Assembly: GCF_002368415.1 (NCBI RefSeq)
Contig: NZ_AP018290.1
Span: 4,043,614-4,107,613, forward strand
Length of the DNA stretch: 64,000 bases
Origin: Calothrix sp. NIES-4105
GTDB lineage: Bacteria > Cyanobacteriota > Cyanobacteriia > Cyanobacteriales > Nostocaceae
Direction: 5' to 3'
Shown here: positions 1 through 64,000 of the stretch, in pieces
Position numbering within the stretch: position 1 is the stretch's first letter
Layout of the letters: each line of letters starts with the position of its first letter
Program-made: the position numbers and the translations under genes
Notes under the pieces: model-generated
Databases searched by the model: none
What the model was told of the DNA's origin: nothing
Seen by the model: only the letters and a program-made list of their open reading frames with translations

Positions 1-739
1 CGCAAAATTATGCCAGCACTGGCTACCCGTCATACTGTAATTGCGGTAGATGTTCGGGGAACTGGAGCATCAGATAAGCCAATACATGGCTATGACGCGC
101 GCACCATTGGCTCTGATATTTATCAACTGGTGCAGCAACTTAACGTTGGTAGCATTCATCTCGTTGCTTATGACATTACTGGGCGAGTTGGCTACGCTTA
201 TGCCGCTACCTATCCCAAAGAAGTGCGCTATGCAAGTGTTGATGGAAACGCTACTGCCAGGATTTGGGTTAGAACAAGCAATGGACGTTGCTAAAGGTGG
301 CTCTTATCACTTCGGCTTTCACGCCAATGTAGATATCGCAACATGGTTAGTGCAAGGGAAAGAACGAGAACATCTTAAATATATGATGCAAGGCAGTTTG
401 TATAACAAAGCTGCAATAAACGAAGCTGATATTGAAGAATACGTGCAGTGGTATGCGTCTCCAGGTGGCGTGCGCGGTTGCTTTGAACACTACCGCGCGT
501 TCTTAGGAGATGCTGAACCAAATCGTGGGAGTGCAGTTTCAAAGCTTAAAATGCCTGTTCTAGCTCTTTATGGTGCTGCAAAAGATGATACAAAGATTCT
601 ACCGCAAACCTTGCTAGCTGTTGCTGAGACTGTAATTGGCGAAGGGGTTGAAGGTAGTGGACATTTCATTGCCGAAGAACGTCCTGATTACTTAGCAGCT
701 CGCTTACTAGACTTTTTTACAACCGCGCGGTCGTCTTAA
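1..739 (+). pseudogene. Alpha/beta hydrolase, frameshifted and cut by the window edge
   Basis: The first ~225 bases read in one frame as the core of an alpha/beta hydrolase: VDVRGTGASDKP, then the nucleophile elbow LVAYDITG with Asp, as in epoxide hydrolases and haloalkane dehalogenases. Family similarity then continues in the +1 frame from about 240 (LMETLLPGFGLEQAMD) to the stop at 739, including VEGSGHFIAEERP, which carries the catalytic His. A one-base indel around 215-235 therefore breaks the gene. The 5' end lies outside the window. It could instead be a sequencing error, but a scrap of the same 3' end recurs at 1716-1776, which suggests real decay after duplication. Confidence 0.75.
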
Positions 740-787
740 TAATAGATAAATCTCATACAACTATTCAAAGAATTAGTAAATAGAACG

Positions 788-1219
788 ATGCATGAAATTT
801 TAACTAGCCAAACCAAAGAGAGCAGTCCGATTGTACTTGTCATGGGAAGCACAGGAAAAAATGGCAAGCTTATTTTAGAGGAGTTGCAAAATACAGGACA
901 AGAGCAAGTGCGTGTTCGTGTATCTTCTCATAAACAAGAGCAAGTTGAGAAATTTAAAGCCGAAGGACTTAATGCTGTTTTGCTTAATTTAGACGACCCA
1001 AACACATACGAGGCTGCACTTGTAGGGGTAGAGCGTCTCTTTTTACTCACAGGGTACACCGTGGATATGCTGGCACAAAGCAAGATAATTGTAGATACAG
1101 CCAAGAAAGTAGGCGTGAAGCACATAATCCATCTAGGAGTTTTTGCACCTTCGCATACAACCATACGAGTGCCTGACTCAATAAGGCTTCACCCTGCTCG
1201 TATCCCCTTTCCTGTTTGA
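788..1219 (+). pseudogene. NmrA-like NAD(P)-binding protein, 3' truncated
   Basis: The protein opens with a Rossmann motif of the NmrA/atypical SDR class (VLVMGSTGKNGKLI) and continues to HIIHLGVFAPSHTTI at about residue 126, that is base 1165. Full NmrA-type proteins are usually 280-300 residues. Here the last 17 codons are unrelated and read antisense through the remnant of a vapC gene. It follows the broken hydrolase by 48 bp. A deletion has joined two unrelated genes, so the product is probably a non-functional half protein. What is seen is the truncation; that it was once a redox-sensing or quinone reductase type enzyme is only family knowledge. Confidence 0.7.
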
Positions 1220-1262
1220 GGATAGCAATAATAACTGAACTATCAAAAACAATCGCTGTCAT
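1169..1262 (-). pseudogene. VapC-type PIN toxin stub
   Basis: Reading down from 1262, the first ~31 codons (MTAIVFDSSVIIAILKQERG) match the start of a PIN-domain VapC ribonuclease, with the first acidic residue of the active site in FDSS. The similarity stops at about 1169, where the frame runs into the back of the NmrA gene. VapC proteins are about 130 residues, so most of the catalytic domain is missing. Its start overlaps the stop of the antitoxin gene by four bases, the usual antitoxin-toxin coupling. Confidence 0.65.
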
Positions 1263-1534
1263 TTTGTTTCAAGGCTACGATTCATTTTATCTTCTTCGGC
1301 GGTAGCTTCTTCCTTACGCCATCTCAGAAAATCATCAACGCTATCATCATGTGTCAAATATTGATTCGCCAGCGACCGTGCGTGCGCCAACGCTTGAGAC
1401 TGTGTAATAAGCCTAATATCGCCATTCTCTTCACGAATGGTCACAATATCGCCTTCTGCCATATTCAACTTTTTACGTATCACAGAGGGTATTGTTACTC
1501 TACCGCCTTTTTGTATTTCTGCACGATAGTCCAT
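1259..1534 (-). CDS. AbrB/SpoVT-family antitoxin (VapB type)
   Basis: A swapped-hairpin AbrB DNA-binding domain fills the N-terminus (MDYRAEIQKGGRVTIPSVIR, then LNMAEGDIVTIREENG), followed by an acidic tail that would wrap the toxin. I place the start at 1534 rather than the in-frame ATG at 1570, because TAGGAAAA lies a suitable distance upstream and the family begins at this point. The four-base overlap with the toxin stub shows a former VapBC operon. With the toxin truncated, the antitoxin would be an orphan that could still bind DNA. Confidence 0.75.
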   Translation of the reverse strand: MDYRAEIQKGGRVTIPSVIRKKLNMAEGDIVTIREENGDIRLITQSQALAHARSLANQYLTHDDSVDDFLRWRKEEATAEEDKMNRSLETK

Positions 1535-1570
1535 TTTTTGTTTTCCTACAAATTTACTTAATTTGTACAA

Positions 1571-1902
1571 AATAATTTTAATCCATATTAGTCTATTAGT
1601 CCAAAAATCAAAAAAACAACTTGCGTCATTCTTTAAACATTACCGTGTGTTTTTGGGCAATGCCTCTTCTAGCTCTGTATAGAGCCGAGCCACGTAATAC
1701 AAAAATACTGGCGTTAAACCTTGCTAGCTATCACTGGAATTTCTAACAACCGCGCGCTCGTCTTAATATATAGATATGCCGAAAGATAGTTGATTACTCG
1801 TTCTGAAGAAGGCGTTAATTTACAGTTAGGCAAAACACAACATTATGTCCACACGTAACAGGACATGCTTGCACACACATTGCCTACTACGAACGTAAAT
1901 TA
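1571..1902. repeat. Intergenic stretch holding an echo of the hydrolase 3' end
   Basis: No gene is visible. Bases 1716-1729 (AAACCTTGCTAGCT) repeat 606-619, and about 1747-1776 repeats the last bases and stop region of the hydrolase at about 718-748 (ACAACCGCGCG then TCGTCTTAATA). The two blocks keep their order but the roughly 100 bp between them is missing, so this looks like a duplicated hydrolase end that was mostly deleted. Confidence 0.6.
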
Positions 1903-4170
1903 ATGAGTAAAACTCGCTTTTTAAAATCACTGATTTCTGTTGATTCTACAAAAATAGCAATTTTCAATGGTCTTCGTACTGCTATTGCTGTTGGTATTCC
2001 ATTGATTATAGGAGTAGTTACAGGTCATACTGTAAACGGAATAGCAATAGCCGTTGGCGCCTTACTTGTATCTTTAACTGATGTTGGTGGTGCTTATCAG
2101 ACAAAAGCTGTTGCGATGATAACGGCAACTATTGGAGTTGCAGTCTCAGCATTTGTAGGGACGCTTGTCGGTGGATATATTTGGCTTACAATTCCTTTAA
2201 TGTTCCTTTGGGGTGTTGGTGCTGGCTTTGCTGGTGTATATGGTATTACTGGTAGTGCAATTGGTTTAGTTGTTTGCGTTTCCTTTCTAAGTGCTATTTA
2301 TCTACCTAATAATTTAGCCGTAGCCGTTAGCATGTTTGTACAGAACATTGCTGGAGGAGCATGGGCAACGGTACTGTCACTCTTTTTATGGTTCTTAAAA
2401 CCTTACCAGCCAATTCAAGATGTAATTGCTAATTGTTACAGTTCTTTAACAGCATTAATTACTGCTTTCGACGAGATTATTAAACAAAGCTCTGTAGTCA
2501 GTGAGCAATCTGAACACATTATAGAGTTGGAACAAAAAGCAAGAGATGCTCTGGATGTAGCACGTTCGCAATTGATAGCAGTACGTTTAACACAGCACGG
2601 TGCTAACGTAAGAGGCGAGCATTTGTTAGTACTGTTTGAAATTGCTAACCAGATGCTTGATATGACAATTGTATTAACACAGTTACTAGAATCTGGTAAT
2701 CAAAGTCAAATTGCTTATGTTCCGACATTAATTAAAGATACATTCAATCAAATGTCTGTTGCATGTGGCGCCTTAGTAGTAGCAGTTAAAAATGGTAATG
2801 CTGCTGCTGTTGAGACTGAAACTATAAATAATATTATTGCGACTCTTGAACAGCAACGGTATAAATTGCGATTTATGCTTGCCGAAGCGCATGTTGGTAA
2901 TGTTGCTCAAATAACGGAGAAATTAATTGAGTATATACTTATTGCTGTTGATACAGTTAAATGCCTTTGTGTTGGTTATTGGAAAATTGATGATAGTAAA
3001 ATTGCACCAATTGGTAGAGACGCGATTAATCGCGTCTCCACAATTAATCGCGTCTCCACAATTAATCGCGTCTCCACAATTAATCGCGTCTCCACAATTA
3101 ATCGCATCTCCACATTTTTTGACCCATTGCGGGCAAATTTTACTTTCGAGTCGGTGATATTACGTCATGCGTTGCGCGTGGGTTTAACTACTGCATTTTC
3201 TATAATTATATACAAGCTTTTTCACCTGCCACACGGTTTTTGGATAACGCTTACTGTTGTTGTTATTCTTAAACCTGATTTTGGTAGTACATTACAACGC
3301 GCGTTTCAACGTATGGGTGGCACTATTGTTGGCGCCGCTTTCGCGACTGTTTTAGCAATCACAATTAATAGTAAAATTTTACTATTAGGCTTGATCATTT
3401 TAATGGTATTTGCTGGTATTTCGTTTATAACTGTTAACTACGGTTTTGCTACTCTTTTTATTACTCCACTTGTGGTGCTACTGTTAAACCTTGCAAACCC
3501 GAATGTGGAAGATTGGCAAATTGCTGGTACTCGGATACTTGATACAATTATCGGTGGTGGACTTGCATTAGTTGGAGGTTATTTACTTTTTCCAAGTTGG
3601 GAACGGTTACGTTTCCCTCGACAACTTGCGCGCGCTATAAAGGCTAATCAAGTGTATAATCAGGAAGTGCTAGCTGGTTATTTACAGGGGGAAAACATCC
3701 AAGCGATTTGGGACGCGCGTAGACAAGCAGAACTCGAAAATAGTAATACCGCTGCATCTTTTCAGAAATTACTAAGTGAACCAGCAAAATGTTATAGTTC
3801 TGTTGAATCTTCGATGGTTCTGATTATTTGTTTGGAGCGTTTCTTTGAAATTAATACAGCGCTCTTTACAAAACTTCATGATTTCGATAAACAGTATCAA
3901 CTACCTGACTTAGATAAATTTGCTCTCTCAATCCTCGATGTATTTTCAGACTTAGCAGATGCTATTGAAAATAGGCGCCAACCACACCCGCTTCCCCCTT
4001 TAGATAGAACATTAGATAATATTCATATTAATTTAGAACAACTAGTAAAACGTAATATACCTACATATAACGCAGTGCGAGACTATGCTTTTGTTACTAT
4101 GTTACTAGATAGAATCGTTAATCAAGTTGCGGTTATGCATTCAAAAATTGGCGCTACTAATTCAAACTAA
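1903..4170 (+). CDS. FUSC-family inner membrane protein (aromatic acid exporter-like)
   Basis: The 755-residue protein has the two-half FUSC/YccS layout. A hydrophobic block with several membrane segments covers about residues 20-165, a long soluble helical region about 170-420, and a second membrane block about 430-570 (ALRVGLTTAFSIIIYKLFHLPHGFWITLTVVVILKP is its typical start), followed by a cytoplasmic tail. Relatives such as YccS and AaeB are putative efflux proteins; the substrate here is unknown. An in-frame run of five INRVST hexapeptides lies just before the second membrane block and is not part of the family. The xdhC gene follows 21 bp downstream, suggesting co-transcription. Confidence 0.8.
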   Translation: MSKTRFLKSLISVDSTKIAIFNGLRTAIAVGIPLIIGVVTGHTVNGIAIAVGALLVSLTDVGGAYQTKAVAMITATIGVAVSAFVGTLVGGYIWLTIPLMFLWGVGAGFAGVYGITGSAIGLVVCVSFLSAIYLPNNLAVAVSMFVQNIAGGAWATVLSLFLWFLKPYQPIQDVIANCYSSLTALITAFDEIIKQSSVVSEQSEHIIELEQKARDALDVARSQLIAVRLTQHGANVRGEHLLVLFEIANQMLDMTIVLTQLLESGNQSQIAYVPTLIKDTFNQMSVACGALVVAVKNGNAAAVETETINNIIATLEQQRYKLRFMLAEAHVGNVAQITEKLIEYILIAVDTVKCLCVGYWKIDDSKIAPIGRDAINRVSTINRVSTINRVSTINRVSTINRISTFFDPLRANFTFESVILRHALRVGLTTAFSIIIYKLFHLPHGFWITLTVVVILKPDFGSTLQRAFQRMGGTIVGAAFATVLAITINSKILLLGLIILMVFAGISFITVNYGFATLFITPLVVLLLNLANPNVEDWQIAGTRILDTIIGGGLALVGGYLLFPSWERLRFPRQLARAIKANQVYNQEVLAGYLQGENIQAIWDARRQAELENSNTAASFQKLLSEPAKCYSSVESSMVLIICLERFFEINTALFTKLHDFDKQYQLPDLDKFALSILDVFSDLADAIENRRQPHPLPPLDRTLDNIHINLEQLVKRNIPTYNAVRDYAFVTMLLDRIVNQVAVMHSKIGATNSN
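3025..3114 (+). repeat. Five tandem 18-bp units inside the FUSC gene
   Basis: The unit ATTAATCGCGTCTCCACA occurs five times head to tail, the last with one change, encoding (INRVST)x4-INRIST. The first unit overlaps a perfect 22-bp palindrome at 3017-3038 whose arms begin GAGACGCG. That palindrome is of the same kind as the intergenic one at 39666, so the array probably arose when such an element entered the coding region and its right half expanded in frame. Confidence 0.9.
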
Positions 4171-4191
4171 AAATAAGGGATTTATTATAGC

Positions 4192-5361
4192 ATGAACGAG
4201 TTCCAAGCAATTTTACAAGCATTTGATCAAAGTCAAGAAAATGGTGAAACGGCGTTTCTTGCAACTGTAGTCAAAACTCAAGGTTCAACTTACCGTAGAG
4301 CAGGCGCCAAAATGTTGATGACTTCTACAGGTAAAATGGTGGGAACAATTAGTGGTGGTTGTTTAGAGAATGATGTGTTCGAGCATACTCGACAATCGAT
4401 GTCTGATTCAAATGCTATTGTTGTTACCTACGATAACACGGCGCCAGAAGATATTATTTGGGGTTTTGGTTTAGGTTGCAATGGTGTAGTGCAAGTTCTC
4501 ATTGAATCTTTAGATAAAGATAATACGGTGAATAAGTTAGCCTTTATGCGAGAGTGCTTATATAACAACCATTTCGGTATTGTTGCTACCGTTTTCGATA
4601 TTCAAGGTGAGGTAAATATTAAAACTGGCGCCTGCTTACTTCTTTATCCTAATGGCAGTATTAGCACTGATATTAAAGATATAAATTTCACTCAATCTTT
4701 AATTACAGACGCACACACTGCTCTTATCAATCAAAAATCTACAGTTAATAAATATCATTTACCCAACGGTAATGTAGAAGTATTCATCGAAGTTATTCAA
4801 CCCCCTACTCCCTTAGTGATTTTTGGTGCAGGTCGTGACGCTGTACCCGTAGCAAAGTATGCGAAAACACTTGGTTGGCATGTTACAGTAGTTGACTGCC
4901 GAGCGAGTAATGCTACTTACGAACGCTTCCCAATGGCTGACTCCATAATTCTCGCTCGTCGAGAAACCATAGATCAAGTATCTATAACCGAACGTACAGC
5001 TGCTGTTGTCATGACGCATAATTATCTTGACGACATAGAGATCATGAAAATGTTGCTTTTATCTTCTAACCGTTATGTAGGAGTTTTGGGTGCAAAGCAA
5101 CGTATCGAACGCTTGCTTGCTGACTTGCGTGCGGCAGAAACAGTTTATACTACGGAGATGCTAGAAAAACTACACGCTCCAATTGGTATTGATATCGGAG
5201 CAGAAACTCCAGAAGAAATAGCAATGGCAATTATTGCTGAAGTTCAAGCAGTACTATCAAACCGCAATGCTAGCTTTTTGAAAAACCGTAAGAAGCCAAT
5301 TCACTCCTCAGTTATTGAAGCTTCAGTAGCAGCGCAAGATTTAATACTGCTAGGGGTGTGA
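4192..5361 (+). CDS. XdhC/CoxI-family molybdoenzyme maturation factor
   Basis: This 389-residue protein carries the N-terminal XdhC_CoxI domain (TVVKTQGSTYRRAGAKMLM, GTISGGCLENDV, LGCNGVVQVLIE) and the C-terminal XdhC Rossmann domain (VIFGAGRDAVPVAKYAKTLG, then VVDCRAS). Family members bind molybdenum cofactor and help insert its sulfurated form into xanthine dehydrogenase-type enzymes. No molybdenum hydroxylase gene is in this window, so its client must be elsewhere. It starts 21 bp after the FUSC gene. About 278 bp without a recognisable gene follow. Confidence 0.85.
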   Translation: MNEFQAILQAFDQSQENGETAFLATVVKTQGSTYRRAGAKMLMTSTGKMVGTISGGCLENDVFEHTRQSMSDSNAIVVTYDNTAPEDIIWGFGLGCNGVVQVLIESLDKDNTVNKLAFMRECLYNNHFGIVATVFDIQGEVNIKTGACLLLYPNGSISTDIKDINFTQSLITDAHTALINQKSTVNKYHLPNGNVEVFIEVIQPPTPLVIFGAGRDAVPVAKYAKTLGWHVTVVDCRASNATYERFPMADSIILARRETIDQVSITERTAAVVMTHNYLDDIEIMKMLLLSSNRYVGVLGAKQRIERLLADLRAAETVYTTEMLEKLHAPIGIDIGAETPEEIAMAIIAEVQAVLSNRNASFLKNRKKPIHSSVIEASVAAQDLILLGV

Positions 5362-5639
5362 GTCGCAACGGAACAGAAAACCGAGATAAGCTTTTTTCCC
5401 TCAAATTATGTTGGTATACTCATAATATTGCCGTTTAGCGGGCTTATACTTCCTATTTTCCTCGGCAATTTTATGCTTTTAATACCTATAATGCTTGCCA
5501 CACCTTGATTAGAGTTTACCTGAGTATATTTTTGTGGGAAGGATAATTTGGCAACTTTTGGGTCTGGTCATAGTATTAGTTGTTATACTAAAAAAATAAA
5601 AGCAGTATTTATGCTTTTTTGCTTAGTTGCTTTATTTAG

Positions 5640-6068
5640 ATGAAGATACTAGAAAACCTGTTGCCGGATAAAAACCTTCTCCAACTTGAAAGTTGTAATC
5701 TTGATGAGGAGCAAGGTATAATTACACTACTTGTCTCTTCAAATCAAACATCAGTTGAATTTTCTGTTTGTAATTCTCAAACAAGTAAAATTCATAGCCA
5801 CTACAAGCGTAAGCTAGCTGACTTATCTTGGGCTAGTTACAGTACTTCTATAAAACTGCACGTTTGTAAATTTTTTTGCATCAATTTTAAATGTAAAAGG
5901 CAAATATTTACAGAACGATTAGCTAGTATAGTACAGCCTTGGGCATGTCGAACTATTAGGAGACGCATCACAATTAACAGTCACTATTATTACGAATATT
6001 TCATGCTTTCCACCTGGGACACTATCGCCGAAAAATTCGGTTTCTTGGTTTTAGTACCATTTTTTTAG
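5640..6068 (+). mobile_element. ISL3-family transposase, N-terminal remnant
   Basis: The 142-residue frame begins like an ISL3 transposase: a zinc-finger region (CNSQTSKIHSHYKRKLADLS), then KLHVCKFFCINFKCKRQIFTERL with its cysteines and the following arginine-rich stretch. ISL3 transposases are about 400 residues with a DDE catalytic domain. Here that domain is absent and the reading runs into unrelated codons and stops. I could not find convincing terminal repeats. It is a dead insertion-sequence fragment 77 bp upstream of a Rieske gene, marking past rearrangement at the left edge of the sterol region. Confidence 0.75.
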
Positions 6069-6144
6069 AGTCTTATTGGTTGGTATTTGAATCTGAATTC
6101 TTTGGAATTTTTAACTACACTCAATTAATTTTTGGTAAATAGCG

Positions 6145-7131
6145 ATGTACCGCTTTCCCTTTCCTGCATTTCCTAACGGGTGGTTTCGAGTTGCTTTCAG
6201 TGATGAACTACCACCAAAAGCTATAAAAACGTTACATTATTTTGGCAAAGACCTTGTACTTTTTCGTACAGAAGATGGTAAACCACACGTCTTTGATGCC
6301 CATTGTCCACATTTAGGAGCGCATTTAGGTTTTGGAGGACGAGTTGAAGGTAATAATTTAAGGTGTCCGTTTCATGGTTGGTGTTTTGACTCACATGGAC
6401 AATGCGTTGAAGTTCCCTACGCTACAACTAAAGTTACTCCCAAAACAAAGATGCAGTCTTGGCATACAAGAGAAGTTAATGGAACGATCATGATTTATCA
6501 TCACCTCCAAGGAGAAGCGCCGACATGGGAAATTCCCGAAATGCCAGAATATAGTTCTCCAGACTGGCTGGTTTTAAAACGAACTTGTTGGAAAATGCGA
6601 TCGCACCCCCAAGAACTTGCAGAAAATGGTTTGGATATAGCACATATGCCCTACGTGCATGAACAAGCCATGCTAGAGATAAACTCTCAAGCTGTAGAAA
6701 TTGAGGGTATTAAACTAATTCATAGGATGTATCCGAAGTATCAAATGTATTTTGGTACAAAAAAATTAGGTGCAAAGGTGGACTGCTCCCACGACATTGT
6801 TTATTACGGTTTGGGGCATTTGAGCAACTACGTGCGCGTTCAGAAAAAAATTGATATTGGTTTAGTCATAGTATTTTTTCCGACGCCAATTGATGAGGAA
6901 TATATTGAAGTTCATGGTGTTTTTATCATGAAAAAAGTCTGGACAAAAACGGTTACAAAAATTTTGGCAATTAAAATGATTCAAAATTTTGAACTAACTA
7001 TTAACCAAGATATACCAATTTGGGAAAACAAAATTTATCGACACGAACCAATACTTTGTGGGGGTGATGGGTCAATTAAACAATTTAGACATTGGGCTAG
7101 TCAGTTTTATAGCGTCACACTAGTACCCTAA
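6145..7131 (+). CDS. Rieske oxygenase, Neverland/DAF-36/KshA type (paralogue 1)
   Basis: A 328-residue Rieske non-haem iron oxygenase. The [2Fe-2S] site is CPHLGAHLG...CPFHGW at about residues 53-76; the mononuclear iron site is ENGLDIAHMPYVH near residue 170. The opening FPFPAFPNGWFRVAFSDEL is typical of DAF-36/Neverland sterol 7-desaturases and the KshA group. It is clearly paralogous to 14616-15632, sharing the C-terminal NQDIPIWENKIY. It stands alone between an ISL3 relic and a long gap, 1.8 kb upstream of squalene synthase, so it may be a detached member of the cluster. Likely roles are sterol ring desaturation or C-4 methyl oxidation; the exact step is not readable from sequence. Confidence 0.8.
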   Translation: MYRFPFPAFPNGWFRVAFSDELPPKAIKTLHYFGKDLVLFRTEDGKPHVFDAHCPHLGAHLGFGGRVEGNNLRCPFHGWCFDSHGQCVEVPYATTKVTPKTKMQSWHTREVNGTIMIYHHLQGEAPTWEIPEMPEYSSPDWLVLKRTCWKMRSHPQELAENGLDIAHMPYVHEQAMLEINSQAVEIEGIKLIHRMYPKYQMYFGTKKLGAKVDCSHDIVYYGLGHLSNYVRVQKKIDIGLVIVFFPTPIDEEYIEVHGVFIMKKVWTKTVTKILAIKMIQNFELTINQDIPIWENKIYRHEPILCGGDGSIKQFRHWASQFYSVTLVP

Positions 7132-7735
7132 TTTACTGCTTTAAAGTAGTATAGCGTTTCCTAAGCAACTGAGGTACATCTAATTCCTGATTACCAAAAT
7201 AAGCAGCTTTAAAAACGTACTTTACACTTACTGGGAAACGCTTCAAAATTCTAAAAACCTACAAGATTATCTAATATCTAATTGAATTAATTTTTCGATT
7301 TTGAAAATCATTTTTTTGGAAAAGTTAGTTAAAATTCAATATTAATATCTAAATTGAACAATTAGCAAGTACTACAGTTTACGATTTATTGTATTATGGC
7401 AGGCAATTGCGTTGGTCATGCCATCTTTCGACGTATTCAAAAATTTTTCTACCATCGCAAACAAACGTAATATAGACTTTCGCAATTACTAAGGTATAAT
7501 ATATTTCATCCCTAAGTTAATGTTCGGTTATTAAGCCAAAAACTATTAAGTATTGGTGAGCAATTAAGATGGGCATCGTTCATTTTTTATTGTCTTAATA
7601 TGACTTTTCCTTGTTACACTTCAAGGATTGTTCAGCAAATTGCGTGTGATTATAATGACTGAGAACCAGACTAATGTTAGTCTGGCACAAAGTTCATAGA
7701 TGCCTTTTTTTGTCAATATGTAAGCCCTAGAAGCT
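7132..7735. other. 604-bp gap without a recognisable gene
   Basis: AT-rich sequence with no frame I can support. An inverted pair, AGCGTTTCC at about 7153 and GGAAACGCT at about 7234, flanks ~75 bp directly after the Rieske gene and could be a degenerate repeat or a weak terminator. The last part should hold the promoter of the parB gene, but I see no clear -35/-10 pair. Confidence 0.5.
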
Positions 7736-7798
7736 ATGGAGGATTTGTCAGTGGGTTACGGACAAGCTAGCCAAACATCAGGAGAGAGGACTCAACTC

Positions 7799-8659
7799 AT
7801 GAATGCAGTTGTGTTTACAAAATCGGATGATTTACTTCCAACTAAGGTGCCAATCAAGACTATTGTACTATCTACTATTCAACCTCGACATTATTTTGAC
7901 CCCAAAGCAATGCAATCTTTGATTGAGTCAGTTAAGCGTGATGGTATTCTTCAGCCTCTCATCGTAAGACCAGTAGGAGATAAGTATGAATTAGTGGCTG
8001 GAGAACGAAGATATAAGGCAGCACAAGAATGTGCATTACAGGAAGTGCCTGTCACTATCCGGTTAATGTCGGATGAGCAGGCATTACAGTATGCCTTAGT
8101 TGAAAACCTGCAAAGGGAGGACTTAAATCCAATAGAAGAAACTCAAGGAATTTTGCAACTTTTAGCACTACAATTAGGATGCGATGCAGTAACAGTCCCC
8201 TCCATACTTTACAAAATGGAAAATTCAGCTAAAGGAAAAATTACCCGAAATGCTTTGGGTATTTCCGAAGCGTCAATAATAGAACAAGTGTTTGCTGATT
8301 TGGGGAGGATGAACTGGCAATCATTTATTCGCACCAGACTGCCACTATTGAAGCTACCAGAGGACATTCTTGAGGCACTGCGTGCTGGACAAATTGAGTA
8401 CACAAAAGCTAAGGAGATTGCCAAGCTGAAGTCAAAATCAGACAGAATTGAACTGTTCAAAGTTGCCTGTGAGGAATCTTTGTCCCTTTCGCAAATCCAA
8501 GAAAAAGTAAAAGCATACAAGCTAGAACCACTCTCGACTCTCAAAAGCCGCGTAGATAATACCTACAGATCGATCAAGAAGTTAAAGTTGTGGGACAATC
8601 CCGAAAAGCAGAAGAAACTGGAAACTTTGCTAGCACAGCTAGAAGCTCTGATTCAATAA
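7799..8659 (+). CDS. ParB/Spo0J-family protein, lone
   Basis: The ParB N-terminal CTPase domain is clear: IQPRHYFDPKAMQSLIESVK, then GILQPLIVRP, GERRYKAAQE and LVENLQREDLNPIEE. A helix-turn-helix region follows with SEASIIEQVFADLGR. ParB proteins load on parS DNA and work with ParA in segregation; relatives also act as regulators. No parA is adjacent, as would be expected for a partition operon, so this may be a plasmid relic or a ParB-like regulator. I choose the ATG at 7799 because GGAGAGAGGA ends eight bases before it; the in-frame ATG at 7736 lacks such a site. It lies between the two arms of the sterol region. Confidence 0.8.
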   Translation: MNAVVFTKSDDLLPTKVPIKTIVLSTIQPRHYFDPKAMQSLIESVKRDGILQPLIVRPVGDKYELVAGERRYKAAQECALQEVPVTIRLMSDEQALQYALVENLQREDLNPIEETQGILQLLALQLGCDAVTVPSILYKMENSAKGKITRNALGISEASIIEQVFADLGRMNWQSFIRTRLPLLKLPEDILEALRAGQIEYTKAKEIAKLKSKSDRIELFKVACEESLSLSQIQEKVKAYKLEPLSTLKSRVDNTYRSIKKLKLWDNPEKQKKLETLLAQLEALIQ

Positions 8660-8908
8660 AATGATGAAGGAGGAGTGATTGTAGATGTTATAAATGTAAT
8701 AGCAGAGTCATTACCCGGATTTTTGACAACTGAGAAAAAATTATTGGCTTGGGTCAAATTAAGGGTGATTTAATTGCTGTTAATCAACATACCTCAACTT
8801 TTTTCGATTTAAGAATAATTTAATTAATACACCAGAAAATACATCCTAAATTATCAGAAAATCAAATTAGATATAGTGTAAAAGCAATAGAGATTAGAGA
8901 TTAGAAAC

Positions 8909-9739
8909 ATGGATTTACACCGTAATGCACTGCAAATTCTCAAAGAAACTAGTCGAACTTTTTATATTCCAACTAGTATTTTACCTTCAGGATTGCAAGA
9001 AGCCGTTGCATCAGCATACTTGTGCCTACGTGCTATTGATGAGATTGAAGACCATTCAAAACTGAATAGCTCTGAAAAAGCACAATTATTATATACGATT
9101 AGTCAAACATTACAGGGGGGAGTTAATGGCTTTGCTGTTGATGCTTTCTCCGCAGGATTTAGCGGCTATGAAGATATCTTAGCAGAAGTAACTTTGAGGA
9201 TAAGAGAATGGTCTTTATTAGCCCCTGAGACAATTGCGCCACGAGTTTGGGATGCAACCTCCGCAATGGCTGTTCGCATGGCTTATTGGGCAGAAAAAAA
9301 TTGGAAAATTGACTCGGAATCTGATTTAGATCGCTATACTTTTGGGGTTGCTGGTGCAGTTGGGTTATTACTCTCAGATTTATGGACTTGGTATGATGGC
9401 ACACAAACCAACCGGACTCTGGCAATTGGCTTTGGTCGTGGTTTACAAGCGGTGAATATTTTGCGTAACCATAGTGAAGACTTGGAACGCGGTGTAGACT
9501 TTTTCCCAGAGGGTTGGACTACCGTAGATATGCAAGAGTATGCGCTGCGTAATTTAGCATTGGCAGAGGCTTATACTCAAGCTTTACCTGCTAGTCCGGC
9601 TTTAAACTTTTGTCAAATTCCCTTAGCCTTAGCGCATGGAACGATTGATGCTCTAGCTAATGGGAAAGAAAAACTCAACCGTAGTGATGTCATTGCTCTA
9701 GTTGAGCAATTAAATGGTGTGAATGTCAAAGTTAGTTAA
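8909..9739 (+). CDS. Squalene synthase (trans-isoprenyl diphosphate synthase family)
   Basis: A 276-residue squalene/phytoene synthase-family protein. The first aspartate-rich motif is LRAIDEIEDH (about residues 41-50) and the second NILRNHSEDLERG (about 182-195), followed by DFFPEGW, which resembles the FWP motif of squalene synthases. It would condense two farnesyl diphosphates to squalene. It is shorter than eukaryotic squalene synthases (about 410 residues) because it lacks the C-terminal membrane anchor. First gene of a tight same-strand run: the next starts 22 bp downstream, followed by squalene epoxidase and the cyclase. That context argues for squalene rather than phytoene; an HpnC/D-like half reaction is a less likely alternative. 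Confidence 0.8.
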   Translation: MDLHRNALQILKETSRTFYIPTSILPSGLQEAVASAYLCLRAIDEIEDHSKLNSSEKAQLLYTISQTLQGGVNGFAVDAFSAGFSGYEDILAEVTLRIREWSLLAPETIAPRVWDATSAMAVRMAYWAEKNWKIDSESDLDRYTFGVAGAVGLLLSDLWTWYDGTQTNRTLAIGFGRGLQAVNILRNHSEDLERGVDFFPEGWTTVDMQEYALRNLALAEAYTQALPASPALNFCQIPLALAHGTIDALANGKEKLNRSDVIALVEQLNGVNVKVS

Positions 9740-9761
9740 TAACATTGAGTTTTTTTGACAT

Positions 9762-10277
9762 ATGAATCATTTACTTCTTCCAGTCACAACTGTAAATGTG
9801 ATGTTTGCAGGAATAATAGTAATAGGGTTTATAGTATTTTTGTTTTTAGGAAGTCTCTTACTATCGGGTAAAACCGTTCCGGGGTGCATTCAGTCAGATG
9901 GCACTCACAAACTATATAAACTCAATGGCTTACTTCTTTTTTGCGGCGCCAATACCCAGAAAAATCGATTCGAGAAAAACGCAAACGCTATCATCTGGGG
10001 AAAACCAGCTCAGACATTAGGTGGCAAATTGTTGATATCCGGATGGTGGGGTATTGGGCGAAAACTCAACTACACGGGTGAGATTATCGTTTATTTTGCG
10101 TTTTCTTTAACAACAGGTACTCAGTCAATTGTGAGTTATCTGTTGCCACTTTGGTTGTGCCTGCTACTTCCCAATCGAGCTTGGCGAGATGAACAACGTT
10201 GCCAAGCAAAGTATGCCAACTTTTGGCATGACTATTGCACCAAAGTCCGGTTTCGTATGATTCCATTTGTGTACTGA
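9762..10277 (+). CDS. ERG4/ERG24/DHCR7-type sterol reductase with a large internal deletion
   Basis: Only 171 residues, against about 430-475 for the family. After one membrane segment (about 12-33) comes the N-terminal family signature (SDGTHKLYKLNGLLLF, residues ~44-60). This jumps straight to the C-terminal signature: NTQKNRFEKN, LLISGWWGIGRKLNYTGE, then RDEQRCQAKYANFW and a CTKVRFRMIPFVY end. These C-terminal blocks bind NADPH and sterol in C-14 and delta-7 reductases. The join is in frame near 9947-9955, at a GGCGCC site. The gene overlaps the epoxidase gene by 11 bp. Most membrane helices are missing, so activity is doubtful; it may be a decayed C-14 or delta-7 reductase, or a real mini-enzyme. 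Confidence 0.75.
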   Translation: MNHLLLPVTTVNVMFAGIIVIGFIVFLFLGSLLLSGKTVPGCIQSDGTHKLYKLNGLLLFCGANTQKNRFEKNANAIIWGKPAQTLGGKLLISGWWGIGRKLNYTGEIIVYFAFSLTTGTQSIVSYLLPLWLCLLLPNRAWRDEQRCQAKYANFWHDYCTKVRFRMIPFVY

Positions 10278-11667
10278 AAATCCTATGAAACTTTTGCATA
10301 GCTCACCTGATGTTGCTGTTATTGGTGCTGGTCCTGTAGGTTGTGTAACAGCCCTAACCTATGCTCAACAAGGGGCTAAGGTATTATTGCTGGAAGCTTA
10401 CTCTCAGAACGTGAAATGCTTTGCGGGTGAATGGCTACATCCTCCTGGTGTCCAAATTTTGCAACAAGTAGGTATAGATTTAAATCTGAAACGCATCACT
10501 TATCCATGTGGGAAAGGATTTGTTATCTTTCCAGAGGATGGAACTACTCCCATTCAGCTAGATTATCCAGATGGCGAAGTTGGTTTAAGTTGTGAGCATA
10601 GCACAATTCTTGGCATTCTGCGAGAAGCTGCTGCATCTCATGACAATATTCAATTGTTGTGCGACACAAAAGTGACCAGGATTGATGGGCAAAAAATCAC
10701 ATTTGAGCAACGTAACCAGGGCGTTACTCACACTGCCTTAGTCAACACCATCGTAGGGGCTGATGGTCGAGCATCGACCGCCCGTAAAATTTTAGGAATT
10801 CCTAACCAGAGCATTCCTATTTCTTTCATGGCGGGGATATTGTTAAAAGATGTAGAGCTTCCATTTGAAGGCTTTGGTCATGTGGTTTTGGGAAGTGTGG
10901 GACCGGTATTGATGTACAGGGTTGGGGCTGAGTTAGTACGAGTTTGTTTAGATGTTCCACGCTATTTTTCTAGAGACCCTGCTACGCTATGGAAGGCATA
11001 CAACTCAGTCATTCCTAAAACATTACAACCTGCATTTAAACAAGCATTAAGCCGCGATGAAGTCGCTTGGGCTGTAAATCTGTTTTGTTCAAGAGTCCAA
11101 TATGGTCGAACTGGGTTGGCACTGGTAGGAGATGCAACCGGATATTTTCATCCGATTACTGCAACAGGTATGACAATTGGTTTTCTCGATAGCGATTGTT
11201 TGGTGAGAAGCCAGCGATTTGAAGATTATCAGCAAGAGCGAACATTTCGCACCTATGTTCCGGAATTGCTTGCTATCACGCTCTACGAGGTCTTCACGAA
11301 GCAAGATGAAAGTGCTACGGCTTTGAGACATGCTATTTATCGCCTGTGGCGCTCTGATCCGATGGAGTGCCGTCACACTATGCAGTTATTATCGGGTCGA
11401 GAAACAAAGTTGCTATCCTTTAGCCGCTCCTTTTTGAAAGGAGTTCTTTTGGCAATGGCTGAAGTAGTTCAAAATAATGTGCGTCAGCAAAAATGGTTAC
11501 AAATTGTTCGGGATTTGGTATCTTTTAATCAATGGTTATATATACCAATTAAGCTTGCCTTGTTGCGTGCCAAAAAATTATTAAAAATTTATTTCAATAA
11601 CTCAAAAATAACAACCAAGATATTAGATATCTATTCAATAACCCAAAACGAACAACCGAGAAACTAA
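10267..11667 (+). CDS. sqe: Squalene monooxygenase (squalene epoxidase)
   Basis: A 466-residue FAD monooxygenase. The dinucleotide fold is DVAVIGAGPVGCVTALTYA (about residues 9-28) with EA at the end of the second strand; the DG motif is VGADGRAST (about 172), and the GD motif ALVGDATGYFHPITATGMT (about 284-303), typical of squalene epoxidases. It oxidises squalene to (3S)-2,3-oxidosqualene using O2 and NADPH electrons. The C-terminal ~100 residues are helical and basic, as expected for peripheral membrane attachment. Its stop and the cyclase start share one base (TAATG), so the two are translationally coupled, which fixes the pathway as sterol rather than hopanoid. Confidence 0.9.
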   Translation: MCTENPMKLLHSSPDVAVIGAGPVGCVTALTYAQQGAKVLLLEAYSQNVKCFAGEWLHPPGVQILQQVGIDLNLKRITYPCGKGFVIFPEDGTTPIQLDYPDGEVGLSCEHSTILGILREAAASHDNIQLLCDTKVTRIDGQKITFEQRNQGVTHTALVNTIVGADGRASTARKILGIPNQSIPISFMAGILLKDVELPFEGFGHVVLGSVGPVLMYRVGAELVRVCLDVPRYFSRDPATLWKAYNSVIPKTLQPAFKQALSRDEVAWAVNLFCSRVQYGRTGLALVGDATGYFHPITATGMTIGFLDSDCLVRSQRFEDYQQERTFRTYVPELLAITLYEVFTKQDESATALRHAIYRLWRSDPMECRHTMQLLSGRETKLLSFSRSFLKGVLLAMAEVVQNNVRQQKWLQIVRDLVSFNQWLYIPIKLALLRAKKLLKIYFNNSKITTKILDIYSITQNEQPRN

Positions 11668-13688
11668 TGTCTGAACATTTAAACACCAAACAAATAGGTG
11701 ATTTAATGAATAGCCATGAGAGCAATTGCTCCTCTCTTGCAGATTCTATTAATCAATATAATGCAAGCCATAACTTACAACAAGGAGTCAATGCTCTCTG
11801 CCGCCTGCAACAAGCAGATGGGTCGTGGGAAGGAGAAGTGGTTTGGTGTCCGATGCTTGTGGCTCAGTATGTCCTCATGTGCCATATTACCCAAACCCCT
11901 ATTGCCGCAGAACGACGAGATACGATTTTGCGCCAATTCGCAACCACTCGCCTACCCTCTGGAGCTTGGGGATTACATGAATATTCGGAACCTTACCTAT
12001 TTGTCACAGCCCTAGTTTACGTTGGCGCCCGTATTCTTGGTATTCAACCCAATGATCCCCTACTTGCCCCAGCCCATCAATTTATCCAAAAACAAGGAGG
12101 TGTTTTAGAAATTCCCAGTTGGGGCAAATTCTGGCTTGCCATGCTAAACCTTTATGATTGGCAAGGGCTGAATCCCGTTTTACCCGAAGTCTGGAAACTC
12201 CCAGAATGGTTGCCCGTCTATCCAGGTAATTTCTATTGCCATACTCGTTTGATTTATCTGGCCATGGCTTACATCTATGGGCATAAGCTGCAATTATCAT
12301 TAACACCTCTTCTACAAGCCTTACGGCAGGAACTTTATCCACAAGACTATGCCTCGGTCAACTTCCTAGCTGCACGCTGTGCGCTGCGCGATGAAGAAAC
12401 TTATAATCCACCCAGCCTAGTGTTAAAATTGATTTACCAAGTTACAGGACTCTATGAGCGCTGGCATTCTTCATCTCTACGACAAACAGCCCTTGCTGAC
12501 TTGATCCCAGCAATCAAGTTTGAGCTACGCACCAGCAACTACAGCAGTATTTCTCCGGTGAGTGGGTTGTTAAATATCATTGCCTTATGGTTGTATAACC
12601 CCCAGGATACCGACTTACAGCAAGCAATGGATGCATTTGAAGGGTGGATATGGCAAGATGAAGAAGCAGGATTACGAATTACTGGGGCACGCAGTAGCAC
12701 TTGGGATACAGGCTTTGCAATCCAGGCTTTGCAGGCTGCCAGTCCTCATGTAGATGTGGCAGATAGTTTGGCTCAAGCCCAAGCGTTTCTGGTCACTCAA
12801 CAGATTCAAACGTCATTCCCGGACTTTGCAAGTTTTCACCGTATCGATCCCAAGGGCGGTTTTTGCTTTGCAGGTGTTTGGCACGGTTGGCCTGTAAGTG
12901 ATTGTACAGCAGAAGCGCTAATAGGAATTATCAATGCACCTGGGATGACTCAAGAGAATGCACAAAATGCCGTGCAGTTTTTGTTGCGTTGCCAGAATGC
13001 AGATGGGGGATTTGGCAGCTATGAGCGGTGCCGAATTCGTTCAACCTTGGAGTGGATGAATCCAGCCGAAATGTTTGCCAGTTCTATGACAGAGCGTTCC
13101 TACATTGAATGCACAGCTTCTTGTATCGCAGCACTCCATAAATTTCAACAAACTTATCCTAATTTGCTTACAGATAAGGTTACTTTAGCGATACGTCGAT
13201 CTGATCGCTGGCTACGGAGACAGCAACGAACTGATGGTTCTTGGGAAGGCTTTTGGGGCGTAAATTTTATTTATGGCACACTTTTTGGAGTTCATGGCTT
13301 ACTGGCTGCGGGAGCAACACCCCAAGAACCAGCAATTCAGAAAGCCTGTGCATGGCTGATTAGCAAACAACGAGAGGATGGAGGTTGGGGTGAACACTTT
13401 GCCGGATGTTTATCCCAACGCTACATTGAGCATACTCAAAGCCAGGTAATTCATACAGCCTGGGCGTTAATGGCGTTGCTGCAAGCTGAGGCGCCCTATT
13501 GGGACGCGATCACCAACGGAGCAGCATTTGTGATGAACCATCAACTTGATAATGGGGGATGGGCAAAACAAGACCCTGCGGGAGTCTTTTTCCACACCGC
13601 ATTACTCGACTACACTTTCTATCGCAGTTACTTTCCTGTATGGGCACTGGGTTTATATGAGTCGTGTCGGTTGAAACGAATGGTTTGA
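11667..13688 (+). CDS. osc: Oxidosqualene cyclase, predicted lanosterol-type
   Basis: A 673-residue triterpene cyclase with several QW repeats (for example QQADGSWEGE, QNADGGFGSYE, QRTDGSWEGFWG, KQREDGGWGE). The catalytic motif is VSDCTAEA at about residue 409-416: DCTAE is diagnostic of oxidosqualene cyclases, whereas squalene-hopene cyclases have DDTA. Two residues before the catalytic Asp is Val, equivalent to human lanosterol synthase Val453 and to Ile481 of cycloartenol synthase. Six before it is His, equivalent to plant cycloartenol synthase His477, where human lanosterol synthase has Cys. I predict lanosterol as main product with possible parkeol or cycloartenol. Monotopic membrane enzyme, coupled to the epoxidase gene. 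Confidence 0.92.
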   Translation: MSEHLNTKQIGDLMNSHESNCSSLADSINQYNASHNLQQGVNALCRLQQADGSWEGEVVWCPMLVAQYVLMCHITQTPIAAERRDTILRQFATTRLPSGAWGLHEYSEPYLFVTALVYVGARILGIQPNDPLLAPAHQFIQKQGGVLEIPSWGKFWLAMLNLYDWQGLNPVLPEVWKLPEWLPVYPGNFYCHTRLIYLAMAYIYGHKLQLSLTPLLQALRQELYPQDYASVNFLAARCALRDEETYNPPSLVLKLIYQVTGLYERWHSSSLRQTALADLIPAIKFELRTSNYSSISPVSGLLNIIALWLYNPQDTDLQQAMDAFEGWIWQDEEAGLRITGARSSTWDTGFAIQALQAASPHVDVADSLAQAQAFLVTQQIQTSFPDFASFHRIDPKGGFCFAGVWHGWPVSDCTAEALIGIINAPGMTQENAQNAVQFLLRCQNADGGFGSYERCRIRSTLEWMNPAEMFASSMTERSYIECTASCIAALHKFQQTYPNLLTDKVTLAIRRSDRWLRRQQRTDGSWEGFWGVNFIYGTLFGVHGLLAAGATPQEPAIQKACAWLISKQREDGGWGEHFAGCLSQRYIEHTQSQVIHTAWALMALLQAEAPYWDAITNGAAFVMNHQLDNGGWAKQDPAGVFFHTALLDYTFYRSYFPVWALGLYESCRLKRMV

Positions 13689-13831
13689 TATCATTTAGCT
13701 TTTTGAATTTTTAAATATCTTCTTTATGCCTTTAACAAAAATTATCATTTTTACCTGCATGTTATATTTTTCTGAAGTTTCTAGTAAATATAACGATTTG
13801 ATTTATAATATTTTTATATCACGCAGATTAA

Positions 13832-13990
13832 ATGCCAATTAGCCTGGATATGCAATATCGCTTTCCATTTCCTGCCTTCTCGAATGGATGGTTTTGCGTT
13901 GCTTACAGCAATGAACTGCCGCTAAAAAAAGTAATCCCTCTACGCTATTTTGGAAAAGACCTTGTACTGATTGCCCTACCTATCCAGTAG
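13832..13990 (+). pseudogene. Rieske oxygenase 5' stub
   Basis: A 52-codon frame reading RFPFPAFSNGWFCVAYSNEL and then RYFGKDLVLIALPIQ, plainly the N-terminus of the same Neverland-type Rieske family as 6145-7131 and 14616-15632. It ends before the CxH...CxxH cluster-binding motif. It sits 143 bp after the cyclase and 11 bp before the ERG2-type gene. The likely history is a third Rieske copy whose remainder was lost when the isomerase gene arrived or when the region recombined. Confidence 0.75.
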
Positions 13991-14001
13991 TTGATAAATC
14001 T

Positions 14002-14619
14002 ATGCCATATATTTTTGAACCAGATGTTCTACATAATATTGCCCAGAATAGCATTGGTTTACCCTACGACCAGATGTTTGAGACACTGAGAGCCAAACTT
14101 GAAAATTATTATCCCGGCAAAATTAGCCCCAAGATTGAATGGAGCCTAAACAATGCGGGAGGGTGTATGTATAGCATTGGTGTACTACATGCGTCTTTGA
14201 ATGAGTACCTGCTTATATTCGGTTCAGCAATTGGTACAATGGGACACACGGGACGACATTGCACTGAGATATTTGATTTTGTCATAGATGGTGAACTTTG
14301 GTATTTTGGAGAAGATCGCCCCTATGAGCGAGTTATTCGACAGGCAGGCGATCGCTATTACTTGCCCAAGTTCAAGAGCGAAGGTTTATGTATCAAAGAC
14401 CGCGCCTGGGTTTTAGAATATGCCAGAGGACCAATTCCCTCAATGTTGCCCTTTGGTTTAGCGGATTCTATTTTCAGTACGTTGGATTTGAGAACGGTTG
14501 GTCGCACCTTTGAGATTTACGGCAAATTATTTTTGCAGCAGTGGCGCCATCAGTGGCGAGCGAAGAAAATCTCATCACCCAGTCATAGTTCCAGTATCAT
14601 TAATCGCGAGACATTATGA
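14002..14619 (+). CDS. Sterol C-8 isomerase, ERG2/sigma-1 receptor family
   Basis: A 205-residue protein matching the ERG2/sigma-1 fold nearly end to end: YIFEPDVLHNIAQNSIGLPY, EWSLNNAGGCMYSIGVLHAS, YLLIFGSAIGTMGHTGRHCT, AGDRYYLPKF, and WVLEYARGPIPSMLPFGLAD followed by FSTLDLRT. Fungal ERG2 moves the C8(9) double bond to C7(8) in sterols. The usual N-terminal membrane anchor of the eukaryotic proteins is missing. It overlaps the next Rieske gene by four bases (ATGA), so they are probably translated together. Few bacterial members are known to me; its position in a sterol operon supports the same reaction. Confidence 0.85.
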   Translation: MPYIFEPDVLHNIAQNSIGLPYDQMFETLRAKLENYYPGKISPKIEWSLNNAGGCMYSIGVLHASLNEYLLIFGSAIGTMGHTGRHCTEIFDFVIDGELWYFGEDRPYERVIRQAGDRYYLPKFKSEGLCIKDRAWVLEYARGPIPSMLPFGLADSIFSTLDLRTVGRTFEIYGKLFLQQWRHQWRAKKISSPSHSSSIINRETL

Positions 14620-15632
14620 CAGGTCGTTTTCCCTTTTCACCCTACCCCAATGGATGGTTTCGGGTGGCTTACAGCGATCAACTACGCAACGGTACTGTTC
14701 AACCCTTGCATTACTTTGGCAAAGACCTGGTTCTCTTACGGACTCAGAATGGCACAGCAAAAGTATTTGATGCCCATTGTCCTCATTTTGGCGCCCATTT
14801 AGGATATGGAGGGTGGGTTGAAGGAAATGCGATCGTCTGTCCATTTCACGGTTGGAGATTTGGAGAAAGTGGACATTGTTTGTCGGTGCCTTACAGTGAA
14901 AAAAGCCCTCCTAAAGCACAACTGTATTCCTATCCGGTTTATGAAGCAAATGGTCTAATACTAGTTTACTATCACTCCCACCAAGAACCACCAACCTGGG
15001 AAATGCCAACCTTGCCTCAATGGAATCAGCAGGATTGGACACCATTTCTTCGGCGTTCCTGGCATATTCGCACCCATCCGCAAGATATGGCAGAAAATGC
15101 CCTGGATACAGCACATCTGCTTTGGTTACATGGGCAGTCTTTTAAGGCAGTTACAGACAGCAAGCTAGAGATTAATGGCGCAGTTCTCACCCATCGCTTG
15201 CGCCCAAACTATCGACTGACGATCTCGGGTAAATTTGGAATCGATGCAACAGGAATGGCTGAAATTAGCTCCTATGGCTTAGGCTGTCAGGTCAGTTATA
15301 CCAAAATCAAAGCATTGATTGAATTTCATAGCCTTGCCCTCTTCTTTCTGACTCCGATCGATGAAGAAATCGTAGATGTCCATATTCTAGTTAGCACAAA
15401 ACAGATCATTCATCCAGCTATTACCTATTTACTACGGCACAAAAGCATGACAGAAATCACCTACAACCTGAAACAGGATATTCCCATCTGGGAAAACAAA
15501 ATTTATCAGAGTCAACCGCTCCTGAGCAATGGTGATGGACCGATTACGTCTTATCGTCGCTGGGCACAACAGTTTTATACCCTAAATACCTATGCTGCCA
15601 CAGCTACAACCAAAACTTTAGGAGTGCGTTGA
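14616..15632 (+). CDS. Rieske oxygenase, Neverland/DAF-36/KshA type (paralogue 2)
   Basis: A 338-residue Rieske oxygenase. Cluster ligands lie in CPHFGAHLGYGG and CPFHGWRF at about residues 53-77; the mononuclear iron site is ENALDTAHLLWLH (about 166-178). The opening FPFSPYPNGWFRVAYSDQL and the cluster context point to a sterol substrate. In animals DAF-36/Neverland introduces the C-7 double bond; in bacteria a Rieske protein (SdmA) oxidises C-4 methyls. Either step is possible here. It needs an electron-donating ferredoxin and reductase, and none is in the cluster. It is coupled to the ERG2-type gene by a four-base overlap. Confidence 0.82.
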   Translation: MTGRFPFSPYPNGWFRVAYSDQLRNGTVQPLHYFGKDLVLLRTQNGTAKVFDAHCPHFGAHLGYGGWVEGNAIVCPFHGWRFGESGHCLSVPYSEKSPPKAQLYSYPVYEANGLILVYYHSHQEPPTWEMPTLPQWNQQDWTPFLRRSWHIRTHPQDMAENALDTAHLLWLHGQSFKAVTDSKLEINGAVLTHRLRPNYRLTISGKFGIDATGMAEISSYGLGCQVSYTKIKALIEFHSLALFFLTPIDEEIVDVHILVSTKQIIHPAITYLLRHKSMTEITYNLKQDIPIWENKIYQSQPLLSNGDGPITSYRRWAQQFYTLNTYAATATTKTLGVR

Positions 15633-15733
15633 AAGTTTTACTTATGCAAACTTTAATATCCGTAATTTAAGTTGTCTCATTGTTAATAATAAATCAAATG
15701 TAACCTGTAATCTCACCACTATCTTCCTGATTT

Positions 15734-16221
15734 ATGAAACAGTTAGAAAAAATTCCTTTACAAAAGCGTCCTCAAGATTGGTTCTTTATTGGCTGTTTTA
15801 GCTTTTTTGCCTGGTCTTCCTTTTGTATAAGTTCTATTAGCGCTCTCAACATTTCCCTTAGCCCAAACAGTCAAAATTTTTGGGTCAAAATTCTGTATTG
15901 GTATGGTTCAGCGATTGATCCACTCACCTTGATCAATCCACCTTTTCTCCAGATGCAAACCTTCATTGATACATTTATTTTTAGACCCTTTTATCTTTGT
16001 TTAATTTATGCACTTATCCAAGGTGCCAATTGGATTCGGATTCCCGCATTCTTTTATGTATCATCTATTACTTATTCTCTGGTGTTATTGATAGGAGTAG
16101 AATTATTAGGTTTTTCCCACCAAAAGATTTTCCGAAGTTCTTGATGTTTAATATTCCTTATATTTTTATACCCCTTCTTTTGGGATATCGGTTAAGGCAT
16201 CCATTCCCCTTTGCTCACTAG
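15734..16221 (+). pseudogene. EXPERA-domain (EBP/TMEM97-like) protein split by a frameshift
   Basis: The frame from 15734 gives 136 residues: KRPQDWFFIGCFSFFAW, ILYWYGSAIDPLTLINPP, ALIQGANWIRIPAFFY and SSITYSLVLLIGVELLGF, the layout of the four-helix EXPERA domain of emopamil-binding protein (sterol delta8-delta7 isomerase), TM6SF2 and TMEM97. It then stops at 16144. The expected fourth helix and the basic end (FNIPYIFIPLLLGYRLRHPF) follow in the +1 frame up to 16221, so one indel near 16110-16140 splits the gene. Either the gene is dying or the base call is wrong. It lies 101 bp after the Rieske gene. Confidence 0.7.
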
Positions 16222-16239
16222 AAAAAACGAGGCTGAATC

Positions 16240-16773
16240 ATGAAAAGAGTGGCGGTTATTGGGGCAGGTTTAGCAGGTTTTGCGGCAGCAATGAGCCTCA
16301 ATAAATTTCTTGGTATTGAAGTTTCATTATTAGACAAAGCTACTTTTCCCCAGCGTAAAGTTTGTTGCAGTGGTTTATCTCCGTGGACATTAGACCTTTA
16401 GACCTGCTCGATCAGATGGGAATTGGTAACACTGTTCGCAGACAAGCCTATCCAATTCGGGCTGGGATTATTGGTGGGGTGGGTGGAACTGCGGTAGAAC
16501 TACGAAGCTGCCTTTTTAGTGCGTTCCCAGTTTGACACCATTCTTGCCCACGAAGCAGCACATCAAGGCGCCCAACTCATCGAAGATACCCGCGTTGAAG
16601 AACTTGTTCGGGAAAATGGACGTTTAATTGGTATCAAAACCAATCAAGGTAACCTTAGAAAAAAACATCTTTTTTTTTACGCTCGCTTAAACCCAGAACG
16701 CGCATTTATTATTAGTATTCCACATAAAACCATCTGCCCTCTGCCCTCTGCCTTTTCTTGTAAAATTTTCTGA
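16240..16773 (+). pseudogene. Geranylgeranyl-reductase-family flavoprotein, decayed
   Basis: The start MKRVAVIGAGLAGFAAAMSL with LDKATFPQRKVCCSGLSP is an FAD-binding N-terminus of the geranylgeranyl reductase family. A stop falls at 16399. The sequence goes on in other frames (LDLLDQMGIGNTVRR, then RSQFDTILAHEAAHQGAQLI...RLIGIKTNQG) with at least two frameshifts. It then ends in low-complexity bases (repeats of CCCTCTG) instead of the catalytic C-terminal half. It is a relic directly upstream of an intact member of the same family. Confidence 0.75.
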
Positions 16774-16782
16774 GTAACTTAT

Positions 16783-18057
16783 ATGTTAGAAATCTCAAAT
16801 TATGGTCAAGTTTATGATGTTTGTATTGTTGGAGCTGGTCCTGGTGGTGCAACCTGTGCTTACTATCTAGCTTGTCAGGGTAAGAAGGTTTTGTTAATAG
16901 AAAAAGAAGCATTTCCGCGTGACAAAATTTGTGGAGATGCTGTTTGCACTCGTGCAATCCTGCATCTCCAAGAAATGGGGGTATTTCAAGAAATATTGGC
17001 AGAAAACAAAGGGCATTGGGCAAAAAATGGCGGCTTTGTGAGTCCCAAAGGAATCAGCTTTATTGGTAATTCTGCTCAACATATGCCCATGCCACTGGTT
17101 ATGGCAATTAAGCGAGTCATCTTGGATGAAAAAATAGCCAGAGCAGCCACACGGGTAGGTGCAACACTCGTAGAAAGCTCGCCAGTTGTTAAAGCGTCAT
17201 TTTCTGAAACAAACAAATGTTGGACTATTATTACGTGCAAAACTAATCACGGAACAACATCATACCAGGCACGGGTGCTAGTGGCAGCAGATGGAGCAAA
17301 TTCTAAACTAGCACGTTCCCTAGGTCTGGTTAAAACAAATCCAGATGGAGTCTGTAGTCGAGCTTACATCAAACCAGGAACATCCACGTTTACTCATGAT
17401 GGAGTAGTCTTTTATCCACCAGTATTACTTCCCGGATATTGCTCGATTTTTCGAGAAGCAGGCGATGAATTAAGTTTTTGCTGCTACATTATCCCTGGTG
17501 GACGGCTCAAACCAACTGATTTAGGCAAGATACATCATCAAATAATCACAAAAGACCCCTATGTGAGTAAAGCACTCGGTTCCAATGCTCAAATTGGCAA
17601 AATGATGGGTGCGCCACTCCGGTTAGGTGGCATTCCAAAAAGCTACGCAAATCATTTATTAATTGTAGGGGATGCTGCCGGACACATTGATCCTTTAACT
17701 GGTGAAGGAATTCAGTTTGCGATGGATGCTGCCAAAATTGCCGCAGATACTTTAGTAGAAGCATTTGCGATCGGGGATATGAGCGAAAGCTTTTTGAAAC
17801 GATATCACAGTCGTTGGATGAAAGCGTTTGGTTGGGATTTTCAATGGGGTACCCGATTTACTGAGGTTTACAAGCGTTACCCTTTACTCTTAGATGCTTG
17901 TGCTGCACTGACTCGTCGTTATGGTAGTGAGTTCTTAGCCGAGTGGGGTAAAGTGATGACGGGTACACAGCCCAAGAGTTATTTCCTGCAACCACAAATC
18001 TTGTTGCCGTTGGCATTAGAAGTTGGACAACAACTAATAAGACCTAATGCTGCATAA
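16783..18057 (+). CDS. Geranylgeranyl-reductase-family FAD oxidoreductase
   Basis: A 424-residue flavoprotein. The FAD fold is DVCIVGAGPGGATCAYYLA (about 11-29), with KEAFPRDKICGDAV, the family's PxxKxCGG-like motif, at about 45-58; then VAADGANSKLAR (about 168) and LIVGDAAGHIDPLTGEGI (about 293-310). Relatives saturate isoprenoid double bonds in chlorophyll and archaeal lipid synthesis. Inside a sterol cluster it is a good candidate for reducing a sterol double bond, such as C-14 after CYP51 or the C-24 side chain; that is inference. The dead copy just upstream suggests duplication or replacement. A methyltransferase gene follows 50 bp downstream. Confidence 0.85.
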   Translation: MLEISNYGQVYDVCIVGAGPGGATCAYYLACQGKKVLLIEKEAFPRDKICGDAVCTRAILHLQEMGVFQEILAENKGHWAKNGGFVSPKGISFIGNSAQHMPMPLVMAIKRVILDEKIARAATRVGATLVESSPVVKASFSETNKCWTIITCKTNHGTTSYQARVLVAADGANSKLARSLGLVKTNPDGVCSRAYIKPGTSTFTHDGVVFYPPVLLPGYCSIFREAGDELSFCCYIIPGGRLKPTDLGKIHHQIITKDPYVSKALGSNAQIGKMMGAPLRLGGIPKSYANHLLIVGDAAGHIDPLTGEGIQFAMDAAKIAADTLVEAFAIGDMSESFLKRYHSRWMKAFGWDFQWGTRFTEVYKRYPLLLDACAALTRRYGSEFLAEWGKVMTGTQPKSYFLQPQILLPLALEVGQQLIRPNAA

Positions 18058-18107
18058 AGTAAGCCTTAAAAAACATATAAGGCTGATCTATCACTCAGGA
18101 GTATTCA

Positions 18108-18986
18108 ATGAAGAAATCAGATTTTCAAACTATTGTAAAAAACCCTATTCAGCGAGCTACAAGATACCAGGAAATGGTCGGAACTTATTTTGATCTTGTT
18201 ACAGACTCTTATCGACAGCATTGGGGAGAATCTTTCCATTTTGCAATCTTTTCTAGCTCGGAACCTCTTAAGGATGCACTAAATAATACAGAGCGATTTA
18301 TTGCTGATTCAGGTCAATTTTGCTCAGGTATGAAGATTCTTGATGTTGGTTGTGGAGTAGCAGGACCAGCCATCAATATTGCAGCATACTCAGGCGCACA
18401 TGTCACAGGCATTAATATTAATGCACAACAACTTGAAATTGCTAATCGGCGAGTTAAAGAGCATGGGCTTTCTGACAAAATCGAGCTTGTTTTAGCCGAT
18501 GCAATGCAGATGCCTTTTGAAAACGAATCATTCGATGCAGTTTATATTTTTGAAGCTGGCTGTCACATGCCTAATAAAGCCAATTTTTATCAAGAATGTG
18601 CCCTTGTTTTGCGTCCAGGTGGAGTATTTGTTGGTACTGACTGGTTTACAGCTGAGGACTTAACAACCGAGCAAAAGACCAAATACATTGAGCCAATTTG
18701 TCGCTATCATGCAGTTCCAAATATTATCTCACTTGGTGATTTAAAAAAATGTCTGGTATCTGCAGGTTTAACGGTTGAAGTAGTAGAGAATATCGAAAAT
18801 CATGGCAATATATTGCGTAACTGGGAATTGATGGATACCAGGATTGCACAAAATATTCGTGGGTTGATTCCTTGGTTGCTTCCATCTACGTTGAAAATGT
18901 TAACAAAGGGTGGCTACGCCTTGCTTGATGGGGTAAAATCCGGCACCTTTATGATTGGTCATTGGCGGGCACGTAAACCCGTTTAA
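18108..18986 (+). CDS. SAM methyltransferase, sterol C-24 methyltransferase (ERG6/SMT)-like
   Basis: A 292-residue class I methyltransferase. Before the SAM motif it has YFDLVTDSYRQHWGESFHFA (about 25-44), close to the sterol-binding region of SMTs where eukaryotes have EYGWG-SFHF. SAM motif I is LDVGCGVAGPAINIA with the SMT-typical GCGVGGP pattern; VTGININAQQLEIANRR follows, and later VLADAMQMPFENESFDAVY. It would transfer a methyl group to C-24 of a delta-24 sterol. Methyltransferases of tocopherol and related lipids share motif I, so substrate is inferred from the N-terminal block and the neighbours. A sterol dehydrogenase starts 24 bp later. Confidence 0.72.
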   Translation: MKKSDFQTIVKNPIQRATRYQEMVGTYFDLVTDSYRQHWGESFHFAIFSSSEPLKDALNNTERFIADSGQFCSGMKILDVGCGVAGPAINIAAYSGAHVTGININAQQLEIANRRVKEHGLSDKIELVLADAMQMPFENESFDAVYIFEAGCHMPNKANFYQECALVLRPGGVFVGTDWFTAEDLTTEQKTKYIEPICRYHAVPNIISLGDLKKCLVSAGLTVEVVENIENHGNILRNWELMDTRIAQNIRGLIPWLLPSTLKMLTKGGYALLDGVKSGTFMIGHWRARKPV

Positions 18987-19010
18987 TCATAATTAATCAC
19001 AGGAGGGTAT

Positions 19011-20045
19011 ATGACAATTCTGGTAACGGGAGCTAGTGGGCATTTAGGTGCCAACCTTGTGCGACGCTTGCTGGAAGATGGGCATTCTGTTCGTGTGCTT
19101 TTACGGCAAGGAAGTAATAACACAGCCGTTGATGGCTTAAATGTGGAGCGGGTCTATAGTGATTTGCGCGACGCAAATGCTGTGCTAGCAGCCATTCAGG
19201 GGTGCGATCACATCTATCACTGTGCCGCCAATGTTTCTATATTAGATGGAATCCCCGAACTCCAACAGGAAATTTACGACTGCAATGTAATTGGTACCCG
19301 CAATCTCTTGCAAGCAGCTTTAGCGAATGGCGTATCTAAAGTCGTTGTTACTGGTTCCTTAAGTGCAGTCGGGTATCATCCCACCCAACCTAGCGATGAA
19401 ACCGTTCCCTTTAATCCATTTGGGAACCATTTGCCCTATGAGTTTACCAAAAGTTGTGTTGAGCATGAATGTCTCAAAGCTTTTGCTGATGGACTGAATG
19501 TGGTGATTGCAGTTTCTTGCGCCATCTTAGGAACAAACGACTTTAAGCCCTCCCGCATGGGCAAAACCTTGGTTGATTTTGCCAACGGTAAACTGTCGGC
19601 TTACGTTCCTGGCGGGTTTGAGTTCGTTTCTACTAGGGACATTGTGCAAGGACACATTCTAGCAATGGACAAAGGACGACCCGGACAAAAGTACATTTTC
19701 AGCACCCAATTTCTGACAGTAGATGAGTTAATGGGTATTTTTGAAGAGATTACTGGGAAATCTCGTCCTCGCTTACGCATCCCTGGTTTTGTAATGGCAG
19801 TGATTGCCACTACGGCTGATGCGATTTTACCGCGTTTGTTTCCGCAAATGCCACGCCGCTTTACCTCTGGTGCAGTAAGAATTTTGCAAATGTACCGCCG
19901 AGCGGACTGTCGGAAAGCAAAAAATGAACTGGGATATCAACCCACCAGCATTCGACAAGCGATTCAAGAAGCCTATGACCATTTTGTGCGACGCGGTATG
20001 ATTCAAACTGTGACACCCGTGATGCGAGCGAGCGCCCCAAACTAG
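19011..20045 (+). CDS. 3-beta-hydroxysteroid dehydrogenase/C-4 decarboxylase-like (SdmB-like)
   Basis: A 344-residue extended SDR. The NAD-binding motif is VTGASGHLGANLVRRLL (about 5-21), with DGHSVRVLLRQ after it; the catalytic YxxxK is in LPYEFTKSCVEHE (about 143-155), and the 3-beta-HSD-type region FVSTRDIVQGHILAM is present. In Methylococcus the SDR SdmB acts with the Rieske oxygenase SdmA to remove a C-4 methyl as CO2 and a 3-ketone. Its position between the methyltransferase and CYP51, with a Rieske gene two downstream, fits that role. A GGAGG ribosome site precedes the start. About 540 bp with two small mobile elements separates it from cyp51. Confidence 0.82.
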   Translation: MTILVTGASGHLGANLVRRLLEDGHSVRVLLRQGSNNTAVDGLNVERVYSDLRDANAVLAAIQGCDHIYHCAANVSILDGIPELQQEIYDCNVIGTRNLLQAALANGVSKVVVTGSLSAVGYHPTQPSDETVPFNPFGNHLPYEFTKSCVEHECLKAFADGLNVVIAVSCAILGTNDFKPSRMGKTLVDFANGKLSAYVPGGFEFVSTRDIVQGHILAMDKGRPGQKYIFSTQFLTVDELMGIFEEITGKSRPRLRIPGFVMAVIATTADAILPRLFPQMPRRFTSGAVRILQMYRRADCRKAKNELGYQPTSIRQAIQEAYDHFVRRGMIQTVTPVMRASAPN

Positions 20046-20097
20046 AATATCAACTCAGTAATCAAAAACCTAACCCCCCAACCCCCTTCCCTTGTAG

Positions 20098-20244
20098 GAT
20101 ACTGCTGGCTATTCAGGGGTAACACCCCACACTTGAACGAGAAATCAAGCATTTCAGGAGCTATAGGCGCCTCAACTGGTAGCTCAAAAACCCGATTAAA
20201 TCGTTGGGGTGAGGGGTCAAACCTACCATTCGCTCTTCTGTATC
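20098..20244. mobile_element. 147-bp miniature element in a hairpin loop
   Basis: The element starts GATAC and ends GTATC and is flanked by direct repeats CTTGTAG at 20091-20097 and 20245-20251. Removing it and one repeat restores a palindrome of CCCCCTTCCC, a short loop and GGGAAGGGGG. It contains a GGCGCC site and no gene I can support. Terminal inverted repeats beyond the five outer bases are weak. It lies in the gap between the SdmB-like gene and cyp51. Confidence 0.6.
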
Positions 20245-20284
20245 CTTGTAGGGAAGGGGGAGCTAAACTAACCCTCCCTCGCAG

Positions 20285-20491
20285 GGCTACCGTGTACACA
20301 CAAGTCGCGCGAAAGGGGCTTCGGGGGCTTCGGATGCAGGGGAGGAAGGTAGTGTTTGCGTGCATTTTTCGACATATCGGCGCACAAGCGAGCGAGTTCC
20401 CCCAACTCTCCAATTGCTTGATTTTCCGTACTCCCCCTACACCCCTGCTCCACTGCCCCCGATGCTCTTAAGTTGTGTGTACACGGTAGCC
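20285..20491. mobile_element. 207-bp miniature inverted-repeat element, family A
   Basis: Perfect 19-bp terminal inverted repeats, GGCTACCGTGTACACACAA at 20285-20303 and its reverse complement at 20473-20491, enclose ~170 bp with no credible gene. The copy is flanked by 7-bp direct repeats CTCGCAG at 20278-20284 and 20492-20498. Deleting it restores a palindrome of CCCTCC, loop, GGGAGGGG, so it sits in the loop of a GC-rich hairpin. A relative with the same right end is at 36024-36197. The insertion lengthens the leader between the SdmB-like gene and cyp51 and may disturb co-transcription. Confidence 0.8.
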
Positions 20492-20584
20492 CTCGCAGGG
20501 GAGGGGTTGGGAGAGGTTGTTTCAGGATTAGTGATATCGGTGTTCTACGGAAACCTACAGCAAAATCCAGAGGTGATAATTGAT

Positions 20585-21967
20585 ATGATAAGTACCAACC
20601 CTGAGATCAGCCTCAAAACGCCCCCTATTTTACGTGGTGGTCTGCCCTATTTAGGACACGCTTTGGAATTTCATCGCGACCCCATTGCCGTATTAAAAAG
20701 GGGACAAGCCAAATTTGGTGAGATTTTTTCGTTTCTGTTAGCTGGCGAGCAAATTACAGTTTTGACTGGTCCCAAGGGGAATGAGGCATTTTTTCGGGCG
20801 CCTGACAGCCAATTTAGTGCCAAAGAAGCCTATCGCTTTACAATCCCCATTTTCGGTCAAGGTATTGCCTATGATACAACGTCGGAAATCATGAGTGAGC
20901 AGTTGGGATTTATTTTTCCGGCACTCAGAGAAGAGCGGTTGCAGGCTTATGCCCAGTTTATGGCAGAAGAAGCTTATGCCTATTTAGACAGTTGGGGGCA
21001 GTCTGGAGAAGTCGATCTGTTAACTGCCTTGAACGAATTGACCATTTTCATTGCTAGTCGATGCTTAATTGGTCAAGAATTTCGGCAAAATCTTTCTACT
21101 GAGTTTGCTCACCTTTATCACGACTTAGAAGGTGGCATCAACCTGTTAGCCTTTTTCCAACCATATTTGCCTCTGCCGTCCTTCCAACGTCGTGATCGCG
21201 CTAGAGTACGGATGGTTCAACTCATCTCTGAAATCATCGCTAACCGTAGACGAAATGGCATTGTAGGGGAAGATTTCCTCCAAACCTTGATGGATGCAAG
21301 CTACTTAGATGGCACTGCCTTAACTGATGACAATATCACGGGGCTACTCATCACTCTCCTATTTGCTGGTCAACATACCAGTGCAGTTCTAGCAGCTTGG
21401 ACTGGCATCCTTCTGTTGCAACATTCCCAATTTCTCCCACCCATCCTGGAAGAACAACACAGGGTTCTCGATGAGCTAGCTGCCAGAAAGCCTGTCACGC
21501 TGGATCAATTAAAACAACTGCTTGCCTTAGAAAGAGCCATTAAAGAGGCAGAACGTTTACGTCCACCCTTAATCATGCTCATGCGAAAGATTTTACAAAA
21601 TTTTGAGTACAATGGCTACTATGTCCCAGCAGGCGGATTAGCGATGGTAGCACCTGCCATTTCTCACCGATTAGCCGAGTGCTTCCGCGATCCTGATCAA
21701 TATGATCCGGATCGATTTGCCCCCGACCGTGCTGAAGATCGCAAATCTGCCTACACCATGATTGGTTTTGGGGGCGGAAGACATCGCTGTATAGGGCAGT
21801 CTTTTGCATATCAGCAAATAAAAGTGATTTGGAGTGTATTACTTCAACACTTTGATTTAGGGCTAGTTCATCAAAACTACGAACCTAACTATTCTACATT
21901 TGTGATTGGCCCCAAGCAACCTTGCCTGATTCGCTATCGAAGAAAGAAAATTACCGATGTTAAATAG
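20585..21967 (+). CDS. cyp51: Sterol 14-alpha-demethylase, cytochrome P450 CYP51
   Basis: A 460-residue P450 with CYP51 features: LRGGLPYLGHALEFHRDP near the start, the I-helix segment TLLFAGQHTSAVLAAWTG (about 258-275), ExxR in KEAERLRPP (about 321), and the haem-binding loop FGGGRHRCIG (about 395-404) with Cys as ligand. It oxidatively removes the C-14 methyl of lanosterol-type sterols using an external redox partner. An N-terminal membrane anchor is absent, as in other bacterial CYP51s. I start it at 20585 because the family begins there and AGAGGTGA lies upstream; the frame stays open further 5' through the mobile element, but that extension is not protein-like. Confidence 0.92.
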   Translation: MISTNPEISLKTPPILRGGLPYLGHALEFHRDPIAVLKRGQAKFGEIFSFLLAGEQITVLTGPKGNEAFFRAPDSQFSAKEAYRFTIPIFGQGIAYDTTSEIMSEQLGFIFPALREERLQAYAQFMAEEAYAYLDSWGQSGEVDLLTALNELTIFIASRCLIGQEFRQNLSTEFAHLYHDLEGGINLLAFFQPYLPLPSFQRRDRARVRMVQLISEIIANRRRNGIVGEDFLQTLMDASYLDGTALTDDNITGLLITLLFAGQHTSAVLAAWTGILLLQHSQFLPPILEEQHRVLDELAARKPVTLDQLKQLLALERAIKEAERLRPPLIMLMRKILQNFEYNGYYVPAGGLAMVAPAISHRLAECFRDPDQYDPDRFAPDRAEDRKSAYTMIGFGGGRHRCIGQSFAYQQIKVIWSVLLQHFDLGLVHQNYEPNYSTFVIGPKQPCLIRYRRKKITDVK

Positions 21968-21991
21968 TCCGATGTGTGAGGATAGTCAACA

Positions 21992-23122
21992 ATGAAAGAC
22001 ATAGCTATAAAAGGCGCCACTACGCCGCCAACTTTTGAGCAAGCTAAAAATCGACGGCAAAAAGCGCGATCAGCCGGTATGGATCCAGACTATTGGTATG
22101 CCGTAGAGTATGACCTGGCACTAAAACCTGGACAGGTAATAGAGGTGATTTTTTGGCATACTTCGATCGCTCTTTATCGAGGACAAGATGGTCAGCTACG
22201 AGCCTTAGATAACCGATGCGCCCATCGCCATCTTAAGCTTTCTTTGGGGCAGGTGGATGGGAACTACCTAGTGTGCAATTATCACGGATGGGCTTACAAC
22301 GAAGCCGGAGAACTGACTCGTATTCCCCATGAACTTTTCAATAAGCCAATGCCAGTTTGCAAACTGCAAATCTATCCAGTACAAGTTCGGTATGGACTAA
22401 TCTGGATTTTTCCCGGTAATCCAACGTTGGCAGAAAAACGACAAATCCCTGATATACCTGAATTAGAAGGGGACAATCGATGGGCGTGTGTCCCCCTTGA
22501 CTTTACTTGGAACGCTCACCATTCGATGATTATTGATAATGTGAGTGACTTTACTCATGCACATTTGCATCGCCAGTATCGCCCATTTACCGATGCCAAG
22601 CTAACTCGCTGTGAGCAAATTGGCGATCGCGTTTATGTTGACTATAACACGAAGGTAGGAACAGGCAAAGTTTTTGGTTTATTCGTAGACCGCAAGCGAG
22701 TCAACACTAATGCGATGAAGCTTTGCTACGAATATCCCTATCAATGGTCTAGTACAGATAATCAAATTAAACACTGGTGCTTTTTGCTGCCAATTAACTC
22801 TCGTAAAACACGAGTATTTTTCTTGTTCTATTTTGATGCAATCATTGTTCCATTTACATCATTGCGGATTCCTCAATGGTTGATGACCTATGTACTAAAA
22901 ATTGCTAACCCATTACTGATTAAACCTTTACTTAGCCAGGATGGAGTTGCTGTTGAGGCAGAACAAATTGGCTATGAGACTCATCTTGATGCTCCAATTA
23001 TTGAAATCAGTCCAGCGGTTCATTTATTTCAGCAACTCACAATTCAGAAATGGGAAGAACATTTGGCTAAATCAGAGAAAAAAGCGTTATGCCAGGTTGA
23101 GGCTAAGTTTTCTGACTGTTGA
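21992..23122 (+). CDS. Rieske oxygenase, SdmA-like sterol C-4 demethylase candidate
   Basis: A 376-residue Rieske oxygenase of a different type from the two Neverland-like ones. It opens with GMDPDYWYAVEYDLALKPGQ, has cluster ligands in CAHRHLKLSLGQ and CNYHGWAY (about 72-97), and iron-site residues in DNVSDFTHAHLHRQY (about 182-196). Hydrophobic stretches near 285-325 may dock it to membranes. It sits 24 bp after cyp51 and close to the SdmB-like dehydrogenase, the arrangement expected for C-4 demethylation after C-14 demethylation. The assignment as SdmA rests on context and fold class, not on a unique motif. Confidence 0.75.
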   Translation: MKDIAIKGATTPPTFEQAKNRRQKARSAGMDPDYWYAVEYDLALKPGQVIEVIFWHTSIALYRGQDGQLRALDNRCAHRHLKLSLGQVDGNYLVCNYHGWAYNEAGELTRIPHELFNKPMPVCKLQIYPVQVRYGLIWIFPGNPTLAEKRQIPDIPELEGDNRWACVPLDFTWNAHHSMIIDNVSDFTHAHLHRQYRPFTDAKLTRCEQIGDRVYVDYNTKVGTGKVFGLFVDRKRVNTNAMKLCYEYPYQWSSTDNQIKHWCFLLPINSRKTRVFFLFYFDAIIVPFTSLRIPQWLMTYVLKIANPLLIKPLLSQDGVAVEAEQIGYETHLDAPIIEISPAVHLFQQLTIQKWEEHLAKSEKKALCQVEAKFSDC

Positions 23123-23179
23123 TTACCCGAACAGTAAGTAGATAATAAAAATCATTATTACAATAACCTAGATAAACAA

Positions 23180-24646
23180 ATGAGGATATTTCATAATCCG
23201 CATCTTCAGATTGCCTCAAAAAAAATCACTTCAGAGGTAAGCTTGCCAAATCAAATTCGTTGTCGCAAAAATTACCCGTGGAAAAATTGGGGGGAGACAG
23301 CTTCTTGTCAGCCTGAAATTTCTTTTTATCCTGAGAAAGTAGAGGACTTAATTGATATTGTTAAATTCGCTCGGAATACGAAAAAAAGAATTCGCGTTGC
23401 AGCCACAGGTCACTCTTGGTCAAAACTGATACCTACGGACGACATTTTAGTTTACGTCCACAAACTTAATCATGTAGAGATGGATTTTTCTGATCAGGAG
23501 AAGCCAAAGGTTTTAATAGAATGTGGCGCCACCGTCAAAGAAGTAAATAATGTATTAGAACGTCATGGATATGCCTTGCCCTTAAATATTGTGCTGGAAT
23601 CTGCGCGATTTGGGGGATTAATTGCAACAGGTAGTCACGGTTCTGGATGGAACAACTCTACCCTTTCTGACCTTGTACATTCAATTGAAATTGTTATCGC
23701 TTCTGGGCAGTTGCAACGGTTTGAAACTGGTATCGATGACGACGAAGTAATGAACGCGGCAAAACTAAATCTTGGTATGTTTGGCATTACTTATCGCATG
23801 AAGCTTTATGTCCAAAAAAGTTACACAGTCCGAGCCGTTGATAGGCGTGCCCCATTATTAGAAACGATTGAAAACATCAAAGAACTGATTATTTCGCACG
23901 AAAATTGCGATTTATTCTGGTGGCCCTTTTGCGATCAAATCTGGATCAAATCTTGGGATAAAATAGATGCGGAAATTACAGCCAAGCCAAGAAAAAATCT
24001 TTGGTACGATTTTGAAGCAGCAATAACTTCAAGACTTTTCAGGGAAACTCTAAAACTGCTTAAACGCTTTCCTCAGTTAACCCCAGAGATGTGCAAATTA
24101 TTCTTCAAAATGACTCCCTCGGTGAGAGATGATATAGTAGATCTTGTAGAGGCTATTCACTATAGACGTTCGATTGAAGTCACGAAGGTAGGATGTTTAG
24201 AAATCGCCTTCAAAGTCGATCCTGACTTTGAAAATGTCAAAAAAGCAATCAACATTGTATTAGAAAAAAATAGAGAATACGCTGCCAAGGGGAAATATCC
24301 TCTCAATCTCACGATGAATGTTCGTTTTATTAATGGCAGTCAATGTTTACTTTCTCCTGCTTTTGGAGAAGGACATACCTGTTTTATTGAAATTCTTAGT
24401 CGAGCAGACCAAAAGGAATGGGAACAGTTTTCTTCTGAAGTTGCGCTCCAGTGGTTAAAGCTTCCCAAAGCATTACCACACTGGGCAAAGGAGTTTGAAC
24501 ATATTCCAGGGATTACCACTCACATAAGGAGGGAAATGGGAGATAATATCAATATTTTTAACGACATAAAACAGCGACTTAAACTAGATATAGATAATAT
24601 TTTTATGAACGATTTGTTAATGAAAATATTTCTTGTCAAATCTTAG
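23180..24646 (+). CDS. FAD-linked oxidase, gulonolactone/arabinonolactone oxidase-like
   Basis: A 488-residue vanillyl-alcohol-oxidase-family flavoprotein: VAATGHSWSKLIPTDD (about 73-88), VLIECGATVKEVNNVLERHG, ARFGGLIATGSHGSGWNN (about 146-163) and LNLGMFGITYRMKL. The closest resemblance is to sugar-lactone oxidases (GULO/ALO). DHCR24, which reduces the sterol side chain, belongs to the same FAD_binding_4 superfamily. Being last in the sterol run, 57 bp after the Rieske gene, it could be a sterol side-chain oxidoreductase; that is inference from place only. The basic C-terminus ends MKIFLVKS with no membrane anchor. No terminator is obvious after it. Confidence 0.75.
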   Translation: MRIFHNPHLQIASKKITSEVSLPNQIRCRKNYPWKNWGETASCQPEISFYPEKVEDLIDIVKFARNTKKRIRVAATGHSWSKLIPTDDILVYVHKLNHVEMDFSDQEKPKVLIECGATVKEVNNVLERHGYALPLNIVLESARFGGLIATGSHGSGWNNSTLSDLVHSIEIVIASGQLQRFETGIDDDEVMNAAKLNLGMFGITYRMKLYVQKSYTVRAVDRRAPLLETIENIKELIISHENCDLFWWPFCDQIWIKSWDKIDAEITAKPRKNLWYDFEAAITSRLFRETLKLLKRFPQLTPEMCKLFFKMTPSVRDDIVDLVEAIHYRRSIEVTKVGCLEIAFKVDPDFENVKKAINIVLEKNREYAAKGKYPLNLTMNVRFINGSQCLLSPAFGEGHTCFIEILSRADQKEWEQFSSEVALQWLKLPKALPHWAKEFEHIPGITTHIRREMGDNINIFNDIKQRLKLDIDNIFMNDLLMKIFLVKS

Positions 24647-24722
24647 CATCTGTGACTGTTACTTAAAGGAAAAGTTTGTCGTTGATTAAAGTATAAGCTT
24701 ACCGTATTCTAGGCTGAAAAGC

Positions 24723-24920
24723 TTATTTTTGTCCGCTGGTTCCACCCGAAATAATCCTAGTATTACCCTCTAATTTTACATTAGAATTATTCGGCAGAGT
24801 GTTATCCGGCGTAATTTGGGCGTGAGAGCTATTTGTATATAAGGCTATTGCACTCCCAATCGCAATTCCTATATACCACCAGTACAAAGGTATAATACTC
24901 CAGACATTGCACTCTCTTAT
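24723..24920 (-). pseudogene. N-terminal relic of a two-partner-secretion haemagglutinin-like protein
   Basis: On the minus strand one frame reads WWYIGIAIGSAIALYTNSS, then HAQITPDNTLPNNSNV and GNTRIISGGTSGQK before a stop at 24723-24725. A signal peptide followed by AQITPD-TLPNNS is the standard start of cyanobacterial filamentous-haemagglutinin (TPS-domain) exoproteins. Those are 700 residues or more, so only the first tenth is left, and I see no clear start codon. The rest of 24647-25143 shows no other gene. Confidence 0.6.
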
Positions 24921-25143
24921 TGAAAAGTAAATTTAGCTTGGAATCCTCAATTTACAGGTATAGTGTCAGTAAAATCAACTCATGTACAAAAAACAATTTT
25001 TTCTAGCGCGCGTTAGTGCTTCTAATCCTGGTCTAAACTAACAATATAGCACTCCCTTACTCAGTTTTATTACTAGTGATAGTAGCAGATAGGGCTAAAA
25101 CTATGCTTTCTATAATAGTAGAAATATTTTCTTAAAGTTACGC

Positions 25144-25404
25144 ATGGTAAGAGCGCAAACCTCATTAATAGTTAATAAAACTAAGAGGAAAAGCCATTCC
25201 TCACAAATCAAACCTTACTTAAAAACACTATCGAGTAGTAAGGCAGCATGGAACGGCATTATTGTAGAACACAATATAGATTTAGCAACTGAAACTCATT
25301 AGGTGATCTCACCAGCGCATTTAATCGCTATTCATTACGGACGTTCAGCAACTTTAGAATGGATAAGCAGAACTTATGTACTGACTTTGCCAAGTTATAC
25401 ATGA
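25144..25404 (+). pseudogene. AraC-family regulator relic with in-frame stop
   Basis: From the ATG at 25144 the frame reads to LSSSKAAWNGIIVEHNIDLA, hits a stop at 25300, and goes on in the same frame as VISPAHLIAIHYGRSATLEW to a second stop at 25402. This is the N-terminal sensor part of a common cyanobacterial AraC-type protein. The DNA-binding C-terminus is absent. It is dead and has drifted with its surroundings. Confidence 0.6.
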
Positions 25405-25498
25405 GCAGTCTCTCTTCAAGTCTTTCCTCTCCGCGTCCCCGTGTCAGCCTCCTTTTAGGGTTTTCTTAGTAACATTCCCCCTAGCCCCCCTTGATAAG

Positions 25499-25706
25499 CA
25501 GGGCTGATTCATTCCCTAAAAACCCCTAAAAATCAAGGGTTTCGAGCAATTAACAGTGGTTTAATTTGTAACAGAGGCACCGAGAAAATAGACAATCACA
25601 CTTATATTTCTGTGCTTAAAAGTGTGTTTAGTCGTTATCTATATTTAGGAATTTTCTCGTCAACCATCTTGACAAATCTTGTTTGAGAGGGAATGAAACA
25701 GCCCTG
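25499..25706. mobile_element. 208-bp miniature inverted-repeat element, family B
   Basis: Terminal inverted repeats of 18 bp with one mismatch (CAGGGCTGATTCATTCCC at the left, GGGAATGAAACAGCCCTG at the right) enclose AT-rich sequence with no gene. Direct repeats CTTGATAAG flank it at 25490-25498 and 25707-25715. The restored target is a palindrome of CCCCCC, the loop and GGGGGG. The termini differ from family A. It ends 24 bp from the stop of the aldo-keto reductase gene, so that gene's hairpin terminator is now split. Confidence 0.8.
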
Positions 25707-25730
25707 CTTGATAAGGGGGGAACAAGAGTG

Positions 25731-26693
25731 TCAAGCCCAAGTCCACATACCAGGGCTATCATCAAGGTGGTCAGTAACAAGGCGCCCCAACCGATCAATT
25801 TCTTGCAAATCTTGTTCTGATAGTTTTACGGTTGCAGCTTCAGCATTTCCTACAGCTTGTTCAGCATTTCTGGCGCCTACTATTGCATTACTCTGAGGTT
25901 GGGCTATTAGCCAAGCTATCGCAAGTTGAGCAAGTGTACAATTGTGACTTTCGGCAATAGGACGAAGTTTTTCTAATGAGGTATGCGCGCGTTCAAAGTT
26001 TTCACCTTGAAATAGTTTATTTGCGGTACGGTTATCTCCTTCTTCAAATTTGTGTCCAGGTGCGAATTTTCCTGTTAATAAACCTTGTGCCAGGGGTGAA
26101 TAGGCAATAATAGATATTTGGTTTTCGATACAGTAAGGCGCCGCATCTTTTTCTACATAGCGCCAAAATAGAGAATATGGTGGTTGTAAACTGTCAATAC
26201 GTCCGTACTGACTTGCCTCCTGAAGTTGGGCGCCTGAAAAATTGGAAACACCTATTGCTCGTATTTTACCTTGTGTCTTTAATTCATTCAACGCACGCAT
26301 TGTCTCTTCAATTGGTACTATTTCGGTGTTAAAGGCGCCGGAAGGCCAATGAATTTGGTACAAGTCTATGTAATCTGTTTTAAGGTTTTTAAGTGAATTC
26401 TCACAAGCTTCGATGACTTGGTTATATTTAAGATGGTTGGCGAATACTTTTGTGGCATATTCTACTTGGTCGCGCTTATCGGACAGTGCTTCAGCTACAA
26501 TTCGTTCAGAATGTCCTTGTCCGTAAACTTCTGCTGTGTCTATGGTTGTAATACCTGCATCAACTGCCGCACGTATTGCTTTTATTGAGTCAGCATCTTC
26601 TATTCCTACCCATTGTTTTTTGCCTGCTTGCCAAGTTCCCATGAGAATGGGTGTGATACGCACATCTGATGTTCCTAATTGTCGCTTTTCCAT
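25731..26693 (-). CDS. Aldo/keto reductase
   Basis: A 320-residue (beta/alpha)8 AKR. The catalytic tetrad is visible: Asp and Tyr in DTAEVYGQGHSE (about 51-62), Lys in YATKVF (about 79), His in LYQIHWPSG (about 111). The NADPH-binding end IVGARNAEQAVGNAEA is also typical. These enzymes reduce aldehydes and ketones; the substrate is unknown. It is divergent from the DUF1802 gene with a 90-bp shared upstream region, and its 3' end abuts a miniature element. Confidence 0.85.
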   Translation of the reverse strand: MEKRQLGTSDVRITPILMGTWQAGKKQWVGIEDADSIKAIRAAVDAGITTIDTAEVYGQGHSERIVAEALSDKRDQVEYATKVFANHLKYNQVIEACENSLKNLKTDYIDLYQIHWPSGAFNTEIVPIEETMRALNELKTQGKIRAIGVSNFSGAQLQEASQYGRIDSLQPPYSLFWRYVEKDAAPYCIENQISIIAYSPLAQGLLTGKFAPGHKFEEGDNRTANKLFQGENFERAHTSLEKLRPIAESHNCTLAQLAIAWLIAQPQSNAIVGARNAEQAVGNAEAATVKLSEQDLQEIDRLGRLVTDHLDDSPGMWTWA

Positions 26694-26782
26694 ATTTGCT
26701 CCAAATTAAATTAATTACCCTGGATAGTTTTTCAGTTTATATAGCTTAGTGTTCAATAAAATCAGAGTTAAAGTAGATATTT

Positions 26783-27379
26783 ATGGAATTAATTAGTACT
26801 TTTCACGCTCTCAAGGAATGGGCTGTTGCAATTGAAGCTTTGGAAGCTGGTGATAGTGTGATGCTGCTTCGCAAAGGTGGTATCCATGAACAAGGTGGAC
26901 GCTTTCAGGTTGCCCAAGAACAAGTTTTACTGTATCCTACTTACGAACACCAGCAACCAAGGTTACTCAAACCAGAATATCAAACGCGCGTTGTTCCTGT
27001 AACATCCGGTTGGCATCCAGAAACTGTACGAATTGGTAGCTGGGCATCTATTACAGATATTTTACCTATTAGTAGCGAAAATCTTGTTAACAAATTATTG
27101 CCTTTTCATATCTGGAATGAGCATTTCCTAACTGAGCGTCTCAAGTGGAAACCACGTCAACCTCTATTTATACTACTACTGCGTGCGTATAAGTTAGCAC
27201 AAGTTGACGAAATACCTTACCGTCCAGAATATGGTGGTTGTAAATCATGGATTGATTTGGAAAAGTCAATTAGTATAGAAAATGCAGAACCTGTTTTATC
27301 TGACAGGGCTTATCGTCAAGTTGTAAGTGAAATCCGCAGTATCATTGGCGAAGAATTATATGCTTCGTCTAAATTATAA
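26783..27379 (+). CDS. DUF1802 family protein
   Basis: A 198-residue protein starting with STFHALKEWAVAIEALEAGD and MLLRKGGIHEQGG, then LYPTYEHQ, the recognisable DUF1802 pattern common in cyanobacteria and some firmicutes. No biochemical role is established that I know of. No signal peptide or membrane segment is seen. Its 3' end overlaps the convergent NACHT-like gene by six bases. Confidence 0.85.
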   Translation: MELISTFHALKEWAVAIEALEAGDSVMLLRKGGIHEQGGRFQVAQEQVLLYPTYEHQQPRLLKPEYQTRVVPVTSGWHPETVRIGSWASITDILPISSENLVNKLLPFHIWNEHFLTERLKWKPRQPLFILLLRAYKLAQVDEIPYRPEYGGCKSWIDLEKSISIENAEPVLSDRAYRQVVSEIRSIIGEELYASSKL

Positions 27380-28864
27380 TTTCGGCGCCTCTTGATGAAT
27401 ATAGAAAATGCGTCTTTCTGATGCTCCCCTTTTTGCCTGAACCTTTCCTCCACCTCCACTCCGCAGTGCAACATAACGTTTGATTAAAGTTCGCAGTTGG
27501 TCTTGTTGTAATAATTTAGGAAATTTGTTCATTGCAAGTTCAAGGTCGTCGATGTAAGGTATATTACTAGAGAAAGCTGCAAATTTAGCTTCCATCCATT
27601 TTGATGAGCTAGTTAGCAGCGTATAAACTTCCTCTATACGTCGGGCAGCATCAAGATGCCTTACTAAATACAACAACCCATAATTATCAATTTTCAGTAA
27701 GTCTAACTCTTCCCAGGTCGTATCTTGTTTATAATACTCAATAATTAAGTTATGTTGTGAGCTAGCATCACACCAAAAATCTCCGCTACGTTTTTTATCT
27801 AGCAAATAATCCCGTAACGATTGGTGAAAGATGGTATAAGTTACATTGCCTTCATCATTATTGACATCTAAGTTCACATCTAAAAACTGATGCAATTCTT
27901 CTAAGCAATAAGATAACTTATCAAGATTAATTTCTGTAAATTTTATTAGCTGTTCAAGTGTTAAAGGTTGCTGTGCTACCGTCAGTATTCCTAATATCTT
28001 TTGATAATTTTCCCTATCAACATCTGTATGACTAAGGAAGTTGTAGTAAATTTCATCAATACTTTTTGGCAGAGCTTCGACGTTATCTAAAGATTGCTGT
28101 GCTATAATATTATCTATTAATAATTTAGCATATAAAAAATTGCCCTTTGCCCAGTTGACTATCTGACCACTTAAAGTTCCACTTGTAATTAAGCGTTCTG
28201 AGACATACTGCCAGATATCCGCCTGATTCTCCTGCGATGTATTCTCTATATGGTATGGTGTTGCTGAAAATTCTTGCAGTAATGAGTCTCCAGGACGAGA
28301 GGTCAGAATAAAGCGCACCCAATTTGGTAACTCTAAGTTAGATAATTGCGCGAATAGCCTAATTATATTTTCATCTCCTGTAATTTTCGCTTCATACAAG
28401 GAGTCAATTAGGATAACTATATTACTCGATTGTGGCTGTAATGCTGTTAAAGGTAAGCGTATCAGAATTTCGAGTTCGTTTTCTGGGTCGTTTGGTGCCA
28501 GTGAGTCAATGTAAAGTTTGGCAATTTGGCTTTCTGTCATTGACTCAATACAATTGACTTCTGCTTGTAAGTCAGTCGATTTAATTGTACTTGCTAAAGC
28601 TTGACCGTAGTTTGGTATATTACCCAACTGCGTAGCCAAAGACCTTAAAATGTTGGTTGATTTTGTTGTTTCTACATCCCCAGCTTTACAAAAATGATAC
28701 GCTGCTATGCAACCACGCTCAATCAATTGAGTCGAAATTGCACTTATCCCGACCCCTGGTTCCCCAGTCAGGATAAAAAAACGTTCACTTCCAGCCGTTA
28801 ACCAGTTGTGTATACGTTCAAAGAGCCAATTACGCCCAGTAAAATCTTTTATAGAAGTTTTCAT
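27374..28864 (-). CDS. NACHT/NB-ARC-like NTPase module without the Walker A lysine
   Basis: A 496-residue protein resembling the NTPase part of cyanobacterial NACHT-WD40 proteins: FTGRNWLFERIHNWL, then Walker A region LTGEPGVGISAIS (about 32-44), Walker B-like NIVILIDSLYEA (about 147-158), the arginine sensor stretch RFILTSRPG, and FHQSLRDYLLDKK. Two oddities: the Walker A lysine is Ile40 (codon at 28745-28747), and the usual second Asp of Walker B is Tyr. The WD40 or TPR repeats normally following are absent; the end RSGGGGKVQAKRGASERRIF looks like a chance tail. It is probably a truncated, catalytically dead signalling NTPase, or a regulatory pseudo-NTPase. Confidence 0.7.
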   Translation of the reverse strand: MKTSIKDFTGRNWLFERIHNWLTAGSERFFILTGEPGVGISAISTQLIERGCIAAYHFCKAGDVETTKSTNILRSLATQLGNIPNYGQALASTIKSTDLQAEVNCIESMTESQIAKLYIDSLAPNDPENELEILIRLPLTALQPQSSNIVILIDSLYEAKITGDENIIRLFAQLSNLELPNWVRFILTSRPGDSLLQEFSATPYHIENTSQENQADIWQYVSERLITSGTLSGQIVNWAKGNFLYAKLLIDNIIAQQSLDNVEALPKSIDEIYYNFLSHTDVDRENYQKILGILTVAQQPLTLEQLIKFTEINLDKLSYCLEELHQFLDVNLDVNNDEGNVTYTIFHQSLRDYLLDKKRSGDFWCDASSQHNLIIEYYKQDTTWEELDLLKIDNYGLLYLVRHLDAARRIEEVYTLLTSSSKWMEAKFAAFSSNIPYIDDLELAMNKFPKLLQQDQLRTLIKRYVALRSGGGGKVQAKRGASERRIFYIHQEAPKL

Positions 28865-29158
28865 GTAAAAAATAAAATAATTATAAATCGAAAATAATGG
28901 TGAACTGTGGTTATGTCAAATTCGACGTTATGCCTGTGGGCATAAAGTCAAGTTAACATATGTCGGTTTATAAAACCCTAGCTCTTAGTCTAGTACAGTA
29001 AGCCTCGTAGACAAGATAATCTCGATTACAATTGATAAAATTTTGCAAAATCTTAATTATTCAGACATATTCATATAAATAGCCTGCTTTACTGAAGCGC
29101 AAAGTAGGCGATAAAGTTTTATTTTTGTTAATGCGCGAGTATTGGCTACATTACATCA

Positions 29159-29962
29159 CTATGGTGTTTGACTTGGTGCAGGTACCTGATTTGATTCAGG
29201 TGTTTGGTTTGGTGTAGGTGCCTCCTGGTTTGTTTCAGGTATCTGATTTGGTGCAGGTGTTTGATTTGGTTGAGTTGTGGGGTTTGATTCTTGTTGAAGT
29301 TTAGTGGCGATAGTTTTACGTAAGCTCGATGGTAGTAATACGCGGTTGACTGCGTGAATTACACCATTGCTTGCTTTGATGTCAGCTTGGGTAACGCTAG
29401 CATTATTAACGATTACCTTTTGACCAGTTTTACGAACAGCTACTGTACCACCAAGAGTTTTAACCGAACCAGTTTTTAATCCGGATGCAGGAACTCGACC
29501 GGATATAACATGATAAGAAAGTACTTGCCGTAATAAATCTTTATTTTGAGGTTCGAGTAAAAGTTGTAAGGCGCCTTGAGGTAAGGAAGAACTAAACGCT
29601 TGGTCGGTAGGTGCAAAAATAGTATAAGAACCTTCGGAGAGAGTGTTTGTAAGACCTGCTGCTTCAATAGCTTGTGCAAGAGTTGTAAATGTACCACTCG
29701 ACTGTGCTACTTGCAGTAGATTTTCGTTGGCTGTGTTCGTTGGAGTTTTGGTTGGAGTTCGTTGATTTGTTGATGGTTGAGTGGTGTTGCTAGGAGTATC
29801 TGTAGTGCTGCCTGGAGATTGTGGAGTATTCGTTGGAGATTCTTGTGTGTTAGTAGGCGCCTGCTGATTTTGATTTGTTTGTGCAGTCACAGGAATTGAT
29901 AGTGCGCTGATACCAATTACGGCAACAGCAATTCTTACCGGATTAATAATTTTGTTAATCAT
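29159..29962 (-). CDS. Secreted fasciclin (FAS1) domain protein
   Basis: I start at MINKIINPVRIAVAVIGISA (29962), which gives a good signal peptide ending near PVTA-QTNQ; an in-frame ATG 13 codons upstream is less likely. A Thr/Pro/Asn-rich linker (about 25-85) leads into one FAS1 domain, with TLAQAIEAAGLTNTLSEG, TIFAPTDQAFSSSLPQG, LSYHVISGRVPAS and ASNGVIHAVNRVLLP. The tail consists of repeats such as PNQTPAPNQIPETNQ. FAS1 proteins act in cell-surface adhesion. The repetitive tail likely varies in copy number between strains. Confidence 0.85.
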   Translation of the reverse strand: MINKIINPVRIAVAVIGISALSIPVTAQTNQNQQAPTNTQESPTNTPQSPGSTTDTPSNTTQPSTNQRTPTKTPTNTANENLLQVAQSSGTFTTLAQAIEAAGLTNTLSEGSYTIFAPTDQAFSSSLPQGALQLLLEPQNKDLLRQVLSYHVISGRVPASGLKTGSVKTLGGTVAVRKTGQKVIVNNASVTQADIKASNGVIHAVNRVLLPSSLRKTIATKLQQESNPTTQPNQTPAPNQIPETNQEAPTPNQTPESNQVPAPSQTP

Positions 29963-30274
29963 GCTTAGATTGTTTTTGTAATAAAGTATGCACTGCTTCA
30001 AAGTAGTTATGTATTGTAAATATTCCCTCTAGCAAAAGTAATACTTATTGATAAAATATAAAAAGTAAAAAAAAGTCTTGTACAGGTTTTTGTATAAATT
30101 GAATCAGACCCGCGCCCTTGGAGAGTGGCATCTTCTGGCTTTGCGGAACCCAACAATATATAAGTTGATGTTCGGTATCGTTCATGAGGAAAGCACCTAC
30201 TGTATTAAAAGCGTATAAAATATAATAAGGTTGCAAAACCTAATTTATTACTATTTACCTTTTACTCTAAATTA

Positions 30275-30961
30275 ATGCCATTTGATATTCAGTTGCTCCC
30301 CCGTATAAATGCTAAAGTTGTGCGTCAAGACGGTAAACAATACTACGTTGATGCTTCAGGAAAAAGTTTTCCTAGTGTGACAACAATATTGAACGCAACT
30401 AAACCGCAAGAAGACCGTGATAGATTAGCTAATTGGAAAACGCGCGTTGGTGTAGAAGAAGCGGCTAAAATTACAACAAACGCGAGTCGTCGTGGAACTC
30501 AAACGCACAAGCATATTGAACGATATTTACTTAACCAAGACCCTGTTTGTCCCGAAGCAAGTCTTCCATACTGGGAAAGCATTAAACCTGTATTAGACAA
30601 AATTGATACTGTAAGATTAATTGAAAGTTCGGTTTTTAACTACAACTTAAACTATTCGGGTCAAGTTGACTGCGTTGCCAGCTATGAAGGTGTAAATTGT
30701 ATTTGCGAGTGGAAAACTGCTGATAAACCAAAAGGTTCAGTAGAAAGATTGTATGAATATCCATTACAGTTAGCTGCATATTTAGGAGCAGTGAGTGAGT
30801 CTTACCGCGAATATGATATTGAAGTAAACCGCGCGCTTTTAGTTGTAGCTATTCCAAATAGTCCTGCAGAACTGTTTTGGTTTGAAACCGAAGCTATGTC
30901 CGAGTATTGGTTAATCTGGGAGAAGCGGGTCAGACAATACTGGGAAAGGAAAAAATATTAA
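30275..30961 (+). CDS. PD-(D/E)XK exonuclease, MGME1/Cas4/RecB-like
   Basis: A 228-residue nuclease-fold protein. SFPSVTTILNATKP and RRGTQTHKHIERYL form the helical start with the conserved His. The active site is seen in YSGQVDCVASYEG (Asp) and ICEWKTADKP (Glu-x-Lys), and a glutamine-containing helix follows (EYPLQLAAYLGAV). This order matches the RecB-type PD-(D/E)XK family, especially MGME1-like single-strand exonucleases. It stands alone with no cas genes nearby, so a CRISPR role is unsupported; a DNA repair or replication role is more likely. Confidence 0.8.
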   Translation: MPFDIQLLPRINAKVVRQDGKQYYVDASGKSFPSVTTILNATKPQEDRDRLANWKTRVGVEEAAKITTNASRRGTQTHKHIERYLLNQDPVCPEASLPYWESIKPVLDKIDTVRLIESSVFNYNLNYSGQVDCVASYEGVNCICEWKTADKPKGSVERLYEYPLQLAAYLGAVSESYREYDIEVNRALLVVAIPNSPAELFWFETEAMSEYWLIWEKRVRQYWERKKY

Positions 30962-31078
30962 GGATTATAGCATAGCCTTTCTTTGCCTGTTCCAGTTCAC
31001 ATATGCAAGTTTGGTTTGACATATTGTTGTCATTTTTGTTCGTCAAGCTGAAACTAGCTCGTTTCTATAGTAAACTTT

Positions 31079-31817
31079 ATGAACAATTCGACAAAACCTA
31101 CCATCGGTATTACTACGTTTAATCAAAATGAAGATGGTCAGTATCACATCAAAAATACTTTTGTAGAGGCAATACGCCGTTGTGACGGTTTGCCTATCTT
31201 ACTACCCCCTGGTCAACCACAAGAAAGTGCTGCAATTTTAGAAGTTGTCGATGGTTTAATTTTCTCTGGTGGTGGCGACTTAGACCCAGCTACTTATAAT
31301 GATTCTAATCATCGAGCTATTAAGGGTGTTGACCGCACGCGCTTTGGCTTTTGAGTTAAAACTTTTTAATCAAGCGTTGAACACTAATATTCCCTTATTG
31401 GGTATTTGCCGAGGACTTGCTGTTATGGCTGTTTCTTGTGGCGCCAATCTTGTATCTCATATTCCTGATGAGTTTGGTGAACTGGTAGCGCATACAGGAG
31501 AATCTCAAGAAAGCATTAAACATTTAGTTGAAATAAATCCCCAAAGTCATCTTGCCTTAATTATAGAGGCGACTACTGTTTGCGTTGACTCAATGCATCA
31601 TCAATCAGTACGTACTTTACCTACTGGATGGCGCGAAAAGCCGCGCGCGCACTTGATGGTGTAGTTGAAGCCATAGAATATGAAAATCACCCTTGGGCTA
31701 TAGGAGTGCAATGGCACCTGTGAACTTGCAATCGATAACCCACAACAGTTGCGTATTTTTCAAGCTTTCGTTGAAGCCGCGCGTGATAGAAAAATTAGAA
31801 ATCAAAACAAGCGCTAA
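31079..31817 (+). pseudogene. Peptidase C26/gamma-glutamyl-GABA hydrolase, frameshifted
   Basis: Three frames join into one class I glutamine amidotransferase-like protein. The first (31079-31354) has KPTIGITTFNQNEDGQYHI and LIFSGGGDLDPATYN. The second (from about 31335) has the nucleophile elbow PLLGICRGLAVMAVSCGAN. The third carries the end WAIGVQWH and, after one more shift, PEL-type AIDNPQQLRIFQAF to a TAA at 31815. At least three indels are needed, so this is a true pseudogene rather than one sequencing error. Confidence 0.75.
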
Positions 31818-32076
31818 TCAAATAGGACTCTACACTAGTATCGACTCTTGATTAAATTTGATTTAATACTAACGCTTTAAAGACGTGCAAGCATTATCAG
31901 CACTGGGTGGTATTGACATTTTACTTAACAACCTAAATAAGTAGCATCAGATGCATGTAATTAGGAAAAAACTTACAATCGTTCGATAATCAAGTTTATG
32001 ACTTCTGCTAGAGGAATGATTACCTTTTTACAGCTAATCTTAAAAAATATTAAACATAAACTAATGGAGTCAAGTC

Positions 32077-32424
32077 ATGGCGAATTTTATTTCAAACACA
32101 ACCGCTCACATCAGCAACGTGCTTAAAGGGCTTCAGGTAAAACGTTTTCTAGCTGTTGTCCTAGTTGGGTTTTTAGTGATGACAACAAACGTTGCTCCCC
32201 AAAATAACAGCAAAGCCCTGACCAACAAGATTGACGATATAGTACATCAAAACGATTCCCAAAGACCTAAAACAACAGGCGAATGGAATAAGGAAGCTCG
32301 TGAAACTGAAGATGCTCCTGGTGAAAGACTTCAAAGAATAGGCAAACAATCTGCAGAAGCTGTAAAAGATTTCGGCACAGTATACCCAGATACTGCTGAA
32401 AGAAGTGCTAATGCTGACCAGTAA
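32077..32424 (+). CDS. Small exported hydrophilic protein of unknown function
   Basis: A 115-residue protein with a hydrophobic N-terminal segment (FLAVVLVGFLVMTTNVAP, about 25-42) that could be a signal peptide or membrane anchor, then a charged, low-hydrophobic region (GEWNKEARETEDAPGERLQRI). ATGGAGTC-type purine-rich sequence lies just before the start. Similar small proteins with a leader and a charged stress-protein-like tail occur in filamentous cyanobacteria; I cannot name a family. Confidence 0.6.
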   Translation: MANFISNTTAHISNVLKGLQVKRFLAVVLVGFLVMTTNVAPQNNSKALTNKIDDIVHQNDSQRPKTTGEWNKEARETEDAPGERLQRIGKQSAEAVKDFGTVYPDTAERSANADQ

Positions 32425-32444
32425 TAGTTAATACAAGCAATCCA

Positions 32445-32640
32445 AGACGTAGGGTGGGCGAAGCCCACCACATAAGGCTGTGATAGCAGTCCCAGTAGTG
32501 CGATAGCACCATACAGGCGTTTTGCTATCCTACAGTATTTACTATGGGATATTTTTTAATTGGAACACTCTTATAGCAGTTCCCCGTACTGATGAAGTAC
32601 ACAAGGGCGGGCAAGGATGCCCACCCCACAAGAAATTTAT
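32445..32640. repeat. Intergenic repeat with GTAGGGTGGGC ends
   Basis: The stretch opens with GTAGGGTGGGC and closes with GCCCACCCCACAAGAAATTT, an imperfect inverted pair. A related shorter version is at 41229-41300. Such repeats are frequent non-coding repeats in cyanobacterial chromosomes. No gene is seen. Confidence 0.55.
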
Positions 32641-32689
32641 GATTTAATTTGTACCTCACGTGACTAATAACTGCTATATCTCATATATC

Positions 32690-33718
32690 TCATCTAAATT
32701 GTATACTGTGATAAGTGCCGCCATATAAGCGCTCGCGTATCGTATCATTTGAGAGAAAATCGTGCGGAAAACCGAGTTCAATTTTGCTAACTTCGTTCAA
32801 ACGCTGTAACTGTTCTGGTGCTATATCAACTTTGAGACAATCTAAGTTATCTTGAAACTGAGACAGCTTTCTGGCGCCAATAATTGGAATAATAGTTTCA
32901 GATTGTACCTTTAACCATGCCAGCGCAAGCTGTGAAGGACTACAGCCAATCTGTGCAGCTACTTGAACCACAGCATCCGCAATTTCAAGTTGATGTTGAG
33001 GTATCTCAGCAAGACGATTTTTATCGCCACTGTTTGAAGGCTGATTATATTTTCCAGTTAGAATACCACCACCGAGCGGCGACCACGGAGTAACCGACAT
33101 GCCAAACGCTTTTGCCATTGGTAATAAGTCTCGCTCTGGCGTGCGCTGAATCAAATTATACTCAATTTGCAAAGCAATAAATGGTGTCCAGCCATAACAC
33201 TGTGCTAATGTGTTTGCTTGTGCCACAATCCAAGCAGGCGCATCAGAAATACCGACGTATAGTACTTTACCTTGGCGCACAAGATCATCAAGCGCGCGCA
33301 TAACTTCTTCAATTGGTGTTGTAAAATCCCATGCGTGCAGCCAGAATAAATCAATGTAATCGGTATTTAGCCGCTTTAGACTACCTTCTATCGACTGCAC
33401 CATGTTTTTACGATGATTGCCCGATCCGTTAGGATTACCACTCTGATTATTCATTTGTAATGGAAACGAGTATTTTGTGGCGACGACGAAGCGTTGGCGG
33501 TCACTGGCAATTAATTCTCCAACAATTTTTTCACTACTACCGTCGGTATAGCCATTGGCGGTGTCAATAAAGTTACCACCAGCGTTAACAAATGTATCAA
33601 AGATTTGACGACTTTCATCTTTAGAGGCACCCCAACCCCAATCTTCACCAAAAGTCATCGTACCAAGACATAATTCTGAGACTCTAAGTCCACTTTTTCC
33701 TAAAAGTTTGTAGCGCAT
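32690..33718 (-). CDS. Aldo/keto reductase
   Basis: A 342-residue AKR: YKLLGKSGLRVSELCLGTMT start, catalytic Asp/Tyr in FIDTANGYTDGSSE (about 51-64), Lys in VVATKYSF (about 82), His in LFWLHAWD (about 124), and IIGARKLSQFQDNL near the cofactor phosphate. It is longer than, and distinct from, the AKR at 25731. Substrate unknown. It is on the same strand as two SnoaL-like genes upstream of it and may be co-expressed with them. Confidence 0.87.
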   Translation of the reverse strand: MRYKLLGKSGLRVSELCLGTMTFGEDWGWGASKDESRQIFDTFVNAGGNFIDTANGYTDGSSEKIVGELIASDRQRFVVATKYSFPLQMNNQSGNPNGSGNHRKNMVQSIEGSLKRLNTDYIDLFWLHAWDFTTPIEEVMRALDDLVRQGKVLYVGISDAPAWIVAQANTLAQCYGWTPFIALQIEYNLIQRTPERDLLPMAKAFGMSVTPWSPLGGGILTGKYNQPSNSGDKNRLAEIPQHQLEIADAVVQVAAQIGCSPSQLALAWLKVQSETIIPIIGARKLSQFQDNLDCLKVDIAPEQLQRLNEVSKIELGFPHDFLSNDTIRERLYGGTYHSIQFR

Positions 33719-33764
33719 AAATCTATTTCCTTTGATAAGTTACTTGAGTGCAAAGCTGAATACT

Positions 33765-34307
33765 TTAAGCCAGTCGATCCGGCAATGGTTTCAATGGATA
33801 AACTCGTGAATAAAAAGCATCTGCGGCATGTTGATCACCAGGAAAATTTGTTGCTTCAACAATGCGACCATTTTTTATTTGGAACAAGAATGCCCACAGG
33901 ATATCAATATTGTCTCGCTCCATGTTGCTATAACCTCGGTGGACATCTACCACATAGGAATCGTTGCCACCTAAGAATAAAACATCTGCTTTAAATTTAG
34001 CTTTTGCTAGCTGTTGAAAGAAGGCAAATACTTGATCTGGTCCTCGATGAACACCAGCTAAAGAATGATGACCCGGAATTCCCCAACGAATATCTGGAGC
34101 AAAGATTTGTCGCACTGTATTGAGGTCGCCTTTGCCATATGCATCATAGTAACGTTGGATAATAGCAACATTGGGATGGTTTGGATTTGCAACGGGATTC
34201 GGCGCCGCTTCAGCTTGCTGTTGGTCAAAGTGGCAACGCATTAAAAATGAGATGCTAGAAATACCACCTATTTTCAGAAATTCTTTGCGCGTGACTTGAT
34301 TAAACAT
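33765..34307 (-). CDS. SnoaL/NTF2-like protein with a Tat-like leader
   Basis: The 180-residue protein starts VTRKEFLKIGGISSISFLM, a Tat-like leader with RK instead of RR. The SnoaL-like fold follows: AIIQRYYDAYGKGDLNTVRQIF, DIRWGIPGHHSLAGVHRGPD, and an end typical of ketosteroid-isomerase-like cones (GRIVEATNFPGDQHAADAFY). Such proteins bind or isomerise small hydrophobic ligands. The leader suggests it acts outside the cytoplasm. The aldo-keto reductase gene follows 46 bp downstream. Confidence 0.75.
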   Translation of the reverse strand: MFNQVTRKEFLKIGGISSISFLMRCHFDQQQAEAAPNPVANPNHPNVAIIQRYYDAYGKGDLNTVRQIFAPDIRWGIPGHHSLAGVHRGPDQVFAFFQQLAKAKFKADVLFLGGNDSYVVDVHRGYSNMERDNIDILWAFLFQIKNGRIVEATNFPGDQHAADAFYSRVYPLKPLPDRLA

Positions 34308-34404
34308 TAAGTTGTTTGATACGAATAGTTTAGAAATTGTTTTCGGATTTGAGTTTCATGAGAGTTAAAAATCTGCTTTAATGATGAATTGAAAAATCAA
34401 GCAA

Positions 34405-34854
34405 TTAAAACGTATCATTAAAGCTATCCCCTAAAGCGTCAGTTAAAATTAATGGATTAAAATACTCACGAGTCAAAAGAATTTTGCCATCGAGAATATG
34501 AAATAGCGAGCAGTAACGATTGTTGTAGTACCCACCAGTTTTAATGGGAATTTCCCCAGTGTACTCAGCAATTACCCATTCAGGGTCTTCTAAAGTCTGA
34601 AGGTTAGAAATTGGAAACCGCATACTTAGATACATTTCAGGCAAATACTTGTAGTGGTTATACAAAGCGGCTTTACCGACGATACGAGGTGGCAAACCGT
34701 CGGGTGGAAACGGCATTTCCTGAATTCCCTCTTCTGCCCAAAGTTCAGCCCACGCTTCGATATCCATAACTTCCAAAAGCCGTAGAAACTCGCGCGCGAT
34801 CTGCTTATTTGTTTCACGCAATGTTGTGGATGTTGCTTGGTCAGTTGTATTCAT
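34405..34854 (-). CDS. SnoaL-like/PhzA-PhzB-like protein
   Basis: A 149-residue NTF2-like cone protein: ANKQIAREFL-type first helix (NKQIAREFLRLLEVMDIEAW), then LWAEEGIQEMPFPPDGLPPR, VIAEYTGEIPIKTGGYYNNR and ILLTREYFNP. The pattern is close to the PhzA/B group, which bind phenazine precursors. No leader is present, unlike its neighbour. It lies 103 bp after the start-side AraC gene and reads in the same direction. Confidence 0.75.
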   Translation of the reverse strand: MNTTDQATSTTLRETNKQIAREFLRLLEVMDIEAWAELWAEEGIQEMPFPPDGLPPRIVGKAALYNHYKYLPEMYLSMRFPISNLQTLEDPEWVIAEYTGEIPIKTGGYYNNRYCSLFHILDGKILLTREYFNPLILTDALGDSFNDTF

Positions 34855-34957
34855 TGCAATATTCCTTTAAGAAGTAGCTTTCCTTCAATGTAAAAACAAC
34901 TGCTGCACTCTTTCGCACGGTTTCTTGCGCTCATCGTCGGCATCTTGCTACTACTTT

Positions 34958-35911
34958 TTAAATCGTATTACGGTACGCGCTAGGAGGCATACCCACTAAT
35001 CGTTTAAACTGCACTGCCAGATGGCTCGGACTATTGTATCCTACTGCTAATGCAACATCTAAAACGCTGAAGTTTGTCTCCTTCAAAAGCCGCTTTGCTT
35101 CCTCAACTCGGAGACGAACGATGTATTGATTAGGACTTTCGCCAGTCGATTGCTTGAATAAGCGGCAAAAGTGAAAAGTACTCATTTCTGCCTGTTGAGC
35201 TAGGTCATCCAGGGACAAATCTGTATTCAAATAAGTTTGTATGTAATCCTTTACACGGCGCAAGCGATTTCCAGGCAGTCCCCCTTTATATTCTGGAATG
35301 TGATGGTTAATAACGCAGTGTTCACGCAGCAGATGTACAGCTAACATTTGAGTTGCGGCCTCTACATAAAGCTTGCTTCCCAAAGAATTATGCTCTAGTT
35401 CGCGTTTTAACATCAAGCAAATCTGCTCGATAAATGGATCGCACACCACCGATCTATCTAAAACCTCAATTTGTGAGGAGTCCAAGTCTACTGTTTCTTG
35501 CCCAATTTTAGTTAAATACTGAGCATCAAGGTGAATCTGGACGTTTTGAATAGGAGCATCAGACTGACTTACCCAGCGCATTTCATAGCTTTCTCCACCT
35601 CCTGGTGTTAAAAACAGTTGTCCAGGTTGCGATCTAATTGCTGTCCAGGCGCCGTTTTGAGCCTTTACCTCTACGTGCGTTGTCCCAGAAAGTTGCAACA
35701 CAAGGTGTGGATCGGGCGTAGCTGGCACAACCAGATGTTCAACCGTTTGTGGTTCCGTATAGGTTCGCACAATTAGGTTTTGCCACCCTACATTAACACT
35801 GGATAAAATAGGTCTTGATGAGACGTATTGCTCAAACGCTAACGTTGAAGTTTGCTGCGGGATTGATTGGCAATGAGCTTCGTCGATTGTCTCTTGGTTA
35901 TAGTTGGGCAT
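34958..35911 (-). CDS. AraC-family transcriptional regulator
   Basis: A 317-residue regulator with a cupin-like sensor part (HLVLQLSGTTHVEVKAQNG) and a C-terminal double helix-turn-helix (DLSLDDLAQQAEMSTFHFCR, QYIVRLRVEEAKRLL, DVALAVGYNSPSHLAVQFKR, GMPPSAYRN). Probably controls the SnoaL and aldo-keto reductase genes transcribed away from it downstream. Its upstream region contains a family A miniature element at 36024-36197, which may carry or disrupt its promoter. Confidence 0.88.
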   Translation of the reverse strand: MPNYNQETIDEAHCQSIPQQTSTLAFEQYVSSRPILSSVNVGWQNLIVRTYTEPQTVEHLVVPATPDPHLVLQLSGTTHVEVKAQNGAWTAIRSQPGQLFLTPGGGESYEMRWVSQSDAPIQNVQIHLDAQYLTKIGQETVDLDSSQIEVLDRSVVCDPFIEQICLMLKRELEHNSLGSKLYVEAATQMLAVHLLREHCVINHHIPEYKGGLPGNRLRRVKDYIQTYLNTDLSLDDLAQQAEMSTFHFCRLFKQSTGESPNQYIVRLRVEEAKRLLKETNFSVLDVALAVGYNSPSHLAVQFKRLVGMPPSAYRNTI

Positions 35912-36023
35912 CTATTGCACGACTTAAATTTGTTTTTGTAATAACGTATCTTGTTCACATGTTCATCTGTAGATGCAGAGGTTATTATAACTCATCAAAT
36001 CCCTCCCAACCCCCCTTGATAAG

Positions 36024-36197
36024 GCTGCGGTGTACACACATCTTTAATAAGCCCTTTCTTTCCCCCCTTTGTGTCCTTTGTGCCTACCCTGCGGGAAATC
36101 CTCCGGATTACGTGGTTCCCTAAAGAGATAAACCACAAAGAACACGAAGGACACAAAGAAAGAGAAGAAAGAGAAACTTGTGTGTACACGGTAGCCG
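36024..36197. mobile_element. 174-bp miniature element, family A relative
   Basis: The right end TGTGTGTACACGGTAGCC equals that of the 20285-20491 element; the left end GGCTGCGGTGTACACACA has two mismatches to it. Flanks carry TGATAAG at 36017-36023 and 36198-36204, and removal restores a CCCCC-loop-GGGGGG palindrome. The interior differs entirely from the 20-kb copy and includes a long imperfect inverted repeat around GTGTCCTTTGTG and CACAAAG tracts. It sits between the AraC gene and a convergent-side SnoaL gene; nothing else is seen in 35912-36288. Confidence 0.75.
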
Positions 36198-36288
36198 TGA
36201 TAAGGGGGGAGTAAGAATAATAGTGTGCATCTTCACATAAAAATGGTATTAGTCCTTTGTAAATAAGTTAGTTTCAGAATTGAACAAT

Positions 36289-36885
36289 TTATTTTCCTTG
36301 CTGTGCCGCAATTGTCATAATTTGCTGATTACCTTCTGCCCATTTGGCAGTCATTGTCATTTTGCGAACTTTCCAACTATCTGAGGTGCGCTCTAATTCG
36401 TGATGGTAAACGCCACCTAGTGTCCAAATAGGCGCCCCATGCTCATTGGGTAATAGATGATGTGCCTGAAAGTGAGAGATACAAGTCGCGGTGTTGCCAT
36501 TGAGCATGACTGCGTGATTTGAGATCATATGCTGTGTAGCTTTAAGCGGGCTAAGATTCTTGCGCCATGACTCTACCAAATCTTTAGCTGCGAGCGTTGC
36601 TGGCTGTCCTCCAACTAACGATGTATAATCAACATTTACTCGCTCAGTAAAGCAGTTTTGACAAGCTTGCCAATCGCGTAAATCAGCCATTAAACCGATG
36701 CGATTCACTGTATCGATAATTTCGAGGCGGTCAAGAATTTGCTGTAATACCTTATTATCCATATTAATTTGATGTTGAGAAGTATTTTGTGTAGAACCTA
36801 AACTCATTATGAGTGCAGCTAAACTAATGCCACTACCAAGCATTATTTGACGACGGGAAAAGTTGTTCATCTTTTTGGCAATCAA
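36289..36885 (-). CDS. SnoaL/NTF2-like protein with a twin-arginine leader
   Basis: The 198-residue protein begins NNFSRRQIMLGSGISLAALI, a good twin-arginine (Tat) leader. A SnoaL_4-like domain follows (LEIIDTVNRIGLMADLRDWQ, FTERVNVDYTSLVGG, HMISNHAVMLNGNTAT, GGVYHHELERTSDSWKVRKM). These domains resemble ring-hydroxylating dioxygenase small subunits and ketosteroid isomerases. The stop codon of the preceding SDR gene is one base from its start, so the two are one transcription unit. Confidence 0.78.
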   Translation of the reverse strand: MIAKKMNNFSRRQIMLGSGISLAALIMSLGSTQNTSQHQINMDNKVLQQILDRLEIIDTVNRIGLMADLRDWQACQNCFTERVNVDYTSLVGGQPATLAAKDLVESWRKNLSPLKATQHMISNHAVMLNGNTATCISHFQAHHLLPNEHGAPIWTLGGVYHHELERTSDSWKVRKMTMTAKWAEGNQQIMTIAAQQGK

Positions 36886-36886
36886 A

Positions 36887-37813
36887 TTATCTAGCTAGTT
36901 GTCCGCCTGTGACATCTAAATCCATTCCCGTTACAGAACTTGCATCATCTGATGCCAGAAACATTACTGCTTTTGCCATTTCCAAGGGTGCCATGACACG
37001 CTTCGTAACAAACCCCTTAGCTGCTTGCTCGTAGGTAACTTTTTGAAACGCGAATGATTCGCGCAATTGCGGTGTATCAACAGCAAGGGGGGAAATTGAA
37101 TTGATCCGAATGTTATAATCTGCGTTTTCGAGGGCTGCTGCTTTTGTAAGTCCAATAATACCATGTTTACTAGCACAGTAATGTCCTGTTGTATTAAATC
37201 CGACGTGTCCAGCAACCGATGCCATATTAATAATGACCCCGCTTTTTTGGCGCCGCATCTGCGGAATTTCATACTTCATAGCAAGAAACTCGCCAACTGT
37301 GTTGGTGTGCAGAATATCGAGAAAATTGTCCAGTGGAATATTTTGAATTTCAGCAGGGGTCATGAAAATGCCTGCATTGTTGAATGCAATATCAATGCGA
37401 CCATATTTCTGAATACAAGTATCAATAAATGATTTAACGTCTTGTTCTTTGCGGACATCGACTTTTTGATAAGTTGCTTTCCCACCTTGTGCTATAATGT
37501 CTTGAGCAATTTTTGTGCCCAAGTTTTCGCGACGACCGCAGAAATGAACGATGGCGCCTTCACGGGCAAAAGCGCGCGCCGTAGCTTCTCCGATCCCCGA
37601 TGTCGCTCCGGTAATTAATACCACTTTTCCAGCAAATTGATTATTGGAATGCGTTGTCTCACGAGGCACGGTCGATTTTTGAGCGTTTGCCTGAACTTGG
37701 TTTAGAGCGGTTGTTCCTGCTACAATACCGCTACCAATAATCAGTCGGCGCCGAGTTACACGATTTGAGCGCATTGGCTGCTTCACGTTTGTGTTGTCAA
37801 AACTATCTGTCAT
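36887..37813 (-). CDS. SDR oxidoreductase with a Tat-like leader
   Basis: The 308-residue protein begins with VTRRRLIIGSGIVAGTTALN, a twin-arginine leader ending near QANAQ. A complete classical SDR follows: VVLITGATSGIGEATARAF (about 66-84), NNAGIF, and SVAGHVGFNTTGHYCASKHG with the catalytic YxxxK, then a C-terminal SSVTGMDLDVTGGQLAR. Export of an NAD(P)-dependent enzyme is unusual; Tat would allow it to leave folded with cofactor. The SnoaL-like Tat protein downstream is its likely partner. Confidence 0.82.
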   Translation of the reverse strand: MTDSFDNTNVKQPMRSNRVTRRRLIIGSGIVAGTTALNQVQANAQKSTVPRETTHSNNQFAGKVVLITGATSGIGEATARAFAREGAIVHFCGRRENLGTKIAQDIIAQGGKATYQKVDVRKEQDVKSFIDTCIQKYGRIDIAFNNAGIFMTPAEIQNIPLDNFLDILHTNTVGEFLAMKYEIPQMRRQKSGVIINMASVAGHVGFNTTGHYCASKHGIIGLTKAAALENADYNIRINSISPLAVDTPQLRESFAFQKVTYEQAAKGFVTKRVMAPLEMAKAVMFLASDDASSVTGMDLDVTGGQLAR

Positions 37814-37886
37814 AGCTCCCGCAAAAATAAACGCAAACTGTATCTAATCGGATTGTGCAGCACTCACTTTTGCCGAATCTAGGAAA

Positions 37887-38723
37887 TTATTGTCCTTTTT
37901 GATATTGCCCTGGCGTTACACCGACCAACCGCTTAAAATTCGAGCCAAAATGACTTTGATCGTAAAATCCTGTTTCAAAGGCAACCTCTGAAATTGCTCT
38001 CCCTTGCATTAGTAAGCGTTTAGCGCGATCTATCCGAACTTGAATTTGATAAGCGTGCGGTGTCATTCCTGTGGCTTTACGAAAAGCTCGACACAAATAA
38101 AAAGAACTTAGCCCAGCTAAAGAAGCCAATTCTTGTAGCGATACATTTGTTGTATACTCTTCATGCAAGAAAGCACAAACACGTTGAATAGCTGATTTTG
38201 CTTTCTTTAGCTGTATTGGTGGGCATTGGTGTGCATGATGCTCAATCAATCGAGTCAGTAACAACACAAGCAGCGAATCTTGTTGCAGTTTTGAAACGGG
38301 AGTTTCTAAACATTCATGCAGATGCAAAAACAGATTTACAAGGGTTTGGTCTACAGCATAAGTAGTTTGAAAAAAAGGTAAGCTTGTCGAGCGTGCCAGT
38401 TCCGTCGCTACCGTTTGCATCAGTACTGAACTGGCATACATCATCAAGAAAGTAGCAGGCGATTCAAGATAGCGTCGCTCGCTCGGTGCATGAACTTCGC
38501 CGGATTGTAAAATGCTTAAACTGCCCGTTGGAATGTAATGAAGTTCCCCCCGGTAATTATATTCGCCTTGACAGTCAAAACTAAGACCAAACTGATACTC
38601 ATCATGCGAATGTTTTGAAAGTGGTTCTACAAACCCTGACGAATATCGATACCGCTCTATAACCACTCCATTCAACTCCCACAAGCGTAGCTCGATTGAG
38701 GCTGGCGTTTTGCTGTCAGACAT
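37887..38723 (-). CDS. AraC-family transcriptional regulator
   Basis: A 278-residue AraC regulator: an N-terminal cupin-like sensor (PLSKHSHDEYQFGLSFDCQG, GSLSILQSGEVHAPSERRY) and a C-terminal DNA-binding domain (VSLQELASLAGLSSFYLCRA, RIDRAKRLLMQGRAIS, GFYDQSHFGSNFKRLVG). It lies 73 bp upstream of the Tat-SDR gene on the same strand and probably governs it. Confidence 0.88.
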   Translation of the reverse strand: MSDSKTPASIELRLWELNGVVIERYRYSSGFVEPLSKHSHDEYQFGLSFDCQGEYNYRGELHYIPTGSLSILQSGEVHAPSERRYLESPATFLMMYASSVLMQTVATELARSTSLPFFQTTYAVDQTLVNLFLHLHECLETPVSKLQQDSLLVLLLTRLIEHHAHQCPPIQLKKAKSAIQRVCAFLHEEYTTNVSLQELASLAGLSSFYLCRAFRKATGMTPHAYQIQVRIDRAKRLLMQGRAISEVAFETGFYDQSHFGSNFKRLVGVTPGQYQKGQ

Positions 38724-39018
38724 GGTGTAAAATTTTACTATCGAAACTCAAAGCTGCACTGCCAATCGCTCTAGTTTGAGAAGCACGATTATAGCAGCAT
38801 CATTATTTCAACAGTTCGTAAAAAAATATTTCATCTGGCTAAAGAAGCATAATTGGCTGATTGAGGTTGTTTCAAGCGGTGTATTTTGCATTTGCACCTG
38901 TGGCAACATCAAGTGTGATGCCAGTAAGATATTTTGCTTGCGGTAAATTGTGGGCGACTTATATCTTAATAATTCTTTCTTTGTGTCCTTTGTGACGAGC
39001 GTGTCAAAAATATTAAAA

Positions 39019-39567
39019 TCAGTCTCGGTGCAAAAGTTGATCTGGAAGTTGCTGTAACACCCTTTCAAACGGCGCCGTACTATCGAGTCCGCGCGTTAAA
39101 ACTAAGGCGCCTTGAATTTGCATGATAGCATCTTCTGCTCTTTGACGTGCCTGCGTTTCAGACAACCCTGCCTCTTGTAATACCTGCGCCAAACTATCAA
39201 TCCAAGCATTTAGTGCCTGACTTAGCTGCTTGTGAAATAAATCATCCGACTCACCAAGGCTAAACACCGCCAATAAACATGCATCTTGCCCACAGTTGTA
39301 AAACTGCTTAAGGCTAGAGTTCATTGCTTGAATACGTTCTAGTGGTTCACCCCCAAGCCGCAGAGGATTGAGAACTGTTTCGTTAAACCACTGGTTTACA
39401 TACTCTAACACCGCCTCTGCCATTCCCTGTTTTCCATTTGGAAAGTGATGGTAAAGGCTTGCCCTACCTAACCCCGTTGCTTTTGAGATGCGAGACAAAG
39501 TAGCCCCTTCGTAGCCATACTGACGAAACACGTTAACCAATCGCCGAGACGCTTCAATCTTATCCAT
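39019..39567 (-). CDS. TetR-family repressor
   Basis: A 182-residue TetR protein: helix-turn-helix in YGYEGATLSRISKATGLGRA and SLYHHFPNGKQGMAEA (about 17-52), and a ligand-binding C-terminal half close to the YcdC/TetR_C type. Two near-identical 16-bp palindromes lie 41-85 bp upstream of its start and a third before the divergent dsrE gene. It most likely represses itself and the DsrE-PNPOx-hydrolase operon. Confidence 0.88.
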   Translation of the reverse strand: MDKIEASRRLVNVFRQYGYEGATLSRISKATGLGRASLYHHFPNGKQGMAEAVLEYVNQWFNETVLNPLRLGGEPLERIQAMNSSLKQFYNCGQDACLLAVFSLGESDDLFHKQLSQALNAWIDSLAQVLQEAGLSETQARQRAEDAIMQIQGALVLTRGLDSTAPFERVLQQLPDQLLHRD

Positions 39568-39607
39568 AAATCCATGAAATATTTTTTTATTTAACCTATT
39601 GACATTG

Positions 39608-39651
39608 TATCAAACGTTCGGTACATTATTTTCTATACCGAATGTTTGGTA
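39608..39651. promoter_or_regulatory. Two TetR operator candidates
   Basis: TATCAAACGTTCGGTA at 39608-39623 and TACCGAATGTTTGGTA at 39636-39651 are each near-palindromes and are reverse-complement-like variants of one another, matching a consensus TACCRAAYGTTTGGTA. They lie just upstream of the tetR start. Confidence 0.7.
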
Positions 39652-39665
39652 CAGTCAATCAAAAC

Positions 39666-39695
39666 TGTAGAGACGTTACATGTAACGTCTCTACA
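39666..39695. repeat. Perfect 30-bp palindrome
   Basis: TGTAGAGACGTTACA is followed at once by its exact reverse complement. It belongs to the GTAGAGACG...CGTCTCTAC class of intergenic palindromes in filamentous cyanobacteria, and shares its arms with the start of the tandem repeat in the FUSC gene. It lies between the tetR-side and dsrE-side operator boxes. Confidence 0.85.
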
Positions 39696-39784
39696 TTACG
39701 GGCAACGGACTAGACATGATGTAAGTCATTTTTAGGATTTGTTTATTTGCCAACTGGCCAAGGTTGTATTGTAATCAATCATTG

Positions 39785-39800
39785 TACCGAACGTTCTGTA
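39785..39800. promoter_or_regulatory. Third TetR operator candidate, at the dsrE promoter
   Basis: TACCGAACGTTCTGTA matches the two boxes near tetR with two or three changes. It lies 31 bp before the dsrE start codon, so bound repressor would block transcription there. AAGGAG precedes the start codon. Confidence 0.65.
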
Positions 39801-39830
39801 AAGTTTATTTTCAATAAGGAGAATTAAGAG

Positions 39831-40205
39831 ATGAGAACTGCGATTGTAATTCTTTCAGACCCAAAATCAGGCACAGAAGAAGCGTTGGGGCGCCTGTTTA
39901 ATGCACTAGCTTCTGCCTACGAGTTTAAACAAAATGGTGATGATGTTACGCTGTTATTTCAAGGCGCCGGTACTCGTTGGATTGGAGAGGTAAGTAAAGT
40001 AGAGCATCCAGCGCATGATTTATTTGAGGCAATTAAAGACACAGTTGCAGGTGTATCTTGTGGTTGTGCGGATGTTTTCGGCGCCACCGATTCGGCAATC
40101 AAGTCTGGTTTTGACCTGATTAAAGATAATGCTGTACCAGGTACAACAGGTCTGCCCAGTCTGCGGAATTTAATTGCAGATGGTTATCACGTTCTTACGT
40201 TTTAG
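39831..40205 (+). CDS. DsrE-family protein
   Basis: A 124-residue DsrE/YrkE-like protein: TAIVILSDPKSGTEEALGRL, FKQNGDDVTLLFQGAGTRW, VAGVSCGCADVFGATDSAI. The Cys pair in SCGCA is where DsrE/TusD proteins hold a reactive sulfur, so a thiol or persulfide role is possible but unproven. First gene of an operon under the TetR-type repressor, followed by a PNPOx-like gene and an alpha/beta hydrolase. Confidence 0.8.
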   Translation: MRTAIVILSDPKSGTEEALGRLFNALASAYEFKQNGDDVTLLFQGAGTRWIGEVSKVEHPAHDLFEAIKDTVAGVSCGCADVFGATDSAIKSGFDLIKDNAVPGTTGLPSLRNLIADGYHVLTF

Positions 40206-40296
40206 TAAGGGTGGGTTCACCTAGATTTTGAATTCACCTTCACAATATCTATAAACCCGCCCCTACCCTAATCCAAATCCAACGGAGGCAATATCT

Positions 40297-41220
40297 ATGT
40301 TAATTGCTAACCCTTTTCATGATGGTGAACGACTGGTGCAACAGCGCTTTGGTGAATCGGAAATTGCCGAACGCAACGGACGTATAATTGCTGACACAAT
40401 TATAGAAGGCACCCTGAAGTTTATCGAACAGCAACCGATGGTGGTATTGGGCAGTGTGGATGATGAGCAAAACGTTTGGGCTTCGGTTATGTTTGGTTCC
40501 CCAGGCTTTATGACCGCAGTAAATCAACGCACGGTTGAGTTTGACCTGAGCATTGCTGTCCCTAATTGGCAAGACCCTTTTTGGACAAATATTGAGCGTA
40601 ATTCGCAAATTGGCATATTGGTGATTGAACTTGCAACTCGGCGCCGTCTTCGCATCAATGGAAAAGTAACTCGCCCATCAAAAGAACGATTATATGTGGA
40701 TGTTGCCGAATCATATCCAAATTGCCCGAAGTTTATAACTCGGCGCCATATAACTCGAAATCAAGGAAGTGTGAGCAGCTTGGAAGAATCAAAAACTGGA
40801 CGAACGTTGGAACCTCAACAGCAGGCATTTATTACTAATGCTGACATGTTTTTTGTTGCCAGCGCGCATCTAAATCGTGGTGTTGATGCATCGCATCGAG
40901 GTGGTAATCCTGGTTTTATCCGAGTTTTGGATGATAGCACTCTAAGAATTCCCGATTATACGGGCAACAGTATGTTTAATACTTTGGGGAACTTTGTCGA
41001 AAATCCCCGCGCGGGTTTAGTTTTTTTGGATTTTGATCGCGGTCGAACTTTGCAATTAATCGGGCGCCCGGAAATTTTGTGGAAGTTAGATGACTCAACG
41101 CATGAAACGGGTGGTACTCAACGTTACTGGAATTTAACAGTCGAAAAGTGGTTAGAAACAAGTTTACCAAAGTCGTTTGAATGGGAATTGCTTGATTACT
41201 CGCCCTACAACCCATCTTAA
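40297..41220 (+). CDS. Pyridoxamine 5'-phosphate oxidase-family flavin protein
   Basis: A 307-residue protein with a split-barrel flavin-binding fold: MVVLGSVDDEQNVWASVMFG, IGILVIELATRRRLRINGKV, and a repeat-like second half (FNTLGNFVENPRAGLVFLDF, GRTLQLIGRPEI). Such proteins reduce or oxidise small molecules with FMN or F420; this longer group is often annotated as a general PNPOx-like flavin-nucleotide-binding protein. It lies 92 bp after dsrE, with GGAGG before its start. Confidence 0.78.
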   Translation: MLIANPFHDGERLVQQRFGESEIAERNGRIIADTIIEGTLKFIEQQPMVVLGSVDDEQNVWASVMFGSPGFMTAVNQRTVEFDLSIAVPNWQDPFWTNIERNSQIGILVIELATRRRLRINGKVTRPSKERLYVDVAESYPNCPKFITRRHITRNQGSVSSLEESKTGRTLEPQQQAFITNADMFFVASAHLNRGVDASHRGGNPGFIRVLDDSTLRIPDYTGNSMFNTLGNFVENPRAGLVFLDFDRGRTLQLIGRPEILWKLDDSTHETGGTQRYWNLTVEKWLETSLPKSFEWELLDYSPYNPS

Positions 41221-41228
41221 GAACCATC

Positions 41229-41310
41229 TTGTAGGGTGGGCGTCCCGCCCGCCTTGAATATCGGACGTAAGGGGACTTACATCCCACAAGAAATTTTGGG
41301 TATTTATTTA
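41229..41310. repeat. Short intergenic repeat with GTAGGGTGGGC start
   Basis: CTTGTAGGGTGGGC opens the stretch and CCCACAAGAAATTT closes it, matching the ends of the repeat at 32445-32640 but with a shorter interior. Non-coding. Confidence 0.5.
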
Positions 41311-41341
41311 ATTGGAAGTTTCTTAAAGGAGTCATTGAGTT

Positions 41342-42226
41342 ATGTCTACATATCGCACAGTTAAAATTGATGGTCTTGATATTTCCTATCGTGAAGCTGG
41401 TTCACCTTTATCGCCAACAATCCTTTTGCTTCATGGTTTCCCAACTTCATCGCATATGTTTCGCAATTTAATACCAGCTTTGGCAGACCAATTTCATTTG
41501 GTTGCACCTGACTACCCTGGTTTTGGGAATAGTTCGATGCCAACGGTTGAAGAGTTTGAATATACGTTTGATAATTTAGCTTCTGTGATGGAGAAATTTA
41601 TTGAAGCTAAGGGATTGAAGAAATATAGTTTGTATGTGATGGATTATGGGGCGCCTATTGGATACCGAATTGCAGCTAAACATCCTGAAAAAGTTGAAGC
41701 CCTAATCGTTCAAAATGGGAACGCTTACGAAGAAGGATTGCGTGAGTTTTGGGAACCTCTTAAAGCTTATTGGCAAAACCGCACATCTGAAAATGCAGAC
41801 AAGTTGAGACAATTTCTAACCTTAGATGCAACCAAGTGGCAATATACTCACGGCGTTCGCAATATTGAAGCTATTAGCCCTGACAATTGGAATATCGACC
41901 AAGCATTACTTGATAGACCTGGTAATAGCGACATTCAATTAGCTTTATTTTATAGTTACGCTTCTAATCTACCATTATATCCCCAATGGCAAGAGTATTT
42001 CCGCAAATATCAACCGCCCACACTAGTGGTTTGGGGCAAAAATGACTACATCTTTCCTGCCGATGGCGCCTATCCCTACAAGCGTGATTTGAAGGACATC
42101 GAATTTCATTTGCTTAATACAGGGCATTTTGCTCTAGAAGAAGATGGTGACATTATTAGTCAGCTAATCACCAACTTCATTAATGCTCATGTGAGTAAGC
42201 ATAGCCAGAAATATTTACGTTCTTAA
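41342..42226 (+). CDS. Alpha/beta hydrolase, haloalkane dehalogenase/epoxide hydrolase-like
   Basis: A 294-residue hydrolase: oxyanion-hole region [30 protein letters not shown], nucleophile elbow [15 protein letters not shown] with Asp (about residue 100), and the late His in [13 protein letters not shown]. An Asp nucleophile points to dehalogenase or epoxide hydrolase chemistry rather than ester hydrolysis. It ends the TetR-controlled operon, after a repeat-containing 121-bp gap. Confidence 0.85.
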
Positions 42227-42237
42227 TAGGAACAAAG

Positions 42238-42494
42238 ATGAAGATTGTATTTCGAGCTTGTACTAAATCAGATTTGCCGACTGTGCAGCAGTTTGTACTC
42301 GCGCTGTACTCAGAAAGTATGGTGTCTAAGAATATGGTACAGCGAAGTTTAGTTGGCTTACCAAAGAATATGAGGACAAATCGACCGTCTTCGGGCTTCA
42401 AACCACCCCTGCGAATGTCCGTGCCGCCGCATTATATCAACGCTTGGGATTTGTGCAGTCTCAAAACAATTATTTCTTCAAATTTGTACGGTAA
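42238..42494 (+). pseudogene. GNAT acetyltransferase, internally deleted
   Basis: The start KIVFRACTKSDLPTVQQFVL is the N-terminus of a GNAT acetyltransferase. From about 42410, in another frame, comes the family C-terminus ANVRAAALYQRLGFVQSQNN ending at a TAA at 42492. The acetyl-CoA-binding middle is missing. A deletion plus frameshift has destroyed the gene. Confidence 0.65.
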
Positions 42495-42620
42495 AACGGC
42501 GCTGGCTCCTCTGTGTCTCTGTGTCTCTGTGGTAATTAAGCATTTTATTTTACCTACTTAGGCGCAGAGCAATAGCTTCGCTAATTTTCGTAGAGACAGG
42601 GTTTATGTATGGTCAGATTG

Positions 42621-43547
42621 TTAATTTGCCTCGCTAGAAATCCGATCCAATTCGTGATCATTCCAAGAGGCAGGGTCTTCTTTTGGTTCTAGATGAGTTG
42701 TAACATTGCTTCCCGGTAGTGCCTGAATAATGGCAAGCTCAATTGCCTCGCATAAATCATGTCCTTGTAACACTGTCCAAGCTCCAGGCACTAAAACATG
42801 GAATTCAACAAAGCGTCGCGTGGAAGCCTTGCGAGTCCGTAAAGCATGGAACTGGATGCCTTGCGGTTCGTATTTGTCAAGGATACTTTTTATTATGTCC
42901 ATATCTTCCTTGGGCAAAGCTGCGTCTAGTAACCCGGAACCTGTTTCTCGCAACAAACGAAGTCCTGCCCAAACAATATTTGCTGCTACTATCAGTGCGA
43001 TAATTGGGTCAATTACCAACCAGCCTGTTGCTTTAACCAAAAAGATTCCAAGTACTACACCACCTGAAGTCCACACATCTGTAAATAAATGATGAGCATC
43101 TGCCCTCAGCGTAATGGAACGCAGTCTTAGCCCTGCTCGCAGCAAGATAAAAGCGACAATAGCGTTGACTACCGTTGCAGCTAAAGAAAGTGCCAACCCT
43201 AATCCCACCTGAGTAATCTGTTCTGGATGAAGCAAACGTTTCCACGCTTCAAAGCCAATGCTAATAGCTGCCACTAAAATCAACATACCTTCGGCGCCGC
43301 TAGAAAAGTATTCAGCTTTAGAATGCCCAAATGTATGTTCTGCGTCGGCTGGTTTGGCAGCATAGGTTAGAGCCACTAGTGCCACCAGCGCAGCGACTAG
43401 ATTTACACATGATTCAATTGCATCGGAAAGCAGTCCCACTGACCCTGTTAGCTTGTAAGCTCCAAACTTCAAGGCAATAGTAATAGATGCTGCTGCAATT
43501 GACAAAAAAGCGTAGGAGCGGGCTTGAAGACTACTCATTAGAGTCAC
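42621..43547 (-). CDS. Cation diffusion facilitator (FieF/ZitB-like metal exporter)
   Basis: A 308-residue CDF transporter with about six membrane segments. The metal site appears in TGSVGLLSDAIESCVNLVAA (Asp in helix 2, Glu/Asn replacing the usual second residue) and LRADAHHLFTDVWTSGG with HxxxD. The cytoplasmic domain reads FHALRTRKASTRRFVEFHV and ends HDLCEAIELAI...THLEP. It exports Zn2+, Fe2+ or similar ions. Its upstream region carries a direct repeat, CCTAGTGGT-N-TATGTCA-like, at 43600 and 43662. Confidence 0.88.
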   Translation of the reverse strand: MTLMSSLQARSYAFLSIAAASITIALKFGAYKLTGSVGLLSDAIESCVNLVAALVALVALTYAAKPADAEHTFGHSKAEYFSSGAEGMLILVAAISIGFEAWKRLLHPEQITQVGLGLALSLAATVVNAIVAFILLRAGLRLRSITLRADAHHLFTDVWTSGGVVLGIFLVKATGWLVIDPIIALIVAANIVWAGLRLLRETGSGLLDAALPKEDMDIIKSILDKYEPQGIQFHALRTRKASTRRFVEFHVLVPGAWTVLQGHDLCEAIELAIIQALPGSNVTTHLEPKEDPASWNDHELDRISSEAN

Positions 43548-43708
43548 TTAGTAGTGATTCAGAGATTACAGTAGCAAATTTGGCAACGAACTTTATCTAC
43601 CTAGTGGTCTATGTCATTAAATATGATAGGTTAGTTTGTGAGTTATTGGTTACAAACAAAACCTAGTGGTATGTGTCACCACCAAAATTAATGACATGAA
43701 ACACTGGT

Positions 43709-44440
43709 TTAAACGTACCCACCTCCGGCTTGGAAAGTATGTCCAGTAATCCACCGACATTGGTCGCTAACAACAAAGGCAATCACATCGGCAATATCTT
43801 CTGGTTGTCCCAACCTTTTGAAAGGCGAGCGTTCAGCAGCAGCTTTCGCGTCATCACCTGAATTCATAAACATTTCAGTTTCAGTTGGGCCTGGTGAAAC
43901 TGTGTTGACTGTAATGTTGCGTTCACCAAGTTCCATCGAAAGAACTTTTCCCATTAGTTCCACAGCTGCTTTACTACCGATATACAGCCCAAATCCGGGC
44001 TGTGGACGAACAACTAACCCACTAGATATGTTGACAATACGTCCGTTTTGATTAAGTCTCTTGGCGCCCTCTTTCATGCACAAGAACGTTCCTTTGACGT
44101 TCAATCCAAAAACTTTATCAAAAGCCTCTTCATCCATCTCGGCAAGAGGTCCAACATCACCTGTTCCGGCATTATTAATGATAATGTCAGGCGAGCCGAA
44201 ACTAGCTTGTGTTTTTTCAAATAGTTTGGTAACGTCTTCGGCTTTGCTTAAGTTTGCTTGGATAGCAACTGCTTCGCCACCGTTATCTTTAATTTTAGTT
44301 ACAACCTCGTCAGCAGCATCCTGATGACCGCCGTAATGAACAATTACCTTTGCTCCATCTAGAGCGAGTCGTTCACATATTGCCGAACCAATGCCACCAG
44401 AACCACCAGTAACAATCGCAACTTTTCCTTCGAGTGTCAT
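43709..44440 (-). CDS. SDR oxidoreductase (FabG-like)
   Basis: A 243-residue classical SDR. I start at 44440 (MTLEGKVAIVTGGSGGIGSA); the frame is open for 28 more codons upstream, but that part is not SDR-like and overlaps the neighbouring gene. The catalytic motif is SSGLVVRPQPGFGLYIGSKA with YxxxK, and the end ITGHTFQAGGGYV is typical. First seen of a run of same-strand SDR genes (43.7-49.3 kb) with no clear pathway partner. Confidence 0.85.
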   Translation of the reverse strand: MTLEGKVAIVTGGSGGIGSAICERLALDGAKVIVHYGGHQDAADEVVTKIKDNGGEAVAIQANLSKAEDVTKLFEKTQASFGSPDIIINNAGTGDVGPLAEMDEEAFDKVFGLNVKGTFLCMKEGAKRLNQNGRIVNISSGLVVRPQPGFGLYIGSKAAVELMGKVLSMELGERNITVNTVSPGPTETEMFMNSGDDAKAAAERSPFKRLGQPEDIADVIAFVVSDQCRWITGHTFQAGGGYV

Positions 44441-44483
44441 AACTTTACTTTCCTTTTTTAGTTTGTAATATTTCGTAACGTAC

Positions 44484-45251
44484 TTACTGTTCTTGATAAT
44501 TCCATAGCAGTCCACCATCGACAAAAAATGTCGAGCCTGTAATATAGTCCGCGTCAGACGAAGCTAAAAAGGCGACGAGAGAGGCGACATCATTTGGTTC
44601 TCCTAACCTTCCTAGAGGAATATTTTTAATTACAGCATTTAGCTTTTCCTTGTCTTCTAACAAACTTTTATTGATTGGTGTGTTAATAGCTCCCGGCGCC
44701 ACGTTATTTACAGTTATGCCCAATGGTCCCAACTCAACCGCCAAGTTACGCATCATCATTTTTACACCGCCTTTACTAGCACAGTAAGACGTAAAGTGAG
44801 GAAAGGGCAACTCTTCATGCACCGAGCTAATGTTAATAATCTTTCCTGGTCGCTTAGTTTCGATTAAATGTTGAACGAGCGCTTGAGTAGCAAAAAATAC
44901 GCCCTTGAGGTTAACGTTTAATACATTGTCATAGTCTTCTTCTGTGACATCCCAAAACGAAGCATTTTTTTCCAAACCAGCGTTGTTGAGCAAAATATCC
45001 AACTTACCGAAGTTTTGGATACCTTCATCTACCATCTTTTTCACATCGCTAACTATACCCAAATCAGCCTTGACAACTAAACCTTTACGTCCAGTAGCTT
45101 CAACTTTTGCTTTAGTTTCTTCGGCACCCTCAGCATGAGAGCGATAGTCAATGATAATATCGGCGCCTTCTTGTGCAAGACGAATTGCAATTGCTTGCCC
45201 AATACCCTGACTACTACCTGTTACAAGCGCAACTTTTCCTTCTAATTTCAT
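44484..45251 (-). CDS. SDR oxidoreductase (glucose 1-dehydrogenase-like)
   Basis: A 255-residue SDR: MKLEGKVALVTGSSQGIGQA, NNAGLEKNASFWDVTEEDYD, SSVHEELPFPHFTSYCASKG with YxxxK, and ITGSTFFVDGGLLWNYQEQ. The whole pattern, including the N-terminal length and FVDGG, is that of glucose 1-dehydrogenase-like SDRs. Substrate not readable from sequence. Confidence 0.87.
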   Translation of the reverse strand: MKLEGKVALVTGSSQGIGQAIAIRLAQEGADIIIDYRSHAEGAEETKAKVEATGRKGLVVKADLGIVSDVKKMVDEGIQNFGKLDILLNNAGLEKNASFWDVTEEDYDNVLNVNLKGVFFATQALVQHLIETKRPGKIINISSVHEELPFPHFTSYCASKGGVKMMMRNLAVELGPLGITVNNVAPGAINTPINKSLLEDKEKLNAVIKNIPLGRLGEPNDVASLVAFLASSDADYITGSTFFVDGGLLWNYQEQ

Positions 45252-45314
45252 TACTTTCCCCTGTGTTATGTTTATAGAAAGCTCGTAGTGAGCGAGAAGA
45301 TCGCTATCATCCAG

Positions 45315-45437
45315 TTATTCGGGTTTGCGCGCGGTAGCAACGACGCGATGCCCATACTTTAGTACTGCTTCAGCTAATGAGCGTCCAAATCCACTTGAGC
45401 TTCCAGTAATTAACCAAACTTTAGTATTATTAGCCAC
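45315..45437 (-). pseudogene. SDR N-terminal stub
   Basis: Forty codons from a GTG at 45437 read NTKVWLITGSSSGFGRSLAE and then VLKYGHRVVATARKPE before a stop. This is the cofactor-binding start of an oxidoreductase of the retinol-dehydrogenase-like SDR type. The catalytic part is gone. Confidence 0.7.
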
Positions 45438-45459
45438 AATAACTCTCCATAATTTAAAT

Positions 45460-46359
45460 TTAATCCTTTAATTTCTTCAGCCACAATGCCACGTTACGCA
45501 CGTAAGCTTTAATGTCATCCAAAGCTTGCGGATTTTTCTTAATACCATTTCCTGGTGGTTCTTCAACAAAACTAGGACAACCCATTTCGGTGTTCCAATT
45601 GTAATCAACAAAGTGGTGAAAGCTCGATTCAGCAATAGCCCTTCCGAGAGTATTACCATGTTCGTCTTTTATACTTTCAAAAGCAATGGCAAGGTTGAAA
45701 GGACGATTTGTAATTTTGCTTGTACCTGTGGCAATTACCTGCGCGTGCTTGGCATTTAGGGGAACTCCGATTCCTCCTTCGTGGGGATGCGATGCAAAAA
45801 ACTGGATGGTATTAAAAGGTGAATTTGGATTTTTTAGAAGTTCGTGAACTGGTTCGACTGGCGTAATTTTTTGATAGTCGCCGTTGCTGCCAGAATGATA
45901 ATTGGGGCAGTCAATATTAGTTGTGTAAGGGTCATCTCTACAACAGCGTGATGTATCTGGGTCTGGATTTTTGGTGTGGAAATAGTGAGCGGCGCCAACT
46001 TCTCCCAAACTGCAAATACAAGAACCCAAATCTTGATGGTCACGGGTAATTAAAATACCACCTCCCGACGCGCGGAATTTAGAAATGCCTTCACAATCTT
46101 TTTCTGTCAAACTGGCGCCGATATCTGCAGCAAATAGCCATAATTCGTCAAAATCTGAGCTATCAAGGCTACTTAAAACTGGCTCGTTTTCGTCAGCATC
46201 TGCTTCTCGATTGCGCGCTGTAACGCAAAAAAGATTGTTTCCATCGTCATCTTTACAAGATGCTAGATAATCGCGCAACATTGAAAATCTGGCAATATCC
46301 CAGTCATCCTCGCTTGTTGGAATCGTCGCTTGTAAAAGAATCTTAATTGGTTTTTTCAT
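45460..46359 (-). CDS. Conserved protein of unknown function, possibly ThuA/amidotransferase-like fold
   Basis: A 299-residue protein I do not recognise with certainty. The start IKILLQATIPTSEDDWDIAR, the middle FDELWLFAADIGASLTEKDC and SKFRASGGGILITRDHQDLG, and a late SHPHEGGIGVPL suggest a flavodoxin-like alpha/beta fold as in ThuA-like or class I amidotransferase-like proteins. There are several Cys (SCICSLG, SRCCRDD, IDCPNYH) that could bind metal. Its start is one base from the stop of the SDR pseudogene upstream, so it belonged to that operon. Confidence 0.55.
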   Translation of the reverse strand: MKKPIKILLQATIPTSEDDWDIARFSMLRDYLASCKDDDGNNLFCVTARNREADADENEPVLSSLDSSDFDELWLFAADIGASLTEKDCEGISKFRASGGGILITRDHQDLGSCICSLGEVGAAHYFHTKNPDPDTSRCCRDDPYTTNIDCPNYHSGSNGDYQKITPVEPVHELLKNPNSPFNTIQFFASHPHEGGIGVPLNAKHAQVIATGTSKITNRPFNLAIAFESIKDEHGNTLGRAIAESSFHHFVDYNWNTEMGCPSFVEEPPGNGIKKNPQALDDIKAYVRNVALWLKKLKD

Positions 46360-46360
46360 T

Positions 46361-47100
46361 TTAAACTAAACCACCTATTGCACGAATCGTTTGTGATGTT
46401 ATCCATCGCCCATCATGGCTGCATAAAGGCAACAATATCAGCGATATCTTCGGGTTCTCCCAAGCGTCCCAAAGGAATTTGCGGCTCGACTTTTTCGCGT
46501 ATCTCACGCGGGGGACTTTTATCTAAACCTTCTGTGCGAGTCAGCCCTAATGCTACATTGTTTACTGTAATACCTCGTGACCCTAGTTCTTTGCCTAAAC
46601 TCAAAGTAAACTGGTCGGCTGCTGCTCTGCTACCATTGTTTAAACCAGCTAAAGCGAAAGGTGCTGCTGTTCCAGCGACACTGATATTAACAATTCTGCC
46701 ATTATCGGTAATGTGACGGGCAGCTTGTTGAAGAATAAAAAAGGCGCCTTTTGTATTTAGAGCTAGAGTATGGTCAAACTCTTCTTCAGTAATTTCTGCG
46801 TGAGGCTTGAATATCCCAACTCCTGCATTATTTACAACAATATCAACATGTCCAAACTTGTTAAGAGCTTCTGTAAATAAATGTTGAATGTCAGCAAGTT
46901 TTGACATGTCGCCTTGGATAGCTATAGCCTGGGCGCCGTTGGATGTAATATTATCGACTACTTCCAGAGCTTTGTCCTGATTACTTGCGTAGTTAACGAC
47001 TACTGATGCACCCGGAGCGTCCTAATCTTTCGGCTATCGCGCGTCCAACACCACGGGATGAACCTGTGACAATTGCAACTTTTTCTTTTAAAGGAGCCAT
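46361..47100 (-). pseudogene. SDR oxidoreductase with two frameshifts
   Basis: The start (47100) reads APLKEKVAIVTGSSRGVGRA up to RLGRSG. A frameshift near 47015 moves to SVVVNYASNQDKALEVVDNI, which joins the long middle part with NNAGVGIFKPHAEITEEEFD. A second shift near 46420 moves to the true end RWITSQTIRAIGGLV at 46361. The catalytic Tyr of YxxxK also seems lost (ALAGLNNGSRAAADQ). It is decayed. Confidence 0.8.
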
Positions 47101-47119
47101 TAAATTAACCTACTTTGCT

Positions 47120-47863
47120 TTAAATAATCCCACCATTGCAATGAATAACCTGCCCGTTTATCCAACCACCTTGGTCGGAGAGCAGGAACATAACTGTATT
47201 AGCAATATCCTCTGGTAGCCCAACTCGCCCTAATGGAGTCATGTTTATGATTGATTGAATATCCTCCTGTACCTTTCCCTGATGCAACATGGCAGTATCG
47301 GTTGCTCCGGGAGCAACAGCATTGACAGTGATTTGTCGCCCTGCAAGTTCCTTTGCTAGAATGCGTGTCATTGTTTCCACTGATGCTTTGGTAGCAGCAT
47401 AAACAGTTTCATTCGGTGCAGCTAGTAGTACGACGATAGAACCAAAATTGATGATGCGTCCACCTTGACGTAAGTGTTTTACCGCTTCTTTGCAACAAAG
47501 GAAGGTACCTCGAACATTGATGGCAAACGCGCGTTCAAAGTCAGCTTCAGATGTTTCTACTAGCGGTGCATCTTCTGGTTTCCATCCGGCATTATTGATA
47601 AGAATATCTAACTGCCCAAATTTTGAGAGCGTTTGCTCAAATAATTGTTCAACATCTGAAGCTTTACTGACATCGGCTTGAATTGCCAAAGCTTGCCCAC
47701 CTTGGGATTCTATTTTAGCAACAACTTCTTGAGCTTTGTCAGCACTGCCTGCGTAGTTTACTACAACTTTTGCTCCTTCACGAGCAAGAAACTGGGCTAT
47801 CGTTTCACCAATGCCACGTGATGCACCTGTAACAATCGCGACTTTTCCTGTTATAGTACCCAT
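47120..47863 (-). CDS. SDR oxidoreductase (FabG-like)
   Basis: A 247-residue SDR: GKVAIVTGASRGIGETIAQF, NNAGWKPEDAPLVETSEADF, NFGSIVVLLAAPNETVYAAT with YxxxK, and WINGQVIHCNGGII. It lies 19 bp upstream of the broken SDR of the same subgroup, of which it may be the surviving sister copy. Confidence 0.86.
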   Translation of the reverse strand: MGTITGKVAIVTGASRGIGETIAQFLAREGAKVVVNYAGSADKAQEVVAKIESQGGQALAIQADVSKASDVEQLFEQTLSKFGQLDILINNAGWKPEDAPLVETSEADFERAFAINVRGTFLCCKEAVKHLRQGGRIINFGSIVVLLAAPNETVYAATKASVETMTRILAKELAGRQITVNAVAPGATDTAMLHQGKVQEDIQSIINMTPLGRVGLPEDIANTVMFLLSDQGGWINGQVIHCNGGII

Positions 47864-47916
47864 AATCTAATAATTTCCTTATCAAACAAAGTCTTTAACA
47901 ATAGTAGGCTGAATGT

Positions 47917-48543
47917 TTAAAGTGGAATTCCTTGCGTTGCAACGGCTCGAAGAACACCAGTGTCTGATGACATTTGGTCACGAAAACGCTTCAAGTTTGG
48001 GTAATTATTAATACCTAATGGTGTTTGATCGATCCAGCGAGTCAGAACGTAAAGATAAGGGTCTGCTACAGTACGTCGGATACCGACTGGATGCTTTTTC
48101 CCTTCTAAGCGTTCATTTAAACTGGTGTAATGTTCGTGTAAGCGTTTATAGGTTGCTTGACGAAGTGCATTATGTTGACTTTCGTCATCAATAAAACGCT
48201 GTGGTGCAAAATGTGGTGCATAATCAGCATGTACTTCGCTAGTCATGTAAGCAAGCAATTCATCAAGTTGATAACGCTCATATGGGTCATTCGTATTACC
48301 AAGATTAGCTTCGGGAAATTGCTCTGCTAAATAAACTAAAATAGCTGCTGCTTCTGTAAGAATACGTCCGTCATCAAGGACAATTGCTGGCACCTTGCCT
48401 TTCGGGTTAATTTGCAAATACTCCGGTTCGCGATGTTGTCCGCGTTTGAGTAATTTAAGTTCGTAAGGTTTGTTTATCCACTCAAGCGCGATATGCGGTG
48501 CAAGGGCACAGGTATTTGGCATTGCGTATAATTTTAGTGACAT
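47917..48543 (-). CDS. Glutathione S-transferase
   Basis: A 208-residue GST: thioredoxin-like N-domain (LYAMPNTCALAPHIALEW, NPKGKVPAIVLDDGRILTEA with the cis-Pro and the glutathione-gamma-glutamyl site EA), and an all-helical C-domain (YERYQLDELLAYMTSEVHAD). It conjugates or reduces electrophiles. It sits within the SDR run, which fits a detoxification or xenobiotic setting. Confidence 0.87.
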   Translation of the reverse strand: MSLKLYAMPNTCALAPHIALEWINKPYELKLLKRGQHREPEYLQINPKGKVPAIVLDDGRILTEAAAILVYLAEQFPEANLGNTNDPYERYQLDELLAYMTSEVHADYAPHFAPQRFIDDESQHNALRQATYKRLHEHYTSLNERLEGKKHPVGIRRTVADPYLYVLTRWIDQTPLGINNYPNLKRFRDQMSSDTGVLRAVATQGIPL

Positions 48544-48585
48544 GTTTGTAAAAATCTCCGAGTTTATACTTTTAACGGCAATTGA

Positions 48586-49302
48586 TTAAAATTTTTCTAC
48601 AGCAGGACGCAAATCCATTTCTAAAGTCCATGCAGTTGCATCTTGTTGATACAATTGCCAGTAAGTTTGAGCAATTGCTTCTGGTGAAAGCATTGTATGT
48701 TCTTCGCGTTTCGATGCCATTTCTCGGACTCTTTGTGTATTAATCATGCCATCAATAACAACATGAGCTACGTGAATTCCTTGTGGTCCAAATTCTCTTG
48801 CTAATGACTGTGCTAATGCTCGCAACCCAAACTTACCTACTGCTAAAGCGGCAAACCGAGCAGAACCTTTGAGAGCTGCTGTGGCGCCTGTAAAAATAAT
48901 TGTGCCTTGTTTACGTTCTATCATCGCTGGTAAGACCTGCTGCGCTCCTAGAAAGGCGCCAAAACAATTGACTTTCCAGGCATATTCAAACTTTTCAGGC
49001 GCAATATCTAAAATACCGTTTACTTGAAATATACCAGCATTGTAAATAAAAACGGACGGAGCATCAAGTTCTGATTTTACCCGCTCAAAGGCGCCTGTAA
49101 GTAATGCAGCGTCAGTTACATCTACAGTTACAGATAATGCCTTCCCACCAGAATTTTCAATATCTGACTGAATTTGTGAGAGTTTTTCTTCAGTTCTTGC
49201 CATTAATGCCACGGCAAAACCAGACTGTGCAAAACGATGGGCAACTGCGGCGCCTAAACCTGGTCCTGCCCCCATAACTACTGCAACTTTCGATTGACTC
49301 AT
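48586..49302 (-). CDS. SDR oxidoreductase
   Basis: A 238-residue SDR: MSQSKVAVVMGAGPGLGAAV, YNAGIFQVNGILDIAPEKFE, and a segment TGATAALKGSARFAALAVGK. The catalytic Tyr position of YxxxK appears to be Phe or Leu (FAALAVGK), so catalysis may be altered. I place the start at 49302, preceded by GGTGGGAA; the frame is open further upstream but overlaps the Nif11 gene. Confidence 0.8.
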   Translation of the reverse strand: MSQSKVAVVMGAGPGLGAAVAHRFAQSGFAVALMARTEEKLSQIQSDIENSGGKALSVTVDVTDAALLTGAFERVKSELDAPSVFIYNAGIFQVNGILDIAPEKFEYAWKVNCFGAFLGAQQVLPAMIERKQGTIIFTGATAALKGSARFAALAVGKFGLRALAQSLAREFGPQGIHVAHVVIDGMINTQRVREMASKREEHTMLSPEAIAQTYWQLYQQDATAWTLEMDLRPAVEKF

Positions 49303-49366
49303 TTCCCACCTCGCTCGATCAATTATGCTGATACAACCGAATGATGCTGTCTTATTTAACCTCTTT

Positions 49367-49600
49367 TTAACGCGGTTCAATATGTCGTCGCGGAGAAATA
49401 CCCGGATTGATAATTTGTGCTACCTCTTCAGGCGACATCTTATTAAGTTCCGCTTCCAATTCTTCGGCAGTAAAGTCATAGCCAATATCTTCAGCTATAT
49501 TAACGCAGCTTCTTGTATCCATAGCGGTTTGAAGTTTTTGTCTTAAGCCTTCATCTTGTTTTGCAACTGTTAAAAATTCAGCAACACTTGTTTGAGACAT
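49367..49600 (-). CDS. Nif11-like leader-peptide family protein
   Basis: A 77-residue peptide with the Nif11 pattern: SVAEFLTVAKQDEGLRQKLQ, IAEDIGYDFTAEELEAELNK. Nif11 domains serve as long leaders for RiPP precursors or stand alone in cyanobacteria. Here there is no double-Gly site with a Cys-rich core after it, only NPGISPRRHIEPR, and no lanthionine synthetase or peptidase-transporter nearby, so a natural-product role is not supported. Confidence 0.75.
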   Translation of the reverse strand: MSQTSVAEFLTVAKQDEGLRQKLQTAMDTRSCVNIAEDIGYDFTAEELEAELNKMSPEEVAQIINPGISPRRHIEPR

Positions 49601-49720
49601 AATTAAAATCTCCTTTGTTCAACTTTTGTTATTCAGTACTAAGAAACTCATCAATCCCTAACTTATGATGGTTTTCAATTACATTCAATTTACCATCGTA
49701 AAGGCGCAATTAAAGATATA

Positions 49721-49975
49721 TCAGACAAAATCTTTGTCAATATAGCACCATCGCCACTCTTCACTAGGTTCAAAGGATTTGACAATCGGATGGTTAGTTG
49801 CGTGAAAATGCTTAGTCGCATGTTTATTTTTTGATGAATCGCAACAGCCAATATGACCGCAAATTAAACATTCACGCAGGTCTACCCAGGTATCACCCAT
49901 CTTCAGGCATTCTTCACAGCCAGTAGCGCTAGGTGTTACTTCTTGAATTTGATTAAGATGATTGCATTGTGTCAT
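49721..49975 (-). CDS. UBP-type zinc finger protein
   Basis: An 84-residue single-domain ZnF-UBP protein: CEECLKMGDTWVDLRECLIC, GHIGCCDSSKNKHATKHFHA, HPIVKSFEPSEEWRWCYIDK. The Cys and His ligands (CxxC...CxxC...C...H...H) are all present. In eukaryotes the domain binds ubiquitin C-termini; bacterial versions occur widely with unknown partners. It is the last chromosomal-looking gene before the integrated element. Confidence 0.88.
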   Translation of the reverse strand: MTQCNHLNQIQEVTPSATGCEECLKMGDTWVDLRECLICGHIGCCDSSKNKHATKHFHATNHPIVKSFEPSEEWRWCYIDKDFV

Positions 49976-50105
49976 AGACTCTCACTACTCTACCCTGAAA
50001 CTACCAACCAGTAAGCATATCACTTTTATTCATTCCATTCAAGTCTTCTTGTATGACTTCGATTATGTCATTATGAGCAAAATTCATAATTTTTAGACTT
50101 AAATC

Positions 50106-51281
50106 ATGGTCAAAGTGAACATTACCCCAAACAACAAATCCATTCTAGTGAGTTTCACCTTTAGAGGTAAGAGACGTAGATTCAATCCTATAGAGGACGG
50201 TGCGTACGGCAATTCTTTAGATATGGCGAAGGCTCAAGTGATAGCAAAGCAAATAGAAGTAGATATACTGGAGAGTAAATTTGACGAAACACTTGATAAA
50301 TATAGGGTTAAGCGATTCGAGCAATCTAACGAGTCAGTTAATCAATCGAATAATCGCTCGATAAAAAATGTCGTTAATACAGTGGTTAACGAATCGCTTA
50401 ACTTGCATGACTTATTTAATCGATTCTATAGTGACAAAGTTAATGAACTTCAATACGATTCACAAAAGATATATAAAAACGTATTGAGTAAACTAGAAAA
50501 ATGTCCTTACAAAACAACAACTGAAGCTAAACAGGTAATCAATTGGTTAAAGGATAACTACGACGGTAAAAATAAAAATTGCTTGCTTGCGATAATCAGA
50601 CAAATAAAAGCTTGCTGCGATTGGGCTGTAGCTAATGATGAATTACCCCATAACCCATTTAGTAACTTTAAGGTGATAGTCGGTAAAATTAAGCCGATTA
50701 AAAAGAACGCAAAGCAGCGAGTCTTTACTGTGGAACTCAGAGACTCAATTATTAGTGCGTTCTACAATGACAAGCATTCATGTTATTACGCCTCGTTCGT
50801 AGAGTTCTTGTTTTTAACAGGTTGCCGCTGGAATGAAGCGCGAGCGATTCAATGGCGAGATATCAACTTAGATAAGCGCGTCATTACCATTAAGCGTTCC
50901 GCCGATAGCCGCAATATTGTCAAAGAAGGAACGAAACAAGCCGACATGCGAGAGTTTCCTATCAATAATAAAATGGCAGAATTTATAAAACGAATCAAGC
51001 CTGATGGCGTAAACCCTAACACGCTAGTTTTCCCGTCTCCTAGAGGTAAGGTTATCGACCATGACAACTTTACCGTTAGGCACTGGAATAAAATAGCGGC
51101 AACAGTTCCAGGTATGGAATCTATGACTCCATACAAAACTAGACATACGACTATCAGTTTGTTTGTAAATGAAGGAAATGTAGCTCCGGTAGTCGTGGCT
51201 AATTGGGTAGGTAACTCAACCCAAACAATTTACAACAACTATTTAGGGCAAACCAATAGCGTATCGGTACCAGAAATTTAA
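50106..51281 (+). CDS. int: Tyrosine recombinase/integrase
   Basis: A 391-residue integrase. An N-terminal arm-binding-like region (SILVSFTFRGKRRRFNPIED) and a core-binding domain precede the catalytic domain. Box I Arg is in LTGCRWNEARAIQWRDI; box II is TPYKTRHTTISLFV, where the usual first His is Tyr; the late basic/aromatic position is VVANWVGNST; the nucleophile is Tyr in QTIYNNYLG. It would integrate and excise the element. It is next to the left boundary and reads inward, followed by a hairpin terminator. Confidence 0.88.
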   Translation: MVKVNITPNNKSILVSFTFRGKRRRFNPIEDGAYGNSLDMAKAQVIAKQIEVDILESKFDETLDKYRVKRFEQSNESVNQSNNRSIKNVVNTVVNESLNLHDLFNRFYSDKVNELQYDSQKIYKNVLSKLEKCPYKTTTEAKQVINWLKDNYDGKNKNCLLAIIRQIKACCDWAVANDELPHNPFSNFKVIVGKIKPIKKNAKQRVFTVELRDSIISAFYNDKHSCYYASFVEFLFLTGCRWNEARAIQWRDINLDKRVITIKRSADSRNIVKEGTKQADMREFPINNKMAEFIKRIKPDGVNPNTLVFPSPRGKVIDHDNFTVRHWNKIAATVPGMESMTPYKTRHTTISLFVNEGNVAPVVVANWVGNSTQTIYNNYLGQTNSVSVPEI

Positions 51282-51348
51282 AAGTTCAATCCGCTGCATT
51301 GCGCCTGTCCCGATTGGAGGCAAAAATCACCCAGTTAACTTTTAAACT

Positions 51349-51388
51349 AAAACCGCTCGTAAAAACTATAAATTCTACAAGCGGTTTT
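51349..51388 (+). terminator. Hairpin terminator after the integrase
   Basis: AAAACCGCT at 51349-51357 pairs with AGCGGTTTT at 51380-51388, with a U-run encoded in the right arm. It lies 67 bp after the integrase stop. Confidence 0.75.
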
Positions 51389-51537
51389 AAAAATCTCACT
51401 TTAATCTGTCCTAATACTTACGCGGTAAGCATTATAGACACTTTAACTAATACCATCCCACGTTGACGCTAATAAATACCCCTAAAGATAGACTTTTTCG
51501 TTGATAAAAACTAATTTCTACCAGAGGTAACAGCCTT

Positions 51538-51843
51538 ATGCCTATCCCAAAGCCTACCAAAAACAAGCCCCCACAAGTACTCGCATGTAATGAGTTCGTG
51601 TACAAAACTGAAATAAAAATGGGTTCCCTAGCCTGGTTCTCATGGCTCTTGACTATTAAATCCTTCAGTTTTGTAGTCGGTATCTACCGTATCACCATAA
51701 GGCGTAACACCAAAAAGCCTAACCATTGGTACGCATTCCGTAAGCGAAGCGGGAAGTTAATCTCCCGATACGTCGGTACCGACAAAGATTTAACAATCGG
51801 TACATTAATAGATATAGCTCGATTTATGGGTATCGAGGTTTAA
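51538..51843 (+). CDS. Unknown 101-residue protein of the integrated element
   Basis: Preceded by AGAGGTAA. The C-terminal half reads HWYAFRKRSGKLISRYVGTD, then KDLTIGTLIDIARFMGIEV, a pattern (aromatic, basic, then YVGTDKDLT) seen at the ends of small proteins on cyanobacterial plasmids and near integrases, perhaps DNA-binding. A hydrophobic patch (AWFSWLLTIKSFSFVVGI) lies in the middle. No family can be named. A copy of the repeated 3' module starts five bases after its stop. Confidence 0.6.
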   Translation: MPIPKPTKNKPPQVLACNEFVYKTEIKMGSLAWFSWLLTIKSFSFVVGIYRITIRRNTKKPNHWYAFRKRSGKLISRYVGTDKDLTIGTLIDIARFMGIEV

Positions 51844-51847
51844 CCGA

Positions 51848-51986
51848 GTAACTAACTCGTTCCCGATTGGTGGTACTAACCAACCGTGCCTTAACAAAGT
51901 TAGAGGCATGGCGCCGCGAACAGCCAGTCAGCACCTACCTATTTATAAAAATAGATGCCGTCTTAGATGCCGTCTTTAGTACGTAG
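51848..51986. repeat. 3' module, copy 1
   Basis: The 26-bp block at 51848-51873 (core TCGTTCCCGATTGGTGG) recurs at 52724-52749. After ~70 bp of dissimilar sequence, TTTATAAAAATAGATGCCGTC minus its last base at 51942-51961 recurs at 52817-52836, followed by a second GATGCCGTC and TTTAG. The rest of 51844-52169 is AT-rich with no gene seen. Confidence 0.8.
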
Positions 51987-52169
51987 TTCGCTTTAAGTAC
52001 AAAATAAAACTAAAAATTCTCTCCTATTTACTGATACTATCCATTACCAAACAGAGTTATTAATAATATATAGCTCTGTTTTTATGCGTCTATATTTAAT
52101 AATAAATAAAATATTAAATTAACAATCTTTGTTTTTTATTTAAGGTAGAACTAATGTTGTAAATAACAC

Positions 52170-52712
52170 ATGAGAAGATTAATGCTTGCGGCTACTAAAC
52201 AGCAGATAGGAATTACGTATGAAGTTGAGACGCTTATGATGCAAGACTTCCAACGATTCTTTTATGACTGCCAAACTCCTAAAGAACCGAGTGAATGGAA
52301 GCGTCCTAAGCGACCAATATCAGAACTACTTCAAGTATTAACACTAGCTTTATTAACAGAAAATAGTGCTAGGAATTGGACAGAATTACATTATTTTCAG
52401 CAAGCTAACTACACCAAATTACAGACTTGTGTCCCTGATTACGGTAAAATATTCGCACCTGGTATTATGTGGACTAAGTTAAATGCTCATCTAAAAATGG
52501 AAATGTTTGTACCATCTTTCGTTTCCTGGACTGAGCGGATAGCAGAAGCATCTGATTATCAAGTGGAACCCTTAACTATCTGTGAAGCTGATTTAGTTAG
52601 AACTCTAACAAATCGTCAGTCATGGAGAGTGCTAGGAATCATAAGATTTTGGATAAACAAGAATCCAGAATTTAAATCCGCTTGCTGTAGCCACCTCAAT
52701 TTTCTAGCTTGA
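52170..52712 (+). CDS. Unknown 180-residue protein of the integrated element
   Basis: The product is mostly helical with no recognised motif: YEVETLMMQDFQRFFYDCQT, RPISELLQVLTLALLTENSA, WTELHYFQQANYTKLQT, and a tail with CCSHLNF. There is no signal peptide. Codon use and the following repeat module match the rest of the element, so I regard it as real, but the ribosome site is unclear and I cannot give a function. Confidence 0.5.
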   Translation: MRRLMLAATKQQIGITYEVETLMMQDFQRFFYDCQTPKEPSEWKRPKRPISELLQVLTLALLTENSARNWTELHYFQQANYTKLQTCVPDYGKIFAPGIMWTKLNAHLKMEMFVPSFVSWTERIAEASDYQVEPLTICEADLVRTLTNRQSWRVLGIIRFWINKNPEFKSACCSHLNFLA

Positions 52713-52723
52713 CTTCGGCTGAA

Positions 52724-52856
52724 GTAACTAACTCGTTCCCGATTGGTGGCAACTAACTACTTTCGCCGTGAGTAAGTTAGTTACTTTCTGACAGATTTAG
52801 CTTAAGGGTGTATGTGTTTATAAAAATAGATGCCGTCATTTACGCCGTCTTTAGCT
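52724..52856. repeat. 3' module, copy 2
   Basis: The same two blocks as at 51848 in the same order and spacing, directly after the next gene. Here TAACTAAC in the first block can pair with GTTAGTTA about 50 bp later, giving a hairpin. It may be a terminator or RNA processing signal, or a repeat used in recombination. Confidence 0.8.
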
Positions 52857-52935
52857 TACGTTTTTTTGACTCTTGACTATTGAATGGGTCGAAACAAATA
52901 AAAACTAAATTTTGTGTATTTGTTTTTACCTATAT

Positions 52936-53160
52936 AGTCCTTCAAGTCCTTCAAATGCTCGCTATATAAGGTTTTAACACCTTCGGTAAGTCCTTAGAGC
53001 AGTCCTTCCAGAAGTCCTTCGGCGCAGCATGAATTTTATAGCTAGTTTGACCCCTTATTTTGAACCGAAGGACTTCAAGTCCTTCAGAAGACCTTCGCCG
53101 AAGGACTTACCCAAGGACTTAAACGCTTGCTACGAAGGAGTTCTAAGGACTCTAAGGACT
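52936..53160. repeat. Inversely symmetric array of AGTCCTT/AAGGACT boxes
   Basis: AGTCCTT starts at 52936, 52945, 52989, 53001, 53013 and 53078; AAGGACT starts at 53068, 53101, 53113, 53145 and 53154. Forward boxes fill the left arm and reverse boxes the right, meeting at a near-palindrome at 53067-53085. Eleven heptamers in 225 bp is far beyond chance. Next to a ribbon-helix-helix gene and on an element with its own primase, this is a good candidate for a replication origin or a partition site. Confidence 0.85.
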
Positions 53161-53173
53161 TAACCCCACCGCG

Positions 53174-53383
53174 TTATTCGTCTATATTATTTATTTTTTT
53201 GTTTTGACTAACTCCTGACTCTCGATTCTCTATTGCTTCCTCAATTAGTATTACTACCATTTGACTAACAGAGCGTTTCTCTTTGTCAGCAAAAGCTTTT
53301 ACCTTATCCAGCATTGGAATAGGCACTATAGCATTTACGCGGGTTTTATCCTTGGCTATTGACATAGGGTTATGTAAGTTCAT
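53174..53383 (-). CDS. Ribbon-helix-helix DNA-binding protein
   Basis: A 69-residue protein: a beta strand in TRVNAIVPIPMLDKVKAFAD and the helix pair KEKRSVSQMVVILIEEAIEN, the MetJ/Arc/CopG fold. Such proteins serve as plasmid copy control (CopG), partition centromere binders (ParG-like) or antitoxins. No toxin is adjacent. The repeat array lies immediately behind its 3' end, and a strong inverted repeat lies in front of its start; both are natural binding sites. Confidence 0.75.
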   Translation of the reverse strand: MNLHNPMSIAKDKTRVNAIVPIPMLDKVKAFADKEKRSVSQMVVILIEEAIENRESGVSQNKKINNIDE

Positions 53384-53433
53384 TCACACATATTAACCCT
53401 TACCCACTTTACAAATCTAGGTTACTATGCTTT

Positions 53434-53466
53434 CATAAAGGTTATGCTGGGTTAGTAACCTTTATG
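53434..53466. promoter_or_regulatory. Operator-like inverted repeat between divergent genes
   Basis: CATAAAGGTTA at 53434-53444 and TAACCTTTATG at 53456-53466 are perfect reverse complements. A second pair, GGTTACTA and TAGTAACC, overlaps it. It lies between the ribbon-helix-helix gene and the small-gene operon, 10 bp before the start at 53477. Confidence 0.75.
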
Positions 53467-53476
53467 TAAACAGCAT

Positions 53477-53776
53477 ATGACCGATACACAAGTACAAAAC
53501 AACGGGGTTAAACCCGCAACAAAGCAGAAGCGTAACCGCAATTTACCTTCTTTATCTCTAACCTCTAACGCTAGTGATATGAGCGATTCAACCTATACCT
53601 GTAAAGTTGATAACTCACCTAGCAGTTGGGATGCGATACCTATCAACGCTGTATTCTCTCTATCAGCAGATGGTTCATACCCAAAGGTTAAGATACACAA
53701 ATCAAAAGCATGTGACTTGCGTACAGGTGAATCAATCGCAGTCGGCGGAGGTCGATGTTATAGGGTGTTTTTCTGA
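53477..53776 (+). CDS. Unknown 99-residue protein, first of the small-gene operon
   Basis: A basic, Ser/Thr-rich start (TKQKRNRNLPSLSLTSNASD) is followed by a more ordered C-terminus (VFSLSADGSYPKVKIHKSKA, then GGRCYRVFF). No family recognised. Its stop overlaps the next start (TGATGG), so translation is coupled. Likely controlled from the inverted repeat just upstream. Confidence 0.6.
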   Translation: MTDTQVQNNGVKPATKQKRNRNLPSLSLTSNASDMSDSTYTCKVDNSPSSWDAIPINAVFSLSADGSYPKVKIHKSKACDLRTGESIAVGGGRCYRVFF

Positions 53777-53961
53777 TGGCTACCAACAGAGTAAAAATGC
53801 GTTTATCCGGTACCGAACAAGAGTTACAAGCGTGGTTAAATTACTTGAAACTCTTGCAGGATAAGGAACACATCAAAATGTATGGAGATGAAAAGCTTTA
53901 TGCAGGTCGAAGCGACAACGATACATACCGTTGCTATGTGGAGGTTGACCTATTGATTTAG
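53776..53961 (+). CDS. Unknown 61-residue protein
   Basis: A small protein (KMRLSGTEQELQAWLNYLKL, then YGDEKLYAGRSDNDTYRCYV) with a beta-alpha-alpha-beta look, similar to short phage or plasmid accessory proteins. It overlaps the previous gene by one base and is followed by a hairpin at 53968-54003. Function unknown. Confidence 0.6.
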   Translation: MATNRVKMRLSGTEQELQAWLNYLKLLQDKEHIKMYGDEKLYAGRSDNDTYRCYVEVDLLI

Positions 53962-53967
53962 TTTTAA

Positions 53968-54003
53968 AAGTCACGGTTAACGTCTCGTACACGTCCGTGA
54001 CTT
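53968..54003. terminator. Hairpin between small genes
   Basis: AAGTCACGG at 53968-53976 pairs exactly with CCGTGACTT at 53995-54003. There is no U-run after it, so it may be an attenuator or processing site rather than a full terminator. Confidence 0.55.
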
Positions 54004-54043
54004 AGATTCATCATCAACTTAGAAAAAGGAATCTTAATCCATT

Positions 54044-54256
54044 ATGACTGATAAGTATGTAGAAAAGCAATTGCGCTTCTACAACAATGCTTCATGCGAA
54101 GCAGCTAAAGATGACGCTCTGTACCGTATCGGTACTTATTTAGAAATTCATTGTGAAGTGATACCCTGTGATGGTAATACCAACTTCACGGATGAACAGC
54201 GACAAGCAGTCCTAGACAAAATCACCGAGTATCAACAGGAGGTGAGTTATGAATAA
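54044..54256 (+). CDS. Unknown 70-residue acidic protein
   Basis: Reads KQLRFYNNASCEAAKDDALY, then TYLEIHCEVIPCDGNTNF and TDEQRQAVLDKITEYQQE. A purine-rich AGAAAAAGG site precedes it. It overlaps the next gene by eight bases. No family recognised. Confidence 0.6.
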   Translation: MTDKYVEKQLRFYNNASCEAAKDDALYRIGTYLEIHCEVIPCDGNTNFTDEQRQAVLDKITEYQQEVSYE

Positions 54257-54470
54257 GCTAAATCATTACTGGATTCAGTACGCCCATAGCGAGGGAGCTA
54301 ATACAATAATTCACTCAACAGAGTTGAAATATAACAACGCTAACGAATGGGCGGAGCATCAAGAAAACCCAACCTACAAAGATGAAACGCCTTTAGAAAA
54401 TGTAGCTGTTTGGGAGTTTAAAGAAATAACAGGCATTCCGGCGGCAATTTTAAACGTAATTAATGGGTAA
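54249..54470 (+). CDS. Unknown 73-residue protein
   Basis: Reads LNHYWIQYAHSEGANTIIHS, then PLENVAVWEFKEITGIPAAI. Its start is preceded by ACAGGAGGTG, a strong ribosome site inside the previous gene. It is followed after two bases by the next start. Function unknown. Confidence 0.6.
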   Translation: MNKLNHYWIQYAHSEGANTIIHSTELKYNNANEWAEHQENPTYKDETPLENVAVWEFKEITGIPAAILNVING

Positions 54471-54472
54471 TC

Positions 54473-54679
54473 ATGGCTGAATTAAACCAACAACTTTACC
54501 AAGTTAGCCTTGACGCTTTAACTGAAGTAGGAATACCCGAACCATTAGCTGATGCAGCTAGTAGAATCATTGCCACAGACGACGCTAGTCAACCTAATTT
54601 AGGTAGAAGCGAAGCTGACATTGAAGTATGTCACGCGGTAGCTGATATCTATAACGCGATTCAAAGGTTAGCCGATTAA
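54473..54679 (+). CDS. Unknown 68-residue protein
   Basis: A short helical acidic protein (QLYQVSLDALTEVGIPEPLA, DIEVCHAVADIYNAIQRLAD). Its stop shares a base with the next start (TAATG). Function unknown. Confidence 0.6.
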   Translation: MAELNQQLYQVSLDALTEVGIPEPLADAASRIIATDDASQPNLGRSEADIEVCHAVADIYNAIQRLAD

Positions 54680-54819
54680 TGAAAGATGCTACTCCCTTAT
54701 TCTTAGGGGTAGCATTGCTAGCTACCCTAATATTTAATTCGCTCAAACCATTAGAGCGATTAGCTAAATGTGAAGCAGAGTATCAAGGATTCAAGGATGG
54801 AATTATCTATGGAAAATAA
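54679..54819 (+). CDS. 46-residue single-pass membrane peptide
   Basis: This short gene starts at the TAATG overlap with the previous stop and encodes a hydrophobic helix (ATPLLFLGVALLATLIFNSL) followed by a charged tail (KPLERLAKCEAEYQGFKDGI). Its end overlaps the ATPase start by 11 bases. Such small inner-membrane peptides resemble phage Rz-like or accessory subunits; here it may assist the membrane-bound ATPase. Confidence 0.6.
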   Translation: MKDATPLFLGVALLATLIFNSLKPLERLAKCEAEYQGFKDGIIYGK

Positions 54820-55930
54820 GAATTTAAATCGAGTAAACTTTATAGATTTAACCTTGCCAAAATTGCAAGATTTTGATAAGTTTTTAGGATGGATGGTAGG
54901 TAGGATATTATTTTCTACCTGGTTCTTTACCCTATGGTCAATTAAGACCACTGCAAAGCTAATCGTTACCATCACCGAACAAGCGGAACGCGCTACCCAT
55001 AACCTTTTGAGAGTTTACGAACAACTACCTCACATGGGGATGGTAGCGTCTCAAGTGGTAGATACTACCGCAACATTATTAACAGCAGAGTTAGAAAACG
55101 TTATCACCAATTTAGTTGATGCAATCAAAGATAAGCATTTAATAATAGTAGGTGATACAGGTACAGGTAAATCATTCATTGCACAGTATTTAGCTTACTC
55201 AGTGGGTGGTACAGTTAAGGTATATGACCCAGATGCTTCACCTGATGAATGGGTAGGGTTAAACGTCGTAGGTAGACGTGGTAACTTTGAGGCTATCAAC
55301 CAAGAAATGAGCAATGATTTAACTGAATTAGAAAGACGTATTGACTTAAGGGGTGAACATGGTGATAAAGTATTAGCAGGTTTAGACACCGTATTAATAG
55401 CTGAAGAGTTCCCACTATTAAGAGACTCGGTAGAGATAGCGTCTGAATGGTTCCTAAAACATGGTCGCCGTGGGCGTAAACCTAAGCAATTTATCATCGC
55501 ATTATCACAAGATGATACTGTTAAATCATTTGGTATCGAAGGTGAAGGTGGTGTTAGAAAAGGTTTTAAGATGCTTCGGTTAGGTAAGTTCGCAGTTACC
55601 CATGCAAAACAGTTAAAAGATACCCAAATTGAACAGTGGTTAAAAACTGGAAAGTATCGCTGTATGCTGGATGATTACCCGTGCCAACTACCAGATTTAA
55701 GTAGTTTTAAAATGTTTACACCACGGTTAGCTATACCTACCCCTAACTTACCTCTAACCACGGTAGAACCGGAGTTATCAGTAGTAGATGATACTCTCAA
55801 AAAAGCCGCAAAAGCGTGTCTAGAAGCGGGTTTGAGCGATTCCCACATTATTAAGGAAGTCTTAAATTTTAAAGGCTCTAAGTACAACGAAGGTAAAACG
55901 CTTCTAGACTCGGTAAAACGCGCTACCTAG
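54809..55930 (+). CDS. Membrane-anchored P-loop ATPase (HerA/FtsK/VirD4-like)
   Basis: I start at 54809, preceded by AAGGATGG; this gives 373 residues. A membrane segment (GRILFSTWFFTLWSIKTTAK, about 30-49) precedes a coiled or helical stretch and the P-loop HLIIVGDTGTGKSFIAQYLA (about 112-131). Later motifs are VLIAEEFPLL (Walker B-like, EE) and KQFIIALSQDDTVKSFG (sensor-like Gln). This order resembles DNA-pumping ATPases of conjugation or segregation, but it is shorter. It could move or position the element's DNA. The exact family is unknown to me. Confidence 0.65.
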   Translation: MENKNLNRVNFIDLTLPKLQDFDKFLGWMVGRILFSTWFFTLWSIKTTAKLIVTITEQAERATHNLLRVYEQLPHMGMVASQVVDTTATLLTAELENVITNLVDAIKDKHLIIVGDTGTGKSFIAQYLAYSVGGTVKVYDPDASPDEWVGLNVVGRRGNFEAINQEMSNDLTELERRIDLRGEHGDKVLAGLDTVLIAEEFPLLRDSVEIASEWFLKHGRRGRKPKQFIIALSQDDTVKSFGIEGEGGVRKGFKMLRLGKFAVTHAKQLKDTQIEQWLKTGKYRCMLDDYPCQLPDLSSFKMFTPRLAIPTPNLPLTTVEPELSVVDDTLKKAAKACLEAGLSDSHIIKEVLNFKGSKYNEGKTLLDSVKRAT

Positions 55931-56306
55931 TACACTCCAAAAAATCTATAACCCTAGGGTTTTCACCCACGCCGGCATAGTAACCACGATTAGTACTTAC
56001 CCATTTTACTCCTAGCCACCACTACGAACGACTGTTCGTAGCTTCTACTTTATAGCTAGCTACTTCTGCCCCATACAATTGAAAAGCAAGGAAAGTATAC
56101 TGATTTTTTTAAAAATTTCTAGGTATAGCAAAAACACACACATCTGTACTGAGATGGCAAAAGCCTGTATTTGCAATACCTGCAATATCTAGTATGTTTT
56201 CAAATAGTTATAGTGGATTTCACCATAATACTGATTGCTAAGTAAAAAAAATGAGGTGTAGTAGTTTTGTACGTTAACAAAACCACCACAAAAAACAAAA
56301 AAACGT
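55931..56306. other. 376-bp gap before the primase gene
   Basis: No gene is seen. CTACGAAC at 56022-56029 and GTTCGTAG at 56034-56041 form a tight hairpin that may end the small-gene operon. The remainder is AT-rich with a run of T at 56104-56110 and probably contains the promoter of the primase gene. Confidence 0.55.
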
Positions 56307-58925
56307 ATGACAACAATAACACCGATTGAGCATCTTTTGCAATCATCTGTCCTAAAAAAACCTGATGACACTGACTTGCACGAGAAGCGGGGACTAAACC
56401 CCAAATGGACTAAGCGCAACGTAAAGCGCGTCACAGCATCAGAAGCATCATGTCTTCTAGGCTATGAAGTTTACTCTGATGGATTATGGCTACAGGGCTA
56501 CGGCAACGGCTTTCAATTTAAGCCTGACAAGCCTCGCAAAGACGATAAAGGCAGATTAGCTAAGTATCTAAGCGTTGCCAACTGGGATATCATGCGCCCA
56601 TTAAGCGAAGAAATAGAGAATTACTGGAGTGATTTAGAACTTCTTAAAGAAGCTTGTATCAAAATAGATGGGGAACCATACGTTATCGCTACCGAAGGCA
56701 TGTTTAAGGCTATAGCAGGTTGTTCTATTGGGCTACCTACGTTCGCATTACCTGGTGTATGGCAAGGGTTAACATCAAGGGATGGCAACGGTAATAAATA
56801 TCTACTACCCGAAATAAAAGCTATCGTTGACGCTGGTATTAACATACTTATAGCTTTTGACGCGGATGCGGTTACAAATCCAAAGGTTTTAGAAGCTGAA
56901 CTTGCTTTTGCTCGTGCCATAGTTTCTAGTGGTGGTAAAGTTAGAACCACACTCACATTGTGGAACGCAGAGCAAGGTAAAGGTATGGATGATTTTATCA
57001 AAAATAATGGTGGAGACGCATTTAAAGAACTAGCCCAAAAAGCAGCGCTCCTTAATCAGTTAGAGAACGCATTAAATATTCCTACCAGTAAATCTAATGA
57101 CGATGATAAATCGAAAAACAAAAGAGTAATTGTTGATGACGTTGTACTAGAATTACTAGAGACATACAAAGAGCGTTTCGCATATCATCAAGAGCATCAA
57201 ACTTGGCGTGAATATAACGGTAAGACATGGGAATTAATGACAATTGATGATTTTGAAAAAATCGTTCTTGATGATATCCACGAGTTAGGTTATAAACTTG
57301 GAGCTGACGCTCCTTTAAGGTCAATCAGTAAATTTTTACGATTGAAGCTATTAGTTAAAAAGTGGACATCACTACCATCAAATAAATTCATCCCATTCAA
57401 CGACTGTGTTTATGATATAGACAACGCCGTAATGATGGAATACAAACCGGAGTACAGGCTACTAAATAGCTTACCTTATAGCTACTCCCCACTTGACAGA
57501 GATGAGCCATTAATCCAATCATTGCAAAAGCATTGCCCTCATATATGCAATTGGTTAAACTACGCAATGGATGACAATGCATTAAAGATTGAAAAGATAC
57601 TTGCAATCACTAATGCAATAATTAAGTGTGACTTTTCAAGCTTACAAATGTTTGTGCATTTAGTAGGTGAACCAGGAGCCGGAAAAGGTACCCTGATTAG
57701 ACTCTGGAAGAAGATGATAGGTAAATCTAATTATCATGAATCCCATTTAAGTGCATTAAGTGACCCCTATGAGTCGAGTGCATTCATAGATAAAATGCTG
57801 CTTGCATTCTCTGATGAAAGAAGTAAAGTATCCATTGAACCTATACTGAAAATTACATCTGGTAGTGATGGTATTAGAGTTAGAAAAATGAGAACTAACC
57901 CAACATTCGCTACATTTATGGGTACCGTGGTAATGGCAAGTAACAGTAATGTATTTGTAGGTGATACTACTGGTAAAAATAGACGGTATTGCAGCGTTCA
58001 TTTTAATAAGTCAATCCCAAAAGCTAAACTTAATAGCAAGATGGAAGATAAATTTGATGAAGAATTATCAGCATTAATGTCTATCGCATTAAGTATGTCA
58101 TCTACACGAGTAGTTGAGTTAATCAAAGGTATAAATGATTCCGAGATACCAGAGTCTAAATATCAAGATTGGGAACTAACTATACAAGAGAACTCTATTG
58201 CTTACTTTATTAACGAATGCATTATTCCTTGCGACAACCCAAACAACTTAATAAGAATGGGCGGCGCAAAAATGACAGATTTATCGCTGATAATGCCCGC
58301 TTACATTGACTGCTGCGAGAACGCGAATTTAAAACCGAACAACCTAAACACTTTTAAAGCGCTATTCATTCGACAATGTAAAGAACTAGGTTACGCAGTA
58401 GAAGCTTGTTACAACAGTGATAACCAATCGAGCCTTAAAGGTAATATTCAACTTAGAATACCCAACTCTCACAAAGATGTACCAACTTATTCTCAACGAC
58501 TTTTAAGCGAACTGAATAGCTACAAAGCTAACGAGCTAACCAACGAAACTAAAAGTCCAGAACCCGAACCACCTAACGAAACTAAAAATCCAGAACCCGA
58601 ACCATCAAAACCAGAGCCACCTAAACAACCTTCCAGCAATCCAACCGAAGTTAGAGGCGCGGCGCCACCAACCACCCAACAAAATAATACCCAACAGTCG
58701 AAACAAGAGAATAAAAACAGCAGTAACAATCAAAAAATAAATTATGGAGCGCTAGTCAAACCAAAAGATAAAAACTGGAATGGTCAATTATTTATAGTAT
58801 GGGCTGGTAATCACAATGGATGGAAATGTTGTCCATGTACAGAAGAAAAAATAACTGATTACTCCCAAACTACATTCCAGGCGAACCAACTAACCATCGT
58901 GGGATGGGCCAACTTCAAATTCTGA
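56307..58925 (+). CDS. DUF3854/D5-type primase-helicase (replication protein)
   Basis: An 872-residue replication protein. The N-terminal part has the DUF3854 TOPRIM-like domain with YVIATEGMFKAIAGC (about 118-132) and INILIAFDADAVTNPK (about 177-192). After a linker comes a D5_N/P4-type helicase with Walker A VHLVGEPGAGKGTLIRLWKK (about 451-470), Walker B-like MLLAFSDERSKV and sensor VVMASNSNVFVGD. A Pro/Glu-rich linker (about 750-810) joins a small C-terminal domain containing NHNGWKCCPCTEEK. Such proteins prime and unwind DNA in phage satellites and plasmids, so the element can probably replicate itself. Confidence 0.82.
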   Translation: MTTITPIEHLLQSSVLKKPDDTDLHEKRGLNPKWTKRNVKRVTASEASCLLGYEVYSDGLWLQGYGNGFQFKPDKPRKDDKGRLAKYLSVANWDIMRPLSEEIENYWSDLELLKEACIKIDGEPYVIATEGMFKAIAGCSIGLPTFALPGVWQGLTSRDGNGNKYLLPEIKAIVDAGINILIAFDADAVTNPKVLEAELAFARAIVSSGGKVRTTLTLWNAEQGKGMDDFIKNNGGDAFKELAQKAALLNQLENALNIPTSKSNDDDKSKNKRVIVDDVVLELLETYKERFAYHQEHQTWREYNGKTWELMTIDDFEKIVLDDIHELGYKLGADAPLRSISKFLRLKLLVKKWTSLPSNKFIPFNDCVYDIDNAVMMEYKPEYRLLNSLPYSYSPLDRDEPLIQSLQKHCPHICNWLNYAMDDNALKIEKILAITNAIIKCDFSSLQMFVHLVGEPGAGKGTLIRLWKKMIGKSNYHESHLSALSDPYESSAFIDKMLLAFSDERSKVSIEPILKITSGSDGIRVRKMRTNPTFATFMGTVVMASNSNVFVGDTTGKNRRYCSVHFNKSIPKAKLNSKMEDKFDEELSALMSIALSMSSTRVVELIKGINDSEIPESKYQDWELTIQENSIAYFINECIIPCDNPNNLIRMGGAKMTDLSLIMPAYIDCCENANLKPNNLNTFKALFIRQCKELGYAVEACYNSDNQSSLKGNIQLRIPNSHKDVPTYSQRLLSELNSYKANELTNETKSPEPEPPNETKNPEPEPSKPEPPKQPSSNPTEVRGAAPPTTQQNNTQQSKQENKNSSNNQKINYGALVKPKDKNWNGQLFIVWAGNHNGWKCCPCTEEKITDYSQTTFQANQLTIVGWANFKF

Positions 58926-59572
58926 TTAACTAACTCTCACCCGATTAGGGTAACTAACCCTTCTCGGCTACGACTAAGTTAGTTACGCAGCTTAAAAATT
59001 AGCGACATACACTTATGTCATTACCCGTGGTAGAGTGAAGTATAGAATAAGAGTAGATATGTCAAATGTGGCATTTTAGGGATAGAGAGAAGTTTGTCAT
59101 AAAATCCTCACATTAGTTGCTAAACTCAGGCACGCTTTTTAAATTAAATCAAATCAATGGCGAGTACGTAGATACTGTTCCAAGGTTTTTTGTGTCCTTT
59201 GTAGTTCAAAAAGAAGTTTTTTTAACGATAACCACCTTGGAAATTATTTGCTGCTGAAAATCATAGTGTTTCTTTAGTTGGTTTATATATATCTTGAGGC
59301 TGAAGTCTGATGATTATAAATAAAAAAGAATATAAAAGTTAATTTGGAAGTTGTATATACAACTTTCAATAACTTAAGTCAATATATCGAAATAAATCTA
59401 CTCAAAAATAATTAGATTTGTATAGTTATGTATATAAAATTTTGCAATAAGCAAAAATTAAGCATTCTAGACTTTAGGAATCTGCCAAATCCTCTAATCA
59501 ATTGGGGGGCTTTACGTAAGTTCTAGCAACTTCTCGAATTGTGATATATTCGTTAATTCTAAAGGTATTTTT
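58926..59572. other. Right boundary region of the integrated element
   Basis: It opens with a third, diverged 3' module (TAACTAAC, CACCCGATTAGG, GTTAGTTA within 58927-58985). TTATGTCATTA at 59013-59023 repeats 50063-50073. From 59232 to 59306 there is an 80-bp block repeated at 60956-61035. No gene is visible. Confidence 0.55.
59232..59306 (+). repeat. Duplicated upstream block, copy 1
   Basis: CCACCTTGGAAATTATTT, then CTGCTGAAAA, AGTGTTTCTTTAG and a TATATAT tract. Copy 2 at 60956-61035 keeps all these segments in order with about 80% identity by eye. It lies 267 bp before the luciferase-like gene. Confidence 0.8.
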
Positions 59573-60784
59573 ATGAAGTTTGATATCTTCTTCTCCATCT
59601 GCCAAGCAGAGGTTAACGGTTACCTTCCCGATGAACGTACCATGTTTTATAATTTCTTTGACCAAGTTCGCCATGCAGATGAACTTGGTTACGAAATAGC
59701 TTGGGTGGCTGAGAGTCATCTTTCATGTGAAGTTCAAAAGTATAATCCAAATCCCGTTATTCCCAATTTCAAAAGCGAGATTGGTCTAAATACTGATATT
59801 CTCCAGTTAGCCCATAGAATTTTTGCTCATACGAAACGTATTCACGTAGGTTCAGCAATTCGCAGTATCCTTGTTAATGGTGGTCCAATAGCTCATGCGG
59901 AAGCCGTGAAAACATTTCTCACTCTTCATGAGTTAGACCCAAATGAAAATCGTCTTATTCATCTTGGTTTTGCTGCTGGACGTTTTCCCTTTTCCAGCGC
60001 TCCTTATGGTATTATTCCGCGTTCAAGAGTCGAAAAAGCAGCTTGGCATGTAATCAAGGTAAAACTTTTTCAAGAAGCCACCGAAATTTTCCTACGCTTA
60101 CTCAGAGATGATATTTTCTCATCACAGGACGTTAGACCCAAAATTATCAGACTTGAAGACTTTAGTAGCGAGCAGGAATGGTTAAAGGTTCTTCAGGCAT
60201 ATGGTAAAGAAGTTAACCAGATCGAAATTCCGCCTTTCTGGAATTTTGACCGCATTGGTATTATCCCCGCTCAAACATCTCTCAGGCTGTTGCGGTTAAT
60301 TATTGGTTCTCATAACCCTGTAACTCAGGAGTTGGCGAATACTATTTTGCCTTGTAGAGTTTTTAACCTTTCTATCACACCTGAAGCACAAATTGAAGAA
60401 ACTCATCAACGCATGAAAACCAAGTTTCATCCAGATGGAGGGGAATGGCGCCGTTGGTATATGCCGCGCACCGTTTTGGTTTTTATCGATAATACTCCTA
60501 CCAAATCTATTGCTCAAAGACGTACAATAGCTCGTGAGAGAGCTAATCAAGCGTTACACGCATATTGGCAAGCAGTTGAGGGAACGTTTGATCCAGAAAA
60601 GATTACCAAAGCTACAAACAACGCATTAATTGGAACTCCAGAGGATATTATTCAACAAATACGAGAGCGCTTTCATCCAGAAGACCGTCTTATGCTTTGG
60701 TTTGACTTCTTTAATCATAATAACGAAGAAGTTAAAGAAAGTATGACTCAATTTATGAAAAATGTTTGCCCTTATTTTGAATGA
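59573..60784 (+). CDS. Luciferase-like (LLM) flavin monooxygenase
   Basis: A 403-residue TIM-barrel flavoprotein: KFDIFFSICQAEVNGYLPDE, HADELGYEIAWVAESHLSCE, RIHVGSAIRSILVNGGPIAH, VKTFLTLHELDPNENRLIHL, and an end with ALIGTPEDIIQQIRERF. It uses reduced flavin from a partner to oxidise or reduce an organic substrate. It has extra insertions (about 170-260) compared with alkanal monooxygenases. No flavin reductase is adjacent. The substrate is unknown. Confidence 0.82.
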   Translation: MKFDIFFSICQAEVNGYLPDERTMFYNFFDQVRHADELGYEIAWVAESHLSCEVQKYNPNPVIPNFKSEIGLNTDILQLAHRIFAHTKRIHVGSAIRSILVNGGPIAHAEAVKTFLTLHELDPNENRLIHLGFAAGRFPFSSAPYGIIPRSRVEKAAWHVIKVKLFQEATEIFLRLLRDDIFSSQDVRPKIIRLEDFSSEQEWLKVLQAYGKEVNQIEIPPFWNFDRIGIIPAQTSLRLLRLIIGSHNPVTQELANTILPCRVFNLSITPEAQIEETHQRMKTKFHPDGGEWRRWYMPRTVLVFIDNTPTKSIAQRRTIARERANQALHAYWQAVEGTFDPEKITKATNNALIGTPEDIIQQIRERFHPEDRLMLWFDFFNHNNEEVKESMTQFMKNVCPYFE

Positions 60785-61109
60785 TAATATCGTGTTCTGT
60801 AAGTAAGTCGGCGCCAAAAAACAAAACTATGTAAAGAATAAGTAAATACGGTAAAATTTATCAAGTATAACTAGAGACATAAGCCGATTGGGGTTTGGGC
60901 GCACTTTGCATCAACCATCCCCGCTTTGCATGATAAACTGTTGCTCACATCATATCCACCCTGGAAATTATTTTTTTACTGCTGAAAAGAATAGTATTTC
61001 TTTAGTTTGGTTGATATATACCTTCGGGATGAAGTAAACACAAGTCTAAATGAAAAATAATGTAAATGTTAAATGTTTTAGAGAATTCTAATAGAAGTAG
61101 ATTTAGACT
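60785..61109. repeat. Gap with duplicated upstream block, copy 2
   Basis: Bases 60956-61035 repeat 59232-59306 (CCACCCTGGAAATTATTT, CTGCTGAAAA, AGTATTTCTTTAG). The copy ends 74 bp before the small membrane-protein gene. The other part of the gap has no visible gene; it has a GGCGCC at about 60811. Confidence 0.8.
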
Positions 61110-61406
61110 ATGCAAACTACAGAAAGTACATTATTCGATAAATTCTTCCGCGACAGCAATGGTAATATTGTTATAGCTCAACCACCTAACTTACCTATTA
61201 TTCTTTGGGCTGTAACTAGTTTACTACAACTAGTTATTACAAGCGGCAAAATCAACATTGGGTTAGATGTAGTGTCTTATGGTGCCATATTTACTTGGGC
61301 ATGGTTGGAATTATTTCAAGGCGTTAATTATTTTCGCAGATCGCTAGGTCTTATTGTATTGGTTGGAGTTATTGCGTCAAGAATTTACAGCTTTAACCTA
61401 ATTTAA
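61110..61406 (+). CDS. Small membrane protein of unknown function
   Basis: A 98-residue protein with an N-terminal soluble part (LFDKFFRDSNGNIVIAQPPN) and about three membrane segments: LPIILWAVTSLLQLVIT, VVSYGAIFTWAWLELFQGV and LGLIVLVGVIASRIYSF. Proteins of this layout are common in bacteria. No function known. It shares a duplicated upstream block with the luciferase-like gene. Confidence 0.7.
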   Translation: MQTTESTLFDKFFRDSNGNIVIAQPPNLPIILWAVTSLLQLVITSGKINIGLDVVSYGAIFTWAWLELFQGVNYFRRSLGLIVLVGVIASRIYSFNLI

Positions 61407-61444
61407 ACGATTGCTATTAATAGCGTTGGTAAAAATTTCTTTTT

Positions 61445-61482
61445 AACTACCAAGACTAAACTACATTAAAGTCTTGGTAGTT
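61445..61482. terminator. Bidirectional hairpin terminator
   Basis: AACTACCAAGACT at 61445-61457 and AGTCTTGGTAGTT at 61470-61482 pair perfectly over 13 bp, between two convergent genes. Confidence 0.8.
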
Positions 61483-61488
61483 CGCTTA

Positions 61489-62274
61489 TTATCTATAAAC
61501 TACTTGATTAACTCGCGGTTTACCAAATCGTTCCCAAGCACTGCCTCCCCGCAAAAATAGTTCCATAAAACGAATTTGTTCTCCACTTCTTACATCTACC
61601 CAACCAGTACTACCTGGAGCGAAAGCCAAAGTGCCTTTTGGAACTTGAAAGGTACCATCTGAGTAAATAGCGTCACTTACCACGTCATTAATCCGAATAA
61701 TACATTTAGTCTCGGATTTTAAGTTGACCGAATTGTCGGGAATAGTAGTTTTAATATTTCCATATCCATCAATCCAAGCAATACGGTCACTTGGAGGATC
61801 AGGAATTTCCTCATACCTCAATTCTTTACCTAATAAACTAAAGTCACCCGAAGCAATAGCGGTTACTGCGGTTGGAAAAACATCGCGCGAGCGAAATTGT
61901 GAACCTGCACGTGAAACATTAATCCTTCTTAATTCTTTGGCATGGTACTTGATAAACGATAATGTATATCCAGCAAAAACGCCTACTACCTTCACGTCAC
62001 CAGGCAGCAAGGCATAAGTTAAACCCTCACCTTCATTATCTCGTCGGGCTTGAGGGTCATCTTCACGGGGGGCGCAATTATGGTAAATTAATCGTTCTTT
62101 TGGACCAGGATTTAAGCCCAACTGAGCAATCCAAAAACCTGTAGCTAATGTACTAAATGGTGGCACTGAAAGCGGATGAATTTGTGCTTGGGGCAATGCC
62201 ATTGATAACCGCTGTATTACCTCGCTAAAAGCTGGATCACCAGTACCATAATCGGCAATAAGAGAGACCAACAT
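61489..62274 (-). CDS. SAM hydroxide adenosyltransferase (DUF62/SAM hydrolase)
   Basis: A 261-residue DUF62 protein: LVSLIADYGTGDPAFSEVIQ at the start with the family Asp, the middle AKELRRINVSRAGSQFRSRD, and the C-terminal IAWIDGYGNIKTTIPDNS and GSTGWVDVRSGEQIRF. The family splits S-adenosylmethionine with water to adenosine and methionine; fluorinase and chlorinase relatives use halide. I see no feature to claim halogenation. Confidence 0.82.
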   Translation of the reverse strand: MLVSLIADYGTGDPAFSEVIQRLSMALPQAQIHPLSVPPFSTLATGFWIAQLGLNPGPKERLIYHNCAPREDDPQARRDNEGEGLTYALLPGDVKVVGVFAGYTLSFIKYHAKELRRINVSRAGSQFRSRDVFPTAVTAIASGDFSLLGKELRYEEIPDPPSDRIAWIDGYGNIKTTIPDNSVNLKSETKCIIRINDVVSDAIYSDGTFQVPKGTLAFAPGSTGWVDVRSGEQIRFMELFLRGGSAWERFGKPRVNQVVYR

Positions 62275-62349
62275 AATTATTGTGTTTTTAGCTTACCTGT
62301 AAATGATAATAGTACTGATATAGCATTCCTATATGAGTTGTATTTAAGT

Positions 62350-63771
62350 TTACAATAATTGAAGTGGTAATCGGATTTGAAATCGAGTGTTTCCAGGCTC
62401 AGAGAATACACGGATATCGCCGTGGTGTTCTCCAACAATAATGCGATAGGCACTATGCAAGCCTAATCCTGTTCCTTTACCAACACCCTTTGTGGTAAAG
62501 AATGGATCGAAAAGGTGTGATTGTATCTCGGATGGAATGCCCGATCCGTTGTCAGCAATTTCGACTAGCACCCGATCTGTTTCGCAACTTGTCCGAATCG
62601 AAATAGTAGGAGCGAATGCTAGATCGTACTTCATTCTCTCCTCTATAGCATCGAGCGAGTTATCGATCAAACTTGTCCACACCTGATTGAGTTCGCTGCC
62701 GTAGGCACTAATTTGAGGTAAATCGCAATCATAGTCACGATTAATGGCAATTTCTGGCTTAATCTTAGAACTAAGCATTGTTAAAGTGCTTTCTATACCT
62801 TGATGAATATCAATTTCTTGAAGCGGTGCTTGATCCATGTAGGAGTAATCTTTAACGGCTTGAATCAGCGTTGAAATTCTTTCTGTGCTACGATCTATTT
62901 CGTCTAGCAAGCTGACGGACATTAATGCGCTCGCAATCCAATTTAAAACGTCATCTAATGTAGAGAGATCGACGTTTGTTTCTATGTTCTCTAACCAATC
63001 AATCGTGAATCCGGCTGCAACAAAGGTTGAGGCGATTTTCCAACTATTGCTGATGCTGCGCTCGTCTAGCCAATTGGTTATTTCATCTTCGCGGTCACTA
63101 ATTGTTAAAGCATCAAGTTGAATTGATTGTTGAGCGCGCGAAATAGCATCTTGCTGTAAGGCGCCAAGAAATTGTTGTTGTTTTGCTGACATTCCCGAAA
63201 GATTAAGTTTCAGGGTCAGGGGCTGTAATTCTTGAAAAGTCGATCTTAGCTGTCCCACCGCGCGGCGACCTGCGGATGCAGGATTATTCAACTCGTGCGC
63301 CAGTCCTGCCGCCAACGTTCCCAAAGCAACTAATTTTTCTCGTTGCTGAGAAATAACTTGTACCTCTTGGACTCGCTGTGCCATTGTACGAAGAATCTTG
63401 GTCATCACGCAAGAACAGCTAGAGAGGAGTTCCATAAAAGCTTGATTCGACAGTTCCAAAATCTGGCAGTGAGTCACCGCGCGACCACTTGCCCAGAAAA
63501 ATTCATCGCCCAACAGAACAGGTAATTCGCCGAATAGGGTTTTGGCTTGGTAAGTTACAAGCAAAATTTCTTCATTTCCCACTTTTTGAGTAATCCGAAC
63601 CTCCCCTTCTAGTAGAATAAAAACGTGATCGGCACGATCGCCTTCTTTGCGGTGGAGTTCGCCAGGTTGAAGATGAACTTCCGTCCCTTGCTCGATCAGC
63701 CAATTAAGATGACTGTCGGGCAATTCGGCAAGCAGTGGAACTTGTCGCAGAGTGTTTTTAAGGTCAGTCAT
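62350..63771 (-). CDS. Histidine kinase with N-terminal cyclic-nucleotide-binding domain
   Basis: A 473-residue kinase. A cNMP-binding/Crp-like domain ([32 protein letters not shown]) covers about 10-125. The phospho-acceptor is in [20 protein letters not shown] (about 152-171), and the ATPase domain has [40 protein letters not shown]. No receiver domain and no membrane segment. Its start lies 35 bp after the stop of an upstream kinase of the same type. Confidence 0.88.
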
Positions 63772-63806
63772 GGTAGTATCTCAATTAGGAGCTTAAAGAA
63801 ATTAAG

Positions 63807-64000
63807 TTACCGAAATTGTTGAATAGGTAATCGAATCCGAAAGCGTGTGTCTCCAGGTTTAGAGTCAAACGAAATATCGCCATGATGTCGTTGCACCACA
63901 ATGCGACGAGTTATGTCTAACCCAAGTCCCGTGCCTGCACCAACGCCTTTGGTTGTGAAAAAGGGTTCAAAAATGCGAGAGCGCACCTTGGGAGGAATTC
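63807..64000 (-). CDS. Histidine kinase, C-terminal end (cut by window edge)
   Basis: The minus strand reads [20 protein letters not shown], then [20 protein letters not shown] and a stop at 63807-63809: the G-box end of a HATPase domain. It is very close to the end of the neighbouring kinase ([20 protein letters not shown]), so the two are likely tandem duplicates in one operon. Confidence 0.85.

Follow-up and report, generated by a model that had tools for sequence, protein, structure and literature searches.

A cyanobacterial sterol gene cluster with open early genes and damaged late-step genes

Results

Gene content of the cluster

The window analyzed here is a 64,000-nucleotide stretch of cyanobacterial DNA from a 12.04-Mb genome assembly (8 contigs, completeness 100%, contamination 1.21%). 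An initial annotation had described a nearly complete sterol pathway on one strand between positions 8909 and 24646. Open reading frames and profile matches bear out the squalene synthase, squalene epoxidase, lanosterol-type oxidosqualene cyclase, ERG2-type isomerase, SdmB, CYP51, and SdmA as open frames on one strand, accompanied by two KshA-type Rieske oxygenases (Table 1). Judged from its genes, this is a genuine sterol cluster of an already published kind, dedicated to sterols and equipped for C-14 and C-4 demethylation as proposed; the claim that it encodes a nearly complete pathway probably does not hold. For comparison, we used 31 related loci, eight of them from other cyanobacteria (labels L004 to L012 denote comparison loci). 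The open-frame core genes have pN/pS values of 0.20 to 0.48 against their relatives, which mostly reflect long-term history. Promoter and terminator scans of the cluster gave results at chance level.

Table 1. Features of the sterol cluster and its upstream flank (positions in the window)
Feature	Position	Strand	Evidence or remark
C-14 sterol reductase relic, residues ~185-239 of the relatives' 368	5979..6116	+	6-residue gap, TAG stop
KshA-type Rieske oxygenase R0	6145..7131	+	PF00355, PF19298; outside 8909-24646
ParB-family protein	7736..8659	+	PF02195, PF17762
Squalene synthase	8909..9739	+	PF00494 E 2.6e-25; TIGR01559 80.7 bits, cut-off 286.75
C-14 sterol reductase, in-frame internal deletion of ~190 residues	9762..10277	+	171 aa instead of 366-368
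Squalene epoxidase	10267..11667	+	PF08491; likely ATG start 10285
Oxidosqualene cyclase, lanosterol-type residue	11667..13688	+	TIGR03463, TIGR01787; DCTAE
ERG2/sigma-1-receptor-type sterol isomerase	14002..14619	+	PF04622 22-204 of 210, E 2.5e-51
KshA-type Rieske oxygenase R1	14616..15632	+	PF00355, PF19298; PDB KshA E 5.8e-35
EXPERA-family (TMEM97-like) gene, frameshifted near 16111	15734..16144	+	PF05241 27.9 bits
bsr relic (bacterial sterol C-24 reductase), ~residues 1-141 of 364	16240..16659	+	2 TAG stops, gaps; tblastn
Divergent geranylgeranyl-reductase-family flavoprotein (GGR2)	16783..18057	+	TIGR02032 165.5 bits, over 158.8 cut-off
Sterol-methyltransferase-like C-methyltransferase	18108..18986	+	SMT-side branching; 59% ortholog in L004
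SdmB-type C-4 decarboxylase/dehydrogenase	19011..20045	+	NF052578 best NCBIfam match, 347.7 bits, cut-off 600
CYP51 sterol 14-alpha-demethylase	20585..21967	+	PDB CYP51 E 1.2e-121; start inferred
SdmA-type Rieske C-4 methyl oxidase	21992..23122	+	NF052579 best NCBIfam match, 392.3 bits, cut-off 600
FAD-linked sugar-lactone-oxidase-type protein	23180..24646	+	PF01565, PF04030; TIGR01678 172.4 bits, cut-off 396.8

Early steps and demethylation

The squalene synthase is 61 to 69% identical to its counterparts in the six cyanobacterial loci where one was found. The epoxidase stop overlaps the cyclase start (TAATG), and the two genes form one open frame in L005, L007, and L012; no title returned by our literature search named a bacterial epoxidase-cyclase fusion. 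The cyclase scored 731.7 bits against TIGR03463, below the cutoff of 851, and passed the broader TIGR01787 (527.2 versus 322.7). The DCTAE motif noted in the initial annotation is present as WPVSDCTAE, with a Val two residues ahead of the DCTAE Asp. Together with DCTAE, a Val at human position 453, a position equated here through the motif and not through a human alignment, marks the cyclase as lanosterol type under a published rule (PMC4919349). The ParB-family protein encoded upstream of squalene synthase has a homolog in the corresponding place in three Hormoscilla clusters (approximately 41 to 42% identity in L008 and L009; L011 matches in pieces), and it is possible that this protein is a regulator.

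Among the best 60 of 169 matches, the closest solved relatives of the CYP51 were CYP51s (up to 410.1 bits), ahead of an entry named only Cytochrome P450 (265.3) and CYP120 (151.7), which upholds the family assignment. Its heme stretch, FGGGRHRCIG, has His for Arg and leaves the strict pattern FxxGxRxCxG unmatched. His in place of Arg at this site is known from CYP51s. SdmB and SdmA are the best NCBIfam matches of the genes assigned to C-4 demethylation, both below the 600 cutoff, and the proteins are 72 to 76% (SdmB) and 70 to 80% (SdmA) identical to the cluster copies in the other eight cyanobacterial loci. In L006, SdmB and CYP51 share one frame. The C-4 demethylation work on Calothrix sp. 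NIES-4105 that the initial annotation mentioned is genuine: PMC10202945 gives experimental evidence for C-4 methyl removal by the SdmA and SdmB proteins of that strain and for lanosterol formation by its cyclase, and these published proteins are the only ones for which the two activities have been demonstrated.

Isomerase and EXPERA genes

The ERG2-type gene is sound; it matches PF04622 over essentially the full profile, resembles the sigma-1 receptor in the PDB (E 2.1e-30), and is rare: in a sample of 386 cyanobacterial genomes, one had it. The gene described as EBP-like belongs to the EXPERA family and is frameshifted relative to two orthologs. According to tblastn across frames, the missing C-terminal portion is encoded in a different frame at 16114-16215, and its PF05241 score compares with 55.8 and 53.2 bits in L005 and L007. 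Because PF05241 spans the whole EXPERA superfamily and cannot separate EBP from other EXPERA proteins, we relied on PDB matches. At E<=1 these were the sigma-2 receptor and TM6SF1 only (E 2.1e-6 for the profile against sigma-2 receptor 7m93), so a TMEM97-like protein is preferred over EBP.

A deleted C-14 sterol reductase and its relic

The first of the proposed reductases, at 9762-10277, is an internally deleted gene. The PF01222 (ERG4/ERG24) match is limited to the last 119 positions (314-432 of 432), and tblastn of reductase relatives recovers only residues 1-60 and 248-368; the gene encodes 171 of the approximately 368 residues of a full-length C-14 sterol reductase. Full-length orthologs (366 to 368 aa) are present in five of the eight other cyanobacterial loci, and after this comparison we set aside a normal short reductase. 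Of the remaining three, L004 and L005 have a reductase cut at or near contig ends, and L010 lacks the gene in the fetched stretch and also yielded no CYP51 ortholog. An intact ortholog matches the Delta14-sterol reductase PDB 4quv with E 5.8e-64.

Upstream, a relic of a C-14 sterol reductase lies at 5979-6116, with tblastn identities of 65 to 72%; the search of its own genome gave E 2.3e-12, 69% identity, and one TAG. This relic overlaps the end of an ORF (5640-6068) and runs past it; the first part of that ORF is a fragment of an ISL3-type transposase (PF14690 23.4 bits, under the cutoff of 25.5). The own-genome search found no intact C-14 sterol reductase, and no other PF01222 match in the genome exceeded the cutoff. 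The rest of the deleted gene carries no clear sign of relaxed selection (pN/pS 0.19 to 0.21), and its odd residues (7 of 60) compare with 85 of 1,278 (Fisher p = 0.18). AlphaFold models of the intact and deleted reductases had mean pLDDT values of 55.2 and 54.7 and were set aside.

The site of bsr

The own-genome search detected the bsr relic with E 4.8e-43, 63% identity, and two TAG stops, and it found no intact-frame member of the Bsr clade anywhere in the genome. Intact Bsr orthologs and an E. salina homolog group together in a single clade. GGR2 and the methyltransferase occupy the site of the missing rest of Bsr. GGR2, one of the proposed reductases, has a full open frame and is 24 to 32% identical to GGRs of sterol genomes; it does not join the Bsr clade, although the tree resolves its exact position poorly, and with the real bsr identified as the relic we reject it as Bsr. 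With four candidates scored per genome, a GGR2-like protein at E<=1e-40 occurred in 1 of 386 cyanobacterial genomes, namely this one, and no plasmid match was found at E<=1e-20.

In the tree of the proposed C-24 methyltransferase, a split with support of 100/98 placed 16 rows (14 SMTs plus 2) against 23, so the protein branches beside bacterial SMTs rather than with generic cyanobacterial methyltransferases, which makes a generic methyltransferase less likely; it lies outside the SMT clade itself. Neither the window methyltransferase nor the L004 protein matches Sterol_MT_C (PF08498); the L012 protein does, with 78 bits. Five other cyanobacterial genomes were searched for both genes: the methyltransferase ortholog occurs in the one without Bsr, and the four without the methyltransferase have Bsr, one of them split. 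The other genome with this methyltransferase is L004, in which its reductase runs into the contig end.

Rieske oxygenases, last flavoprotein, and genomic setting

R0 is 53% identical to its L006 homolog, which adjoins the sterol reductase there. R1 is 65 to 67% identical to proteins of L005 and L007, and matches at E<=1e-30 occur in 3 of 292 cyanobacterial genomes, this one included. Alignment shows intact iron-ligand motifs in both. We also considered a possible link between the Rieske pair and the eukaryotic cholesterol 7-desaturase; titles in the cholesterol 7-desaturase literature named no bacterial enzymes. The protein at 23180-24646, the last of the proposed reductases, is instead of the sugar-lactone-oxidase type. 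It matches galactonolactone dehydrogenase in the PDB (E 1.2e-19), and its PF09129 cholesterol-oxidase domain scored 20.5 bits, under the cutoff of 25. None of the 31 related loci gave a match at E<=1e-5, and any tie to sterols is putative.

We recognized neither a C-5 desaturase nor a C-7 reductase in the cluster. The genome has seven genes of the FA_hydroxylase family at other sites, and the damaged reductase gene is its only C-7 reductase candidate over the PF01222 cutoff. Among seven genomes of the genus, only this one has a close SdmA match; the other six have one paralog each at 33 to 34%. Near an SdmA paralog of this same genome, a second locus (L124) has SdmA-like and SdmB-like frames (31% identity each) and nothing that matches the cyclase, epoxidase, CYP51, or ERG2 of the window. 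The sterol cluster was probably acquired horizontally.

Discussion

The initial annotation held that the isomerase, methyltransferase, and reductases bring the pathway near completion. The C-14 reductase, Bsr, and EXPERA genes are damaged, and the functions of GGR2 and the methyltransferase are uncertain. These lesions can be read directly in the assembled DNA, and the chemistry proposed below follows from protein families. We think it probable that the cluster encodes a working early pathway whose late steps have been decayed and remodeled, and that its products would be 14-unsaturated sterols, perhaps with a methylated side chain, and not cholesterol. The early and middle steps would be carried out by the open-frame squalene synthase, epoxidase, lanosterol-type cyclase, CYP51, and SdmA/SdmB, with an ERG2 double-bond shift. 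The late steps appear partly decayed, given a C-14 reductase without its middle, a Bsr relic, and a frameshifted EXPERA gene; the site of Bsr is occupied by an SMT-like methyltransferase and a new flavoprotein of the GGR family. The two KshA-type Rieske enzymes probably perform further ring oxidations. The most likely output would be a C-4- and C-14-demethylated sterol in which the double bond that CYP51 leaves at C-14 persists and the C-24 double bond is either kept or methylated; the product would not be cholesterol.

It is doubtful, though conceivable, that a cholesterol-type pathway was switched specifically to side-chain-methylated sterols, with the SMT-like methyltransferase replacing Bsr by using the same C-24 double bond and the GGR-family flavoprotein reducing the new 24(28) double bond. 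To our knowledge, no such ERG4-like role has been described in the GGR family. An alternative that we regard as unlikely is that the pathway is still complete and yields cholesterol-like sterols of the sort initially reported for NIES-4105, with C-14 and C-24 reduction by GGR2, the sugar-lactone-oxidase-type protein, or unlinked genes. The constrained core genes, the full open frame of GGR2 in a family that includes the known C-24 reductase Bsr, and the potential for a C-5 desaturase among the seven FA_hydroxylase genes agree with it. Methanotrophs saturate C-14 without a recognizable ERG24 reductase (PMC4919349), so the genome studied here may likewise encode a reductase of an unknown type. 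Against this stand the failure to find an intact C-14 reductase or Bsr in the genome, the position of GGR2 outside the Bsr clade, and the lack of a C-7 reductase candidate over the PF01222 cutoff other than the damaged gene.

Decay of the whole cluster, such that sterols are no longer made under normal conditions, is improbable. Three damaged genes with a transposase fragment nearby would fit such decay, as would the report that cultured NIES-4105 stopped making sterols without a mutation in or upstream of its cluster (PMC10202945), but the core genes and both Rieske genes are open, with the pN/pS values given above. Errors of assembly or sequencing are a very improbable source of the lesions: we worked from a single assembly, but it is complete and in few contigs, the in-frame loss, the multi-lesion truncated gene, and the frameshift affect separate genes, and the other cluster frames are open.

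The production of complex sterols by cyanobacteria is disputed and bears on steranes read as eukaryotic fossils. According to PMC10202945 (Lee, Wei and Welander 2023), extracts of NIES-4105 once showed cholesterol together with C-24-saturated intermediates, a result that the authors call inconclusive. If the window is from this published Calothrix strain, that early signal would be hard to credit to the cluster, given its broken C-14 and C-24 reductases. Rivularia sp. MS3 and Calothrix rhizosoleniae SC01, with apparently intact clusters, are better subjects. The comparison of loci also offers a simple testable rule: Bsr or the methyltransferase, not both.

As described in that paper, the 21-kb NIES-4105 cluster covers oxidosqualene production and cyclization to lanosterol, C-14 demethylation, C-8 isomerization, and full C-4 demethylation by SdmAB. 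The window likewise holds the oxidosqualene, C-14, C-8, and SdmAB steps in one cyanobacterial cluster, whereas the main text of the paper lacks the terms methyltransferase, ERG24, C-14 reduct-, truncat-, and frameshift. Bsr, as presented in PMC12004948 (Lee and Welander 2025), belongs to the GGR family and is encoded in sterol clusters of both Myxococcota and cyanobacteria; we regard the intact L005, L007, and L010 proteins as Bsr, whereas the window has only a relic, and its adjoining intact GGR-family gene is of another lineage. Like the bacterial SMTs of Brown et al. 2023 (PMC10070321, in whose main text "cyanobacteri-" occurs 0 times), the window methyltransferase lies in a sterol cluster, has a WGxSFHF-type stretch, and forms a sister branch of 14 bacterial SMTs, but it lacks a Sterol_MT_C match and sits on a long separate branch. 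The intact L007 ortholog aligns with the Delta14-sterol reductase 4quv over residues 24-368, whereas about half of the protein, in its middle, is absent from the window copy. Finally, although the genes here are bacterial and the window EXPERA copy is truncated, the homologs of the sigma-2 receptor/TMEM97 (the EXPERA gene) and of the sigma-1 receptor (the ERG2 gene) are near neighbors in the cluster.

Layout and distribution of the sterol cluster

A single-strand block at ~5.98 to 24.65 kb holds 15 genes and two relics, and its gene families are those of sterol synthesis, well above chance. Junctions measure 22 bp from squalene synthase to the C-14 sterol reductase (ERG24 type), -11 bp between reductase and epoxidase, -1 bp (TAATG) between epoxidase and cyclase, -4 bp between ERG2 and the Rieske oxygenase R1, 50 bp from GGR2 (a geranylgeranyl-reductase-family flavoprotein) to the methyltransferase, and 24 bp both from methyltransferase to SdmB and from CYP51 to SdmA. 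Wider gaps lie 3' of the Rieske oxygenase R0 (604 bp), the ParB-family gene (249 bp), the cyclase (313 bp), and SdmB (539 bp).

Coordinates of features in the window and in other loci
Feature	Locus	Position	Strand
C-14 reductase relic	window	~5979-6116	
R0, KshA-type	window	6145-7131	
ParB-family gene	window	7736-8659	
C-14 reductase	window	9762-10277	
ERG2 and EXPERA neighbors	window	14002-16144	
R1, KshA-type	window	14616-15632	
EXPERA gene	window	15734-16144	
Missing EXPERA end	window	16114-16215	
Bsr relic	window	16240-16659	
GGR2	window	16783-18057	
Methyltransferase	window	18108-18986	
Last flavoprotein	window	23180-24646	
Integrase	window	50106-51281	
Primase/helicase-like	window	56307-58925	
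Epoxidase-cyclase frame	L005	957-4304	
Epoxidase-cyclase frame	L007	6541-9885	
Epoxidase-cyclase frame	L012	10623-14069	-
SdmB-CYP51 frame	L006	4374-6857	-
Second module	L007	1-4386	
Second module	L010	15518-20558	
SdmA/SdmB-like frames	L124	G000:C1:2003000-2018000	
KshA-type Rieske gene	L125 (G199)	8320-9303	

ERG2 (PF04622) was found in 1 of 386 sampled cyanobacterial genomes, the window's own. Matches to R1 at E<=1e-30 occurred in 3 of 292 cyanobacterial genomes including the window's, the remaining two at 37 to 38% identity. Among seven genomes of the genus, a close SdmA match was present in the window's alone; the other six each hold one paralog (33 to 34%), and the window's genome holds two further paralogs (33%). 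Because these matches are so rare among the sampled genomes, we consider the block patchy and probably acquired.

A ParB-family gene lies 5' of squalene synthase here and likewise in the Hormoscilla loci L008, L009, and L011 (in pieces in L011). Elsewhere in the window, an integrase gene, together with one for a primase/helicase-like protein (DUF3854, DUF5906, and D5_N), suggests an integrated mobile element. In the same genome, L124 combines SdmA-like and SdmB-like frames (31% each) and an FA_hydroxylase gene within 8 kb, without a cyclase or CYP51. The Rieske gene of L125, with ~38% identity to R1, has neighbors that look acyl-AMP-ligase- or polyketide-like (types assigned by eye); its host is a cyanobacterium for which the 386-genome sample gave no ERG2 match.

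Comparison with related clusters

An ERG2 protein scan yielded 31 loci, from which we compared nine: eight cyanobacterial loci (L004 to L011) and a Verrucomicrobiota (Opitutales) cluster, L012. Among the remaining 22, only L017, L022, L024, and L026 had a window-protein match beyond ERG2. The nine have in common, with exceptions, a core of reductase, epoxidase, cyclase, ERG2, SdmB, CYP51, and SdmA. Neither the reductase nor a close CYP51 is present in the L010 stretch, some genes have split frames in L011 and L006, and the fetched L006 stretch stops within the epoxidase, placing its cyclase outside the comparison. From reductase to SdmA, gene order in the window equals that in L005 and L007, except that L005 has an additional cupin-like ORF and the window has the GGR2-methyltransferase insertion. 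Epoxidase and cyclase form a single open frame of 1114 to 1148 codons in L005, L007, and L012, as do SdmB and CYP51 in L006 (827 codons), which ties these functions together.

In L007 and L010, the sterol cluster adjoins a second module whose genes suggest additional modification of sterols: two further SdmB-like genes (61 to 64%), extra Rieske genes of the KshA type, and a further P450, partial in L007.

Lesion in the C-14 sterol reductase

The reductase product is 171 aa in the window versus 366 to 368 aa for its orthologs in L006, L007, L008, L009, L011, and L012; in L005 and L004 the gene is interrupted at a contig end or close to one, and the upstream stops in L004 are perhaps real, perhaps not. 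The window protein aligns to residues 1 to 60 and 248 to 368 of the L007 reductase, which itself matches the Delta14-sterol reductase 4quv (E 5.8e-64, residues 24 to 368). A GL..(L/I)F stretch is common to both deletion edges, as would be expected if short repeats had allowed an in-frame slip.

In the whole genome, the damaged reductase alone passed the PF01222 cutoff (27 bits; second match 23.6 bits), and a search with the intact protein recovered only this gene and a relic near R0, which covers reductase residues 185 to 239 with a stop and may derive from a duplicate of the gene or from a displaced fragment.

For ten open-frame genes, pN/pS between the window and its relatives was 0.20 to 0.48; the frameshifted EXPERA gene gave 0.42 and the remaining reductase end 0.19 to 0.21. 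These values, which leave out GGR2, ParB, and the last flavoprotein, are rough because synonymous sites are near saturation. Odd residues numbered 7/60 in the reductase end versus 85/1278 in a pool of eight other genes (Fisher p = 0.18). Given both measures, either the lesion is recent or the short protein is still of use.

Bsr relic and methyltransferase

L005, L007, and L010 encode intact GGR-family proteins that are orthologs of one another (L005 and L010 with 97 and 81% identity to L007), and the L006 ortholog is split (72 to 74%). The three intact proteins form one clade (support 100/99) with an Enhygromyxa salina protein, 36% identical to that of L007. We take this clade as the bacterial sterol C-24 reductase (Bsr) because PMC12004948 reports Bsr from Myxococcota including E. 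salina and from cyanobacteria with sterol genes; our tree contains the E. salina protein rather than the tested Sandaracinus sequence. The window's ortholog is a 5' relic with two TAG codons and gaps. Directly 3' of it, GGR2 has 24 to 32% identity to the GGRs compared; its branch is long and poorly placed and does not belong to the Bsr clade.

The window methyltransferase keeps a WGxSFHF stretch and has no PF08498 (Sterol_MT_C) match. At E<=1e-15, methyltransferase matches occurred in 178 of 386 genomes, the best beyond the window's genome at 37% identity. In a 39-protein tree, the window and L004 methyltransferases form one branch (97/90) adjoining 14 sterol methyltransferases (SMTs), split at 100/98 from 23 generic cyanobacterial methyltransferases, a set that drew on best matches of cyanobacterial genome searches. 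The SMT references were the L012 protein plus PF08498-bearing proteins from 13 loci, spread over 10 myxobacterial genomes (10 of 235 genomes); because a single best open frame was chosen per locus, the exact copy is uncertain where two SMTs adjoin.

The L004 genome contains an ortholog (59%). Five other cyanobacterial genomes searched yielded none: four gave only matches of 32 to 39%, and L008 gave no match at E<=1e-20. Across the five genomes searched for both enzymes (L008 was outside the genome-wide Bsr search), L004 has the methyltransferase without Bsr and the other four have Bsr, split in one case, without the methyltransferase. The window, with a methyltransferase and a Bsr relic, agrees with this pattern. 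Mutual exclusion is plausible, on small numbers, since each of the two would act on the C-24 double bond.

Sigma-receptor homologs

The EXPERA product has 166 aa in L005 and L007, the only other loci with a match at E<=1e-5; the window frame comprises 136 aa, with the missing end encoded in another frame. A profile of these three sequences matched the sigma-2 receptor 7m93 (E 2.1e-6) and TM6SF1 (E 0.015), with no EBP match at E<=1. ERG2 is homologous to the sigma-1 receptor. Homologs of ERG2/sigma-1 and TMEM97/sigma-2 are thus near neighbors in one bacterial cluster, and both have open frames in L005 and L007.

Predicted chemistry and the published record

Among the titles and abstract openings listed by our searches of the open-access literature, we found no account of broken reductases, Bsr-methyltransferase exclusion, or the fusions. 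The cluster type itself is already known: PMC10202945 describes early Calothrix extracts that contained cholesterol and the later disappearance of every sterol, with no mutation either within the cluster or upstream of it; its authors call the initial sterol analysis inconclusive. The window plausibly comes from that strain or from one close to it.

Judging from gene families, squalene would be converted to oxidosqualene and then lanosterol, the latter predicted by the cyclase residue rule in PMC4919349. CYP51 would leave a C-14 double bond, SdmA and SdmB would take off the C-4 methyls, as demonstrated with Calothrix NIES-4105 proteins (PMC10202945), and ERG2 would move the ring double bond. 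Within the cluster, we recognized neither a C-5 desaturase nor a C-7 reductase; seven FA_hydroxylase genes occur elsewhere in this genome. Without a C-14 reductase, the C-14 double bond should persist, barring another, unrecognized enzyme. In methanotrophs, according to PMC4919349, this double bond must be removed without ERG24.
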